64,000 nt of DNA. It comes from Amaurobius ferox (lineage: Eukaryota; Arthropoda; Arachnida; Araneae; Amaurobiidae). Below the pieces are notes generated by a model. That model saw nothing but the letters and a program-made list of their open reading frames with translations. It did not search any database and was not told the DNA's origin. Numbering within the stretch: the first letter of the stretch is position 1; every line of letters starts with the position of its first letter. The stretch is from NCBI GenBank assembly GCA_951213105.1, contig OX578144.1, positions 82,845,015 to 82,909,014 of the forward strand. Direction: 5' to 3'. Below, in pieces: positions 1 through 64,000 of this stretch. The position numbers and the translations under genes were made by a program.

Positions 1-290
1 CATGTATCGGCTTCCTTTAAGCAAGTATTGAAAGTGTTGTAAGGCTATTATTAAGTAGAGTTAAATAGTTATGGTCCCTACGTCTTTGTAGACATCCGTT
101 CTCTAATGATGTTTGTCGAAAATAAAATGCTTTTGGTGATCAGAGATCATTTGTTTCGGCAAGACGTTGATGTAAGAATTTAAATTTGCATATGTTTATT
201 TTCTCAGTTTGAGTTATTCAGCATTTTTTCAAAACGTATTTATGTTTCTATAAGAACATTAATTTGCATTCTAAGAAATGTATCAATTTT

Positions 291-407
291 ATAGTGATTT
301 AGCTTGAAATCACTCCATAGTGATTTAGCTTGAAATCACTCCATAGTGATTTAGCTTGAAGTCACTTCATTGTGATTTAGCTTGAAATCACTTCATAGTG
401 ATTTAGC
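291..407. repeat. 26-bp tandem repeat, about 4.5 copies
   Basis: Copies of a 26-bp unit (ATAGTGATTTAGCTTGAAAT and six more bases) begin at 291, 317, 343, 369 and 395. The first two are identical, later ones carry one to three substitutions, and the last is cut after 13 bases. There are no spacers between units, so it is a minisatellite and not a CRISPR. Confidence 0.9.
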
Positions 408-420
408 ATCGCTTATACTA

Positions 421-449
421 ACCTGGACAATACTATGTATTGTCCAGGT
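421..449. repeat. Perfect 13-bp inverted repeat (hairpin)
   Basis: ACCTGGACAATAC (421-433), a TAT loop, then the exact reverse complement (437-449). It sits 14 bases after the 26-bp minisatellite. It may be a transposon end or a cruciform-forming site; no partner was found. Confidence 0.8.
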
Positions 450-1428
450 ACCATTTCAATAAATTTAGTTTTGTTTTTCTAAAGAAATCAATTTTATTTC
501 AGCATATATTCGTTCTTGAAGCTTCGTCCTGAAGGCAATTTAAACTTCCTTATAACGCTGTAAGCTGTTGTAACATTGTACCGTAATAGACATGTACCAA
601 TAGACTGTACCCTAATAGACATGTACCAAACCACCAAACATTTGCTCGTTTGAACCGGGTCATGTGTGGAACTGCAAAACTGCTTTAAAACTATGAAATT
701 GAGATAAATAGAAATGTTGTTCACATTTCTGCCTTTCATTTATGTACCAACAGCGCCCTCTTGCATCAAAGCGGATATCGTCAAACCGAACCTAGTCTGC
801 GGATAAACATTCCTTAGCAAAATTCCTTATTATGTTTTACAGCTACCTATCTCCTTGTGACGCACAAATAATGGTATTAACTTTAACGAAGTGATAACCC
901 TCCATATTAACTTTAGGGTTTCTAATATAGTAGTGATTAATACCTGTGGCCGCAACAACCCAGCATATTAATTTAGTATGTTGTTTGGTGTTTCTTCTGA
1001 AAAGCGATTTGATTAATAACAAAAAATTAATTTCACTTATCAAATAAACAGACATTAAATTACCAAAACAAAACTTTATTGATTATTATATTTAATATTA
1101 AATTTTTCACAGCTTAACTTTAAATAAATAGTTATATTTATAATTTACTATCTTGTACAAAATTAAAGTTTCTTTGACTTAACTGATTTGGTAGTGACGC
1201 AGTTCCCTTTTCTTACCAACTTCTCGTCGGGCAACAAACTTCCTCATATTAATTATGAAAATATTACATTTTTGCTTTATGAGGCACCGTACGTCATCTT
1301 TGTACATCCTTCACTAAAAGCTCCTTTCATGCGCACATTCAACCACGGAGATATTTTCGTACATTATTAACCACTATATTTTAGAGAGACTATCAGCACC
1401 TCTTTGAGTGCTAATCCCACAGCAAATA
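450..1428. other. No gene recognised
   Basis: AT-rich sequence. The short open frames here have no recognisable motif and biased low-complexity composition. Nothing supportable was seen. Confidence 0.5.
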
Positions 1429-2831
1429 CACTACGTGACAGTGAAAATAAGGCAATAAGAAGGAGTGGGCAGAAAAATATGCAAATTGTAGGGTAGACGC
1501 AGCTCACCGAGTTATGTAAATAATGCTAAATGCGCAGCTGTCCCGCGCACGTTGAGTGAGATATAAGGGAAAGAACCTGCAGAATCGGCAATAGTCGCGC
1601 CGCTCTGTCTGCCAGGGAAATCATTTTGCAATTATTTTTGTTTCAGAGGAAACGTGTGGTAGCAAAGAATGCCTGGCCGCCGCCAATCGAGGTAGTTCCA
1701 GCAGACGGACGATTTCATGAGGGGTATGGTGATCGGACTCAGAAGGGCAGGTTGGTCCATACGTAAATCTCAGCGGACAGCCACCTACGCCCGTCCTGTG
1801 GCGCAGCATCAGCTGTGGCGAAGATGGTTGGGACAAGGGAATGGATTGGGGGAATGTGTGAGGGGTGCAGGTACGGAAAGAGCGACGTCAGCACGCGAGG
1901 ACCGACGCATCCGTAGGCCGCTTCCGTCGTCCTTTTGCAGTATGTGCAGGACACTCTTGATGCTCCCATATCGACCAGGACCATTATCAGTCGATTGGTC
2001 GCCGATGACCTGAACTCATGGCTCCCGTTGAAAAGACTGTCATTGTCCCAACATCCCATAAGCCTCCGTTTGCAATGGTGGCGGGATAGAACCACGTAGA
2101 CGTCGGAATGGCACAGGATTGTGTTCTCAGAAGGGTCCCGCTTCTGTTTTTGCATTGACAGTCGCCGTTTACGAGTCTGGCTCCGAAGTGGTGATAACTC
2201 CAATCCAGACGCATCTGTAGACTGCCACACCGCGTGACAACGCGGTATCATGGTTTGGGTCGCCATCGCCTACTATAACAAGTCACCTTTGATCCGTATT
2301 GGGAGCATTATGACGACCCAACGATACGTGGATGACTTACTGCTGTCGTTGATACTACCCTTCCTTCAGGGGTTACCCACTACCATTTACCATCAGGATA
2401 ACGCCCGACCACACACGGCACGCATCAGCCAACATACCCTGCAAGGTACATAGGGGTTCCCTGGTCACCAGTCTCCCCTTATCTCTTATCAATCAAACAC
2501 CTCTAAGACGTGATTGGACGTCGCTTGTGTGCGCTGCCACCGTCGCGTTTAGAAGAGGAAATCTGGCAAAAGGTTGACAGGGAATGGGCAGCCATCCCTT
2601 AGGATACCATCTGCATGCTCATGGACTCTGTACCTAGACGTGTTGCTGCCTGTACCGCCGCCCGCGGTGGTTCTACAACCAACTGATCAGACGGTGTTAT
2701 CTCTCAGTATACAGGTGTATCATGTTGCAATAAACAACACTTATTATTCGTTGCTGTTTCTCTCTGTTTGTTGATTTTCATCACTTTCTGCCCATTCTTT
2801 CTTGGTGTCTCATTTACACTGTCACGTAGTG
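1429..2831 (+). mobile_element. Tc1-like DNA transposon, decayed
   Basis: The ends are inverted: CACTACGTGACAGTG starts at 1429 and its reverse complement ends at 2831, each next to a TA dinucleotide, as expected of Tc1/mariner insertion. Similarity of the two ends continues with mismatches for about 50 bp, including a shared GGGCAGAAA. The 1.4-kb length is normal for the family. The interior is a broken transposase, so the copy cannot move on its own. Confidence 0.85.
1669..2453 (+). pseudogene. Tc1-like transposase, broken
   Basis: The N-terminal helix-turn-helix region is readable in pieces: a PGRRQSR start at 1669 that soon hits a stop, then GMVIGLRRAGWSIRK from about 1720. The C-terminal DDE region is open from 2250 to 2453 and contains VWVAIAY, MTTQRYV and YHQDNARPHTAR; the Asp of QDNARPHTA is the second catalytic residue of the family. 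The frame changes between pieces and the tail after ARPHTAR is lost. This is a relic of a roughly 340-aa transposase. Confidence 0.8.
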
Positions 2832-3175
2832 TATATCGAATCTCTCAGAAGCACATTTATCAGGGGAGACCGGGGCTGGTTGTAACACTTTTTACATCTC
2901 AATTTTTTTATCCAATGTAAATTGCGAATTTAGAAAAACAAATACACCACTAAATAGAGTATTTCATTAACTTTTTACCAGTAAAAAAACAAACATGATA
3001 TAAAGAAAATTATTGCTTTAAAAAAATGATTCTGAAAGATTGGAAATGTTATAACCAACCCCTTTATTGAGATAGATTGTAACACATTGTGGGGTTAGTT
3101 GTAACAGTGAATAACTTCACGAAAAGCATAGTTTTAGTCACGGCTATGTTTTCTGAAGTCTTAGGGACTAGCCTA

Positions 3176-3895
3176 CTAATGGTTACTATACTCGTCAGCT
3201 GAGTCGTCAGAGTTACAGTTATGGCAAATGTAGAAAATATTTCCATCTGTGCATTTCTTGTGGCTCCATTCAGTGCACTGAATCCATTTATCGTCACTAC
3301 GACTGTTGTTGTAGCCTTTCAAACACACAAAGCAGTAAAACCGTTCTGATTCGGAACAACGACTGGAGATTGAGTCTGGGACAGATTTATCAGACTTCTG
3401 AAATTTGATTCTTTTGTTACATGGCTCCTTCACGACTTTTTGTTTTGGCTTCAATGGTGCCTTAGACTTGTCTCTCCTAGCGTCTGCTGTTTTCTTTGCA
3501 TCCATCAGGGTTTTTTTACTGGCGTATCTGTCAGTATTTCTGCATATCTTTTCTTTCTACCCTTTGTCACAACTTTTCTAGCACCAGCCTTAGGAAAAGG
3601 TTGGACAACCATCGGCCAAAAGGCCAATGTTGTTGCTGATGTTAGTTGCCGATCATTTTGACCTGATGTTGATGGTTCTGGATTAATGCCATTTGATGTT
3701 TACGGTTCTGGATCATTGCCATATGATGTTGATGGTTCTGGATCAATGCCATGTGATGTTCATAGTTGTGGATCAATGGCATGTGATGTTGATGGTTCTG
3801 GATCAATGCCATGTGATGTTGATGATTCTGGATAAATGCCATGTGATGTTGATGATTCTGGATCAATGCCTTGTGATGTTGATGGTGAAAAATAT
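3176..3895 (-). pseudogene. C-terminal part of DDE_1 transposase with PHD-like zinc finger
   Basis: Reading leftward there is a linker of repeated HGIDPEPSTS, then a basic PFPKAGARK...GRKKRYAEILTDTP segment typical of the tails of arthropod DDE_1 transposases, then a Cys/His cluster (FYCFVC, WIQC, WSHKKC, YICHNC) resembling a degenerate PHD finger, and a stop at 3176. A frame change lies between the linker part and the 109-aa open frame that starts at 3505. The catalytic domain is absent. The finger probably bound chromatin or partner proteins; that is inferred from family architecture. Confidence 0.65.
3663..3893 (-). repeat. 30-bp coding minisatellite (HGIDPEPSTS repeats)
   Basis: About eight imperfect 30-bp units built around GATGTTGATGGTTCTGGATC. 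On the minus strand the frame consistent with the transposase tail reads HGIDPEPSTS per unit, an acidic proline/serine linker. Other frames are open too, which is a by-product of the 30-bp period. Confidence 0.75.
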
Positions 3896-4917
3896 AGAGA
3901 AAGTGGTACCCAGCATTTTTTATATAACCATTGATATTATTCAACTTTTGACAAAATAGAAATATTATCTCATAGACAGAGAGATAAATAATAAATTTTC
4001 TTCCCCAAATTTTGATAGGGGTTTTTAGGAAAAATATAAATACAAAATAATTTTAAAATTCACATTTTTCGAATTTTAACTCTACAACAACTATTGCCAT
4101 TAAAGTTTACAATATGGATTACAATTAATGTAAGAAAATATTCTTGGAAGACAAATAAAAGAAAAGTATATTAGGGACATATACTGAAGATAATAATGTC
4201 TTTCTCAAAGAGTTGTAAACGTATTTCAATTTAATAAACGTTATCTTCAAAAACCTAAAGTCAAATAAATGAATTCAAAGTTTTCAACTACTCCTATTCA
4301 AGTCTCATAGGAATTTTGATATCTTGGGGATCTAGGAGATATAGAAAAAAAAACGTCATTTTATTCAGAACAGCCTGAAATATTTGTTCATTTAAAAAAA
4401 AATAATAAATAAATAAAATAAAAAAGACGAATAAACTACGATTTGTTGACCCAAAAGCGGTACCAAACCCACTAATCTTTCATTTTTGCAATATGGACAT
4501 TTGCAATATGGTTGTAACATAGTTACAACCTACCCCAATCGCTCTGTTACAACCTGTCCCATGTTGCATTGAAATTCACCACCTAAGTTAGGCGTGGCCG
4601 ACATTCGTGATAATAGGCTTGTTTGCAGCATTATAATGTATATTACAACGTGATTACAATATAGAAACAATCCTTAACAACTGAAATACACTTACAACAA
4701 CTTTTATATTACCATGATTTTTTTACTTATCTATATTTTAAAATTCTTTGCTGAACTGCACATAGGGCGTTTGACAGAGCCTTATAAAAAATGTTGGTAT
4801 ATGGCAGCACCTGCTGGAAATCGTTACAGCAAGCTTTGAGATTTTTACGTGATCCGGAAAGGAGTAATCGCAAGTGTTACAACTAACCTATGTTACAACT
4901 ACCCTCGCCTCCCCTAC

Positions 4918-6300
4918 GTGCAATTTAACAGCAAACGATTAAGTGTCGGTGGCACAATTTTAAGTGTTCCTTGCACAGCAGAAATATACCAAGGGCCATG
5001 AACCTTCCTTGATGAACAGGGATAACTTTTATTCTGCCCCTTGTCTCTCATTGGTTCCACCGTATCTGTGTGCCACTTCACTCCTGTCATCTGAATTGTC
5101 TGAATTGTCCACCAATTATAAAAATAGGCGTCGCCTTGTCGCGGAGCCATCTTTGGAATATGAAGCATCCTTTGTAACTGTATCACTACACCCCCATTAA
5201 AATTTTACAGAGAGTATTGAATCACACTGTAGATGATTCATGCCTATTACTGTTCCACCTCCTACTTTTTGTTTTAAACATTCTAAATGGGAACCAAATT
5301 GGAAAGACTAGTATGATAAATTCATATTCATTATTGAACAAGGAAGACACATATTCTATGTAAACGTATATCTGACTATACTATCAAATTTCATTAAATT
5401 TTGTCGAGCAATTTCTGAACCAGAGTTTGCGGATTCATTGCATAGACAGAGAGACATATACGCCAGCATACACTGGGGCATCTCCTTGGGCCCACTAATT
5501 TTATTATGAATGTCATAAATATTAATTAATATCACTAAACTAATTCCTAAAACTTGCACTGTGGTTCTTTGTTAAATTCATACAACTATGACTATCTACA
5601 TCTAGAGTGCTATTTTATAACCTTTTTATTTATTTCAAATAATTTTTATCTGTTTGCGGTACTAGAATGCGTAAAAAATAAATTGATAAGAAAACCCCAA
5701 AACCAACTAGGCACTGACCACAAGCTTTTCCAAGTCTCATCTTTCAGACGGAGATATTAAGTAAAAAAGTTGCTTCACGGTTTAAAGTGTTCAAAATGTT
5801 TTAAATCCATAAAGAACTCATAATCCCAGTATTCGATTCCATTTCAGTATATACAGTATATACAGTATATTCCTATACATTAAACTTCTGTTAATCCCAC
5901 ATTTTCGGGTTCGGCAGTCTCGATAGTACGGCACGCCTCCCAAATGGCAGTCGGGACCGGACGAAATTTATTCGGAAATGCTCGTAATTTCACGTCGTTA
6001 TGTAGATTTCTGTTCATTGCAGTTTATTTTATAATTTTGAAATTAATTTAGATGTTTTTCACATACTTAAGAGTGTAATCCCGTCTGTGTAACGTTTTAG
6101 ACAAATAACTATCACATTTATCTTCCATTATTTTATTATTTTTTTAATATAGAAATATTAAGTTTTCTTATTGTAATCCGATTTTAGTTTGATAACTGAT
6201 AATCAGGAAAATTTAGTAATTCAACACCCTTGAAATTTCAAACTTGCCGGATTATCGAAAATATATTGTGTTATATTATACATGGTAGTAATAAACAGTC
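4918..6300. other. No gene recognised
   Basis: AT-rich sequence without a recognisable gene or paired ends. A short CAGTATATA direct repeat is seen near 5846-5870. Small open frames lack motifs. Confidence 0.45.
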
Positions 6301-6892
6301 ATCTATATAAATAAAATTGAAAATCTGTCTATCTGTTTATTTGTTCCATCATCAAGGGGGAACGGGAGAACAGCATTTAATGAAATTTTGTGGGTAGCCT
6401 TGAAATAGCCCCACTTAAATTTAGTCCCAGTTTCAAATTTCTGAGGCCAGGGGTTGTCGAGATATTAATGGAAAACGAAACTTCTTCCTATGAGTTCTAC
6501 TCTCTAACTCCCTGGTTCCTGCAAACGAACAGGTTGGAAATCATTTGTTTAAAACTTGAAAATGAATTAAAACTTTTTCTCTGAGTTTGGTGGCAGACAT
6601 TTGCGCGAATTAGTCACTTTTTGAAAACATGAATTGTTTAAAAACATTAATGTTTAAAACATGAATTTAAATAGAAAATCTATCAGCATGGTTTATTTTT
6701 CACAAGCTTTTACTCAACAATGAAAAGTATTAAAAAATCAAAATGGTTATTTAATTATTGGCATTTTATGAGGAAGATTCTATCTTATATCATGTTGCTC
6801 GGCAACGCAATTAAATTAAATGTGTTTGTTAATATTTATTATTATTTTTTTAGATTTGAATAAAAAATAAATGGATATAAAATATATCTTAT

Positions 6893-6904
6893 AAATGAAC
6901 GTTT
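6893..6904. repeat. Left 12-bp target duplication of SINE
   Basis: AAATGAACGTTT, repeated exactly at 7129-7140 after the SINE tail. Confidence 0.9.
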
Positions 6905-7128
6905 GCCGATGTGGTGGCCGAGCGGTCAAAGAGGCAGGCGTTTCCTCGTGATGGCTCGGCTGCCAGATTGCGGTTTCGAGTCCCGCCTGCGGACATGGAT
7001 GTTGTGATGTCTTATTGGGGCAGAAGTCAGACTTCTACCTTCGGGTGCCCCGGGTCTTTAGACTAAACAGAAGCAGTGCACTCATTCTTCCTTAAATGTA
7101 ATGTTAGGGACACGACAACAAAAACAAC
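6905..7128 (+). mobile_element. tRNA-derived SINE, full length, 12-bp target duplication
   Basis: The head has RNA polymerase III promoter boxes: an A box TGGCCGAGCGG (6915-6925) and a B box GGTTTCGAGTC (6972-6982), as in Ser/Leu-type tRNAs. The body continues for about 140 bp and ends in a CAACAAAAACAAC tail. Identical 12-bp duplications flank it. The tail of the same family (TTCCTTAAATGTAATGTTAGG then GACACGACAAC) recurs near 20670-20710. It is inserted inside Helitron-like H1, so it is younger than H1. Confidence 0.9.
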
Positions 7129-7140
7129 AAATGAACGTTT
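7129..7140. repeat. Right 12-bp target duplication of SINE
   Basis: AAATGAACGTTT, identical to 6893-6904. Confidence 0.9.
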
Positions 7141-7329
7141 GATTTTTCTTTCAATTATATTAATTGCGAACTGCGTACACTACTTTCATTTATTCTCGCA
7201 AAGAGTTTTTAAGCTTATTGTGTTTAGCTAATAAACTTATATATTGTGTTTAGGCAATAAATTCGTTTTGTCGATTGCTGAAACAGAAAAAAGTAGAACG
7301 GATATATCTTCTAATTAAATTTTAATGTT

Positions 7330-10180
7330 TTCATTCAGAACATACAAACGAGATCAGGATGTTTTATTCAGATCTGCAAATTCAGAGCTACGAATGTGGA
7401 GGGATATCGCTAACTTGACAACTTTTCGTAAACGTTGCCAAATTGAAGAAAATGTCGCCAAATTGATAAAAACGACGCAAATCAATGAAATTCATTTGTT
7501 TTGTTAGAAGAGAGTACTGAAATGATATTTCGAATGATGTTGTAATGAAATGATGTCTGTCAGTCCAACCGTCTAACTTAGTAACACATTTAGCGAATTT
7601 TCAAAATGTCATCAAATTGATAAAAATGTCTGTAAATACATAAAACTATCTTGAAATTAATAAAATTGTGCTAAATAAATGAAATTATTGTGTTTTGGTA
7701 GGGGATAGTATTGTGATGGTGTTTCGTCAATTTCTTTTTAAATGTCTTTAAATTGATGAAAGTGTCGCCAAACCTTCCATAGAGATAGCATTATTCAGAC
7801 GATATTTTTTTCAGCAATTTATTTGCAGCAAATGATATCACGCCGCTTAGCAACGGAATTAAATCCAATGTGTTTATGCGGCAGACAAATTTTATTAAAT
7901 CTTTTCAAATTTGAATAATGAAGATATGTGTTGTGATGTGTTTAAAAACTTTAAACTCATCATAACACTTTATATTTTTACAACAAAAATTATTCTTTGC
8001 TATAAGAACATTTTCTCAAATTCATGGTGGTCTGAGAAAATGAATGTTTTTCCCACAGTGTCTTCGAAATAGAAGGCACTGAAACCATTAAAAAGCATTT
8101 AGCTCTAATCACTCAAAACCTTAAGTGACATTTTAAGGTGTGGAAAAACACAATTTGCAAGTTAATCTAGACCTTCCATTTTTCAACAAGCTGGCATTTA
8201 TTTTCACGACCATTAACACCACGATTAAGCATGAATGGATTGCAAGCACATTCATTTTAACATCTTGGCCAGATGTGCAAAGATCATCAATTCTGAGTTT
8301 CCTGTGAGCAGAGGGTTTTCAGAGGAATTTATCTAGCATGCAAAGAAACAACTTTTTCTCCTCCTTTCTACAATTCGTCGATCAAAGTGAGATCACTGGT
8401 CAGTGACCAATGGCTGATTGATACGCTTCCTCTCTTTGTATCAGAATTCAAGGAAGAAGCCATGTTCTTAATTACTTTGTTTTTTCTGTTACTGGGACCT
8501 AGCAGCATGCAAGTGTGAATCAGGAAACAGCCTTCTTTCTCTTTCTCTCCCCTTTCCCTAAGGAAGAGGGGAGGTGTAATTTTGGAATTGAAGAGTGTCA
8601 GTATGTCTCTGATTCTCAAAAAATGTAGTGATCTATATTGTCAAAAGTTGTGACATAGTTTATTTCATCATTCTGAAATATGTGTATAAAAAAAATCCAT
8701 GGTTTTTTGGAAGCGGCTAATCTCTGAGGAGCTAAATAGGCATACTTTCTAAGGGAATCTAATTTATGGCATTTTTCCCATAAAAATACAAATATATTGA
8801 TAGTGTCATTAGTTGTAGCTAATGCTTTATATGATGAAGTCATCAAATTCATGTTGAGGTTTCAACAGGAAAATGCAAAATTCTATACTGAATATTAATT
8901 AAATGAAGTGCTAATAGGACATTGATGAATATGAAAGATATTCCTTTTTTATGTGTGTTAAGAAACATATTTTCAACAATTATGCATAGTGCAGAAGCTG
9001 TGAGTTATATAATTTTATATTTTTTATTCTTTTATTGAAGCTTATAAAAAAATGTCAATTAATATTGTATTTATATATCTATATAATATAATTTTGGTAA
9101 ATATGTATATATATATCTGGTTTAATCTAGATTCTCATAGTTATTGAGTATTTCATAATCTAAAGGAACTCTAATAAATATATTTTCTTTAATAAATAAT
9201 TTCTTTTTAAATATAAAAAAAATGGAAATTTATTTATGTACTTGTTTTATATTATTATCATTTTATTTAAGGTTCTCGTGTCAATACCTGGATAATACCA
9301 CTATACGAAATTTATAATTTTAATTTATTTAGTTTATTTGGCCATTTAAAATTTAATTGGATTGACATGAGTATCCGACCCATGAAAATTTGTTGCAGGG
9401 ATCTTGATTTGAATGGAGTAATTGATTTATAATGTTTTCATTAAGCTTTTAAAGCAATTACCATTAATTTTTCTAATTATTCTATTCAAATTGATCCATG
9501 CAACATATTTATCACAACAATATGCATATAAAATAAATTTCATTGGAATTACATTTTTCACTGGATAATATCAATTACGTTCTTCAGGTTTAAACATTAT
9601 TGTTATTGATATTTCCAGGGATTATAGATTCAGTGATTATTGATATTTTCACTTTATTAAGCCATTGTTTTAGTATGACAAAAATAGTTGAAACTCATTT
9701 GTTGTACGTTGTACGAGTAATCTGCTAAAAATGCACGGGTATATCTTCTAATCTACGAGAATATAAATAGTACAGGTATATTGACGTATATTTTGACATA
9801 TATTGGAGTCAAATACGGCCTTTTGTTATGCAAATTACGGGAATTGAGATTTTCAACTTATTACTTTATGTGTTTTATTTTGGCAAAGATTTTTGAAACT
9901 CATATTGTAATACGGGTAATCTTCTACTAACACACGGACATATCTTCTAATATGCGACATTATAAGTAGTACTTCCCATATAATTTTAGCACTTTCATTT
10001 TGGCATATATTGGAATCAATTACAGCCTTCTGGTTTAAAGTTTACGGATTTATTGATATTTTCAATTTATACATGTAATCTGCTAATACAGGTTATATCT
10101 TCTAGTATTCGTGTATATAAGTAATATGAGTCCCATACAATTTTAACGCTTTTATTTTGCATATATTGATTCCATTCCAT
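7330..10180. other. Interior of H1: gene-free, with TCGCCAAATTGATAAAA-type repeats
   Basis: Dispersed short words such as TCGCCAAATTGATAAAA (7430-7620, 7760) recur at 15740-16130, 27300-27420 and 63050-63900. From 9700 to 10180 near-repeats of TATCTTCTAATMTACGAGAATATA are seen. No coding signal was found. Confidence 0.5.
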
Positions 10181-10435
10181 ATTTTTTTTCTAAATTTGCT
10201 TACAAAAGAGGACAGAATATTTTATTCTTGAGATCTGCTCGTGAAGATAATTTTGTATAACCAGAACAGATATTCTTAAACTTCTTTTCAGAAACATTGA
10301 ATTAAATATTTTAACAGAATATTTTGATTAAAAATCTCATTTTGTATACTATAGGAATTTGGACATGATTGTGAAATTTAAGTTTCTTTATATTATATAC
10401 TCCGTACGAAAAACGGTATGCTGCTAGTAGTAAAT

Positions 10436-11665
10436 AACAAGAAAGATCAATCATGCTTAAAGCATTGATTATGAAACACTTTCCAACTTCAATGCAATTT
10501 TATTTACAAAAGTCGAAAATGCAATACATTCCTCGGTAATATTTTAAAACTTATCACAATACTACATTGATTTATTATATTAGAAAACTTAAACCTTCAT
10601 TGAAAAAAATGAACTTCATTCAAAAGACGGCATTGAAATATAAATTGCGTGGTTTAAATATCTCTAAAATGCAATACATTCCACGGTAATATTTTTAAAT
10701 CTATCATAATACTACGATAATTTATTATATTTGAAATCTTCATCCAAAACAACTGAAATTAATTCAAATGACGTCATAGAAAAAATAACACGCCTGGATC
10801 TCTCTATAAAAGCAGGATTTCATTCATAACTTTCTCCATTTCATTCATCACAATACTATAATAATTTATTTTATTTAAAAATTAAGACCATGGAGCTACA
10901 ATTCATAAACTTTATGCTTAAAACTTCATCGAAAAATATCGTCCTTCTGTTTATAAAATCAATTAATATTTCATTCATATCAGCCATGCAGACTCCATGG
11001 ACTGAATTATTTTGTGTTAAAGAAATACAGTAATTCTAATACAACTCATTCTACATATTTTGCTGTTTACATTTTACATAGGTGAAAAATAGGCTTAATT
11101 GTAGAAATAATCAAATTTGAATGAGAATTTAAACTCAAATATATTGTCATTGTGTTGTTTTAGTATGTAGATGCACAGAATTTAAGCAGAAATAAAGTAG
11201 TTTTAGGATGGATACAACACTCAATATGAATTAAAAAGAACTTTAAAAAATCACGAATTTGAAACAAGATGGATGCCATATCTCATTTTGAAGTGGGTCA
11301 TGTGATCGTTTCATATCATGGTCACGTGATCGTTTCATATAAGATGTGTAATTATTATTTTAATTTTTATTTAAAAAACTACTGAATATATTTAGCTGAA
11401 TTTTTTTTTATATATTTTATGGAACAATTTGACTATTACCTAAAATTTTCGAAGCAATTTGTGAATTTTAAATCCACTTAAAAAATGTTAGAAAAATTAG
11501 GTCCCATAGGGCTCAATGTATTTCATTTTTTCAACCCGGGTTCAATCCAAAACTAATTGTGTGATATTATTCATTTATATTCCCATAGGTCCTACAGACC
11601 GTCTGAACAACATACTAAAATTTCATTTTGATTAAGTCATTTTTACGGCAGTTATCGTGCTAACG

Positions 11666-11699
<34 letters not shown>

Positions 11700-11766
11700 A
11701 TGAACAAAGTCATAAACACTTTTCAACTTTGTTGTAAAGTGTTAACAACTTTGTTGTAAAGTGTTA
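10436..11766 (+). repeat. Interspersed repeat family R1, copy 1
   Basis: It starts AACAAGAAAGATCAATCATGC...GAAACACTTTCCAAC and ends in a CAGA microsatellite, then AAAGTCATAAACACTTTTCAA and TTGTAAAGTGTT. An internal landmark is TTCAACCCGGGTTCAATCC. The two ends share AACACTTT(A/C)CAAC as a short inverted repeat, so a non-autonomous DNA transposon is possible. Other copies: 14403-14885 (-), 20556-20919 (+, internally deleted), 23384-24540 (-), 45357-46275 (-), 61330-62287 (+). No coding content. Confidence 0.75.
11666..11699. repeat. (CAGA)n microsatellite
   Basis: About eight CAGA units inside R1 copy 1. Similar tracts occur at 17108-17141, 20860-20876 and 23437-23453. Confidence 0.9.
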
Positions 11767-14402
11767 ATAAAAAGCGCGCTTTACGAATCTGCTGTCATTG
11801 AAATTAAACGAAAATTGTTTGAGCAAATAATCAGAATGATGGATGGCCTCTTTTCAAATAAATTGAACTCATGCTTATTTCCAATGGCGTAGTTAAACAT
11901 TTAACAGTAATTTAACTTCAAGTTCTTGGCGTTTTCACAGAAAAAAATAATATTTATTACTTATAATATATTTTTAAGTGTAGAAGTTTTTCAGTAATGA
12001 TCTTAGTTTTGGCATACAGATTATTTTTTCATCTTCGAAAAAATACAATATGCCCATTGTTGTCGAGATGGAAATGAATAATGACATATCATATTGGACA
12101 CACGTGGATGTTTTCCTAATAATAATAATATTGGATAAACTCTGGAAGAAGTTATACAATAATTACTCTAGCTGTTCTTTAGGAAATTTACTAATATTTA
12201 TCAAATATCAGATCTTTTATCTATTCATTTATTTTATACATTCGCTATTACAGCAAAAATTAAGTGGCATGTGAATAAAATAGACTTTTTATATACCACA
12301 GTCCTTTTTTCTCACACCAGAGGGCGTAGCGAACACAAAAATTGAATCACGGCTATTTTTCACTACAGTGATTGAAACTGATAAGTTTCGGGATCGTAAA
12401 TGTGGCAATACGAAAATAAATTGAAAAGGGAAACTTACAGTTTAACTTACAATTAACAATAATTATAATTTAACATTAAAAACATGGCCGTTAATCTCAT
12501 AACGTGGAATTGACATTTAAGTACATTACTCATCGTTGTGCTGCAATAACCCTCCAATTAATTTAACTTATGTGTAAGTCCTGAAAAGAATTCATTAATC
12601 ATTGTAAAAAGATCAGCCTATTTAACTTTAACAAAATAATTTATTTACAATATCAATTGATCACTAACAACAATTTATCATAACTATCAACTATCATTTA
12701 ATTACTTTAATAATGGGAGATATGTGACCAGAAATATTAGATTTCGATAGTGTCTATGACCTGGGGAAATGAGCACATACCTTACAGTTTAATCTTCGGC
12801 TCATCACGCTGAGGCTTGTATCCGTCTTTTTGCTGACCGTACATCCATAACTCTTTGGTGTGTGGCTTGCATCTCGTACTTATAGTCAACTGCAACATCT
12901 TTCGTATGAGTATCTGCTCCCAACTCCTTTCGTATCCGTCCAACTGCTACAACATTTCGTATCAGACTTACTTCTGCAACAACATTTCGTATGAAACTAG
13001 CTGCAACAACACTTCGTATGAGAGTCACTGCAACCTCTTTCGTATGAGACTCCTTGACTTGTGGTTCCTTCGGCGGGGGGGGGGGGGTAGCACCGCCCTT
13101 CTTCTCCTTGGCGTTCATTGGTTACTCTGAACCCAATGGCATCACTTCACATATATCAATGCTCCTCTTAGCCCATGTGGCCTGGAACACCCAAATTTAT
13201 TGCATTTGACCTAAAAGTTCACACTGTTGTAAACTCCGGCGCCAGCCAAACTAAAATCTTTGTTAGCCGTTCTAGGCACCATAAATATTACAATAAAAAT
13301 GTCTCATGTGAGGACATATTCTGGCCTCACAGGAAGTAACCTCTTTTATGAATAATTATGTAAAATTTTATGCTGTCATGCTAAGGGGATATAAAATTTC
13401 AAATACATTTCTAAGTTTTTGCTCACATTCTTAAAAATGCTATCCAGTTCTAGATATTTTTCGATAACCAAGCAAGACACAAAGTTTCATGAAAATCCAT
13501 TAATATATTGGGGCAGTTGTAGTGTACGCAAGAAATCGACCACAGACAGATATCACTCTTAAAATAGTCAATACGAGTTCAGAAGGTCGTAAAAAATATA
13601 TATTGGCATTAAGATATCGAAATCGAAAACTTTCATGAAAACAATACTTTCTCTATATTCTATAGTATGAGAAAATAAACATACACTCTTCTTGGCAGCA
13701 GAAAATTATACAATTGCAGCTTGTCCGCAAATATAAAATGCTTTGTGACTAACTGTTTCTTTTGTTCGATAAAATTTAATTTAGGGACTAAAATTCCATG
13801 GTATTTTAAATTAAATAAGCTGAGATTGAAGAGGATTTGAAGACAGAGCTGGCGTCTAAATACGCGAGCAACGGCAAATGCGATCCTATAGTGATCATGT
13901 CCGATTGAATAGAAATGATTACAACGCCCTTAATGGAGAATTTAAATAGTTGCAATAACGAAATAGGCAACAAAGCGAGAGAAACGAAAAATGCCAATCA
14001 CAAGGCATTGTCTGTTAGCAGAAATCGATATCAGGAACGAAAGAAACACGTATACTGAATGCAGTAAATAATACCTGCCCGAAAGTTGTATCATCAGAAC
14101 ATATAATATGGTGGCAATTTCAGTGCTTGTCAAATCGCGTGATAGTAGTCTTTTGCAAACTCAAATGCGTATTGTTGCTGACGGAGGAGATTTTGAACAG
14201 GCTGTACATTGGATTTCTGTGACGTATTTTATTCTAGAATTGCTGACTATGACAGCCAATTATCATATTATGTGTAAAAAATGGTTTCTGTAACAGTTTT
14301 ATTGTCGATTTCTACACATTAGACAGTGCTATATAACTGTCTAATTGGCAATTTTCGTCCATCTAGCCTTGCTGTCAAAATCGTTACCCAAATTTATTTA
14401 AC
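11767..14402. other. No gene recognised; G-tract and degenerate TTTCGTATGAG repeats
   Basis: Between about 12895 and 13055 the words TTTCGTATGAG/TTTCGTATCAG and CTGCAACAACA recur six or seven times at irregular spacing. A run of 11 or more G lies at about 13074-13087. The minus-strand frame through this block (12804-13118) reads a proline run and repeated IRNVVA but resembles no known protein; it is explained by the repeats. Confidence 0.5.
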
Positions 14403-14885
14403 ATTTTACATAGTTGAAAAGTGTCTATGACTTTGTTCATTCTATCTGTATGTCCATCTGTCGGTTCGCACGATAGCTGTCGTAAAAACGACTTTATCAA
14501 AATGAAATATTAGTATGTTGTTGAGACGGTCTGTGGAACATATGAGAATGTAAATGAATAGTATCACCCAATTAGTTTGGTGTTGAACCCGGGTTGAATA
14601 AATGAAATACATTGAACACTATAGGACGTAATTTTTCAAATATATTTTAAGCGAAGTTAAAATTAACAATATGTTTCGAATATTTCAGGAAATATTCAAA
14701 TTATTCCATAAAATATATAAAAAGAATTCAGCAAAATATGTTCGGCAGTTTGTTAAATAAAAATTAAAATATTAATTGTATCCAAATTATATGAAGAGAT
14801 CACGTGACCTACTTCAAAATAAAGTATGGCATCCATCTTTATTTCAAGTGTTAAAATCGTGATTTTCAAAGTTGTTTTTAATTTA
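14403..14885 (-). repeat. Repeat family R1, copy 2 (truncated)
   Basis: Contains the reverse complement of the R1 right end (ACATAGTTGAAAAGTGTC, ATGACTTTGTTCATTC, GAACCCGGGTTGAA). It stops where H2 begins. Confidence 0.7.
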
Positions 14886-14893
14886 TATTTAGT

Positions 14894-17103
14894 ACTAGCA
14901 GCATACCCGTTCTTCGTATGGAGTATATAATATAAAGAAACTTATAATTCCCAATCATGTGCAAATTCTGTTAAAATATTAAATTTATTGCTCATAAAGA
15001 GAAGTTTAAGAATATCTGTTCTCACTATGCAGAATTATCTTCACGGGCAGATCTGAAGAATAAAACATCCTGACCCCTTTTGTAAGCAAATTTACAGAAA
15101 AAAAGGAATTGAATCATTATATGCAACCCCGTACTACTTATATTGTCGTAGATTAGAAAATATGCCAGTGTGTTAGTAGAAGATTACCCGTATTGCAATA
15201 TGAGTCTCAAAAATATTTGCCAGAATAAAGGAGATGACGTAATAAATTGAAAATATCAATAATCCCCGTAATCTTTTACCAGAAGGTCGTAATTGATTCC
15301 AATATATGCCACTATATATCTAAATATATGCCAATATACCTGTACTACTTATATTCTCGTAGATTAGAAGATATAATGCATTTGTAGAAGATTACGCACA
15401 ACGTACTATATATGAGTTTCAACAATTTTCGTCATAAAAAAACAATGTCATAATAACTTGAAAATATCAATAATCCCTGAATCAAAAGTCCCCGAAAATA
15501 TCAATAATAATAATGTTTAAACCTGAAGACCGTAATTGATATTATCCAGTCAAAATGCAATGTTAATGAAATTTATTTTATATACATATCTTTATTTTTC
15601 AAATCGGAAAAGATTTAATATAAAATCGTATGCCGCATAACACATTGGATCCGTTGCTAAGCGACATGATATCATTTGCTTCAAATAAATTGATGGAAAT
15701 CGTATCATCTGAATAATGCGACCTTCATGAAAGATTTGGCGACATTTTAGTCAATTTAGCGATAACTTAAAAAATCCCCAAATTTATCGCCAAGTGGGAC
15801 TGTAGAACAGATAGTCTAATTTTGCGACAAATTGAAGAAACATCATCACAATACTATCCCCTAACAAAACGCAATTATTTTCATTTATTAAGCGCGATTT
15901 TATCAATTCTATGATATTTTTATGGACTCACAAATATTTTTATCAATTTGGTGATATTAAAAAAATTCGTTAAATGTGTTACTAAGTAGGATGGATGGAC
16001 TGTCCGACAAATGCTACCGAAACATCATTTCAGTACTCTATTCTAAAAAAACAAATCATTGATTTGCGTCATTTTTATAAATTTGGAAACATTTCCGCTA
16101 ATTTGGTAAAGTTTAAGAAAAGTTACCAAGTTATTTAGAGATATTCCGCTAAACTCGTAGTTCCAAATTTGCAAATCTGCAGAATAAAATATTCTGACCC
16201 CGTTTGTATATACTAAATGAAAACACTAAAATTGTATTATAAGATACAGCCGTTCTACTTTTTTTCTGCTTCAACAATCCGCTAAATGAATTTATTGGGT
16301 AAACACAATATATGAGTTTATTAGCTAAACACAATATATGAGCTGGAAACCTCTTTGCTAAAATAAATGAAAATGATGTACGCAGTTCGCAATTTATATA
16401 ATTAAAAGAACAACCAAACCTGTCATTTAAAAATATATTTTTACATCCATTTATTTATTATTCAAATAGAAAAAATAATAAAAAATATTAACAACACATT
16501 TAATTTCATTCCAATGCCGAGCAACATGATGTAAGATAGAATCTTCCTCATAAAATGCGAAATTAAATAGCCATTTTGATTTCTTTATACTTTTAATCGT
16601 TGAGTAAAAGCTTGTGAAATGTAACCACGGAGGTAGATTTTTCCATTTAAATTCATGTTTCAAACAATTCGTGTTTTCCGATAGTGACTAATTAATGCAA
16701 AAATCCAGCACCGAACTCGGAAATAAAGTTTTATTTCATTTCGCTGTTTTAAAAAAACGATTTTCATCCTTTCCGTTAGAATAAACCACGGAGTTGGAGA
16801 GTATAACTCATAGGAAAAGGTTCCGTTTTTCATTAATATCTCGACAACCCCTGGTCTTAGAAACTCAAAATTTGGGCTAAATTTATGGGGGGCTATTTCA
16901 AGGCTATCCACAAAATTTCGTTAAATTCAGTTCAGCCGTTTTTCCGCGATGATGAGACAAACGAAAATTTCGTTTTTTACTAATATCTCGAGAACCACTG
17001 GTCGTAGAAACTCAAAACACGGACTAAATTTTAAGAGGGGCTATTTCTAGGCTACCCACTAAATTTCATCAAATTCGGTTCAGCCGTTCTCTCGTGATGA
17101 TGG

Positions 17104-17141
<38 letters not shown>

Positions 17142-17164
17142 TTTTCAATTTTATTTATATAGAT
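14894..17164 (-). mobile_element. Helitron/Helentron-like repeat H2, inverted copy
   Basis: The reverse complement of the H1/H3 layout. The 3' end CTAGCAGCATACCCGTTCTT (hairpin plus CTAG) is at 14895 and the 5' end GATTTTCAATTTTATTTATA is at 17141-17164, preceded by a CAGA microsatellite and a GAACGGCTGAACCGAATTTG-like segment. No Rep/helicase gene is seen; non-autonomous or decayed. Confidence 0.5.
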
Positions 17165-18089
17165 TGCATTTGTCAGGAAACCGTTTATTTTTGCCAATTA
17201 TCTGTGTATCTAAATTCCGTGCCTTCTGGAATATTTTATAGTATTGCCTTTTTCGATGAAGTTTTAAACACGGAGTTTTAGAAGGGGGAGGTACTTTTAC
17301 TTCTTCCATGAATTTAAGTTTTTAAATAAAGTAAATTATTTTAGTATTGTGATAATTTTACCGCTCAATTAAGATTTTATGAGAAATTTTAAAGTTCGAT
17401 TATATTCTTCACCAGCTTGTAATATTCTGTGTTCTTATTTTTATTCAATAGCTTCGATCGGAATTATGAGCATTGTTGTTTTTTCGTTGGTTTTGATCCA
17501 GCTTTCAAATTATCTACGTCTGGCCATATGCATAATTTTTGTAAAAAATATTACAGTATGCACATAGAAACGTGGATCTTTAGTATCTCTGAACCAAGGG
17601 TGGCCCATGAAAACGTCCATGGTTTCGGAAATACTTTTATTTATTTATTATCATTTCTGGGTGTGATTTTGCCACGGTTTTGTTTGAGTGCCGATGGGGG
17701 AGTGACTTCGTGTGTTGCTTTCTCTGCTTGCTGTTCTTCTCGGCATCCTTTTTTGTACTTTCTCTAAGTATGTTAATACAGGGAATACTTGAGAGGACTA
17801 AACAGGATTTTTCGGGAGATTTTGAAATAATTTTATTTGGGTACTATTAGAGGCTTAACTACTATCGTGGATATTTCTGCATAACGTGTTATATATGTAA
17901 TTTCTATTTATCTTATATGTGAAACAGGGAGCGAGGGTTTTAAAGCCTGCTTTATGTATGGTCGGCTTTTTCTTATGCACGTTTTTGATTGACTCTGTTT
18001 TTCATGTGCTCTTCATAGACCATCATTTAATAGGGGTGGGTCACAAGTTTTTGACTGTATTGCAAGCATTTATAAATCTTACAATATAT
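17165..18089. other. No gene recognised
   Basis: AT-rich. The longest open frame (17429-17767, plus, 112 codons) has no recognisable domain and no neighbouring gene context. Confidence 0.4.
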
Positions 18090-18669
18090 ACAAGGTATTT
18101 CACACTAATGCAACAAACTTTCAGGGGTGATAGAGCACATCGAAACAAGCACTTTTCATTTTAGACTGCATGGTCGCAATTAAAACAGTTAAGTTCTATA
18201 TGGTGCTAGAGAGCTCTTTCAGACACGTGTATAAAAGCGGTGGTTTTCGTATATAAGGTCATTAGCGACTTGAAATGGATCGATATACCAATGTGGAGAA
18301 GGCGGGCATGCATTTTGTCTGCGGTCTCGCCAAAGGTAATGACAGGAAAGAGCAAAGGCTTTACAGAGGGTGCATTCGCAACAGGCGTATTCCGGATCAC
18401 GGAATGTTTTCTCGTTATGCACCGCTAACTGTCTGAAAGGGGATCTTTCATTGCTGCCATGCATTTCGTTTTGACTTACATAAAACTGTGATGTTTCGAC
18501 ATAGCCCTGTTTCTGCGTTGCGAAAGGCTGCGTGAGTGTGAAGAAGTTGAAGTTCACTCTAGCGCGTAACCGTTTCACTTGCGACCATGCATTCCAGGAT
18601 AAAATGTGTTTGCTACGATGTGTTCTACCACCCCTGAAAGTTTGATGCATTTATTATGAAACATCCTGT
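18090..18669 (+). mobile_element. DUF4817-type DNA transposon, deletion derivative with long TIRs
   Basis: The left end from 18090 (ACAAGGTATTTCACACTAAT, then GCAACAAACTTTCAGGGGTG) pairs with the reverse complement of the right end (ACAGGATGTTTCATAATAAA, then GCATCAAACTTTCAGGGGTG, ending 18669). Similarity extends about 110 bp inward through GCATGGTCGCAA. Between the TIRs is a fragment of the DUF4817 protein, so this is an internally deleted copy of a known arthropod transposon family. Confidence 0.75.
18275..18436 (+). pseudogene. DUF4817 N-terminal helix-turn-helix fragment
   Basis: A 53-codon open frame that starts at ATG and reads MDRYTNVEKAGMHFVCGLAK, continues with RLYRGCIRNRRIPDHGMFSR and ends at TGA 18434. 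The words YTNVE, MHFVxGLAxGN, RLYxxxxxNRRIPDHxMFSR are the signature of DUF4817, the putative DNA-binding N-terminus of an arthropod mariner-like transposase group. The rest of the protein is missing. Confidence 0.8.
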
Positions 18670-18679
18670 GTGTATATAT

Positions 18680-19963
18680 ATATACTTTAAGACAAAAAAA
18701 ATAATAAGCAAAATAATCCGATAGCAATGAAACGTTACATGTAAACACCTTTCGACTGAATATACACATAATAAAAGAATTCCCAGCCAATGAATGAATA
18801 GTCGTAACTACAGCGCATTGAAACTGAGCACCATGGTGGTGTATATAAGGAGCAAACTTCGCTTTCGGGAACAAAACGTGCAGTGAATTTCGACTGGGTC
18901 TACGTACCTTGATTTTATCAATGCCTCGCCTGCGAATTCGTGGTCACTACGAGCTTATGAAGAAGCTTGAAGGATAGCGTGCGGTCGGACTGCATGCGGC
19001 TGGATGGGCACACCGACGAATCGCTCGGCGTTTGGGTTGGAGCGATGCAGCAATTAGACGATTTTGGTAGGAATGGGGCCGGAATGGTAGATTTCAGCGG
19101 CAAGTGGGCAGCGGACGGCCTAGAGCGACGGCAGAACGGAAAGATAGAGCGATTGTCAGAACAGTTGTGGCAGCACGAGATTCGTCATTATCAACCATCC
19201 AACGTCTGACAAACACGGAAGTGACTACCCAGACCATTAAGAGAAGACTACGGGAGCGGAATTTATACTCGCGACTCCCATTACTCCGCCTACCTCTGAC
19301 CATTATGCACCGTCAACAATAACTGCAATGGTGCCGGGCCCGATCAACGTGGAATTCATTGGATTGGGAACGAATTATCTTCAGTGCCATTTCGTTTGAT
19401 AGCCGGACCCCTTTGACAATCCTCCGTGGCACCATCACAGCACATCGGTACGTTGCCAACATTCTACTACATGTTGTATTGCCATTCTTTTCGCGGCACC
19501 CCGTGCTAACTTTTCAACAAGATAATGCCAGGGCACACACGTCACGCCTCTCTATTGTTTGTCTGCGTTCTTACGATACACTTTCTTGGCCAGCCATATC
19601 CCCAGATCTCTCGCCTATTGAGCACATTTGGACTGAGATTGGGCGTGGCCTGCGACCATTCCAGATTGTAGACGAATTAGCTCGTCAATTGGAGGTCAGT
19701 TGGAAAAACATCCCTCAGAACACCATCCGGCAACTTTATGCATCAATGCCACGTCCGGTAACAGCTGTTTGTATTAAGACCAGAGGTGGACCATCGCCGT
19801 ATTGACGTGCTCACTTTGTGTAGATCTTTCAGTGCAATAAATCATTCAATTGTTCTGAAATTCTAATTTATTTTTCTGTACATCCACATTACACGTATCA
19901 AATTTTGTCTCATTTGGATAGTTATTTCTTGATGCGTCGATTTTTTCTTCTTCGAGTGTATAT
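18680..19963 (+). mobile_element. Tc1-like DNA transposon with degenerate ~100-bp TIRs
   Basis: The left region 18680-18795 resembles the reverse complement of 19845-19963 (ATAxACT..AAGA..AAAAAAAT, AATGAxAC, ATGTA.A, AGAATT.C, CAATGAATG). A Tc1-like transposase pseudogene lies between. The outer boundaries are approximate because the right end lies in AT-rich repeats. Confidence 0.6.
18921..19805 (+). pseudogene. Tc1-like transposase, internally deleted and frame-broken
   Basis: It starts MPRLRIRGHYEL, hits a stop after 18 codons, then continues in other frames through the helix-turn-helix region (GRPRATAERKDRAIVRTVVA at about 19104) to a stop near 19320. At about 19375 the text jumps from WERIIFS straight to AISFDSRTPL, so the block holding the first catalytic Asp (the FSDES segment) has been deleted. 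The rest is intact: FQQDNARAHTSR (second Asp), WPAISPDLSPIEHIWTEIGR (third acidic residue), ending in RGGPSPY at 19805. Confidence 0.85.
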
Positions 19964-20037
19964 GTTACGATCAATGCAATTAATCGCTTATTATTAATAA
20001 TATATAAATATATCTATATATATAAAGAAGAAAAGTG

Positions 20038-20056
20038 TGTATGTATGTATGTATGA
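20038..20056. repeat. (TATG)n microsatellite
   Basis: Four to five TATG units near the left end of H3. Confidence 0.8.
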
Positions 20057-20667
20057 TCTACCATAACGGGAGAACGGCTGAAACGAATTTGATGAAATTT
20101 GGTAAGTAGTCTTGAAATCGTCCCCACAACATAGGCCATATTTCGAGTTTCTACGACCAGTAGTTCTCGAGATATTAGTGAAAAACGACACGTTTTCTTT
20201 TGTCTCATTATCACGGGAGAACATCTGAATCGACTTTAATAAAATTTGGTGGGTAGCTTTGAAATAGCCCTCCATAAATTTAGTCCAAGTTTCGAGTTTC
20301 TAAGACCAGGGGTTGCCGAGATATTGATGGAAAACGAAACTTTTTCCTGAGTTCTACTCTCTAACTCCATGATTCACAACAAAAAAATATTGGAAATAGT
20401 TGGTATAAAACGTGAAAATCAATTAAATCTGAGTTTTGTGGGAGTTTATTGAACGCATTAGTCACTTTTGAAAATCACTGGTTTGAGATATGAATTTAAA
20501 TGGAAACTATCTTACTCAACAGGCTTACTCAACAACGAAAAGTATTAAGAAATCACAAGAAAGATCAATCATGCGTAAAACATTGATTATGAAACACTTT
20601 CCAACTTAAATTTTTTTTAAACATCTCTAAAATGCGATGCATTCAGCTGTAATATATCACAATACCT

Positions 20668-20710
20668 TATTCCTTAAATGTAATGTTAGGGACACGACAA
20701 CAACAACAAT
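20668..20710 (+). mobile_element. 3' tail fragment of the tRNA-derived SINE
   Basis: TTCCTTAAATGTAATGTTAG, then GGACACGACAACAAC, matches the tail of the SINE at 6905-7128; head and body are missing. Confidence 0.75.
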
Positions 20711-21654
20711 AACAACATATCACAATACCGTAATAATTAATTATATTTGAAAACTTAAAAATTCTTCATCGAAAAAAACGAACTTGATTCAAATGACGTC
20801 ATCAAAATATAAATCGCCTGGCTCTCTGCGGCTTTCTACGGCAGTTATCCTGCTAACGGACAGACAGACAGACAGAACGAGCAAAGTCATAACCACTTTC
20901 AAACTATGTTGTAAAGTGTTAAAAATGGTTATTTAATTATCAGCATTTTATGAGGAAGATTCTGTCTTATGCAGCAGCTGTGACTTATATAATGCAATGT
21001 TTTTTTTCTTACATAATGTAATGAATTTACATCTTTCACAGTGACAAAACAGTGTATAAGATTCACAGCTCTATATGTTCAGGTGTAATTTTTATCACAG
21101 TTTTGCTTGGTAATTCCCGAGCAACGCCGGGTATTCGCTGCTAGTATATAAATATAGGTATTGATATTGTTTTATAGGTGTTGTATTTTTGGTTTAAGAA
21201 TTATGTTATTGTTAAAGGCTTAACTTTTTCATTTTGCTATTCCTCACGTAAACAACATTACCTCAAGTAACGCTTCTTAATTTTAACGAAATCCCACTTG
21301 AAAGGAGTTGAACGTTACGATTAATGAACCTGTTGAGCGTTTAACTCTGGTGAAACTTAAGCTTTTTATTTCATTAATATGCAAATTAGATTGATTAATA
21401 CCCAAGCTGCATCAAAAGCCCCAAAAAATCTTTACATTTGCCAAGAAGCGTTTTTTCTTTCAAGGTTGCTACTATGAAATTAAATCAAAAATGTTTGAAA
21501 AGGTAATTAGCGCAGCACACAGAGACTTATCAAATAAATTATATTCCTGATTTTTTTATTGCGCAGTTAAGCATTTAATGGCTTCTTTCACTTGCATACT
21601 AGGTATATCTTTAGGAATATTAAATCAGATAACATATTTTTATTTTTCCTATAT

Positions 21655-22650
21655 AGAAATTCGAATTCGAGTTTATGTTGGATGTATGACTTTGTACACA
21701 CTATTACGATACTCTCACCCATATTAACCCAGTCATTAATTACTTGTTAAATATTATTATCACTACATTTCGTTTCCTCTCAAGTATTTTATGCGACAGA
21801 GTTCGAAGGCAAAGCACGTTTCAAGCGTCTCTGAACTCAAATGGTACGTTTCTGAGGTGATATCTGAGTATATGTGCGTGCGTGTTTGAGTGTATATGTG
21901 TGTGTTCGTGAGACCGTGTATGCGATATCACATAAAAGAATGGAGCGTTTTAAATTAAATTTGGTACAAATATTACAATGAGGGAATATTGGAACCCTAT
22001 TGATTTTAAAAGCAATCTAACATTCAGAACACCCCCAAAGTTTCGAATGAAATTTTGAAAAAAATCATTAAACTATCAGAACCTTTAATAATGTTAAGTA
22101 AATGATCATTTTATATGTAATTTTTCATTAGAAAACGAATGACATGAGTTTTAGAGCGCTTGCATGAACCGTTCTTGAGATAGTGAACGAGTTTACATAT
22201 AAATTTATAAAAATTATTACATAAAATTACAAAAAATATTAACTTTTGTGAAATGATTTTAATTTTTATACGTAATACTATGCGATAAATTTGTTAACAT
22301 CACTCTCGTGGATTTAGTTCGTTTCATTCACAATAGACGTGAAGTTATAGTTATAGCAAATGTCAAGGAGGAGGACTTATTGCCGAGCAAATCTAGTCTT
22401 CCTTTTCACCCGACGATTTTTCTTCCTGTGACTCATTTTTGCCATGAATTTAAGTATAAGCCCCTCCATTCTACCGTTACTATATTATTTTTGTTTTTTC
22501 GTATCTTCGCTACGCCACCTTTTAAAATAAGTTCAGTTACCAAATGACAACGAAAATTGAATTAAAAGTCAATTAAATTGAATTAAAATAAAGAGAACGT
22601 GAATATAAGTTTGCAGGGAAAGTCATGTGCTGTCCACATCAGATTTTTCA
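21655..22650 (+). repeat. Interspersed repeat family R3, copy 1
   Basis: Shares ordered landmarks with 26655-27535 and 62420-63300: GAATTCGAGTTT, ACGTTTCAAGCRTC, TTTGAGGTGATRT with a TG-rich tract, AATTTGGTACAAA, TTTTCATTAGAAAACGA, GCATGAACCGTTCT..GAGAT, ATACTATGCGATAAAT, and AAAGTCATGTGYTGTCCACA at the right. No coding signal; class unknown. Confidence 0.7.
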
Positions 22651-22940
22651 ATATTACCGTTTTTTCAGGTGCGGTTTGAACAGCAATTAATTTCATCTCT
22701 GATTTTAAAAATCAAGCAGGGCATAACTGCGTCTTTATAAAAATTGATGAATAAGTTCAATTAATCCCTGCTTTAAATACGAGCAATACCATATATATTT
22801 TCTAGTTAATATATAAATGATTAAGATACCTCCTGTGAAAAATTCAAAATTTCGATCTCAGATTGGTGATTTCGACCTCAGCATTGGTTTAACAAACTGT
22901 TAACCCCGGTTTAACAACTTCGGGGTCCCTAAATATTAGT

Positions 22941-22953
22941 CAGGAGCCATTTT
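22941..22953. repeat. Left target duplication of 5S SINE
   Basis: CAGGAGCCATTTT, repeated exactly at 23339-23351. Confidence 0.9.
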
Positions 22954-23338
22954 GTTGTTGTTGTTGAGACCCAGATCGTCCGACCTACCAGAAAGGTGTA
23001 CGGTAACTGTTATTCGACCGGGAAGTGCCCCAATTTAGACCGGAACCCAGTGGGGGAGGCATCCACAGGGACAGTACCCTCCTTCCCCTACCACCAACCT
23101 CTCGGAAGGACTTACGGACCCACATGTTTAACGTGATCGTAGACCGCATGAACACGGCGGCAGTTGTGGCAGCATGCAAATCCAGTGCACAAACCACCGG
23201 GCTACCGCGCCCGAAATCCGTCAACAGCACGCGGTGTTCCCAGGTGGTCACCCACCCAAGTACTAACCGCGCCCGATGCTGCTTGACTTCGGTGATCTAA
23301 CGAGAACCGGTATTTTCAGCACGGTACGGCCTTTGGCG
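22954..23338 (-). mobile_element. 5S rRNA-derived SINE (SINE3 class), full length
   Basis: On the minus strand the element starts with a 5S rRNA-like head of about 116 bp (23336 to 23221), continues with a 250-bp unrelated GC-rich body and ends in (CAA)n just before a perfect 13-bp target duplication. 5S-headed SINEs use the internal 5S promoter (A box, intermediate element, C box) for RNA polymerase III and are mobilised in trans by LINE reverse transcriptase. The high GC stands out from its surroundings. Confidence 0.9.
23221..23336 (-). pseudogene. 5S rRNA-like head of the SINE
   Basis: The minus strand reads GATCACCGAAGTCAAGCAGC, ATCGGGCGCGGTTAGTACTT and GGGTGGGTGACC...GGGAACACCGCG, which is the conserved 5S rRNA sequence including the internal promoter region. 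The 5' part is more diverged and the 3' end runs into the SINE body, so this is not a working 5S gene. Confidence 0.9.
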
Positions 23339-23351
23339 CAGGAGCCATTTT
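23339..23351. repeat. Right target duplication of 5S SINE
   Basis: CAGGAGCCATTTT, identical to 22941-22953. Confidence 0.9.
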
Positions 23352-23383
23352 ATGTAATTTTTTTTTTTTTTTGTCGTTATGTT

Positions 23384-24540
23384 TTTAAACACTTTACAAC
23401 ATAGTTGAAAAGTGTTTATGACTTTGTTCATTCTGTCTGTCTGTCTGTCTGTTCGAACGATAACTGCCGTAAAAATGACTTTATCAAAATGAAATTTTAG
23501 TGTGTTCTTAAGATGGTCTGTCGAACATATGAGAATGTAAATGAATAATATCACCCAAATAGTTTTGGATTGAACCCAGGTTGAAAAAATGAAATGCATT
23601 GAATCTTAGACCTAATTCTTCTAACATTTTTAAAGCGAATTTAAAATTCTTAAATTGCTTTGAAAATTTTAGGAAATATTCAAACTATCCCATAAAATAT
23701 ATAAAAAAATTTCAGCAAAATATTCTCGGTAGTTTTTTAAATAAAAATTAAAAGAATTATTGTACCCATATTATATGAAAAGGCCACGTGACCCACTTTA
23801 AAATAAAATATGGCATCCATCTTATATCAAAATCGGGATTTTTAAATTTCTTTTTAATTCATATTTAGTGTTGTATCAGTCCTAAAACCGCTTTATTTTT
23901 TATTTCTTTCTGTAAATATATGTACTGCGCCAACGCTATTACAGCATTTTGGAGTTTAAGTAATCATCAGCTTTGATCATTTCTATAACGATGTCTAACT
24001 TTCACGTATGGAGAATGTAAACACATAAAACTATAAGTTGAGTTGTATAAGAATTGGTGAATTTCTTTAAATCAAAATTATTTGGCTCTGTAGTCTGCAA
24101 TATAGCTGATATCAATGCAATCATTGATTTTACATAGAAAAGCAAACGATTTCATATTATTGCTTTTTTGATGAAGTCTTAAACATAGGGTTAGAAAGTA
24201 ATTTTACCTCCATGGATTTACGTTTTCAAGTAAAATAATTTATTGTAGTATTGTGACAATTTATAAATATCGCCGCTGAATGAAAGGAATGGAAAAAAGT
24301 TAATGAATGAAATATTCAATGTTTTTATAGAGTCAGGTAATTTTTTTTCGATGATGATATTTGAGTAAAGTTCATTTGTTTTCGATAAAGTTTTCATATA
24401 TAATAAATTATTGCAGTATTGTGATAATTTAAAAAATATCACCGCTGAATGTATTGCATTTTAGAGATATTTAAATAAAATTGCATTTCAGTTGGAAAGT
24501 GTTTCATAATCAATGCTTTATGCATGATTGATCTTTCTTG
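23384..24540 (-). repeat. Repeat family R1, copy 4
   Basis: An inverted copy from AACACTTTACAACATAGTTG (23388) to TTGGAAAGTGTTTCATAATC...GATCTTTCTTGTT (24540). Contains the CTGT microsatellite and GAACCCAGGTTGAA landmark. Confidence 0.75.
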
Positions 24541-26654
24541 TTTATAATGTTACAGATTATACTCAGTCAATCATGTTATAAACAAGTCATCTTTAATTCA
24601 TGGAAAAGAAACATTTTTAGCATTACAGTCCTGCACGTTTTAGCAACGGTACTGCTTTCGTTCACTCTTCATTTTTATCACAGTTATTTTCCGTAGAATT
24701 CGATTTATTCTTCATGGATCAAAGCCGGCGCTCTTGTCAGAATATGAAAAAATCCATTTTAAGCAACATATTCGTAGCATACCCCATTTATACCCTTTAA
24801 AGCATAAATACCCTTTTAAGCAACGTATCTAACAAGTTAACATATTCGCAGACAGCATTTTAAAAAGCGGAGGAGGGGTGGTAGAATTTCAAAAGGGTTT
24901 ACTTTGTTAGATTCTGTTTAGCGATGGAGGACTAATGTAATTTTCCCACCATTGTAATTTTGTAATGTAATGACTAATGTGATTTTCCCCCAAAACCTAT
25001 CCCCTTGCCTACTCCTCTGTAGCACAATGCTGTTGAAGTAATAATGCAATCGTTAACGTTTTGGATGATTATTCATATTTCGAACTGATAAAAGTCTAAA
25101 AATACAAATTTCGCAGAATTCACTTCGACTATAAAAGCTTGTAATTCAATTCAAATCTATTGGGAGGGTGTTGACTGAGTTCGAAGATTCATGGTTCGAG
25201 CGGGAAATAAGGTTCTTTAAAATGACACCTAAACGAATCAGCCCTATGGGTTATTGCAAAGACGTCGGGCGTTGAAAGTGGACCTTGTACGGCTAGAATG
25301 CATTCAGTGGACTCGGGTATTTTGAAGACAGATTTCAAATCAAGAGGACAACGACCACAAAGGAAGCCAAGTTGGAGGATAAAAATAGCATCAAGAGGCT
25401 AATTTGAAGTAAAAATGGTACTGGCTCGTTAATCAGATTCCCAGGTTTCACGCCAATATCACATTAGAGGGAGGATAATGTAGATTTCACTTCGACAATA
25501 AGATTTTTCCAAACGATCCCAGTTCCTCAATTGGAAGACCTTTGGCTGGCCAATACGAAGATCAGCGGTTCTAGCTTCGACTGTAATAATCTTTAACATT
25601 TCCTGCCGGGACTAGGAAAGCCATTTCAATGATCTCGAATTTCGAAATAAATGCATTCGCATAAATAATATTTCACAGCAGTAAAATATTAACACGATAT
25701 TTAGTAACAGTCAGTAAAAGAGCCACAACATTACTTATTTAACTCGAAATTAACAAAAACATCTTGCACAAATTGAACCCATGGGGAGCACCCTGTTTGG
25801 CTGGGGGCTTGAAACTTAACTCCATGATTTATCCGCTGTTGGCAATCATCCGCCTAATGGTTCTTGAATTATCAAACTCTCAGCTAACAAAGCTTAAACT
25901 TTATTCAAGAATTACTGAACCCATTCACCATTTTACGCGGGAAAACCCCAAATCTCCTCATTGGAGCGTTATTCAAATCAGAATAATTAATCCTCACACT
26001 AGTTTACAATAAAAATGTCATTGAACTAAAAGGGATACTTTGTTGGGAAGCAACTAACTGTAAAATTAAACGAAAATGACTTTCAAAGATAAATTGAACG
26101 CCGAATTGCATATGAAAGCTCATTTTATAACTCGTATTTACGGCATCAAAAACACAGAAACTAACACTCTTACAAAATTAAGTTTCAAATATTCTTTAAT
26201 AAGTTTTAATCTGTTTAAAAATGCATTGTGTTGACGTTGAAAATAGATATTTTTCATCGATAACTGGCCCAGTTATGTTCTGTGCTGTGGTAGAGTTTCA
26301 GCCTTCGATGTCTATGGCTGCGGAGTTTTCCTGTTGTATGGAAATGCTAGAGGCAATCATTATATAGATTTTATATTCCTGAATACACTTTAATAAAGTC
26401 TTAAAATTATTCTTTCCATTATAAGTATTTTAAATCTTAATAACACAAGACGCGTCAACGCAGCATCTTAAATTAAATTCGCAACGTTATTGCTAAAAGT
26501 GACATCCATGGACCGGTTTCGTTCTTTCAATGTGGTCGTCAGCATAGACTATCAATACCATCAACTGCAGGAAGAAATATTGTTGTATCATAGTTTTAGA
26601 AAGTCTATGACACAAATATCCTTCACACTTATTTATTTTTTCTTTCCTTATATA
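24541..26654. other. No gene recognised
   Basis: Mostly non-repetitive within this window. The longest open frame (25764-26012, plus) has no recognisable domain. Possibly unique intergenic or intronic host DNA. Confidence 0.4.
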
Positions 26655-27535
26655 CATAATGTATAAGGAAAGTACTGTGACGGGGTCGAAAATTCGAATT
26701 CGAGTTTTTGATGGGAGAGCACGTTTCAAGAATCCCAGATCACGAATCAAACATTTTTGAGGTGATGTGTGTGTGTGTGTGTCAGTGAGCCTGTGGAGAC
26801 GATAGCTCACGAACGAATGGAGAGATTCGAATAAAATTTGGTACAAAAATCACAATCCGTGAATACTGGAAGCCTATTGTTTTTAAACGTAATCGCTTGT
26901 TCAGAAACCCCCTAAATTTTCGTTTGAAATTTTGAAAAAATCATCAAAAAATCAAAACCTTTAATAAAGTTACACAAATAGACATTTCTTATGTAATTTT
27001 TCATTAGAAAACGATTGACATATTTTAGAACTCTAGCATGAACCGTTATCGAGATATTGCACATTTTTCAAACAAATTTATCAAAAAATCCCATAAATTA
27101 AAAAAATATATATTAACTGTTGAAATACATGTTCACTTTTCATATGTAATATCATGCGATAAATGTGGTGACATCATTCTCGTGGATCTAGTTCGTTCCA
27201 TTCATAAGAAAAGATACTTTGAGTAATACTTTTGTATTTGAACGGCAATAGTCATTTATCTGCTATAAGAATAACTTATTTCTCCGTCCGTAACGCTTGG
27301 CGAGATTTTGGCGACTAATTTGGCGAAATGTCGCCAACTTGGCGAGTTTTTTAAATCTCGCCAAATGGATAAAAATGAAGCTAAATCTATGAAAATGACG
27401 ACTAATCGTCGAAATTCAATATGTTTGAAAGACTATAAGTATCTAGTATAAGAAAAGCCTATTTTTTTACTGTAAAAGTTGTAAATTCATTGCATTATAT
27501 AAGGAAAGTCATGTGTTGTCCACATCAGATATTTT
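26655..27535 (+). repeat. Repeat family R3, copy 2
   Basis: Shares R3 landmarks (AATTCGAATTCGAG, TTTTTGAGGTGATGTGTGTG, AATTTGGTACAAAAATCACA, TTTTCATTAGAAAACGATTG, AAAGTCATGTGTTGTCCACA). A (TG)n tract lies at about 26766-26781. The Polinton is inserted about 130 bp to its right. Confidence 0.7.
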
Positions 27536-27656
27536 TTTCAAATTGGCAACAGATCTGGTGTGTAAAGAAATTTGGCACATTCGGCTGATTTGCATTATAC
27601 GTTTTTAGCAAAATATGCATTTATAGCGTAGTTTAAACTAACATTTTTTCCTATAG

Positions 27657-27662
27657 GCTATA
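27657..27662. repeat. Polinton target duplication, left (GCTATA)
   Basis: GCTATA directly precedes the AG end of the left TIR and is repeated after the right TIR at 44222-44227. Six bases is the duplication length known for Polintons. Confidence 0.95.
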
Positions 27663-28236
27663 AGTAGTATATCTATGAACGTATGAGCGCACATGTACTA
27701 TATACACTAAAAACTATATTTTATAACTTATTTTTATCTTTTTTATATATAAAAAAAAGGTATCGATCCATATTAATATTAAAAACATGATTTTATATCA
27801 AAATAAGGCCTTTTTAACATTTAGACCAAATTTTAACTTTTTTTTTAGATAAATGCGTGAAAATGATTAAAAGAGCCCCATTATGAGCATATTTATGAGG
27901 GGACCGTTTGTCCCCCCATATATAGGTCGGTAAAAAATATAATGCCATTTTAAATGGTGTCAAAAAAATCAAAGATAGGCCGCTCCATTTTGGGGCTCCC
28001 TCATACATAGCTAAATTACGGTGAAAGGATTAAATAAATCCTCTAAGCTTTAAAATATATGGGGGGACCATAAGTCCCCCCATAAAAGTTTGATCTAAAG
28101 ATTTATTTTTAAAACATGGGTCCTGAAAAAATAAAAATATTTTTCAACATAATTAAAGTCAGAAAATAAAGTGATTAAACATGATAGGTTAGAAAATCAT
28201 AGAATAACTCTCATATTTACCATACCAGAATATATA
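27663..28236. repeat. Polinton left terminal inverted repeat, 574 bp
   Basis: Compared base by base with 43648-44221, the repeats have equal length and differ only at 27909/43975, in a hairpin loop. Each repeat holds two GGGGAC...GTCCCC hairpins (27899-27915 and 28061-28081). Near identity implies recent insertion or recent gene conversion of the ends. Confidence 0.97.
27899..28081. promoter_or_regulatory. Paired GGGGAC/GTCCCC hairpins in the TIR
   Basis: GGGGAC-CGTTT-GTCCCC at 27899-27915 and GGGGGGAC-CATAA-GTCCCCCC at 28061-28081, both with 5-nt loops, in otherwise AT-rich DNA. The same pair is mirrored in the right TIR. They may bind terminal protein, integrase or packaging factors; that role is inference. 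Confidence 0.6.
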
Positions 28237-28333
28237 CTTTGAAACGCGTCCGTAAATTACGGACGCATTTTTTAGAGTTCATAAAATCTTGAAGTTAAAA
28301 AAGCATATTTCCATACTTAGATATAAAATATAA
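28237..28333. promoter_or_regulatory. Perfect 21-bp palindrome followed by T run
   Basis: GCGTCCGTAA, one A, TTACGGACGC, then ATTTTTT, between the left TIR and the last leftward gene. On the plus strand it looks like a stem followed by T6. Leftward transcripts would carry the stem in their 3' end. It may mark transcript ends; unproven. Confidence 0.55.
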
Positions 28334-28555
28334 TCACTTTTTTTCAATAAAAGTAAGTTGTATACAATCTTTACTAAATTTTTTCTCTCCACCAAAATTA
28401 TAATATGACTTAATATTCTTACTAATTTTTTTAAGATCTTTATCATTATAATTACTTAAAAATGCTGTTCCAGTATCACCGTTTGATTCTATAAATCTTG
28501 CTATTACACTAATTCCTTTCTTTTCTAGAGATTTTTTAATCTTATAAAGATCCAT
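28334..28555 (-). CDS. Small Polinton protein, possible member of the terminal small-protein family
   Basis: A 73-aa lysine-rich protein with no clear family. It begins at an ATG in TAAATAAATGG, directly against the stop of the preceding gene remnant (28556-28791). Its core (KKSLEKKGISVIARFIE...TAFLSNYND) vaguely resembles the core of the small proteins at 28556-28791 and 42492-42776 (alternating beta-strand-like pattern, then a short conserved block). The three may be diverged copies of one OB-like or ssDNA-binding-like family, but this is inference. It is the last gene before the left TIR. Confidence 0.6.
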   Translation of the reverse strand: MDLYKIKKSLEKKGISVIARFIESNGDTGTAFLSNYNDKDLKKISKNIKSYYNFGGEKKFSKDCIQLTFIEKK

Positions 28556-28791
28556 TTATTTAGAATTATTTTTTAACTCTAATATGTTATCACCTAAATA
28601 TAAAAATCTTCCTTTATTGATTTTATTTATCGATCTATTAGAACCATGTTTATTCGCAAGGTAATACTCTTTTTCTTCACCTTCTACAATTAACTTTACG
28701 ATTGCTGCAATCATATTTTTAATTTTTTTCAATGATCATATTTTCCAGGATATAAATCATCATATGTTTGACCACTATTGAACTCTTCCAT
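28556..28791 (-). pseudogene. Frameshifted paralogue of the 94-aa right-end protein
   Basis: It starts MEEFNSGQTYDDLYPGKYDH and stops after 20 codons. One frame over, the reading continues with KKIKNMIAAIVKLIVEG, then EEKEYYLANKHG and NKGRFLYLG, to a TAA that abuts the ATG of the next gene. MEEFN, DLYPGxY, YYLANKHG and INKGRFL are shared with the intact gene at 42492-42776. A single missing base near 28730 explains the break. The start has the full AAAAATGTTT-8 nt-ATGG motif. So the Polinton carries this gene at both ends, the left copy broken. Confidence 0.8.
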
Positions 28792-28809
28792 TTATTAGTA
28801 AACATTTTT
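28788..28809 (-). promoter_or_regulatory. AAAAATGTTT-N8-ATGG start motif
   Basis: AAAAATGTTT (28800-28809, minus), ACTAATAA, ATGG. It covers the last codons of the upstream leucine-rich repeat gene, giving it a KNVY terminus. Confidence 0.8.
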
Positions 28810-29415
28810 TAAGACTGGAAATCCTACATTATTTCTTCTCATGGGTTCACTAGGTAAAAATATTAATTCACTACAATTTAATGTTTCTAAATTAGTTAAA
28901 TTTTCTATACCTTCAAGGGATTTTAATTTATTTCCGTCACAATATAATTCTTTTAAATTAGTTAAATTTTTTATACCTTCAAGAGATTTTAATTTATTTC
29001 CCTCACAATATAATTTTTTTAAATTAGTTAAATTTTTTATACCTTCAAGAGATGTAATATCATTTTCGCTACAATATAATGTTTCTAAATTAGTTAAATT
29101 TTTTATACCTTCAAGGGATGTTAATTTATTTAAATCACAATATAATTTTTTTAAATTAGTTAAATTTTTTATACCTTCAAGAGATGTAATATCATTTTCG
29201 CTACAATCTAATGTTTCTAAATTAGTTAAATTTTTTATACCTTCAAGAGATTTTAATTTATTTCCCACACAATATAATTCTTTTAAATTAGTTAAATTTT
29301 CTATTCCTTCAAGAGAACAATTATATATAAAAATAGATTTCACTTCAGTAGGATTCTCTATATTTAAGAAAGACATAGTTTTTTTTTCCATACCATTATT
29401 ATATACAACATCCAT
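28795..29415 (-). CDS. Leucine-rich repeat protein, seven 22-aa repeats
   Basis: 206 aa. After a short leader (about residues 1-33) come seven consecutive 22-residue repeats of the form SLEGIxNLTNLxxLYCxxNxL, then a 20-residue tail ending KNVY. The consensus matches the bacterial/giant-virus type of LRR (LxxLxxLxCxxNxL) that forms a curved solenoid for protein binding. There is no signal peptide or membrane segment, so it is probably cytosolic. The DNA is a 66-bp tandem array with several near-identical units, so copy number can change by slippage. It is not a Polinton core gene; likely cargo acting on the host cell. The start is fixed by the AAAAATGTTT-N8-ATGG motif. Confidence 0.85.
   Translation of the reverse strand: MDVVYNNGMEKKTMSFLNIENPTEVKSIFIYNCSLEGIENLTNLKELYCVGNKLKSLEGIKNLTNLETLDCSENDITSLEGIKNLTNLKKLYCDLNKLTSLEGIKNLTNLETLYCSENDITSLEGIKNLTNLKKLYCEGNKLKSLEGIKNLTNLKELYCDGNKLKSLEGIENLTNLETLNCSELIFLPSEPMRRNNVGFPVLKNVY
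28850..29330 (-). repeat. 66-bp tandem array encoding the LRRs
   Basis: Seven units of 66 bp containing AAATTAGTTAAATTTTTTAT, then ACCTTCAAGRGATG (plus-strand spelling). Alternate units are more alike (the SENDIT and NKLK types), suggesting duplication of two-unit blocks. Confidence 0.85.
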
Positions 29416-29433
29416 TTATATAGAAACATTTTT
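29412..29433 (-). promoter_or_regulatory. AAAAATGTTT-N8-ATGG start motif
   Basis: AAAAATGTTT (29424-29433, minus), CTATATAA, ATGG; upstream of the LRR gene. The 22 bases match the motif before 41913 exactly. Confidence 0.8.
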
Positions 29434-29442
29434 ATTAAATAT

Positions 29443-30093
29443 TTATTTATCCTCTTTGTTAGTTAATTGTCTCAAAAGATATACACTCTCTCTCAAGACT
29501 GATTTAACTTCATATATCTCTTCAAAAATTTTCTCTTGGTAAGGTTCTATTTCATTATGACCAAACTTTTTATTTAATTCACTCATCTGTATTGCTTGTA
29601 CTTTTTTCCAATAAACATTAAAAAAGTGATCAGGTAATAGCTCAAATTTATATTTAATCAAATAACAAAAATCTAATTTATGCATAAATTCTTCTATAAA
29701 ATTTTCACTAAATGTTTGATATCTAGTTATATACAACCAATTTAAATCATCTTTTAATTCTCTCATTGTATCTTCTGTAAGATTTTGAAATATTGATACT
29801 TTATATAAATCTAAATTATCAGAAAATTTTATAATAAATTCGTTACTTAAAGTTTGATATTGAGATATGTTTACCCAATCTACTTTATCTTTACATTTTT
29901 CTATAAAATCTTCTGATAATTTTTGATATCTAGAAATTTTAGGGCAATCATCAGGTTGAGCAAATTCTTCAATAAAAGATTCAGACAGTGTTGAATATTG
30001 TAAAACTAAATCCCAATTTACATGACTAATAAGATTTCTAATTACATCTTCAGATAAATTTTTTCTGGAAAATTCATTCCAATCAATATCCAT
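29443..30093 (-). CDS. WxxISxYQxLSExFI repeat protein
   Basis: 216 aa built mainly from about six degenerate 22-residue repeats (residues ~10-150): a Trp/Leu-containing strand-like piece (VNWxxIS), then YQxLSExFIExF with acidic and lysine residues. Repeats of this look occur in hypothetical proteins of giant DNA viruses (from memory of the pattern, not searched). The C-terminus (150-216) is helical and charged. Two stop codons (TAATAA) separate it from the fibre-like gene and its ATG is in TAATAAATGG. Function unknown; a virus-derived accessory protein is the best guess. Confidence 0.8.
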   Translation of the reverse strand: MDIDWNEFSRKNLSEDVIRNLISHVNWDLVLQYSTLSESFIEEFAQPDDCPKISRYQKLSEDFIEKCKDKVDWVNISQYQTLSNEFIIKFSDNLDLYKVSIFQNLTEDTMRELKDDLNWLYITRYQTFSENFIEEFMHKLDFCYLIKYKFELLPDHFFNVYWKKVQAIQMSELNKKFGHNEIEPYQEKIFEEIYEVKSVLRESVYLLRQLTNKEDK

Positions 30094-30096
30094 TTA

Positions 30097-30957
30097 TTAG
30101 AAAGAAATTTTTTCAATATGCATATAAGGTTTTAAAGCGTTACCATCAGATTTTATTCATAATGTAATGATATCATCACGTTTACCGTAAGCAAAACATG
30201 TTACTGTATTTGTATTAGCATTTAAAATTTCCTTACCATTGATTTCCAGAGATATCAGTGAACTTTTATCATATATATATATATTTTCTACATATATAGC
30301 TATATATATAGATATTTTCATATACATATCTGTAGTTAATAGCATCTCTGGGGTCAGTAATTTAGAACTCATCATATTGAAATTTACTTTTGTAAATTTT
30401 TCATCTATAAAAATAAGATCATCTACAGTAATCCAGATATCTCTATTATCTAAATATATTTTATTGACAACATCGTTATCATTTTCAGGTTCAGAAACAT
30501 TTGTAATTATTTTATTTTTTACATCAAATTTATCATTCTGTAATATTAACGAATTTTTTTCAAAATATCTTTTATTCACAACATTTTTTTCATCTTTAGG
30601 ATCTGCAACATTTCCTATTCTTTTTCCTTTTGCATCAAAAGCTTTTCCTTCTGAAGAATGTAAAGTTGTATCATTTAATTCTTTTATTCTCTTGCCTGTT
30701 TCTTCAGTAAAGGTTAAAAAACCCTCATCATATTTAGTTTTTATAAGATCTCTCAATTCATGATGATTATTCTCTATTTTATTCAAAACAAAACTTTTAG
30801 TGGTTAAATCTAAATCATCTATAGGATTTTCACAATTTTTTAAAATTCTATTTTCCATATCATAATTTCCATCATTCATTAATTTAAAACCTATACCAGG
30901 AGGTCCAATAGGTCCTTCTTTCATTTGATCATCATAAGGTGGATAATAAGCACTCAT
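30097..30957 (-). CDS. Fibre-like protein with collagen-like start; in-frame TGA near the end
   Basis: The open part is 266 aa (30157-30957). It starts MSAYYPP and has a short collagen-like GPIGPPGIGF (about residues 16-25), then three spaced phage-fibre-like repeats (NRILKN...PIDDLDLTTKSFV, KRIGNV.DPKDEKNVVNKRYF, NKIITNV.EPENDNDVVNKIYLD) and a C-terminal beta-rich domain. A TGA at 30157-30159 ends it, but the same frame stays open for 19 more codons to a TAA at 30097-30099, three bases before the next TAA-ATG junction, and the extension reads like protein. So the TGA is either a recent nonsense mutation or read through. Likely a virion spike or fibre, next to the capsid genes. Confidence 0.75.
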
Positions 30958-30967
30958 TTATTTAATT

Positions 30968-32302
30968 TTAAGATTTTAAACTCTTAACCATTGTTATAGT
31001 TTTATTTTTTAAATTTATAAAACATCTCTTTCTTTCTTTAAAAATAAAATAAAACTTATATTCCTTTTGACTATTCGTTATCCAATTAAATTCAATATCT
31101 AAATTATTTAAATCGGTATAGTTTTCATGATTTGATGAGTCAAAAGGAAAAATAGGATACAGTTTACCAAAATTCTCCTTATTTATCAAAGGTCCTGTAT
31201 CTGTATTATTATCGTAAAGTCCTTCACGTAAAAGAGCTTCATACACTCTACCATAATCTTTATTGGCAAAATTTGTTTTATAACGCATAAGAGGAACTTG
31301 TTTATTATTAATCATCAACCAGCATTCTGCCATATCTATATGATCAAATATCATATTATTTTTTTCATAATTATTATCTCTTTCAACATATTGAGGAATA
31401 ACATAGACACTTAAAACTTCATCTGACGCTGTTGTTGCTGTCACAGATCCGCTGTTGCTTCTATAAGGGCCTACCATCTTAAATCTATGTCGATCCCAAT
31501 TTACCTCTATATCTTTATCAGATAGATATGATTCCAGAAACAAACTTTCTGCAGAATTTTTTAATTCTATATAAGGTAAATGTAAGGTTAAACCTTCAAC
31601 TACTACCTTATAATTTTCGTTTCTTATATTAGTATATATCATATTTTTATTTTCATTTCTTTGAATTTCTATTTTCACTTCAAAACCAGAAATTATCTTT
31701 TCATATTCTCTAAAGAAATCGATTATATCTTTTAAAGGTGTCCTTATTTTAATGACACTGCTATCTTTCGTTTGTTCCCATCTCTTTACGAATCCTTCAT
31801 TATAATCTTTATTCATTTTCAAATTATTAAAAAATTCAGTTATTTTAGTAGTATCTTCTAAAGTACCATCATATTTGAACTCATTACGGTCAGATGAATC
31901 AGATGTATCTAGATAAAAAAATTCATTTTGAGCTTGTGATGTTACATAATCAGGAGTATAATGAATTAATCTTAAAACATGATTCATGATTGAAAAATTT
32001 GACTGTGTATTTGATTCAATTTCAGTATCTCCTATATGTACTTTTAAAGTTTTGATAAAACCTCCACCATTTACCAGACTCACATTTTCGTTTCCAATGG
32101 ATGATTTATCATTTTTTGTAATTTTTAATTTTAGTTCAAGATATCCTCTAGAATATAAAATTTTTGCTTTAGTATCATTAATATGAAAAACATAGGTAGC
32201 ATTCTCATCTGAACTATGTTCTTTTGGATGAATTTCTCTTAATTCATAACTTTTAATGTGATCATTATAATAATAACGAGTATCACTTAAATCATAAATC
32301 AT
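30968..32302 (-). CDS. Polinton major capsid protein (double jelly-roll)
   Basis: 444 aa, the largest structural gene. The order of features fits Polinton major capsid proteins: an N-terminal segment with LELKLKITK and SLVNGGGFIKTLKVHIGDTE (first jelly roll), an IRTPLKDIIDFFREYEKIIS segment followed by KIEIQR, then a second beta-rich part with VYVIPQYV and IEFNWITNS near the end. In the family two jelly-rolls per subunit form pseudo-hexagonal trimers. The start ATG is in CCTAAATAAATGAT and abuts the TAA of the 41-aa gene upstream. Uninterrupted, so the main shell gene is intact. The identification rests on pattern and position; a profile search was not possible. Confidence 0.85.
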   Translation of the reverse strand: MIYDLSDTRYYYNDHIKSYELREIHPKEHSSDENATYVFHINDTKAKILYSRGYLELKLKITKNDKSSIGNENVSLVNGGGFIKTLKVHIGDTEIESNTQSNFSIMNHVLRLIHYTPDYVTSQAQNEFFYLDTSDSSDRNEFKYDGTLEDTTKITEFFNNLKMNKDYNEGFVKRWEQTKDSSVIKIRTPLKDIIDFFREYEKIISGFEVKIEIQRNENKNMIYTNIRNENYKVVVEGLTLHLPYIELKNSAESLFLESYLSDKDIEVNWDRHRFKMVGPYRSNSGSVTATTASDEVLSVYVIPQYVERDNNYEKNNMIFDHIDMAECWLMINNKQVPLMRYKTNFANKDYGRVYEALLREGLYDNNTDTGPLINKENFGKLYPIFPFDSSNHENYTDLNNLDIEFNWITNSQKEYKFYFIFKERKRCFINLKNKTITMVKSLKS

Positions 32303-32428
32303 TTATTTAGGAAGAATTTTTAAACCACCTCCTTTCTTTTTCATAGAAAATATTTCATTTAATATATTCTTAGGTTTCAATAAAACCTTTAAAAATCCTT
32401 GTATTTTTTTACTTTTTCTTCTATACAT
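32303..32428 (-). CDS. 41-aa basic protein between the capsid genes
   Basis: A complete small frame starting MYRRKSKKIQGFLK and ending in KKGGGLKILPK. It is strongly basic (about a third Lys/Arg), with a Gly-Gly-Gly near the C-terminus. The ATG lies in TCTTAAATAAATG and its TAA abuts the major capsid ATG, exactly the junction style of the other genes, which is the main reason to call it real. Small basic proteins with Gly-Gly protease sites occur in adenovirus cores (pX/mu); a DNA-condensing or capsid-cementing role is only a guess. Confidence 0.7.
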   Translation of the reverse strand: MYRRKSKKIQGFLKVLLKPKNILNEIFSMKKKGGGLKILPK

Positions 32429-32432
32429 TTAT

Positions 32433-33125
32433 TTAAGAAGAAATAAAATTAAATTCTACAGCTCCTTTATTTAAATCTATTAATTCACCTTTTTGATTAG
32501 TAATCCTCATTTTTATTCTTTCAACAGGATCTACTTTAACAGGAAAAAATATCCAATTATTAAATTCTTTTGAAATTATACTACCTGGAGGGTTTTTATT
32601 AGTGAAAGAATATATAACTTCTGAATTATATTGATTTATTAAAGATCCTTTTACAACATCACAGTGAATATAAATATTATCATTCCCATTAGATATATCA
32701 GCAATATGTTCACCTTCAATCTCTGTTTCTTCATCATAACTTCCATATGTAGGATTTAAAAAGCCTATAATTTTATGAAAGTTCCTTTTTGTAATATCAA
32801 TTACCCAACCATTTTTCAGTTTAATAGATATTCTTTGTCTTGCTTCAATAATACCAAATTTGACAGGTGGATCCTCACCGAATATTTTCATCATATACTC
32901 ATTTTATCCTCTTATAGTATAATTACCATTTGAGATAGTAATTGTTATATCTGCGTCTAATGTATACAATCTAAATATGTTATTTCCATAATTCTTACTT
33001 ATATTAAACCAGGAAACTTCCATAGAGAATGAGTGTAAAGCTAATTTTTTTATTTTAAGAGGTGTAATAAAATTTACAGTAAATTCTTCTGATTTCTCAT
33101 GACCTTCAGATTTTAATTTTATCAT
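32433..33125 (-). pseudogene. Polinton minor capsid (penton-like) protein, split by an in-frame TAA
   Basis: Two frames, 32904-33125 (73 aa) and 32433-32894 (153 aa), are in the same phase and separated only by a TAA at 32904-32906 and a few codons. The first carries the start (MIKLKS) and LKIKKLALHSFSMEVSWFNI; the second carries IYIHCDVVKGSLIN, NNWIFFPVKVDPVERIKMRI and a C-terminal strand, as in the single jelly-roll penton protein that occupies capsid vertices. The whole would be about 230 aa, the expected size. The start motif (TATAAATG) precedes 33125, while the second part has no good start motif of its own. A point mutation or readthrough at TAA are the options. Confidence 0.8.
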
Positions 33126-33556
33126 TTATACATAACAAAATTTTCATTATAGTCACTAGGTTTTTGTGTAGGAAATGATTTGAGAACATTTTTAGGTGAT
33201 ATACCTTTATTCCTTTCTCTTATATATTTCATACAAAATATACCACATTTCACAGATGAAGGTTTCTGTAAAAAACTATCATTATAACCTATTTTTTTAT
33301 TGGACGTAACAAGAAATGATTTCATATTTTTAGGAATATAGTCTTTCTTCATATTGTCATATTCACCAAACGGATCAAAATATTCCACATATTTATATTT
33401 AGGATCATTATAATAACAAACCCAATGAGTTCCGGGACCTGTTGATACATCTAAATTAATGATTCCATTTTCGAATTTTCCTATAGTTTTAGGTAATAAA
33501 TCAGAGGTAAACACACCTCTAAATCCTTTTTCATTTTTCATATTTTCTATAATCAT
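33122..33556 (-). CDS. Polinton capsid maturation protease (adenovirus-type cysteine protease)
   Basis: 144 aa from the ATG at 33556. It begins with the family word GFRGVFTSDLLP (residues 11-22). The catalytic set is visible: His44 in GTHWVCYY, Asp61 in EYFDPFG, Gln97 in SFLQKPSS, Cys104 in SVKCGIFCMKY. This C5/Ulp1-like fold cleaves capsid precursors at Gly-rich sites during virion maturation. A GTG at 33574 gives a longer open frame, but the ATG at 33556 is preferred because the alternative reading of the upstream gene ends in a TGA that overlaps it as ATGA. It is the only core gene here without a TAAATG start. Its stop is followed directly by the minor capsid ATG. Confidence 0.9.
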   Translation of the reverse strand: MIIENMKNEKGFRGVFTSDLLPKTIGKFENGIINLDVSTGPGTHWVCYYNDPKYKYVEYFDPFGEYDNMKKDYIPKNMKSFLVTSNKKIGYNDSFLQKPSSVKCGIFCMKYIRERNKGISPKNVLKSFPTQKPSDYNENFVMYK

Positions 33557-33563
33557 TTTGTCG

Positions 33564-33938
33564 CTAATTCCCACTGTTGATATATTCCCTTTCCAAGTTT
33601 TTTTTTTTCCCAGATCCTTTCTTTTGTACAGCTGAACTAGCTAATCCTGATAAAGCACCTGTTGCTAATGCTGGAACTGCTAATTTAGCAGCGGTTATTA
33701 AAGAGGGTATAAGTGCCGCTAGAAATGGTAAAAATCCTCCATTTTTATCTAATTGAGTTTTACTGATTGTAATTCTTTTTTTATCATTAATATGATTAAT
33801 TTGAGTTTTAGTTAAATACATCTCATGATTAGGAGTTTTAGATTTATCTATTTGTAATGTTACTTCTACTTTATTTTTAAAAGCTGATTTAAGTTTATTT
33901 TTCTGACCTTCACTCAAATAAACTTTATATTTTATCAT
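33564..33938 (-). CDS. pX-like minor virion protein (adenovirus core/pVI-like), C-terminus probably shifted
   Basis: 124 aa. The N-terminus has two linked units (YLSEGQKNKLKSAFKNKVEV; MYLTKTQINHINDKKRITIS), then SKTQLDKNGGFLPFLAALIP, an Ala-rich hydrophobic stretch (about 74-107) and KKGSGKKK. This layout is characteristic of a conserved Polinton virion protein with amphipathic and membrane-active parts, likely cut by the protease at Gly-rich sites. After an A10 run (about 33598-33607) the frame ends in an uncharacteristic tail. Shifted by one base, the following codons contain a GKGIY-type motif and end in a TGA overlapping the protease ATG. One A has probably been lost from the run. Confidence 0.8.
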   Translation of the reverse strand: MIKYKVYLSEGQKNKLKSAFKNKVEVTLQIDKSKTPNHEMYLTKTQINHINDKKRITISKTQLDKNGGFLPFLAALIPSLITAAKLAVPALATGALSGLASSAVQKKGSGKKKNLEREYINSGN

Positions 33939-33948
33939 TTATTAACAG

Positions 33949-34699
33949 AGAAATTGTTTATGATATCGTTGTACATCATTATAAGTCATTTCTTTATTTT
34001 TTAATAACATATCTAACAATAAAGTTACTTGATTATACAATTTCTTTGATTTACTTCGGTTACATATTTTTCTGTTAAATTTGATAATACATTCAATCCT
34101 TTACCTACCTTCATTTCTTTACTACTTCGAATCATATTTAATCTATGCATATAATTTTGCAACATATTTTCTTTATTTTTAATTTCTTTTATATCATTCT
34201 TTTTCTGGTTTAATTCCTCCTCTGAAAAATTTTTAGCTCTAGAAATTGTACTTTTTAAGTTGCCTCTTTTCTTAGATAATCCTTCTTTTAACTGTTTAGC
34301 TCTTCCATACATCTCCTCTAATTTTTCTTGATCATTTAAAAATACTGACGGTCTGTATAATTTTTCCTCTTTTAAATATTTTAAATTTAAATTTTGATCG
34401 ATATCATAAGTATAAGATACTAATTCTTTCACAGCTTCAATAGGCTCTTCTATAGATGGAAATGAAATATTTTCTACAACATTTTGAATACTTTTCACAA
34501 CTTCTTTATTTGATTTTTCATATTTTTCAATTTCTTGAGTGATTGGTTTATGAAATTCCTCTAAGGTCTTTTGAATACCTATTTTTTCTTTTAGTTGATC
34601 TTCATTATTCTTTCTTATTTCTTTTTCTATTTTTACTATTTTAATTGAATCTTTTATTTGCTTTAAAAACTTGTGTTTCCGTTCTTTTTCTAAGTTCAT
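33949..34699 (-). pseudogene. Conserved Polinton coiled-coil protein, frameshifted near its end
   Basis: The main frame (34025-34699, 224 aa) is charged and helical throughout: an N-terminal coiled coil (residues 1-70), a middle FPSIEEPIEAVKELVSYTYD, a second coiled coil (115-185) and MKVGKGLNV near residue 200. It stops at 34025 in the middle of a helix, but one frame over the text continues for about 30 codons (LLLDMLLKNKEMTYNDVQRY) to a TAA placed just before the next gene's TAATAAATG. One missing base near 34047 accounts for it. It is the first leftward gene, with TATATAAATGAAC at its start. A scaffold or minor virion role is inferred from position between ATPase and capsid genes. Confidence 0.7.
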
Positions 34700-34755
34700 T
34701 TATATAATATTAATTTTTTTACTGCAGCAAATTTTATTTTTACTGCTAGTAAATT
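34700..34755. promoter_or_regulatory. Divergent promoter between the two gene sets
   Basis: The 56 bp between the first leftward gene (ATG ends 34699) and the ATPase (ATG 34756). It contains TATATAAATGAAC (minus start), an A/T tract of seven T, a CTGCAG palindrome, and ATTTTATTTTTACTGCTAGTAAATTATG (plus start, in halves). All genes read away from it. Confidence 0.65.
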
Positions 34756-35478
34756 ATGATAAAAATTAAAGATTACACAGAACCAGAAGAATTACCTGAT
34801 CCTAAACAACATCCTTTGATACCTAAACATCCATTTAGATTGCTTATAGTAGGATCTTCAGGTTCAGGTAAAACAAATTTACTGTTAAATTTGATTTATG
34901 ATTTATTATTTTTTGATGCATTATATATATATGTGCAAAAGATTTATACGAACCTAAATATTCTAAATTACAAGAAATATATACATTGTTTGAAGATATA
35001 GAAAGAGAAGATATTTTGAAATGTAAGAATATAAAGAATAAGAAAAAATTATTAAAATTATATGATAAATTCAAAAAAAAAAGTATTATTTTCTTCAGAT
35101 CATAATTTTATTAATGTAGATGATTTAAATCCTACATTAAGGAATTTAGTTATTTTTGATGATTGTGTGATTGAGAAAGATCAAAAAAACATCGAAGAAT
35201 TATTTATCAGAGGTAGAAAGAAAAACGCATCCTTTATTTATTTAACTCAGTCATATTATTTAACACCTATCAATATAAGAAGTAACTGTAATTACGATAT
35301 ATTTTTCACTCTACAACCAAAAGAAAATCAACAGATTATAAGAGAGATAGATGGTTTATTAAGTACTGAAGAATTCAAACGAATGTATAATAAAAGTGTT
35401 CAAGAAAAATACGATTTTTTTATGTTAGATTTAGTGAATTCAGAAATGAGATACAGGAAAAAATTTAATCCTTTATAA
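34756..35478 (+). pseudogene. A32-like packaging ATPase (FtsK/HerA type), with two compensating frameshifts
   Basis: The N-terminus (34756 to ~34930) has HPFRLLIVGSSGSGKTNLLL, Walker A at residues 33-40. The C-terminal part (from ~35072) has LRNLVIFDDCV (Walker B) and FIYLTQSYYLTP, typical of the Polinton/poxvirus A32-like DNA-packaging ATPase. Both parts are in one phase. The stretch between (about 34932-35080) is coding only in another phase (DLYEPKYSKLQEIYTLFEDI). So one base is missing in the TATATATATATG run near 34930 and one is extra in the A9 run near 35077. As assembled, the protein stops at 35001. ATG 35062 could give only the Walker B half. This class drives genome packaging into the capsid. 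Confidence 0.85.
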
Positions 35479-35868
35479 ATGGATGTATATTTAGAAAAAA
35501 GATTATATGTTTACAGAAAGAGTAGAAATATGTATCAAAAGATAAGTATTTCATTATCATTAAGTAAGGTTATTCTAAGTGGAACGGGTTTATCAGCAAT
35601 AGCCTTTCTACCGCTTGCATTTTTAAGTCTATCAGTTGGTATAGTAGAAGCCATAGATCTTGCATTAAAAATAGCAGAAAGGAAAGAAGAATATAGACAT
35701 TGTTATAATTTTTATAAAGAACTCATTAATTCGTTTAAAGCTAAGGATATGACAGAAGAAGAAATTTATATGCGTGAAAAGGATTTCATAAAAAGTTTAA
35801 AATTTAATCCAGTTGAAAAATACGTAAAACAAATGCAATTGAATGGATATAAATTTCTAAATAAATAA
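35479..35868 (+). CDS. Polinton small membrane protein
   Basis: 129 aa. A charged N-terminus (1-25) is followed by SLSLSKVILSGTGLSAIAFL and PLAFLSLSVGIVEAIDLAL, which form two close hydrophobic helices (about 25-64), then a charged helical C-terminus with a KEEYRHCYNFYKELINSF segment. The pattern of two membrane helices followed by a helical tail recurs in Polinton proteins of unknown function. The ATG touches the ATPase stop (TTTATAAATGGATG). It may be a virion membrane or lysis-like protein; not shown. Confidence 0.75.
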   Translation: MDVYLEKRLYVYRKSRNMYQKISISLSLSKVILSGTGLSAIAFLPLAFLSLSVGIVEAIDLALKIAERKEEYRHCYNFYKELINSFKAKDMTEEEIYMREKDFIKSLKFNPVEKYVKQMQLNGYKFLNK

Positions 35869-36345
35869 ATGGTTTGTAAAAAGAAAGGTGGTGATATTGT
35901 TGGATGGATACAAGATAAAGTAAATCTTCCAGAAATGCATTTACCAGGATATCAATATTGTGGCCCAAATACAAAATTAGAAAAAAGATTAAAAAGAGGT
36001 GATCCTGGAATAAATAGAGTTGATAAAGCATGTAAAGAACATGATATTGATTACAATAAAACAAAAGATACAAAACTGAGACATGTTGCTGATCAAAAAT
36101 TAATAGATAATTTAAATGCTATACAAGATCCAACATTTCAAGAAAGATTAGCTAGAGGAATTATTAAACCTATTATTAAAGTTAAAAAAACTTTTGGATT
36201 AGGTATTTCTATATATTGTGTCAAGTGTAAAGATAAAACCCCAACTAAAAATTATTATAAAACTACTTCTAAAAATAATAAACCAGTTGGTAAAGGTATC
36301 TGTACTATTTGTGGAAGTAAAAAGAATACTTTTTTAGGAATTTAA
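35869..36345 (+). CDS. Phospholipase A2 (parvovirus-VP1-like) with C-terminal zinc ribbon
   Basis: 158 aa. The N-terminal domain has LPGYQYCGPNTKLEKRLKRG (Ca2+-loop, residues 25-44) and VDKACKEHDIDY (residues 51-62), with the His58-Asp59 catalytic pair and Tyr62 as in HDxxY. This is the phospholipase type parvoviruses use to breach endosomal membranes; in Polintons it is presumed to be a virion entry function. The Ca2+-loop has Asn34 where Gly is usual. The C-terminal domain has YCVKCKDKT and GICTICGSKK (Cys117, 120, 145, 148), a DUF5679-like zinc ribbon. The end contains T TTT TTA in phase nine bases before the stop, leading into the integrase frame. Confidence 0.9.
   Translation: MVCKKKGGDIVGWIQDKVNLPEMHLPGYQYCGPNTKLEKRLKRGDPGINRVDKACKEHDIDYNKTKDTKLRHVADQKLIDNLNAIQDPTFQERLARGIIKPIIKVKKTFGLGISIYCVKCKDKTPTKNYYKTTSKNNKPVGKGICTICGSKKNTFLGI
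36330..36336 (+). promoter_or_regulatory. In-phase T TTT TTA slippery heptamer (possible -1 frameshift site)
   Basis: In the phospholipase frame the codons are ACT TTT TTA GGA ATT TAA, so the heptamer T TTT TTA is in the X XXY YYZ phase. A -1 slip enters the integrase frame (AGG AAT TTA AAA GAG...). No convincing downstream pseudoknot was seen by eye. Confidence 0.45.
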
Positions 36346-37343
36346 AAGAGGTCTATTATAATCCAGAAACAGGTTATTGTGGAATTAATGAATTGAAAAG
36401 AAAAACAGGGTTATCTAATGTTGAAGAATTTTTACATGAACAAGATGTATATACTAGATATAAACCTGTCATTCGTATATTTAAAAGAAGAAGGGTTTAT
36501 GTTCCAAACAGTAATAATCAATTTGACGCTGATTTGTTATTTATAAAAAATTATAGCAAATATAATGATGGAACTAATTATTTGTTAACGGTTATAGATG
36601 CTTTTAATAAATATGCTTGGGCTTTTCCTATAAAACGAAAAACATCTGAAGAAGTTGTACAAGGTTTTAAAGAAGTTTTTAAAGAAAGAATACCAAAATT
36701 CATTTTGACAGATGAAGGTACTGAATTTACAGGAAAACAGACCCAAAAACTATTTAAAGATAATAATATACATTGGTTTACAACTAAAAATAAAGAAATA
36801 AAATCTGCAATAGCTGAGAGATTTAATAGAAGTATAAGAGAAAAAATTATAAAATATATGCATGCTAACAATACTAAAAGATATATTGATGTATTACCAA
36901 AATTACTTAAAAATTATAACAATTCATATCATAGATCAATAAAAATGACACCTGTTGAAGCCAGTAAGGATGATAACGAATCTCAAGTTTATAAAAATTT
37001 ATATAAAGAAAAAATAATTAGAAAACCGAAATTTAAGATAGGGGATAGTGTTAGAATATCTACAATTAAGAAAACATTCAGGAAAGTAGATGATTCTACA
37101 TTCACTGAAGAGATTTTTATAATTTCTGAAGTATTGAAAACAGATCCAATTACTTATCGATTAAAAGATTTAAACAGTAAAGAAATTGAAGGAACTTTTT
37201 ATGAAAATGAAATGGTAAAATATAATAAAAAAGATGATGTATATAAAATTGAAAAAATCATAAAAAAGAAAGGAAATAATTATTTTGTAAAATGGCTAGG
37301 ATATCCAGATGAATTTAATAGTTGGACATCTGAATTAGTTTAA
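36336..37343 (+). CDS. Polinton integrase (rve, DDE) with C-terminal chromodomain; no ATG start
   Basis: Family-like sequence begins before any start: NLKEVYYNPETGYCGINELK precedes the TTG at 36393 in frame. The catalytic core (numbered from that TTG) has Asp47 in FDADLLFI, Asp107 in ILTDEGTEF, Glu142 in SAIAERFN. Then comes a basic SH3-like region (KPKFKIGDSVRIS) and a chromodomain in the last ~35 residues (YKIEKIIKKKGNNYFVKWLG and an EFNSWTSE end). The enzyme inserts the element and makes the 6-bp duplication; the chromodomain suggests targeting to methylated histone H3. The frame is open back to 36321 with no ATG, and no TAAATG motif is present. Either the start was lost, a non-ATG codon is used, or it is made by frameshifting from the phospholipase gene. 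Confidence 0.88.
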   Translation, partial: RNLKEVYYNPETGYCGINELKRKTGLSNVEEFLHEQDVYTRYKPVIRIFKRRRVYVPNSNNQFDADLLFIKNYSKYNDGTNYLLTVIDAFNKYAWAFPIKRKTSEEVVQGFKEVFKERIPKFILTDEGTEFTGKQTQKLFKDNNIHWFTTKNKEIKSAIAERFNRSIREKIIKYMHANNTKRYIDVLPKLLKNYNNSYHRSIKMTPVEASKDDNESQVYKNLYKEKIIRKPKFKIGDSVRISTIKKTFRKVDDSTFTEEIFIISEVLKTDPITYRLKDLNSKEIEGTFYENEMVKYNKKDDVYKIEKIIKKKGNNYFVKWLGYPDEFNSWTSELV

Positions 37344-37349
37344 ATATAA

Positions 37350-37676
37350 ATGGAGATGAAATTAATCTATGATTCGGAAGAAGAAGAACATTTTTATGTT
37401 ATTGATTACGAAAGTTTAAAACAAAGATATAATAGTAGAGTTTGTTATTTTAACCGATTAAGAAGGAGATATAATATTTCTCAAGAAGTTGAGGATATGT
37501 TTTTAAAATTTTTAGATTTTATGTATTATGAGAAATCAATTAATTATTACTATTTTATGAAAAAGATTTGTGATATTTTTAATATTGAAAATAATATAAA
37601 AGTTCAAAAAGTTAAAAAGAAATATGAAAAAATATGGAATGATTTCTTACAAAGTATTACAAAAAATGTTTCTTAA
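37350..37676 (+). CDS. Polinton small protein, unknown
   Basis: 108 aa, acidic start (SEEEEHFYVID) and a lysine-rich helical remainder with YNSRVCYFNRLRRRYNISQE and an aromatic cluster SINYYYFMKKI. No known family recognised. The ATG is in AAATATAAATGG six bases after the integrase stop. The C-terminus KNVS is produced by the start motif of the next gene. Confidence 0.7.
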   Translation: MEMKLIYDSEEEEHFYVIDYESLKQRYNSRVCYFNRLRRRYNISQEVEDMFLKFLDFMYYEKSINYYYFMKKICDIFNIENNIKVQKVKKKYEKIWNDFLQSITKNVS

Positions 37677-37683
37677 TAAATGG
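37662..37683 (+). promoter_or_regulatory. AAAAATGTTT-N8-ATGG start motif
   Basis: AAAAATGTTT, CTTAATAA, ATGG. It overlaps the KNVS codons of the gene before. Confidence 0.8.
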
Positions 37684-37925
37684 AGCTTACAAAAAAGTGC
37701 ATACACTGTTTGACTATGAAATCGGTAAATGAGTTTTACATATATCATAGAAATGAAAAAATTTATTTCCAAAGTCATTGCAAATGTTGTGATTCCATAA
37801 TCAAATATAAAAAATTTAAATGTGAATGTGGTATGCAATATACCTATACACACAAAAAGCGGCATTTAAAAAGTATTTATCACAGTAAGCATCTTGGAAA
37901 AAGTATTGTTAAAAATGTTTCCTAA
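37680..37925 (+). CDS. Small zinc-binding Polinton protein
   Basis: 81 aa with two Cys-x2-Cys pairs (KKCIHCLTMKS and HCKCCDS) and a second module KFKCECGMQYTYTHKKRHLK ending SIYH, which looks like a C2H2 finger with closely spaced cysteines (C-x-C). Nucleic-acid binding is likely. It sits directly upstream of the polymerase with the same start motif, suggesting joint expression with replication genes. The terminus KNVS is again motif-derived. Confidence 0.75.
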   Translation: MELTKKCIHCLTMKSVNEFYIYHRNEKIYFQSHCKCCDSIIKYKKFKCECGMQYTYTHKKRHLKSIYHSKHLGKSIVKNVS

Positions 37926-37932
37926 TAAATGG
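37911..37932 (+). promoter_or_regulatory. AAAAATGTTT-N8-ATGG start motif of the DNA polymerase
   Basis: AAAAATGTTT, CCTAATAA, ATGG. It covers the KNVS codons and stop of the zinc protein. Confidence 0.8.
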
Positions 37933-40900
37933 AGCTCAACTTAAAGACTATTAATGAACTTAGAAAAGTAGTAAAATTATTGAATATTAAACAACCTAAA
38001 GGTTGTAAGAAGGTTGATTTAATTAAATTATTAACTAAATATATCAGAAAAACAGGTGAATATAAACCTGTTTTAGTAGATTTATTAAATTTAGATATAT
38101 CAAAATACTTGGAAAAAAAGAAAAAAATATTTATTGATAAAGCCAAAAAACGTAAAAAAATTAAAAAGATTTTTGATTCTTTTAATTTAAGATTTGATAA
38201 AAATGATTTTAAATCTGTCTTTCCTGAAGAAAATGTATTTACAGAAGAAGAAAATCTTGAAAAGTTATTTACAGAAGATAGAAAATGTCGTATATGTGGT
38301 AAATATTATGAAGATGAAGAAGAACATATAAAGAAAGAGTTAATGATTAAAAGATCAAAACAAAAAAGAAAATGTATTATTTGCGGCATATATTATAAAC
38401 ATTTAGATAATCACATATCAAGTCGAAAACATAAAAAAGCATTAGATGAAGGTAATGTAGAAATTAAGGAATATGAAACTGCTTATAAATCTAGATTAAG
38501 ATCATATAGAATTAATAATTTTAATAATATTAAAATCCCTCTAGAATTTTTAGAAGAGAAAAGAAAGGTTGTAATAGAAAAAATAAAGCATATTATGAAA
38601 GAATTTAATGGAATAAAGGTAAATTTTAAATTGTTTTGTTTGTATAAATTGAATGAAGAAATTCAAGAATTTACATTCAAAACTGAGAATCAAATTATAT
38701 TAAAATCTAATGATTTACATACTTTTTATGATTATGTTATTGACAACTTAATAAATGAATCTGATGATTTTATATCAAAAGGATCTGGTTGGAGTCTTGA
38801 AGAAATTAAATTTTTAGAATTGAGAATAAATAAGTATCAACCCTTGAGAGGATCAAGTTATATTGATTTACCTGAAAAAATTAAATCTAAACAAGCCATA
38901 ATAAATGTAAAAAATAAAGATAATAAATGTTTTATGTGGTCAATATTATCAGCAATTTATCCTGTAAAAAAAGATCCTCAAAGAGTGTCAAAATATGAAC
39001 AATATAAAGATGAATTAAATTTTAAAGGTATTGATTTTCCTGTTTCATTAGACAATATTAAGAAATTTGAAAAACTAAATAATATATCTGTAAATGTTTA
39101 TAGTTATGATGGTTCAATTTATCCACTTAGAATAACTAACAATAAATTAGAAAAACATGTAAACTTCTTTTATATGAAAGATCATTATTGTTGGATTAAA
39201 AATATGAATAGTTTGATCAGATCACAAATTACTAATAATCATCGTATATTTTTATGTGATAGATGTTTAAATTATTTTTATTCTGAGGAAAGATTAAAGA
39301 TACATGTGGAATACTGTAAAGATGCTGTCACAATTAATATGCCTAAAAAAGATGAAGTTATTCAATTTAAAAATCATGAAAGAAAAATGAGAGTACCATA
39401 TACTATATATGCTGATTTTGAATCTCTCTTACCTAAAATTGATACATGTGAGCAAGATCAAACTAAATCATATACTGTGAAATATCAAAAACATGTAGCA
39501 GATGCATTTTGTTATTATATCAAATATGAAAAGGAATACTTTAAACCTCCTGTTGTTTATAGAGGACCAGATACAATCAAAAAGTTTGTAACTATGTTAA
39601 AAGAGGATACTCTTAAAATTGAAAAAATTATAGAAGACAAAACTAAAAAATATGAAAGTATCAAATCAATGATAGAGTTCGATGCAAATCATTATAAAAG
39701 AACTAATATTTGTCATATATGTGAAAATCAAATCTTAAATGATGATAAAGTAATTGATCATTGTCATATAACTGGAAAATATAGAGGTCCAGCTCATAAT
39801 ATTTGTAATTTAAATTATCAAATTCCAAAATTTATTCCAGTAAAAATTCATAATTTAACAGGTTATGATTCTCATTTGTTTATAAAAGAACTTGGATTTG
39901 ATCAATCAAAAATAGATGTTATACCTAATACTGAAGAAAAATATATATCTTTCAGCAAAAAAATAGGAGGTATGAAATTCAGATTTATTGATTCATTTAA
40001 ATTTATGTCTTGCAGTTTAGATAATTTATCAAAAAACTTGAGAAAGTTACCAGAAAATATTGAGTTGAATAAGTGTCCACCAAAAATACGAAAAATGAAA
40101 TATATTAATTACTTAAAATCAAAATATAGAGAGACATCATTACATTTTCCTGATGATAAATTAGATCTCATTACAAGAAAAGGTGTATATCCTTATGATT
40201 ATATGGATTCTAGAGATAAATACAAAGAAACAGAATTACCTTCAAAAGATAAATTTTATAATAAATTGAATGAATGTAATATAACTGATGAAGAATATAA
40301 ACATGCTCAACGTGTTTGGAAAGAATTTAATATAAAAAATTTAGGTGAATATACAGATTTATATGTCAAAACAGATGTATTAATTTTAACAGATGTATTT
40401 GAAAATTTTAGAGATGTTTGTTTAAAAACTTATAAATTAGATCCTGATTGGTATTTTACTGCTCCTGGTTTATCTTGGGATGCAATGTTAAAAATAACAA
40501 ATGTTAAATTAGATTTATTAAATGATTATGATATGATTCTCATGATAGAAAAAGGTTTAAGAGGAGGTGTTTCACAATGTTGTAATAGATATGGAAAAGC
40601 TAATAATAAATATATGAAAAATTATGATAATAGTAAAGAATCCAATTATTTAATGTATTTAGATGCTAATAATTTATATGGATGGGCTATGAGTCAATAT
40701 TTACCATATGGAGAATTTAAATGGTGTAATGATTATGATAAACGTGAATTATATAACAATAAAATAAAAGATGATATTGGATATATATTTGAAATTAGTT
40801 TAAGATATCCAAAAGAGTTACATGATTATCATTCAGATTTACCATTACGTCCTGAAAATAGAATACCTGAAAATTCGAAACAAGGTAAGTTATTAACAAC

Positions 40901-41912
40901 TTTACATGATAAAGAGAAATATGTAGTTCATTATAGAAGTTTAAAACAATATTTGAAAATAGGTTTAAAGGCTGTAAGAGTACATAGAGTATTGCAATTT
41001 AAACAATCAAATTGGTTAAAAAAATATATAGATTTAAAGACTGAAATGAGAAAGATAGCTGCTAATGATTTTGAGAAAGATTTTTATAAATTAATGAATA
41101 ATTCTATATTTGGAAAAACAATGGAATCTATAAGAAAGCGAATTGATGTAAGATTATGTTGTAATTATGATCAAGTTAAAAAATTAATTGCTAAACCTAA
41201 TTTCAAATGTAGAACTATTTTTGATGAAAATTTGGTAGCTGTTCACATGAAAAAAACAAAACTATATTTTAATAAACCGATTTATGTTGGAATGAGTATA
41301 TTAGATTTATCTAAACATTTAATGTATGATTTTCATTATAATGTTATGAAACCGAGATATAAAGATAATATTAAGTTATTATATATGGATACAGATAGTT
41401 TTATATATGATATTAAAACAGATGACTTTTATGAAGATATGAAGTCTATGATTGATTATTTCGATACATCTGATTATCAAGTAAATAATCTGTATAATAT
41501 GCCTAGATGTAATAAAAGAGTATTAGGTAAAATGAAAGATGAAAATAACGGTGTGATTATGGAAGAATTTGTAGGTTTAAGAAGTAAAATGTATTCAATA
41601 AAATTAGAAAAACAGAGTGTTGAAGAATATAATAATAAAAATGAAGACCATAAAAATGTTGAGATTAAGAGGTCTAAAGGTACTAAGACTAGTACCGTTA
41701 AAAACAGAATATCATTTGAAGATTATAAAGACTGTTTATTAAATAAAAAAGATCAATATAGAACACAGAATTTAATTAGAAGTAAGAAACATGAATTGTA
41801 TTCAATTCATGTGAACAAGATAGCTTTATCAGCAAAAGATGATAAAAGATTTATATTAGAAGATGGTATGAATACTAGAGCTTTAGGACACTATAAAAAT
41901 GTTTCTATATAA
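37929..41912 (+). CDS. Protein-primed DNA polymerase B, multi-domain
   Basis: 1327 aa, uninterrupted. In order: SAP-like helices (1-40); two zinc knuckles (Cys120 CRICG, Cys149 CIICG with HxxxH); a Cys/His module resembling an OTU-type cysteine peptidase (Cys334 in NKCFMWSI, His419 in DHYCWIKN); a finger at Cys443 (CDRC...HVEYC); exonuclease I YADFES (Asp496, Glu498); an inserted endonuclease-VII-like HNH module (CHIC at 595, DHCHITGKYRGPAH at 610-623); exonuclease II LTGYDSHLF (Asp647); exonuclease III YVKTDVLIL (Asp816); polymerase A YLDANNLYGW (Asp912); B KLMNNSIFGK (1054-1063); C YMDTDS (Asp1154, Asp1156). The enzyme copies the element from a protein primer. All catalytic residues are present. 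The end YKNVSI reflects the next start motif. Confidence 0.97.
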   Translation: MELNLKTINELRKVVKLLNIKQPKGCKKVDLIKLLTKYIRKTGEYKPVLVDLLNLDISKYLEKKKKIFIDKAKKRKKIKKIFDSFNLRFDKNDFKSVFPEENVFTEEENLEKLFTEDRKCRICGKYYEDEEEHIKKELMIKRSKQKRKCIICGIYYKHLDNHISSRKHKKALDEGNVEIKEYETAYKSRLRSYRINNFNNIKIPLEFLEEKRKVVIEKIKHIMKEFNGIKVNFKLFCLYKLNEEIQEFTFKTENQIILKSNDLHTFYDYVIDNLINESDDFISKGSGWSLEEIKFLELRINKYQPLRGSSYIDLPEKIKSKQAIINVKNKDNKCFMWSILSAIYPVKKDPQRVSKYEQYKDELNFKGIDFPVSLDNIKKFEKLNNISVNVYSYDGSIYPLRITNNKLEKHVNFFYMKDHYCWIKNMNSLIRSQITNNHRIFLCDRCLNYFYSEERLKIHVEYCKDAVTINMPKKDEVIQFKNHERKMRVPYTIYADFESLLPKIDTCEQDQTKSYTVKYQKHVADAFCYYIKYEKEYFKPPVVYRGPDTIKKFVTMLKEDTLKIEKIIEDKTKKYESIKSMIEFDANHYKRTNICHICENQILNDDKVIDHCHITGKYRGPAHNICNLNYQIPKFIPVKIHNLTGYDSHLFIKELGFDQSKIDVIPNTEEKYISFSKKIGGMKFRFIDSFKFMSCSLDNLSKNLRKLPENIELNKCPPKIRKMKYINYLKSKYRETSLHFPDDKLDLITRKGVYPYDYMDSRDKYKETELPSKDKFYNKLNECNITDEEYKHAQRVWKEFNIKNLGEYTDLYVKTDVLILTDVFENFRDVCLKTYKLDPDWYFTAPGLSWDAMLKITNVKLDLLNDYDMILMIEKGLRGGVSQCCNRYGKANNKYMKNYDNSKESNYLMYLDANNLYGWAMSQYLPYGEFKWCNDYDKRELYNNKIKDDIGYIFEISLRYPKELHDYHSDLPLRPENRIPENSKQGKLLTTLHDKEKYVVHYRSLKQYLKIGLKAVRVHRVLQFKQSNWLKKYIDLKTEMRKIAANDFEKDFYKLMNNSIFGKTMESIRKRIDVRLCCNYDQVKKLIAKPNFKCRTIFDENLVAVHMKKTKLYFNKPIYVGMSILDLSKHLMYDFHYNVMKPRYKDNIKLLYMDTDSFIYDIKTDDFYEDMKSMIDYFDTSDYQVNNLYNMPRCNKRVLGKMKDENNGVIMEEFVGLRSKMYSIKLEKQSVEEYNNKNEDHKNVEIKRSKGTKTSTVKNRISFEDYKDCLLNKKDQYRTQNLIRSKKHELYSIHVNKIALSAKDDKRFILEDGMNTRALGHYKNVSI

Positions 41913-41916
41913 ATGG
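41895..41916 (+). promoter_or_regulatory. AAAAATGTTT-N8-ATGG start motif
   Basis: AAAAATGTTT, CTATATAA, ATGG, identical to the motif of the LRR gene on the other arm. It encodes the KNVSI end of the polymerase. Confidence 0.8.
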
Positions 41917-42158
41917 ATGAGTGCTTAGGTGATATTCGAGCTTTAAATTTTACAAATTCTGAAGAAATTTACTATATGACTTATCTTTGTAATGAATTGT
42001 ATGATTTATATATAAAATATGATCATAATAAAAAACTATTATCAGAAAGTTTTCACAGGTTGACTGAATTAATTGAAAAAGAAGAAAATAAAGATATTAA
42101 ATTGAATGGATTAGGAGTTTTATATGTTATTTCAAAGAATTTATTCTATTGGACATGA
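41913..42158 (+). CDS. Polinton small protein, unknown
   Basis: 81 aa, largely helical (TYLCNELYDLYIKYDHNKKL, then SFHRLTELIEKEEN). No family recognised. The ATG touches the polymerase stop. A further start motif follows its stop. Confidence 0.65.
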   Translation: MDECLGDIRALNFTNSEEIYYMTYLCNELYDLYIKYDHNKKLLSESFHRLTELIEKEENKDIKLNGLGVLYVISKNLFYWT

Positions 42159-42166
42159 ATTTTATA

Positions 42167-42186
42167 AAAAATGTTTAAATTAAATG
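42167..42186 (+). promoter_or_regulatory. AAAAATGTTT-N7-ATG start motif
   Basis: AAAAATGTTT, AAATTAA, ATG. The spacing is one base shorter than in the other copies. Confidence 0.6.
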
Positions 42187-42345
42187 ATCCTGAAAAAAAA
42201 TTGTGCCGCCTTACTTGAGTCAACTGAGAAAAACAATAATCTTAGAAGCGAGGTCAAAGATGAGCAATCCTTATCTTTTCACACCCGGCGCAAAAAAAAT
42301 CAATCAACACGTGGCGCGCTTTCTAAAGAGGAAAAAATAATGTGA
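42184..42345 (+). CDS. Possible 53-aa protein
   Basis: An ATG in TTAAATGATC opens 53 codons to TGA at 42343. The text is hydrophilic and its bases include GC-rich patches (TGTGCCGCC, GTGGCGCGC) unlike the AT-rich neighbours, which argues for a non-coding or recently changed segment. The start motif is the only support. Confidence 0.35.
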   Translation: MILKKNCAALLESTEKNNNLRSEVKDEQSLSFHTRRKKNQSTRGALSKEEKIM

Positions 42346-42473
42346 AAGACAGATCATTCTATATAATTTTCTACAAGTCAGTGCAGTTTTAATATATTAG
42401 AGGGGTTTATAAAACTATTTTATCTCTATAATTCAGGGGGGATGACTATCCTCATATAATGTTTAGTTTATAA
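42346..42473. other. Short intergenic stretch
   Basis: AT-rich with a G6 run at about 42436. No gene. Ends in the start motif of the next gene. Confidence 0.5.
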
Positions 42474-42495
42474 AAAAATGTTTACTAATAAATGG
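42474..42495 (+). promoter_or_regulatory. AAAAATGTTT-N8-ATGG start motif
   Basis: AAAAATGTTT, ACTAATAA, ATGG. The 22 bases match the motif of the broken paralogue at the left end. Confidence 0.8.
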
Positions 42496-42776
42496 AAGAG
42501 TTCAATAGACTGAGAGGTTATCCTAAGACGTTTAAATTAAATGATTTATATCCTGGGGAATATAATCTGATATCATTGAAAAAAATTAAAACAAAATATG
42601 GAAATACAGTAATCATAAAGTTATATGTGGGAGATATAGAAAAAGATTATTATCTGGCGAATAAGCACGGTATGCTATCTGATGAATCTATATATGAAAT
42701 CAATAAAGGTAGATTTTTATTTAAGTATTCAGTTATGATTAATGATAAATATGAATATGAATTAGAGGAAGCTTAA
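42492..42776 (+). CDS. Right-end small protein, possible OB-like/ssDNA-binding-like
   Basis: 94 aa. The layout is LNDLYPGEYNLISLKKIKTK, YGNTVIIKLYVGD, DYYLANKHGM, NKGRFLFKY, DKYEYELEE. The TKYG...I.L.V.D...YLANKHG pattern, alternating short strands with a Gly turn, is seen in small Polinton proteins and suggests a compact beta-barrel. A DNA-binding role is inference. The broken left copy (28556-28791) shares the conserved words and the start motif. It is the last right-arm gene. Confidence 0.7.
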   Translation: MEEFNRLRGYPKTFKLNDLYPGEYNLISLKKIKTKYGNTVIIKLYVGDIEKDYYLANKHGMLSDESIYEINKGRFLFKYSVMINDKYEYELEEA

Positions 42777-42986
42777 TATATTTTAGAGTTAAAAGGAACA
42801 GCACTCTTAGTAAGAATATTATTATAAGATTAGTAAAGAACAACTTACTTTTGTTGATTTTTCTAAGCTATAGATGGCAGCACTTCCTTTAATATTTATT
42901 AATCTTTTAATATATATTAAACTATAGTACTTTGTGTATATATTCTTCAAAAACTATCCTTCTTTATTTTATATTATTTATAAACT

Positions 42987-43036
42987 ATTTTTTAGTCGAA
43001 AAGGTCTTAGATGTTAACTTTTTTCGACTAAAAAAT
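42987..43036. repeat. Perfect 16-bp inverted repeat, 18-nt loop
   Basis: ATTTTTTAGTCGAAAA (42987-43002) and its exact reverse complement (43021-43036). Confidence 0.85.
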
Positions 43037-43082
43037 ATTATGTCATGTTTATATTTTTAAAATTTTGATGTGTTATTGCCCC

Positions 43083-43146
43083 GGGGTTGGCTGAATGGAT
43101 AAAGCAATGGTCTACTATCAGAAAGATGCTGGTTCAAATCTCCATG
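43083..43146 (+). other. tRNA-like patch (A-box and partial B-box)
   Basis: TGGCTGAATGGATAAAGC fits a tRNA D-arm/A box, and GGTTCAAATCTC about 40 bases later approaches a B box. The acceptor and T stems do not pair properly, so it is not a working tRNA. It may be a decayed tRNA or SINE head inside the element, or chance. Confidence 0.3.
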
Positions 43147-43364
43147 TGCACTGTGAATATATGATCCGTACGTTATTTATTAGAATTAATTAGATTTAAT
43201 TAGTATTAGTCTATATATATATATAGTATATTAATTGTATATTCCTTGTCTATTTCAGTCATAGAATATTGGAGATGGAATCCTGGCTGTGTTGAATAGT
43301 GGGCCTGACTGACTGATGAGGAGCCTGGCTGATGAGAAGTCCTAAGAAAAAAAAAAGGATTTCC

Positions 43365-43430
43365 CCCCCGTAGACCTCAAAACCCCCAACGTGTTGAGAC
43401 GTATTTAACATCAGAAAAGGTCTACGGGGG
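43365..43430. repeat. 13-bp inverted repeat with C-rich/G-rich arms
   Basis: CCCCCGTAGACCT (43365-43377) pairs with AGGTCTACGGGGG (43418-43430). The 40-nt loop contains a second possible stem (CTCAA...TTGAG). C-run and G-run arms flank it. A possible origin, packaging or transcript-end structure. Confidence 0.8.
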
Positions 43431-43647
43431 AAGGGGTTTTTTGCTGAATTTTACTATATTTTATTTTAGATTGGATAGTGCTGCCATCTATCAAATAAAT
43501 CTTCATAACGTTGCACTTAGGAGAGATAAAAGGCTTCGCTGTGTCGATAAACACTTTTATTTTTTTTGCTTCTGATATGAGAAAGCTTAAAGAGCCTTTC
43601 TATCTGTTCATATCTATAAAACCATATATTACAGTTCAAAGTAGATT

Positions 43648-44221
43648 TATATATTCTGGTATGGTAAATATGAGAGTTATTCTATGATTTTCTAACCTAT
43701 CATGTTTAATCACTTTATTTTCTGACTTTAATTATGTTGAAAAATATTTTTATTTTTTCAGGACCCATGTTTTAAAAATAAATCTTTAGATCAAACTTTT
43801 ATGGGGGGACTTATGGTCCCCCCATATATTTTAAAGCTTAGAGGATTTATTTAATCCTTTCACCGTAATTTAGCTATGTATGAGGGAGCCCCAAAATGGA
43901 GCGGCCTATCTTTGATTTTTTTGACACCATTTAAAATGGCATTATATTTTTTACCGACCTATATATGGGGGGACTAACGGTCCCCTCATAAATATGCTCA
44001 TAATGGGGCTCTTTTAATCATTTTCACGCATTTATCTAAAAAAAAAGTTAAAATTTGGTCTAAATGTTAAAAAGGCCTTATTTTGATATAAAATCATGTT
44101 TTTAATATTAATATGGATCGATACCTTTTTTTTATATATAAAAAAGATAAAAATAAGTTATAAAATATAGTTTTTAGTGTATATAGTACATGTGCGCTCA
44201 TACGTTCATAGATATACTACT
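43648..44221. repeat. Polinton right terminal inverted repeat, 574 bp
   Basis: Reverse complement of 27663-28236 with a single mismatch (43975). Ends ...GATATACTACT just before GCTATA. Confidence 0.97.
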
Positions 44222-44227
44222 GCTATA
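44222..44227. repeat. Polinton target duplication, right (GCTATA)
   Basis: Exact copy of 27657-27662. Confidence 0.95.
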
Positions 44228-45356
44228 TTATCATAATTATTTCAGGAATTATTTTTTTTCATATAGAAAATTGTGCAGATAAACTTTTATTGGCAAGAAC
44301 ATCAGATTACTTCATTATGAATAAATCAGATTACTTAGTTATGAATAAATTTTGCGCTGTGAAATAAAGAACAACCTTATAACCCACCTTTAAATTTCTA
44401 AATGCTTATAATTGCTTTAGCAACTTACTGAACGGAAAACCGTTGTTCCTGGAGTCTTAAAAAATGATTTCTTCATAAATTACTATTTTTTGTTTTAAAA
44501 CCAACATCCTCAATCTTTCAAGCTACTACTTGAAAGATTAAATTTCTAAAATAACAATCACAGTACCTATTACGCTTAAGGCGTGAGAGTGAATGATGTG
44601 ATGGCCCGAACTAGCAATTCATTAATAAACTTTTACAGTCTTATCACTATAGATCTTAATCGAAATTGTTCGCATATTGCAATTTAAAATGTACTAATAA
44701 AATTGTATGGAAACACTCCAATACACTTCAATCAATACTTTAAAAATAAACACAACCGAAAAATTGGCCATAATTAAAAGTATTTTATTAAAATCTCCAT
44801 TAGCGGAGAAAAATTTCACGGCTATAGCACTTTCGAGGATAACCATGCCCTTCATCAGCGGCAAAGTGACAATATATGAGATAAAACATGAGTTTAAATA
44901 GAGGCCATAACCGCCAAAAAATATTTACATATTAATCATTTTACATTTTTAAGTACGAGGTATTTAAAATATAATTTAATTATAAAATACAAAAATATGG
45001 AAAAGGTACATAAATTAAATGGTGACCAATAGAAATGTCGTTAAAAAGTAAATAAAGCATCAGAAAATCATAACCATTCAGTTAAAAATTATAGTATAAA
45101 TATGATGTTTTATAGGACGTCATGACGTAACACGCAATATAAAAATCATAATCCGTAACCTCTAAATTACCAGTGCAGTGTTTCACTGCACAATCTTCTT
45201 CCCTACATTTGGGATAGAGACTCCATGATTTCAACAACTGCATATATTTTTCTTCTTTCAGAACAAATTCTTTTTTTAATCATATTCCATGCATATCGAA
45301 CCTTCTTTAACTGCGTTGTGAGCACAATACTTTTCTTACAGGCTCAAATTCATTTG
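44228..45356. other. No gene recognised
   Basis: AT-rich spacer between the Polinton and R1 copy 5. A 64-codon open frame (44707-44901) has no motif. AATAAATCAGATTACTTMRTTAT is repeated near 44315-44350. Confidence 0.45.
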
Positions 45357-46275
45357 GAACACTTTCCAACATAGTTGAAAAGTGTTCTTTGGTCATTCTA
45401 TCCGTCCACTTGAACGATAACTGTCGTAGAAATGACTTTATCAAAATAAAAGTTCAACATGTTGTTGAGACTGTCTGTGGGACACGAGGAAATAAAACTG
45501 AATAATGTAACCCAATTAGTTTCGGATTGAACCCGGGTTGAAAAAAAAATGAAATACATTGAACCCTATGGGACTTAATTTTTCAAACATTTTTAAGCGA
45601 AGTTAAAATTCACAAAAATGTGAAATTTTAGAAAATCTGCAAATTATCAAGTAAATTCCAGAATTTTTTTTTCAACAAAATATGTTAGGTATTCTTTTAA
45701 ATCAAAATCAAAATAATAATTATACCCATGATATATGAAGAGATCACGTGACTCATTGTAAAATAAAACATGGAATCGATTTTTTTAGTGTGTAAAGATC
45801 GTGATATTTAAAAATCTTTTAAATTTATATGTAGTGTTTCATCCGTCATAAAACCGATTTATTTTTGCAAATTAACTGTGTATCTAAATTCCATGCCTAC
45901 GCAATTACAACATTTTTTATTTTAAATGACCACTAAACTTTGATTATTTCTCCAACGAAGCCTGATTTTAACTTATGCAGAATGTAAACAAATCAAGCGA
46001 TTGCATGGTGAGTTGCATAAAAATTTGTTTTTACTCAAAATTTAGCTCTAGAATATATATGATATGAATGCTATATTCATTGATTTTCATAGAAAAGCAA
46101 ACGATTTATATTTTAATGAAATTTTAAATTTTCAATTATAATAAATTACTGTAGTACTGTGATAATTTAAAATTTCCCACTGCTGAATGTATCACATTTT
46201 AGAGACGTTTAAATAAAATTGCATGTCAGTTGGAAAGTGTTTCATAACCAGTGATTACGTATTTCTTGTTTAATA
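45357..46275 (-). repeat. Repeat family R1, copy 5
   Basis: Runs from AACACTTTCCAACATAGTTG (45358) to TTGGAAAGTGTTTCATAACC...TTTCTTGTTTAA (46275). Contains the GAACCCGGGTTGAA landmark. Confidence 0.75.
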
Positions 46276-46485
46276 TTATTTAATACATATCGCACCTTTA
46301 CTAACTGCATATCAAGGCCATTACTACACTTACTAGCTATCTCAATTCGGTAAAATACCTTGCAATATTGATATGAATGAATTTGATTGCAAAACGTGTT
46401 TTATGTACAAGTGCTCTTTAACTTAAAACTTTCTGAACTTACGACATATCGCTATTACAATTAAGGCAAAAATAATTCATTCATG
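46276..46485. other. Short spacer before the LTR array
   Basis: No gene or repeat recognised. Confidence 0.4.
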
Positions 46486-46490
46486 GGAGT
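46486..46490. repeat. Target duplication GGAGT, left of LTR array
   Basis: GGAGT precedes the first TGTAATGCC and is repeated at 60905-60909 after the last CACA. Confidence 0.85.
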
Positions 46491-47388
46491 TGTAATGCCA
46501 GAAATGTAAAGTAATAAATATTTGGAAGGATTAAAAAATAATGGAACCAGGAATGCGGGCGGAATATCCCCACGCTAAGCAGATGGGCGATAATATACAG
46601 GTGGCCCCATATCTTACATACCACGCCCATGTTTACATACCACGCTAAGCCGTTTGGCGGCAACCGAGACGGCGAAGCCATGTCTACGGATGAGCCCTCA
46701 GCTCTACATTTCAGCACGTGGACCGCCGACCGGAAAAGGGATATAAGTGAGAGTTGCTCGAAGTGGGAGTCAGAATTGGTCAAGGCAGGCTGTTGGAGTT
46801 AGACTAGTCAAGAAGAAACGACGGTAGCAGAGTTAAGAGTTGTGTGTGCGTCTCTGATATAGGAATTCGAAGGAGAGCTCATGGTCATCTGGTATTGCAA
46901 GTGTAAAGTGTGACAAAGCATCGGTGTTACCCAAGTTATATGAAAGAAGATCAGGTACCGTACAATTAAACTATATGAGGATAACCTCTTTGTCTAAATT
47001 TGTGTTTTTAAGGAAAAGCTAATTAATGCATCCCACCACGTGCTCCAACCAAATATCAATTCATCTGGCATTACACCCCCCGAACTACCATTGAGATGTA
47101 TTCCACTATTGTGATATTTATTTAATTTGTAAAACTAAAGAGTGTAAATTGAGTATGTGATAAATAAATGTTTGTTCCTTTACTATTAACCTTAATTTTT
47201 AGTTTGTTAACCTAGTATCCCGTTAAGCACAGAAATAGGTGGGTTTTGCGGCCACCAACGCAATGTACACAGCAGTAAGTTTTAGAACAGATTACATGTA
47301 TAATTAATATACTAATAAATAATTAATTTAATGTAAAATGCATTTTTGACAATATTAATTTTAATCAACAAAATTAATAATCGGCACA
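46491..47388 (+). repeat. LTR 1 (outermost left)
   Basis: 898 bp, TGTAATG...CACA. It carries private differences from LTRs 2-7: GGAATATCC for GGATTATCC, GGCGAAGCC for GGCGACGCC, GACCGGAAAAGG for GACCGAAAAAGG, GAAACGACGG for GAAGCGACGG. A TATA-like GGGATATAAGTG (about 46738) and an AATAAA-type signal (GATAAATAAATG, about 47161) fit U3 and R. Confidence 0.95.
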
Positions 47389-47652
47389 TTTGGTGCTCGT
47401 GACTTTAGCAGTAACGGGAATAAAATAAGGATTTATGAAATTAATAAAAATAAAAGGAATAATAATAATAAAAAATAAATATTGATAAGGTTGGACAACT
47501 GGTGGCGACATTGATGATTATGAAAATATTGTGCACAATTCTCATTTCTCCTTATGTTATATGTATGATTATGTAAAGTTTTATCAATGAAATGGAAAAA
47601 ATGGTTCTTCTAAATGAGATCGAAGGTATAATTAGAAAAATGGGATATAGGA

Positions 47653-48072
47653 ATGGGACCAGTTAAAAAAGTGGTGAAAAGTTCAATTATAACAAGGAGT
47701 TCAAGTTTGAAAGAAGATTCAAAAATATCAAATAAAAATTATAGTAAATTGGATAGAAATAATAAAAATATGGATATTCCAGTAATGCAGATCCTGCCAT
47801 TATTTAGTGGGAGTAAGGAGGAAGATATAAATTTCTTTATAAAACAATTTGATGAATTAGCGGAGTTAGCAAGTTGGAAGGAAGAGCATAAAGTGGCTAT
47901 CATTAAAACCAGATTAAAAGATAAGGCTATGCAGTTTTTAATTCAAAACCCTGAATTACAAAACGAAAAGGAGTTTGATAAAATAAAAATATTACTAATA
48001 AATAAATTTTCAAACAGAATAACGATAACGCAAGAACAGGACGCTTTCAATAAAATAAAACAAAGAATATGA
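47653..48072 (+). CDS. Gag fragment, copy 1 (Gypsy-type capsid region)
   Basis: 139 aa. A basic serine-rich leader (1-40) is followed by a retrotransposon Gag/capsid-like core: ILPLFSGSKEEDINFFIKQF, ELASWKEEHKVAIIKTRLKD, KAMQFLIQNPEL, FDKIKILLINKFSNR. It ends at KIKQRI, before any nucleocapsid, protease or reverse transcriptase. The plus orientation agrees with the TATA, primer site and polypurine tract. Whether the fragment is translated and helps packaging by a related autonomous element is unknown. The same protein recurs in all six internal segments. Confidence 0.8.
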   Translation: MGPVKKVVKSSIITRSSSLKEDSKISNKNYSKLDRNNKNMDIPVMQILPLFSGSKEEDINFFIKQFDELAELASWKEEHKVAIIKTRLKDKAMQFLIQNPELQNEKEFDKIKILLINKFSNRITITQEQDAFNKIKQRI

Positions 48073-48744
48073 AAAATATGTAAAAAGTTTGTAATTAATG
48101 TCATAAATAGAAAGTGATAATTGAGTGTATATGTATATGTTTTAAATTGTGGATATAAGTATATTTCAAAAAGTATGTTATGTATTTCTGACATTACATA
48201 TATGGCAAGTTCAAAAAAAAAAAAAAAAAAAAGTGAAATAACAAAGTAATTTATAAATAATATGGTGGTATGGAATTCAACCATAACCAAGAATCGGAAG
48301 TTGATAGTTGCACTACTACAATATGTTACAAAATGAAATGATAACAAGAAAATGTATAATAATAATAAAGTAATGAATGCTGTTATGTAATGATATGTCG
48401 TATGTAAATAATTATGTAAAAGGAGAAATGAAAATTATGCATTGCAAATAATATATATCAAAATTTACAATTTAATAATAATGTGAATGTTGGTAATCCT
48501 CATGTAATTTATGGTACATTATGTCAATTATGAATAATGGACTAACTTGACAGGGAACTATCAAGAAACTACAAAGAACTATCAAAGCTATGAGTTGTAC
48601 GAGGCTAAAAAGTGGAACTCAGCCTTTCTCACGATGGATGAACTTATGTGTTTGCGAGGAACCATTGTGAACTTAATTTCTTACCACTGGGGTGAAACTG
48701 TGGGAGAGTAACTTTTGGACTTTTTTTTCGCGGGGGGGTGAGAA

Positions 48745-49642
48745 TGTAATGCCAGAAATGTAAAGTAATAAATATTTGGAAGGATTAAAAAATAATGGAA
48801 CCAGGAATGCGGGCGGATTATCCCCACGCTAAGCAGATGGGCGATAATATACAGGTGGCCCCATATCTTACATACCACGCCCATGTTTACATACCACGCT
48901 AAGCCGTTTGGCGGCAACCGAGACGGCGACGCCATGTCTACGGATGAGCCCTCAGCTCTACATTTCAGCACGTGGACCGCCGACCGAAAAAGGGATATAA
49001 GTGAGAGTTGCTCGAAGTGGGAGTCAGAATTGGTCAAGGCAGGCTGTTGGAGTTAGACTAGTCAAGAAGAAGCGACGGTAGCAGAGTTAAGAGTTGTGTG
49101 TGCGTCTCTGATATAGGAATTCGAAGGAGAGCTCATGGTCATCTGGTATTGCAAGTGTAAAGTGTGACAAAGCATCGGTGTTACCTAAGTTATATGAAAG
49201 AAGATCAGGTACCGTACAATTAAACTATATGAGGATAACCTCTTTGTCTAAATTTGTGTTTTTAAGGAAAAGCTAATTAATGCATCCCACCACGTGCTCC
49301 AACCAAATATCAATTCATCTGGCATTACACCCCCCGAACTACCATTGAGATGTATTCCACTATTGTGATATTTATTTAATTTGTAAAACTAAAGAGTGTA
49401 AATTGAGTATGTGATAAATAAATGTTTGTTCCTTTACTATTAACCTTAATTTTTAGTTTGTTAACCTAGTATCCCGTTAAGCACAGAAATAGGTGGGTTT
49501 TGCGGCCACCAACGCAATGTACACAGCAGTAAGTTTTAGAACAGATTACATGTATAATTAATATACTAATAAATAATTAATTTAATGTAAAATGCATTTT
49601 TGACAATATTAATTTTAATCAACAAAATTAATAATCGGCACA
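48745..49642 (+). repeat. LTR 2
   Basis: 898 bp; shares ACCTAAGTT with LTR 3 (ACCCAAGTT in LTRs 1 and 4-7). Confidence 0.95.
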
Positions 49643-49906
49643 TTTGGTGCTCGTGACTTTAGCAGTAACGGGAATAAAATAAGGATTTATGAAATTAATA
49701 AAAATAAAAGGAATAATAATAATAAAAAATAAATATTGATAAGGTTGGACAACTGGTGGCGACATAGATGATTGTGAAAATATTGTGCACAATTCTCATT
49801 TCTCCTTATGTTATATGTATGATTATGTAAAGTTTTATCAATGAAATGGAAAAAATGGTTCTTCTAAATGAGATCGAAGGTATAATTAGAAAAATGGGAT
49901 ATAGGA

Positions 49907-50326
49907 ATGGGACCAGTTAAAAAAGTGGTGAAAAGTTCAATTATAACAAGGAGTTCAAGTTTGAAAGAAGATTCAAAAATATCAAATAAAAATTATAGTA
50001 AATTGGATAGAAATAATAAAAATATGGATATTCCAGTAATGCAGATCCTGCCATTATTTAGTGGGAGTAAGGAGGAAGATATAAATTTCTTTATAAAACA
50101 ATTTGATGAATTAGCGGAGTTAGCAAGTTGGAAGGAAGAGCATAAAGTGGCTATCATTAAAACCAGATTAAAAGATAAGGCTATGCAGTTTTTAATTCAA
50201 AACCCTGAATTACAAAACGAAAAGGAGTTTGATAAAATAAAAATATTACTAATAAATAAATTTTCAAACAGAATAACGATAACGCAAGAACAGGACGCTT
50301 TCAATAAAATAAAACAAAGAATATGA
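49907..50326 (+). CDS. Gag fragment, copy 2
   Basis: Protein identical to copy 1. The internal segment has GACATAGATGATTGTG where copy 1 has GACATTGATGATTATG. Confidence 0.8.
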   Translation: MGPVKKVVKSSIITRSSSLKEDSKISNKNYSKLDRNNKNMDIPVMQILPLFSGSKEEDINFFIKQFDELAELASWKEEHKVAIIKTRLKDKAMQFLIQNPELQNEKEFDKIKILLINKFSNRITITQEQDAFNKIKQRI

Positions 50327-50999
50327 AAAATATGTAAAAAGTTTGTAATTAATGTCATAAATAGAAAGTGATAATTGAGTGTATATGTATATGTTTTAAA
50401 TTGTGGATATAAGTATATTTCAAAAAGTATGTTATGTATTTCTGACATTACATATATGGCAAGTTCAAAAAAAAAAAAAAAAAAAAAGTGAAATAACAAA
50501 GTAATTTATAAATAATATGGTGGTATGGAATTCAACCATAACCAAGAATCGGAAGTTGATAGTTGCACTACTACAATATGTTACAAAATGAAATGATAAC
50601 AAGAAAATGTATAATAATAATAAAGTAATGAATGCTGTTATGTAATGATATGTCGTATGTAAATAATTATGTAAAAGGAGAAATGAAAATTATGCATTGC
50701 AAATAATATATATCAAAATTTACAATTTAATAATAATGTGAATGTTGGTAATCCTCATGTAATTTATGGTACATTATGTCAATTATGAATAATGGACTAA
50801 CTTGACAGGGAACTATCAAGAAACTACAAAGAACTATCAAAGCTATGAGTTGTACGAGGCTAAAAAGTGGAACTCAGCCTTTCTCACGATGGATGAACTT
50901 ATGTGTTTGCGAGGAACCATTGTGAACTTAATTTCTTACCACTGGGGTGAAACTGTGGGAGAGTAACTTTTGGACTTTTTTTTCGCGGGGGGGTGAGAA

Positions 51000-51897
51000 T
51001 GTAATGCCAGAAATGTAAAGTAATAAATATTTGGAAGGATTAAAAAATAATGGAACCAGGAATGCGGGCGGATTATCCCCACGCTAAGCAGATGGGCGAT
51101 AATATACAGGTGGCCCCATATCTTACATACCACGCCCATGTTTACATACCACGCTAAGCCGTTTGGCGGCAACCGAGACGGCGACGCCATGTCTACGGAT
51201 GAGCCCTCAGCTCTACATTTCAGCACGTGGACCGCCGACCGAAAAAGGGATATAAGTGAGAGTTGCTCGAAGTGGGAGTCAGAATTGGTCAAGGCAGGCT
51301 GTTGGAGTTAGACTAGTCAAGAAGAAGCGACGGTAGCAGAGTTAAGAGTTGTGTGTGCGTCTCTGATATAGGAATTCGAAGGAGAGCTCATGGTCATCTG
51401 GTATTGCAAGTGTAAAGTGTGACAAAGCATCGGTGTTACCTAAGTTATATGAAAGAAGATCAGGTACCGTACAATTAAACTATATGAGGATAACCTCTTT
51501 GTCTAAATTTGTGTTTTTAAGGAAAAGCTAATTAATGCATCCCACCACGTGCTCCAACCAAATATCAATTCATCTGGCATTACACCCCCCGAACTACCAT
51601 TGAGATGTATTCCACTATTGTGATATTTATTTAATTTGTAAAACTAAAGAGTGTAAATTGAGTATGTGATAAATAAATGTTTGTTCCTTTACTATTAACC
51701 TTAATTTTTAGTTTGTTAACCTAGTATCCCGTTAAGCACAGAAATAGGTGGGTTTTGCGGCCACCAACGCAATGTACACAGCAGTAAGTTTTAGAACAGA
51801 TTACATGTATAATTAATATACTAATAAATAATTAATTTAATGTAAAATGCATTTTTGACAATATTAATTTTAATCAACAAAATTAATAATCGGCACA
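51000..51897 (+). repeat. LTR 3
   Basis: 898 bp; same ACCTAAGTT variant as LTR 2 and the CCCTCAGCTC form shared with LTRs 1-2. Confidence 0.95.
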
Positions 51898-52161
51898 TTT
51901 GGTGCTCGTGACTTTAGCAGTAACGGGAATAAAATAAGGATTTATGAAATTAATAAAAATAAAAGGAATAATAATAATAAAAAATAAATATTGATAAGGT
52001 TGGACAACTGGTGGCGACATAGATGATTGTGAAAATATTGTGCACAATTCTCATTTCTCCTTATGTTATATGTATGATTATGTAAAGTTTTATCAATGAA
52101 ATGGAAAAAATGGTTCTTCTAAATGAGATCGAAGGTATAATTAGAAAAATGGGATATAGGA

Positions 52162-52581
52162 ATGGGACCAGTTAAAAAAGTGGTGAAAAGTTCAATTATA
52201 ACAAGGAGTTCAAGTTTGAAAGAAGATTCAAAAATAGCAAATAAAAATTATAGTAAATTGGATAGAAATAATAAAAATATGGATATTCCAGTAATGCAGA
52301 TCCTGCCATTATTTAGTGGGAGTAAGGAGGAAGATATAAATTTCTTTATAAAACAATTTGATGAATTAGCGGAGTTAGCAAGTTGGAAGGAAGAGCATAA
52401 AGTGGCTATCATTAAAACCAGATTAAAAGATAAGGCTATGCAGTTTTTAATTCAAAACCCTGAATTACAAAACGAAAAGGAGTTTGATAAAATAAAAATA
52501 TTACTAATAAATAAATTTTCAAACAGAATAACGATAACGCAAGAACAGGACGCTTTCAATAAAATAAAACAAAGAATATGA
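52162..52581 (+). CDS. Gag fragment, copy 3
   Basis: One substitution relative to the others (Ser to Ala, AATAGCAAATAA). From here on, internal segments lack three bases in the TGTAATGATATGTCG run. Confidence 0.8.
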   Translation: MGPVKKVVKSSIITRSSSLKEDSKIANKNYSKLDRNNKNMDIPVMQILPLFSGSKEEDINFFIKQFDELAELASWKEEHKVAIIKTRLKDKAMQFLIQNPELQNEKEFDKIKILLINKFSNRITITQEQDAFNKIKQRI

Positions 52582-53252
52582 AAAATATGTAAAAAGTTTG
52601 TAATTAATGTCATAAATAGAAAGTGATAATTGAGTGTATATGTATATGTTTTAAATTGTGGATATAAGTATATTTCAAAAAGTATGTTATGTATTTCTGA
52701 CATTACATATATGGCAAGTTCAAAAAAAAAAAAATAAAAAAAGTGAAATAACAAAGTAATTTATAAATAATATGGTGGTATGGAATTCAACCATAACCAA
52801 GAATCGGAAGTTGATAGTTGCACTACTACAATATGTTACAAAATGAAATGATAACAAGAAAATGTATAATAATAATAAAGTAATGAATGCTGTTATGTAA
52901 TATGTCGTATGTAAATAATTATGTAAAAGGAGAAATGAAAATTATGCATTGCAAATAATATATATCAAAATTTACAATTTAATAATAATGTGAATGTTGG
53001 TAATCCTCATGTAATTTATGGTACATTATGTCAATTATGAATAATGGACTAACTTGACAGGGAACTATCAAGAAACTACAAAGAACTATCAAAGCTATGA
53101 GTTGTACGAGGCTAAAAAGTGGAACTCAGCCTTTCTCACGATGGATGAACTTATGTGTTTGCGAGGAACCATTGTGAACTTAATTTCTTACCACTGGGGT
53201 GAAACTGTGGGAGAGTAACTTTTGGACTTTTTTTTCGCGGGGGGGGTGAGAA

Positions 53253-54150
53253 TGTAATGCCAGAAATGTAAAGTAATAAATATTTGGAAGGATTAAAAAA
53301 TAATGGAACCAGGAATGCGGGCGGATTATCCCCACGCTAAGCAGATGGGCGATAATATACAGGTGGCCCCATATCTTACATACCACGCCCATGTTTACAT
53401 ACCACGCTAAGCCGTTTGGCGGCAACCGAGACGGCGACGCCATGTCTACGGATGAGCCCTTAGCTCTACATTTCAGCACGTGGACCGCCGACCGAAAAAG
53501 GGATATAAGTGAGAGTTGCTCGAAGTGGGAGTCAGAATTGGTCAAGGCAGGCTGTTGGAGTTAGACTAGTCAAGAAGAAGCGACGGTAGCAGAGTTAAGA
53601 GTTGTGTGTGCGTCTCTGATATAGGAATTCGAAGGAGAGCTCATGGTCATCTGGTATTGCAAGTGTAAAGTGTGACAAAGCATCGGTGTTACCCAAGTTA
53701 TATGAAAGAAGATCAGGTACCGTACAATTAAACTATATGAGGATAACCTCTTTGTCTAAATTTGTATTTTTCAGGAAAAGCTAATTAATGCATCCCACCA
53801 CGTGCTCCAACCAAATATCAATTCATCTGGCATTACACCCCCCGAACTACCATTGAGATGTATTCCACTATTGTGATATTTATTTAATTTGTAAAACTAA
53901 AGAGTGTAAATTGAGTATGTGATAAATAAATGTTTGTTCCTTTACTATTAACCTTAATTTTTAGTTTGTTAACCTAGTATCCCGTTAAGCACAGAAATAG
54001 GTGGGTTTTGCGGCCACCAACGCAATGTACACAGCAGTAAGTTTTAGAACAGATTACATGTATAATTAATATACTAATAAATAATTAATTTAATGTAAAA
54101 TGCATTTTTGACAATATTAATTTTAATCAACAAAATTAATAATCGGCACA
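53253..54150 (+). repeat. LTR 4
   Basis: 898 bp; private GTATTTTTCAGG. First LTR with CCCTTAGCTC. Confidence 0.95.
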
Positions 54151-54414
54151 TTTGGTGCTCGTGACTTTAGCAGTAACGGGAATAAAATAAGGATTTATGA
54201 AATTAATAAAAATAAAAGGAATAATAATAATAAAAAATAAATATTGATAAGGTTGGACAACTGGTGGCGACATAGATGATTGTGAAAATATTGTGCACAA
54301 TTCTCATTTCTCCTTATGTTATATGTATGATTATGTAAAGTTTTATCAATGAAATGGAAAAAATGGTTCTTCTAAATGAGATCGAAGGTATAATTAGAAA
54401 AATGGGATATAGGA

Positions 54415-54834
54415 ATGGGACCAGTTAAAAAAGTGGTGAAAAGTTCAATTATAACAAGGAGTTCAAGTTTGAAAGAAGATTCAAAAATATCAAATAAAAA
54501 TTATAGTAAATTGGATAGAAATAATAAAAATATGGATATTCCAGTAATGCAGATCCTGCCATTATTTAGTGGGAGTAAGGAGGAAGATATAAATTTCTTT
54601 ATAAAACAATTTGATGAATTAGCGGAGTTAGCAAGTTGGAAGGAAGAGCATAAAGTGGCTATCATTAAAACCAGATTAAAAGATAAGGCTATGCAGTTTT
54701 TAATTCAAAACCCTGAATTACAAAACGAAAAGGAGTTTGATAAAATAAAAATATTACTAATAAATAAATTTTCAAACAGAATAACGATAACGCAAGAACA
54801 GGACGCTTTCAATAAAATAAAACAAAGAATATGA
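54415..54834 (+). CDS. Gag fragment, copy 4
   Basis: Protein identical to copy 1. Confidence 0.8.
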   Translation: MGPVKKVVKSSIITRSSSLKEDSKISNKNYSKLDRNNKNMDIPVMQILPLFSGSKEEDINFFIKQFDELAELASWKEEHKVAIIKTRLKDKAMQFLIQNPELQNEKEFDKIKILLINKFSNRITITQEQDAFNKIKQRI

Positions 54835-55504
54835 AAAATATGTAAAAAGTTTGTAATTAATGTCATAAATAGAAAGTGATAATTGAGTGTATATGTATAT
54901 GTTTTAAATTGTGGATATAAGTATATTTCAAAAAGTATGTTATGTATTTCTGACATTACATATATGGCAAGTTCAAAAAAAAAAAAAAAAAAAAAGTGAA
55001 ATAACAAAGTAATTTATAAATAATATGGTGGTATGGAATTCAACCATAACCAAGAATCGGAAGTTGATAGTTGCACTACTACAATATGTTACAAAATGAA
55101 ATGATAACAAGAAAATGTATAATAATAATAAAGTAATGAATGCTGTTATGTAATATGTCGTATGTAAATAATTATGTAAAAGGAGAAATGAAAATTATGC
55201 ATTGCAAATAATATATATCAAAATTTACAATTTAATAATAATGTGAATGTTGGTAATCCTCATGTAATTTATGGTACATTATGTCAATTATGAATAATGG
55301 ACTAACTTGACAGGGAACTATCAAGAAACTACAAAGAACTATCAAAGCTATGAGTTGTACGAGGCTAAAAAGTGGAACTCAGCCTTTCTCACGATGGATG
55401 AACTTATGTGTTTGCGAGGAACCATTGTGAACTTAATTTCTTACCACTGGGGTGAAACTGTGGGAGAGTAACTTTTGGACTTTTTTTTCGCGGGGGGGTG
55501 AGAA

Positions 55505-56402
55505 TGTAATGCCAGAAATGTAAAGTAATAAATATTTGGAAGGATTAAAAAATAATGGAACCAGGAATGCGGGCGGATTATCCCCACGCTAAGCAGATGG
55601 GCGATAATATACAGGTGGCCCCATATCTTACATACCACGCCCATGTTTACATACCACGCTAAGCCGTTTGGCGGCAACCGAGACGGCGACGCCAAGTCTA
55701 CGGATGAGCCCTTAGCTCTACATTTCAGCACGTGGACCGCCGACCGAAAAAGGGATATAAGTGAGAGTTGCTCGAAGTGGGAGTCAGAATTGGTCAAGGC
55801 AGGCTGTTGGAGTTAGACTAGTCAAGAAGAAGCGACGGTAGCAGAGTTAAGAGTTGTGTGTGCGTCTCTGATATAGGAATTCGAAGGAGAGCTCATGGTC
55901 ATCTGGTATTGCAAGTGTAAAGTGTGACAAAGCATCGGTGTTACCCAAGTTATATGAAAGAAGATCAGGTACCGTACAATTAAACTATATGAGGATAACC
56001 TCTTTGTCTAAATTTGTGTTTTTAAGGAAAAGCTAATTAATGCATCCCACCACGTGCTCCAACCAAATATCAATTCATCTGGCATTACACCCCCCGAACT
56101 ACCATTGAGATGTATTCCACTATTGTGATATTTATTTAATTTGTAAAACTAAAGAGTGTAAATTGAGTATGTGATAAATAAATGTTTGTTCCTTTACTAT
56201 TAACCTTAATTTTTAGTTTGTTAACCTAGTATCCCGTTAAGCACAGAAATAGGTGGGTTTTGCGGCCACCAACGCAATGTACACAGCAGTAAGTTTTAGA
56301 ACAGATTACATGTATAATTAATATACTAATAAATAATTAATTTAATGTAAAATGCATTTTTGACAATATTAATTTTAATCAACAAAATTAATAATCGGCA
56401 CA
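55505..56402 (+). repeat. LTR 5
   Basis: 898 bp; first LTR with GCCAAGTCTA (GCCATGTCTA in LTRs 1-4). Confidence 0.95.
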
Positions 56403-56666
56403 TTTGGTGCTCGTGACTTTAGCAGTAACGGGAATAAAATAAGGATTTATGAAATTAATAAAAATAAAAGGAATAATAATAATAAAAAATAAATATTGAT
56501 AAGGTTGGACAACTGGTGGCGACATAGATGATTGTGAAAATATTGTGCACAATTCTCATTTCTCCTTATGTTATATGTATGATTATGTAAAGTTTTATCA
56601 ATGAAATGGAAAAAATGGTTCTTCTAAATGAGATCGAAGGTATAATTAGAAAAATGGGATATAGGA

Positions 56667-57086
56667 ATGGGACCAGTTAAAAAAGTGGTGAAAAGTTCAA
56701 TTATAACAAGGAGTTCAAGTTTGAAAGAAGATTCAAAAATATCAAATAAAAATTATAGTAAATTGGATAGAAATAATAAAAATATGGATATTCCAGTAAT
56801 GCAGATCCTGCCATTATTTAGTGGGAGTAAGGAGGAAGATATAAATTTCTTTATAAAACAATTTGATGAATTAGCGGAGTTAGCAAGTTGGAAGGAAGAG
56901 CATAAAGTGGCTATCATTAAAACCAGATTAAAAGATAAGGCTATGCAGTTTTTAATTCAAAACCCTGAATTACAAAACGAAAAGGAGTTTGATAAAATAA
57001 AAATATTACTAATAAATAAATTTTCAAACAGAATAACGATAACGCAAGAACAGGACGCTTTCAATAAAATAAAACAAAGAATATGA
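56667..57086 (+). CDS. Gag fragment, copy 5
   Basis: Protein identical to copy 1. Confidence 0.8.
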   Translation: MGPVKKVVKSSIITRSSSLKEDSKISNKNYSKLDRNNKNMDIPVMQILPLFSGSKEEDINFFIKQFDELAELASWKEEHKVAIIKTRLKDKAMQFLIQNPELQNEKEFDKIKILLINKFSNRITITQEQDAFNKIKQRI

Positions 57087-57755
57087 AAAATATGTAAAAA
57101 GTTTGTAATTAATGTCATAAATAGAAAGTGATAATTGAGTGTATATGTATATGTTTTAAATTGTGGATATAAGTATATTTCAAAAAGTATGTTATGTATT
57201 TCTGACATTACATATATGGCAAGTTCAAAAAAAAAAAAAAAAAAAAGTGAAATAACAAAGTAATTTATAAATAATATGGTGGTATGGAATTCAACCATAA
57301 CCAAGAATCGGAAGTTGATAGTTGCACTACTACAATATGTTACAAAATGAAATGATAACAAGAAAATGTATAATAATAATAAAGTAATGAATGCTGTTAT
57401 GTAATATGTCGTATGTAAATAATTATGTAAAAGGAGAAATGAAAATTATGCATTGCAAATAATATATATCAAAATTTACAATTTAATAATAATGTGAATG
57501 TTGGTAATCCTCATGTAATTTATGGTACATTATGTCAATTATGAATAATGGACTAACTTGACAGGGAACTATCAAGAAACTACAAAGAACTATCAAAGCT
57601 ATGAGTTGTACGAGGCTAAAAAGTGGAACTCAGCCTTTCTCACGATGGATGAACTTATGTGTTTGCGAGGAACCATTGTGAACTTAATTTCTTACCACTG
57701 GGGTGAAACTGTGGGAGAGTAACTTTTGGACTTTTTTTTCGCGGGGGGGTGAGAA

Positions 57756-58653
57756 TGTAATGCCAGAAATGTAAAGTAATAAATATTTGGAAGGATTAAA
57801 AAATAATGGAACCAGGAATGCGGGCGGATTATCCCCACGCTAAGCAGATGGGCGATAATATACATGTGGCCCCATATCTTACATACCACGCCCATGTTTA
57901 CATACCACGCTAAGCCGTTTGGCGGCAACCGAGACGGCGACGCCAAGTCTACGGATGAGCCCTTAGCTCTACATTTCAGCACGTGGACCGCCGACCGAAA
58001 AAGGGATATAAGTGAGAGTTGCTCGAAGTGGGAGTCAGAATTGGTCAAGGCAGGCTGTTGGAGTTAGACTAGTCAAGAAGAAGCGACGGTAGCAGAGTTA
58101 AGAGTTGTGTGTGCGTCTCTGATATAGGAATTCGAAGGAGAGCTCATGGTCATCTGGTATTGCAAGTGTAAAGTGTGACAAAGCATCGGTGTTACCCAAG
58201 TTATATGAAAGAAGATCAGGTACCGTACAATTAAACTATATGAGGATAACCTCTTTGTCTAAATTTGTGTTTTTAAGGAAAAGCTAATTAATGCATCCCA
58301 CCACGTGCTCCAACCAAATATCAATTCATCTGGCATTACACCCCCCGAACTACCATTGAGATGTATTCCACTATTGTGATATTTATTTAATTTGTAAAAC
58401 TAAAGAGTGTAAATTGAGTATGTGATAAATAAATGTTTGTTCCTTTACTATTAACCTTAATTTTTAGTTTGTTAACCTAGTATCCCGTTAAGCACAGAAA
58501 TAGGTGGGTTTTGCGGCCACCAACGCAATGTACACAGCAGTAAGTTTTAGAACAGATTACATGTATAATTAATATACTAATAAATAATTAATTTAATGTA
58601 AAATGCATTTTTGACAATATTAATTTTAATCAACAAAATTAATAATCGGCACA
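57756..58653 (+). repeat. LTR 6
   Basis: 898 bp; private ATACATGTGG for ATACAGGTGG. Confidence 0.95.
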
Positions 58654-58917
58654 TTTGGTGCTCGTGACTTTAGCAGTAACGGGAATAAAATAAGGATTTA
58701 TGAAATTAATAAAAATAAAAGGAATAATAATAATAAAAAATAAATATTGATAAGGTTGGACAACTGGTGGCGACATAGATGATTGTGAAAATATTGTGCA
58801 CAATTCTCATTTCTCCTTATGTTATATGTATGATTATGTAAAGTTTTATCAATGAAATGGAAAAAATGGTTCTTCTAAATGAGATCGAAGGTATAATTAG
58901 AAAAATGGGATATAGGA

Positions 58918-59337
58918 ATGGGACCAGTTAAAAAAGTGGTGAAAAGTTCAATTATAACAAGGAGTTCAAGTTTGAAAGAAGATTCAAAAATATCAAATAA
59001 AAATTATAGTAAATTGGATAGAAATAATAAAAATATGGATATTCCAGTAATGCAGATCCTGCCATTATTTAGTGGGAGTAAGGAGGAAGATATAAATTTC
59101 TTTATAAAACAATTTGATGAATTAGCGGAGTTAGCAAGTTGGAAGGAAGAGCATAAAGTGGCTATCATTAAAACCAGATTAAAAGATAAGGCTATGCAGT
59201 TTTTAATTCAAAACCCTGAATTACAAAACGAAAAGGAGTTTGATAAAATAAAAATATTACTAATAAATAAATTTTCAAACAGAATAACGATAACGCAAGA
59301 ACAGGACGCTTTCAATAAAATAAAACAAAGAATATGA
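58918..59337 (+). CDS. Gag fragment, copy 6
   Basis: Protein identical to copy 1. The following A-run is interrupted by T, as in internal segment 3. Confidence 0.8.
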   Translation: MGPVKKVVKSSIITRSSSLKEDSKISNKNYSKLDRNNKNMDIPVMQILPLFSGSKEEDINFFIKQFDELAELASWKEEHKVAIIKTRLKDKAMQFLIQNPELQNEKEFDKIKILLINKFSNRITITQEQDAFNKIKQRI

Positions 59338-60006
59338 AAAATATGTAAAAAGTTTGTAATTAATGTCATAAATAGAAAGTGATAATTGAGTGTATATGTA
59401 TATGTTTTAAATTGTGGATATAAGTATATTTCAAAAAGTATGTTATGTATTTCTGACATTACATATATGGCAAGTTCAAAAAAAAAAAATAAAAAAAGTG
59501 AAATAACAAAGTAATTTATAAATAATATGGTGGTATGGAATTCAACCATAACCAAGAATCGGAAGTTGATAGTTGCACTACTACAATATGTTACAAAATG
59601 AAATGATAACAAGAAAATGTATAATAATAATAAAGTAATGAATGCTGTTATGTAATATGTCGTATGTAAATAATTATGTAAAAGGAGAAATGAAAATTAT
59701 GCATTGCAAATAATATATATCAAAATTTACAATTTAATAATAATGTGAATGTTGGTAATCCTCATGTAATTTATGGTACATTATGTCAATTATGAATAAT
59801 GGACTAACTTGACAGGGAACTATCAAGAAACTACAAAGAACTATCAAAGCTATGAGTTGTACGAGGCTAAAAAGTGGAACTCAGCCTTTCTCACGATGGA
59901 TGAACTTATGTGTTTGCGAGGAACCATTGTGAACTTAATTTCTTACCACTGGGGTGAAACTGTGGGAGAGTAACTTTTGGACTTTTTTTTCGCGGGGGGG
60001 TGAGAA

Positions 60007-60904
60007 TGTAATGCCAGAAATGTAAAGTAATAAATATTTGGAAGGATTAAAAAATAATGGAACCAGGAATGCGGGCGGATTATCCCCACGCTAAGCAGAT
60101 GGGCGATAATATACAGGTGGCCCCATATCTTACATACCACGCCCATGTTTACATACCACGCTAAGCCGTTTGGCGGCAACCGAGACGGCGACGCCAAGTC
60201 TACGGATGAGCCCTTAGCTCTACATTTCAGCACGTGGACCGCCGACCGAAAAAGGGATATAAGTGAGAGTTGCTCGAAGTGGGAGTCAGAATTGGTCAAG
60301 GCAGGCTGTTGGAGTTAGACTAGTCAAGAAGAAGCGACGGTAGCAGAGTTAAGAGTTGTGTGTGCGTCTCTGATATAGGAATTCGAAGGAGAGCTCATGG
60401 TCATCTGGTATTGCAAGTGTAAAGTGTGACAAAGCATCGGTGTTACCCAAGTTATATGAAAGAAGATCAGGTACCGTACAATTAAACTATATGAGGATAA
60501 CCTCTTTGTCTAAATTTGTGTTTTTAAGGAAAAGCTAATTAATGCATCCCACCACGTGCTCCAACCAAATAGCAATTCATCTGGCATTACACCCCCCGAA
60601 CTACCATTGAGATGTATTCCACTATTGTGATATTTATTTAATTTGTAAAACTAAAGAGTGTAAATTGAGTATGTGATAAATAAATGTTTGTTCCTTTACT
60701 ATTAACCTTAATTTTTAGTTTGTTAACCTAGTATCCCGTTAAGCACAGAAATAGGTGGGTTTTGCGGCCACCAACGCAATGTACACAGCAGTAAGTTTTA
60801 GAACAGATTACATGTATAATTAATATACTAATAAATAATTAATTTAATGTAAAATGCATTTTTGACAATATTAATTTTAATCAACAAAATTAATAATCGG
60901 CACA
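60007..60904 (+). repeat. LTR 7 (outermost right)
   Basis: 898 bp; private AAATAGCAATTC. It ends in CACA directly against GGAGT. Confidence 0.95.
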
Positions 60905-60909
60905 GGAGT
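60905..60909. repeat. Target duplication GGAGT, right of LTR array
   Basis: Exact copy of 46486-46490. Confidence 0.85.
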
Positions 60910-61329
60910 CAATAAAACTTTTACCAGGAGGGAGCAACTCAAGGACAAAACATACATTATTGACAAAAATAATACATATGTTTAGGATTTTTTTTAGTTT
61001 AAACATATTTAGTTCGATGTCCTCATTTGTGATAATCACGTCCTAACTCAAGGGACATCTGCATACTGTGGGCAGTGGCGTAAATAGTATTACGAGCGGT
61101 TAAGTTATGGTTTATGTCACAAGAAACATATAGAGATCCAGACCGAGCTGGACTATTTTCGACACGCAGAACAAAACAATCTTTTCCTTAAAAATGTTAT
61201 TTAAAAGTAAATGTATTTTACTGTTATATTAACAATTATCGTATTAAGTATTTTAAGCCTAATTACACTGATTTTTATGATAAATACATATGTATTTAGC
61301 ACAAAATATGCATTATGTTTAATATGAAC
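60910..61329. other. No gene recognised
   Basis: Spacer between the LTR array and R1 copy 6; AT-rich, no motif. Confidence 0.4.
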
Positions 61330-62287
61330 AAGTAATATCAATCATGCATAAAGCATTAATTATGAAACATTTTCTAACTGAAATGCAATTTTATTTGAAC
61401 ATCTCTAAAATGTGATATATTCAGCGGTGATATTTTTTAAATTATCACAGTATTACAGTAATTTATTATACATGAAAACTTAAAACTTCATCGAAATATA
61501 AATCGTCTGCCTCAAGATATAATATTAATGAATATTTCATTCATGTCACTGTATATTTCAGATTCCAGAGTTAAATATTTTACATGAAAAAAATTCGGCA
61601 ATTCTTATACAACTCATCTTATAATCTCTTGAGTTGTTTACGTTATGCATAATTAAAAATTAGGCTTCGTTGTAAAAATAATTAAAGTTTAGTGTTCATT
61701 TAAAATAAAAAATATTGTAATTGCTTTGGCACAGAATTTAGATAGACAAATAACACGCAAAAATAAAGTGGTTTTATGATGGATGCAACACTAAATATGG
61801 ATTTAAAAGATCCTTAAATATCACGATATTTACACACGGGAAAAAAATGGATGCCATATTTTATTTTTCAATGAGTCACATGATCTCTTCATATATCAAA
61901 GGTAATTACTATTTTAATTTTTATTTAAAAAGCTACCTAACATATTTTGTTGAATTTCTTATTCACATTTTTAGTGATAATTTGAATATTTCCTAAAATT
62001 TTCGAAACAATTTGAGAATTTTAACTCAGCTTAAAAATATTTGAACAATTCAGCTCCATAGAGTTCAATGTATTTCATCTTTTCAACCCGGGTTAAATCC
62101 GAAACTAATTGGGTGATATTATTCATTTTCATTGCTATATGTTCCACAGATCTCCTCAGCAACATACTAAAATTTCATTTCGATAAAGTCATTTTTAAGG
62201 CAGTTATTTATAAGGCAGTTTCGCGCGAACGGACAGACGGAATGACCAAAGTCATAATTACTTTTAAACTATGTTGCAAAGTGTTAA
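61330..62287 (+). repeat. Repeat family R1, copy 6
   Basis: Runs from AACAAGTAATATCAATCATG...GAAACATTTTCTAAC to AAAGTCATAATTACTTTTAA and TTGCAAAGTGTT. Contains the TTCAACCCGGGTTAAATCC landmark. Confidence 0.75.
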
Positions 62288-62419
62288 TAAAAATGTTTAT
62301 CAAAGTTTAAAAATCACAGGATTTTATTGAGCGAGAGGCGTGAGTCAGAACATAACCAAACGAACACGACTGCGTTTAACAGTGGATTTATTTTGCCCAT
62401 TTCAAAACTGGGAATAGCA

Positions 62420-63300
62420 CAACGTTTAGAATTCGAATTCGTGTTTTCGACGGGAAAACACGTTTCAAGCATCCCTGAACACGAAGCAGAATATTTTGAG
62501 GTTATGTCTGTGTGTGTGTGTCAGTGAGTCTATGGAGACGATATTTTGCGAAGGAATGAAGCGATTCGAATAAAATTTGGTACAACATCATAATCAGTAA
62601 ATATTGGAATCCTATTGTTTTTGCACGGAATCTAATGTTCTGAACTCACCTAAATTTTGAAATGTAATTTTGAAAAAAAATCATCAATAAATTAAAACTG
62701 TCAATATAGTAACGTAAATAGTCATTTCTTATTTAATTTTTCATTAGAAAACGATTGACATAAACTTTAGAAAACTAGCATGAACCGTTCTCGAGATATT
62801 GCATATTTTTCAAATAAATTTATCAAAATGTCCTATAAAATGCATAAAAAGTTATTAACTATTGTGAAGTTTATTCACTTTTCTTATGTAATATTATGCG
62901 ATAAATTTATTGTCATCATTCTGTTAGATCTAGCCATTTCCATTCTAGCTAGTTCCATTCACGAGAGAAGACACTTTGGGTAATAGCATTCTAATCTGAA
63001 GTCTTTAGTCGTTTTTCTACTATAAAAATAACCTATTTCTGCATTCTCAGTGTTTGGAGAAACTTTAGTGACGAATTTGGCTGCATATAGCCAACTTGGT
63101 GAGATTTTTTAAATGTTGCCAAATTGACGAAAATATGGCCATATTGATAAAAATGTCACCTAATTGATAAAATTACTCTAAATCAATGAAAATGAAGACT
63201 AATTGATGAAACTTCAATACCTTGGAACAAATATAAGAATCTATTATAAGAGAAAATAATTTGAGTAATAGTTTTGTATTTGGACGTCATTGGTCTTTTA
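62420..63300 (+). repeat. Repeat family R3, copy 3
   Basis: Shares GAATTCGAATTCGTG, ACGTTTCAAGCATCCC, TTTTGAGGTTATGTCTGTGT, AATTTGGTACAACATCATAA, TTTTCATTAGAAAACGATTG and ATTATGCGATAAATTT with copies 1 and 2. Confidence 0.7.
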
Positions 63301-63900
63301 TCTACTTTAAAAATAACCTATTTCTCCGGCCATAATGCTTGATGATATTTTGACGACGAATTTGGTGGAATATTGCCAACTTGGCAATTTTTTTAAATGT
63401 CACCAAATTGATAAAAATGGTGTCAAATTGATAAAAATGTCGCCAAATAGATAAAAATGTCGCCAAATAGATAAAAATGTCGCCAAATTGATAAGAATGA
63501 ATCTAAAACAATGAAAATAACAATTAATTCAAGTAAGTTCAATATTTTGGAAAGACCGTAATAATATCCTATTTCATCGTCTGTAACGCTTGGCGGAATT
63601 CTGGCAACGAATTTTGGCGGCATATTGCCAACTTGGCGACTTTTTTAATTGTTGCCAAATTGGCGAAATTGTTGCCAAATAGAAAAAAATGTTATCAAAT
63701 TGATAAAAATGTCGCCAAATTGATCAAAATGATAATAAATGGAATGCAATGATTTGCAAATTTTTAATTACGTCATATGATGGGCATACCTTTTATTATA
63801 TATGTAATACTCTTCTAAATATCGTCAACTTGGCGATATTTAGCCTCACATTGACAAAGATATCGTCAAAATTGCAAAAATGACGCCAAGTTAATGAAAT
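63050..63900. repeat. Degenerate AAAATGTCGCCAAATTGAT repeats
   Basis: Many imperfect copies of a 19-20-bp word. The cleanest tandem part is 63428-63500 with 20-bp period (ATAAAAATGTCGCCAAATAG). The same words occur at 7430-7620, 15740-16130 and 27300-27420. Short minus-strand frames here are repeat artefacts. Confidence 0.75.
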
Positions 63901-64000
63901 AATTGCTGAATTTATTGTTAAATGCTTCAGTTATTCATCAATGCGCCTTATCAATTCATCAATTCGCCTAATTGATGATTTTATTATTAAAATATTTAAA

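Follow-up and report, generated by a model that had tools for sequence, protein, structure and literature searches.

A candidate poxvirus-late-like promoter at the start codons of a Polinton family in the spider Amaurobius ferox

Most genes of a Polinton residing in the genome of Amaurobius ferox begin with TAAATG, and the 22-bp motif AAAAATGTTT-N8-ATGG is only the strongest form of this wider signal. We consider it probable that the signal is a bipartite promoter, located at most start codons of this Polinton family, which is similar to poxvirus late promoters and is most likely read by a viral RNA polymerase.

The window (the whole 64,000-nucleotide stretch analysed) contains a genuine Polinton at positions 27663-44221. 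As is typical of Polintons/Mavericks, the element ends in long terminal inverted repeats, flanked on both sides by a 6-bp target duplication (GCTATA):

27663-28236, plus strand: left terminal inverted repeat, 574 bp, 100% complementary to 43648-44221
43648-44221, minus strand: right terminal inverted repeat, pairing with the left one

The element also carries the characteristic gene set, i.e. PolB (1327 aa, start 37929, with PolB relatives found), a retroviral-type integrase (with a Chromo domain and 65% identity to an rve integrase), and a protease, a double-jelly-roll capsid protein and a packaging ATPase (giving Peptidase_C48/C5, DJR-like and Pox_A32 matches, respectively). Several genes are broken in this copy, and no RNA polymerase gene was found among its annotated ORFs. 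The named proteins closest to the PolB and major capsid protein come mostly from spiders. Searches of viral_contigs with the PolB and major capsid protein of the window, and with an alignment of the latter, revealed no relatives. Tandem Repeats Finder (longest period 500, minimum score 500) returned no repeats for positions 44222-64000.

The initial annotation had placed the motif before seven starts on both arms, with a spacing of 8 nt in six cases and 7 nt in one. An exact motif search reproduced these spacings and the presence on both arms (two exact sites on the minus strand, four on the plus strand); six of the seven sites are exact, and the one at 42184 is decayed:

28788-28809, minus strand: exact motif, start 28791, gene paralogous to that at 42492 but damaged
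29412-29433, minus strand: exact motif, start 29415, leucine-rich-repeat gene (28795-29415), upstream non-coding
37662-37683, plus strand: exact motif, start 37680, 81-aa Cys-rich ORF (a single relative found)
37911-37932, plus strand: exact motif, start 37929, PolB
41895-41916, plus strand: exact motif, start 41913, 81-aa ORF
42474-42495, plus strand: exact motif, start 42492, 94-aa ORF, upstream non-coding
42167-42187, plus strand: decayed motif (AAAAATGTTT with 7-nt spacing, ATGA instead of ATGG), start 42184, 53-codon ORF

All six exact copies lie at gene starts, compared with a mean of 0.007 copies, and never more than 1, over 300 dinucleotide-shuffled versions of the element, and none was found in the remainder of the window. 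The 7-nt site looks like decay, because the equivalent position in another genomic copy of the element (L122) is occupied by an exact 22-mer spaced by 8 nt. Since the genes at 28791 and 42492 are paralogues (MEEFN...), the six exact sites do not represent six independent events.

The wider signal was found at further starts, with a variant or weaker box or with no box at all (30957, 33125, 33938, 35869 and 37350):

28552-28573, minus strand: variant AAAAATAATT-N8-ATGG, start 28555
30090-30111, minus strand: weaker A-rich box with TAATAAATGG, start 30093
30955-30960, minus strand: TAAATG, start 30957, gene with a T7 tail-fibre-like domain (PF03906)
32300-32321, minus strand: AAAAATTCTT box 1 base further upstream with TAAATAAATG, start 32302, double-jelly-roll major capsid protein
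32426-32431, minus strand: TAAATG, beginning a 41-aa ORF that immediately precedes the capsid gene
33123-33128, minus strand: TAAATG, start 33125, probably the initial fragment of a disrupted capsid-type gene
33936-33941, minus strand: TAAATG, start 33938
34697-34702, minus strand: TAAATG, start 34699, first gene of the minus arm
35476-35481, plus strand: TAAATG, start 35479
35866-35871, plus strand: TAAATG, start 35869, phospholipase A2-like and DUF5679
37347-37352, plus strand: TAAATG, start 37350
34756-34758, plus strand: exception, ATPase start preceded by AAATT, without TAAATG

Comparisons were based on 22 starts, i.e. the first ATGs of ORFs of at least 70 aa (leaving out the antisense ORFs 28841 on the plus strand and 35804 and 37647 on the minus strand) together with 42184 from the initial annotation. 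TAAATG is present at 17/22 starts versus 17/392 other coding-strand ATGs, ATAAATG at 16/22 versus 4/392, and an upstream AAAAAT box at 14/22 versus 35/392, two of the 14 belonging to ATGs judged internal (35062 and 36858). The 41-aa ORF at 32428 (AAATAAATG) falls below the size limit and is therefore counted among the other ATGs. Once 32894, 35062 and 36858, all lying inside broken or start-less genes, are dropped, TAAATG is found at 17/19 starts; with this set a leave-one-out matrix ranked 15/19 starts above all 567 other ATGs (AUC 0.91). The start at 33556 may also be internal, since its homologue in a diverged element (L175) reads further upstream. TAAATG is common throughout this AT-rich element (48 occurrences versus 31.2 in shuffles), and therefore its placement, and not its count, is informative.

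According to the Kozak rule, T at position -3 makes a poor start context. This anti-Kozak base occupies position -3 in 20/22 starts, and a Kozak context was thus rejected as the meaning of the motif. It is also improbable that the signal acts in translation more broadly, as a start-codon context or a stop-restart junction. Several starts do directly follow an upstream stop (TAATAAATG, TAAATG), including that of the capsid gene, placed directly after the 41-aa ORF. However, TAAATG is located 10-86 nt past the upstream stop at 29415, 30093, 30957 and 33938, and it also precedes 34699, the first gene of its arm; moreover, the base at -3 is the wrong one and a box at about -18 would be needless.

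The pattern AAAAATGTTT-N4-ATAAATGG has 4830 exact matches in the 3.56-Gb genome of the spider, compared with 3 for the reversed pattern. As a spacing control, a looser pattern with the spacing one shorter gave 65 matches, 4 of which contain ATAAATGG as judged by eye. In two copies (L161 and L139) the gene upstream of the motif has been replaced by another PolB lineage, and the motif is still present beyond the PolB stop, in L139 with a changed spacer. Retention of the motif after the upstream gene had been swapped indicates conservation as DNA and not as protein, which agrees with the initial annotation. A conserved C-terminal peptide of the upstream proteins (KNVS/KNVY) was considered as the source of the motif, since four of the six exact sites overlap the end of the upstream reading frame and encode KNV(S/Y) in the same frame. 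This reading, to which we assign a negligible probability, was rejected, being contradicted by the non-coding sites at 29415 and 42492 and by the position of the motif in L161 and L139.

At start 41913 (five copies), differences per site amount to 0.525 at positions -30 to -19 and 0.450 in the spacer, compared with 0 in both the box and ATAAATGG and 0.054 in the codons that follow; starts 28791 and 37929, whose ATGs are out of register in the copy alignments (aligned in 0/5 and 1/15 copies, respectively), were excluded from this calculation. TAAATG is retained at 156/174 copy-starts, or at 156/160 when the two starts lacking it in the window are excluded. These copies are relatives of one another, and most were located through exact motif matches, so the conservation of the box is biased upward. 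Six further stretches were chosen conversely, for having no exact match listed at the expected 41913 place, and three of them held the 41913 gene. TAAATG is kept in all three: one (L168) has a single changed box base, and the others (L169 and L171) have the box AAAAATAATT at normal spacing, with a second AAAAATGTTT further upstream.

The same comparisons bear on the idea that the motif is a module-boundary repeat, i.e. a short identical junction word that enables gene swaps and is kept by recombination and gene conversion instead of transcription. The homology shared with L161 sets in precisely where the motif does (41895), in spite of the unrelated upstream PolB, and the 41913 spacer varies among copies while both halves are constant. 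Yet such a pattern could merely follow from the presence of a promoter at every junction, and this explanation, which we regard as rather unlikely, accounts neither for a word ending in the start codon nor for the box-less TAAATG starts.

Outside this family the picture is different. A search with a PolB alignment identified two distant relatives in viral_contigs, together with 19 contigs of genome_contigs; the signature is absent from these. TAAATG was found at 2/74 starts versus 171/4042 other ATGs when 14 of the 21 contigs (GC below 0.37) were pooled and starts were taken from all ORFs of 100 aa or more, even where the ATG is internal; the remaining seven contigs provided 48 further starts, 0 with TAAATG. 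The expected occurrence of the motif in related Polintons holds for the spider genome and does not extend to distant relatives; as their sequences lack the signature, it is a trait of a lineage and not of Polintons in general. Scanning viral_contigs for the exact motif yielded 79 stretches with one match each and none with two, which we read as chance.

A diverged family of the same genome (L174-L176) has TAAATG at 3/7 and AATAAAG directly before ATG at 3/7 of the starts judged, none of which is that of an integrase or protease or lies in L176, and the AAAAATGTTT box was not found at the right place in its members. Within this family, L174 encodes a protein matching Pox_VLTF3 (E 6.6e-9; 36.1 bits, cut-off 25 bits), whose ORF adjoins a Polinton integrase. 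The match spans the second half of the profile only, comparison with solved structures gave no meaningful match (best E 0.87), and the ORF itself starts with TATA before ATG, without TAAATG. All 150 scored PF04947 matches in the spider genome exceed the cut-off, and there are none in 14 control genomes; none was found in the motif-bearing element of the window. VLTF3 within a Polinton-type element of a host genome is also known from the adintovirus-type insertions of Amoebidium (PMC11244446); the parts of that report available to us mention no promoter motif, and in the spider the factor belongs to a sister family and not to the motif-bearing element.

The reading as a viral promoter, proposed in the initial annotation, is supported by position, strand, conservation at the DNA level and enrichment in the genome; its portrayal as transposon-specific has to be modified, as the signal resembles a known class. 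Poxvirus late promoters place TAAAT(G/A) at the start, with a core of about 20 bp ending 5-7 bp before it (PMC5294985, PMC3061580). As in vaccinia and the entomopoxviruses, TAAAT(G) overlaps the start codon here (17/22 starts), the upstream part is AT-rich, and the gap (5 nt from the box end to TAAAT at the six exact sites) is within the poxviral range. In contrast, the late core contains T residues over about 20 bp, whereas the box is a 10-bp A-rich-to-T sequence, and it resides in a transposon with no RNA polymerase gene found; poxviruses have a viral RNA polymerase, VLTFs and a 5' poly(A) leader, compared with a VLTF3-like protein in a sister Polinton only. The vaccinia intermediate promoter is likewise bipartite, with an AT-rich core (-26 to -13), a 12-bp spacer and a TAAA initiator (-1 to +3), but the box of the Polinton would lie at about -16 to -7 from the start, with a spacer of about half that length, and this box has a preferred sequence.

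The yeast cytoplasmic linear plasmids pGKL1/2 have a protein-primed PolB. Their genes are each preceded by a short conserved element and have a TAAAAT-type initiator, but the element (UCS) is ATNTGA, with a median of 19 nt to the start, and RNA polymerase and capping enzyme are encoded by the plasmids themselves; in the window, ATNTGA is not enriched within 60 nt of starts (3/22 versus 96/392 other ATGs). Mavirus and EMALEs, being Polinton-related, also have one promoter common to their genes. Their TCTA motif matches CroV late promoters and is thought to be read by a giant virus; it is present at 5/22 starts, 2/6 exact sites and 29/392 other ATGs, and is therefore not the shared part of the signal. 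Among the papers listed by the literature searches, which omit most subscription journals, no title or abstract opening describes a promoter motif in Polintons.

That host RNA polymerase II reads the signal, as a nuclear promoter whose start element is specific to Polintons, is unlikely, but the least so of the alternatives weighed. In its favour, the annotated ORFs include no RNA polymerase gene, the element sits in nuclear-type genomic DNA, and TATAAATG is present at six starts and 0/392 other coding-strand ATGs. If this were a TATA box, it would be placed at -5 from the ATG. TATA boxes are located about 30 bp before the transcript start, which would then fall about 25 nt inside the ORF, yet the capsid protein can be aligned with its relatives from the first residues; the T at -3 (20/22), if transcribed, would also give a poor translation context. 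A role as polyadenylation signal (AATAAA) for the gene upstream, suggested by AATAAATG at 10/22 starts versus 4/392 other coding-strand ATGs, is very improbable: six other starts have TATAAATG instead, and AATAAA is barely enriched in the element (117 versus 99.2; 4/300 shuffles reach 117). It was rejected because TAAA also occurs where no upstream same-strand gene is seen, i.e. at 34699 and at both divergent starts of L175 (the ATPase and the 34699 homologue).

In the promoter model, most genes would have a bipartite promoter at their start codon, with the motif as its core, and every gene would constitute a promoter-plus-ORF module. The downstream half, (A/T)ATAAATG, would serve as a TAAAT-type initiator, and the upstream half as an A-rich-to-T box, with AAAAATGTTT as its strong form and variants such as AAAAATAATT elsewhere. 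Transcription would most likely start on the A's just before or inside TAAAT, giving mRNA with almost no templated leader; the T at -3 would be tolerable if absent from the mRNA. As the poxvirus late promoter is the closest functional model, the reading enzyme is most likely viral, probably an RNA polymerase of the NCLDV type that a helper virus provides and that works with late transcription factors, e.g. the VLTF3-like protein of the sister Polinton. We infer the function, start site, polymerase and helper from these comparisons, and to our knowledge no helper virus of these Polintons has been described.

The signal is useful for recognising genuine start codons in these Polintons, and a defined candidate promoter together with a candidate factor makes the transcription of animal Polintons testable. 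It bears both on this transcription and on whether animal Polintons are nuclear transposons or virophage-like satellites of large DNA viruses. Tentatively, and with less confidence than in the promoter itself, we suggest that the Polintons of this animal may use a poxvirus-type machine and not RNA polymerase II, combining late-type TAAATG promoters, a VLTF3-like factor of a sister family and the polymerase of a cytoplasmic DNA virus; this would make them parasites or satellites of an animal NCLDV, in the manner of virophages.

The segment at 27663-44221 of the window is a Polinton, bounded by 574-bp inverted repeats that are 100% identical and flanked at both ends by a GCTATA duplication. The top-scoring relatives of its PolB (best 120 of 7709) come from spiders and other arthropods, and the element also encodes a chromo-domain integrase, an adenovirus-type protease, an A32-type ATPase and a double-jelly-roll capsid. 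This copy is damaged, with the ATPase spread over two ORFs and the gene starting at 28791 broken; the integrase frame has no ATG where it begins, and a capsid-type gene is probably split. A leucine-rich-repeat gene lies at the element's edge (28795-29415; its repeat regions vary among copies), a single ORF at 35869-36345 contains a phospholipase A2-like domain followed by DUF5679, and a 41-aa ORF (32303-32428), whose own start is AAATAAATG, directly precedes the capsid gene. By eye, the stretch at 43060-43180, near the right end, appears tRNA-derived-SINE-like. Beside the Polinton, a long-period tandem array (47653-59335; period approximately 2253 bp) carries six copies of a 139-aa ORF that looks gag-like by eye.

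The initial annotation ascribed a 22-bp motif to seven starts. Six exact copies of AAAAATGTTT-N8-ATGG are indeed present (28788 and 29412 on the minus strand; 37662, 37911, 41895 and 42474 on the plus strand), all ending in an ORF's own ATGG, whereas the site at 42184, the seventh, is spaced by 7 nt and ends in ATGA. None occurs in the window outside the element, and dinucleotide shuffles of the 16.6-kb element (n=300) contained a mean of 0.007 and a maximum of 1.

When the starts are aligned, the 22-mer emerges as the strongest version of a signal found at most genes. TAA/ATG (the slash marks the start-codon boundary) is present at 17 of 22 starts versus 17 of 392 other ATGs on each arm's coding strand (Fisher 8e-17), or at 17/19 when three starts internal to broken genes are left out; for ATAA/ATG the counts are 16/22 and 4/392. 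AAAAAT occurs within -24..-6 at 14/22 starts (including two internal ATGs, 35062 and 36858) versus 35/392, its first base being at -18 in eight cases and at -16 to -20 in the other six. The forms AATAAATG (10/22 versus 4/392) and TATAAATG (6/22 versus 0/392) are similarly concentrated. With a leave-one-out matrix, in which paralogous starts are not independent, 15 of 19 starts outscored all 567 other ATGs (AUC 0.91), the exceptions being 30957, 42184, 33556 and 34756. That the signal serves translation is spoken against by the T at -3 of 20/22 starts, which is the opposite of the usual animal start context.

A search of the 3.56-Gb A. ferox genome with AAAAATGTTT-N4-ATAAATGG gave 4830 matches, as against 3 for the reversed pattern. 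A looser pattern (spacing one shorter, two fewer fixed letters) gave 65 and 19, respectively, and four of the 65, judged by eye, have ATAAATGG. Thirty loci cut out among the matches listed (first 100, one contig) all align to the window's element; together with 29 stretches they were compared with the window. In 35 stretches, TAA/ATG is kept at 156 of the 174 copy-starts that retain ATG, and 14 of the remaining 18 are all those of two starts lacking it in the window.

The start signal stays where the upstream sequence changes, i.e. it is conserved as DNA.

Differences per site among copies (-30..-19 / box, the upstream A-rich half / spacer / ATAAATGG / next codons)
Start 41913, 5 copies: 0.525 / 0.000 / 0.450 / 0.000 / 0.054
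Start 42492, 7 copies: 0.496 / 0 / 0 / 0 / 0.073
Start 37680, 11 copies: 0.283 / 0.044 / 0.136 / 0 / 0.046
Start 29415, 15 copies, weak contrast: 0.065 / 0.013 / 0.095 / 0.060 / 0.081

The zero box differences are partly due to ascertainment, since most copies come from exact-match loci; the change in flank and spacer is not such an effect. Among six stretches picked for having no listed exact match at the expected 41913 place, three contain the 41913 gene, all with TAA/ATG; the box has a changed base in one and reads AAAAATAATT, at normal spacing, in two. At start 30957, three copies (L139, L160, L150) have TAATAAATG and differing upstream letters.

The motif might also be a conserved peptide of the upstream protein. 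In two own-genome copies (L161 and L139), however, the place upstream of 41913 is taken by a PolB of another lineage, with no blastp hit to the window's PolB and, against relatives of the latter, a best hit of 27% over 202 aa (E 0.002). Its stop codon comes before the motif, and AAAAATGTTT-N8-ATGG is kept at the 41913 place in both, with a changed spacer in L139, whose next motif site is damaged. The peptide explanation therefore falls, and the DNA-level conservation originally proposed stands. A PolB of another lineage beside homologous neighbouring genes is seen in L139, L161, L122 and L165; in the case of L161, homology with the window starts exactly at base 41895, so that its boundary falls on the motif.

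The signature did not extend to distant Polinton-like contigs: in counts pooled from 14 of 21 (GC below 0.37) TAA/ATG is found at 2/74 starts versus 171/4042 other ATGs. It is therefore a trait of the window's Polinton lineage, not of Polintons at large. TAAA/ATG is somewhat enriched there (6/74 versus 65/4042), mainly through L011 (4/7), where it may be the same initiator in a shifted form. L011 is a MAG contig whose PolB is 44% identical.

Six proteins of a diverged Polinton in the same genome (L174-L176) are 48-67% identical to their counterparts in the window's element (protease, ATPase, phospholipase, integrase and the products of 35479 and 33938), and a seventh is 32% identical. Three of the seven starts judged in this diverged Polinton have TAA/ATG (homologues of 33938 and the phospholipase, and an ORF at 728) and three AATAAAG/ATG (ATPase, homologues of 34699 and 35479); AAAAATGTTT was not found at the right place. 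It also contains the following gene, which starts with TATA/ATG:

L174:882-1424 (A. ferox C1:19662600-19665000), VLTF3-like ORF of 180 aa adjoining the integrase, Pox_VLTF3 E 6.6e-9

The Pfam Pox_VLTF3 profile gave 598 candidates in the A. ferox genome, of which 150 were scored (above the curated cut-off, free of stops, spanning the second half of the profile), and no matches in 14 control genomes. The one place among the 150 that was inspected closely, L174-L176, has a Polinton context, and no VLTF3-like gene was found in the window's motif-bearing element. VLTF3 in adintovirus-type insertions of Amoebidium has already been published (a passage of PMC11244446).

Titles and abstract openings among the literature matches listed report no Polinton promoter motif, in agreement with the initial annotation, which knew of none; the promoter passages of PMC10328495, PMC8097293 and PMC12220804 contain none either, and PMC6211774, among the papers listed, deals with yeast elements. 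Mavirus-type elements employ the helper's TCTA promoter (in the relevant passage of PMC8547959), and TCTA is present at 5/22 starts of the window's Polinton. Passages of PMC6831550 and PMC6211774 describe ATNTGA, a TAAAAT-type initiator and 5' poly(A) leaders for the pGKL plasmids, the leaders having a vaccinia counterpart (excerpt of PMC12722222); ATNTGA is not enriched here (3/22 versus 96/392). Poxvirus intermediate promoters have TAAA at -1..+3 and a 12-bp spacer, and it is the viral RNA polymerase itself that recognises this TAAA (passages of PMC12917281). In poxvirus late promoters, according to passages of PMC5294985 and PMC3061580, 5-7 bp separate an AT-rich core from a TAAAT(G/A) placed at the start codon; the TAA/ATG at 17/22 starts resembles the latter. 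In the window's Polinton, TAAAT would correspond to the initiator and the upstream box to the promoter core. If slippage at TAAA also occurs here, the T at -3 would never be in the mRNA and would be tolerated for this reason.

The placement, orientation, spacing and conservation of the signal have been shown in this study. The signal is real, acts as a mark of gene starts at the level of DNA in one Polinton family, and is best interpreted as a candidate promoter of the poxvirus late type.
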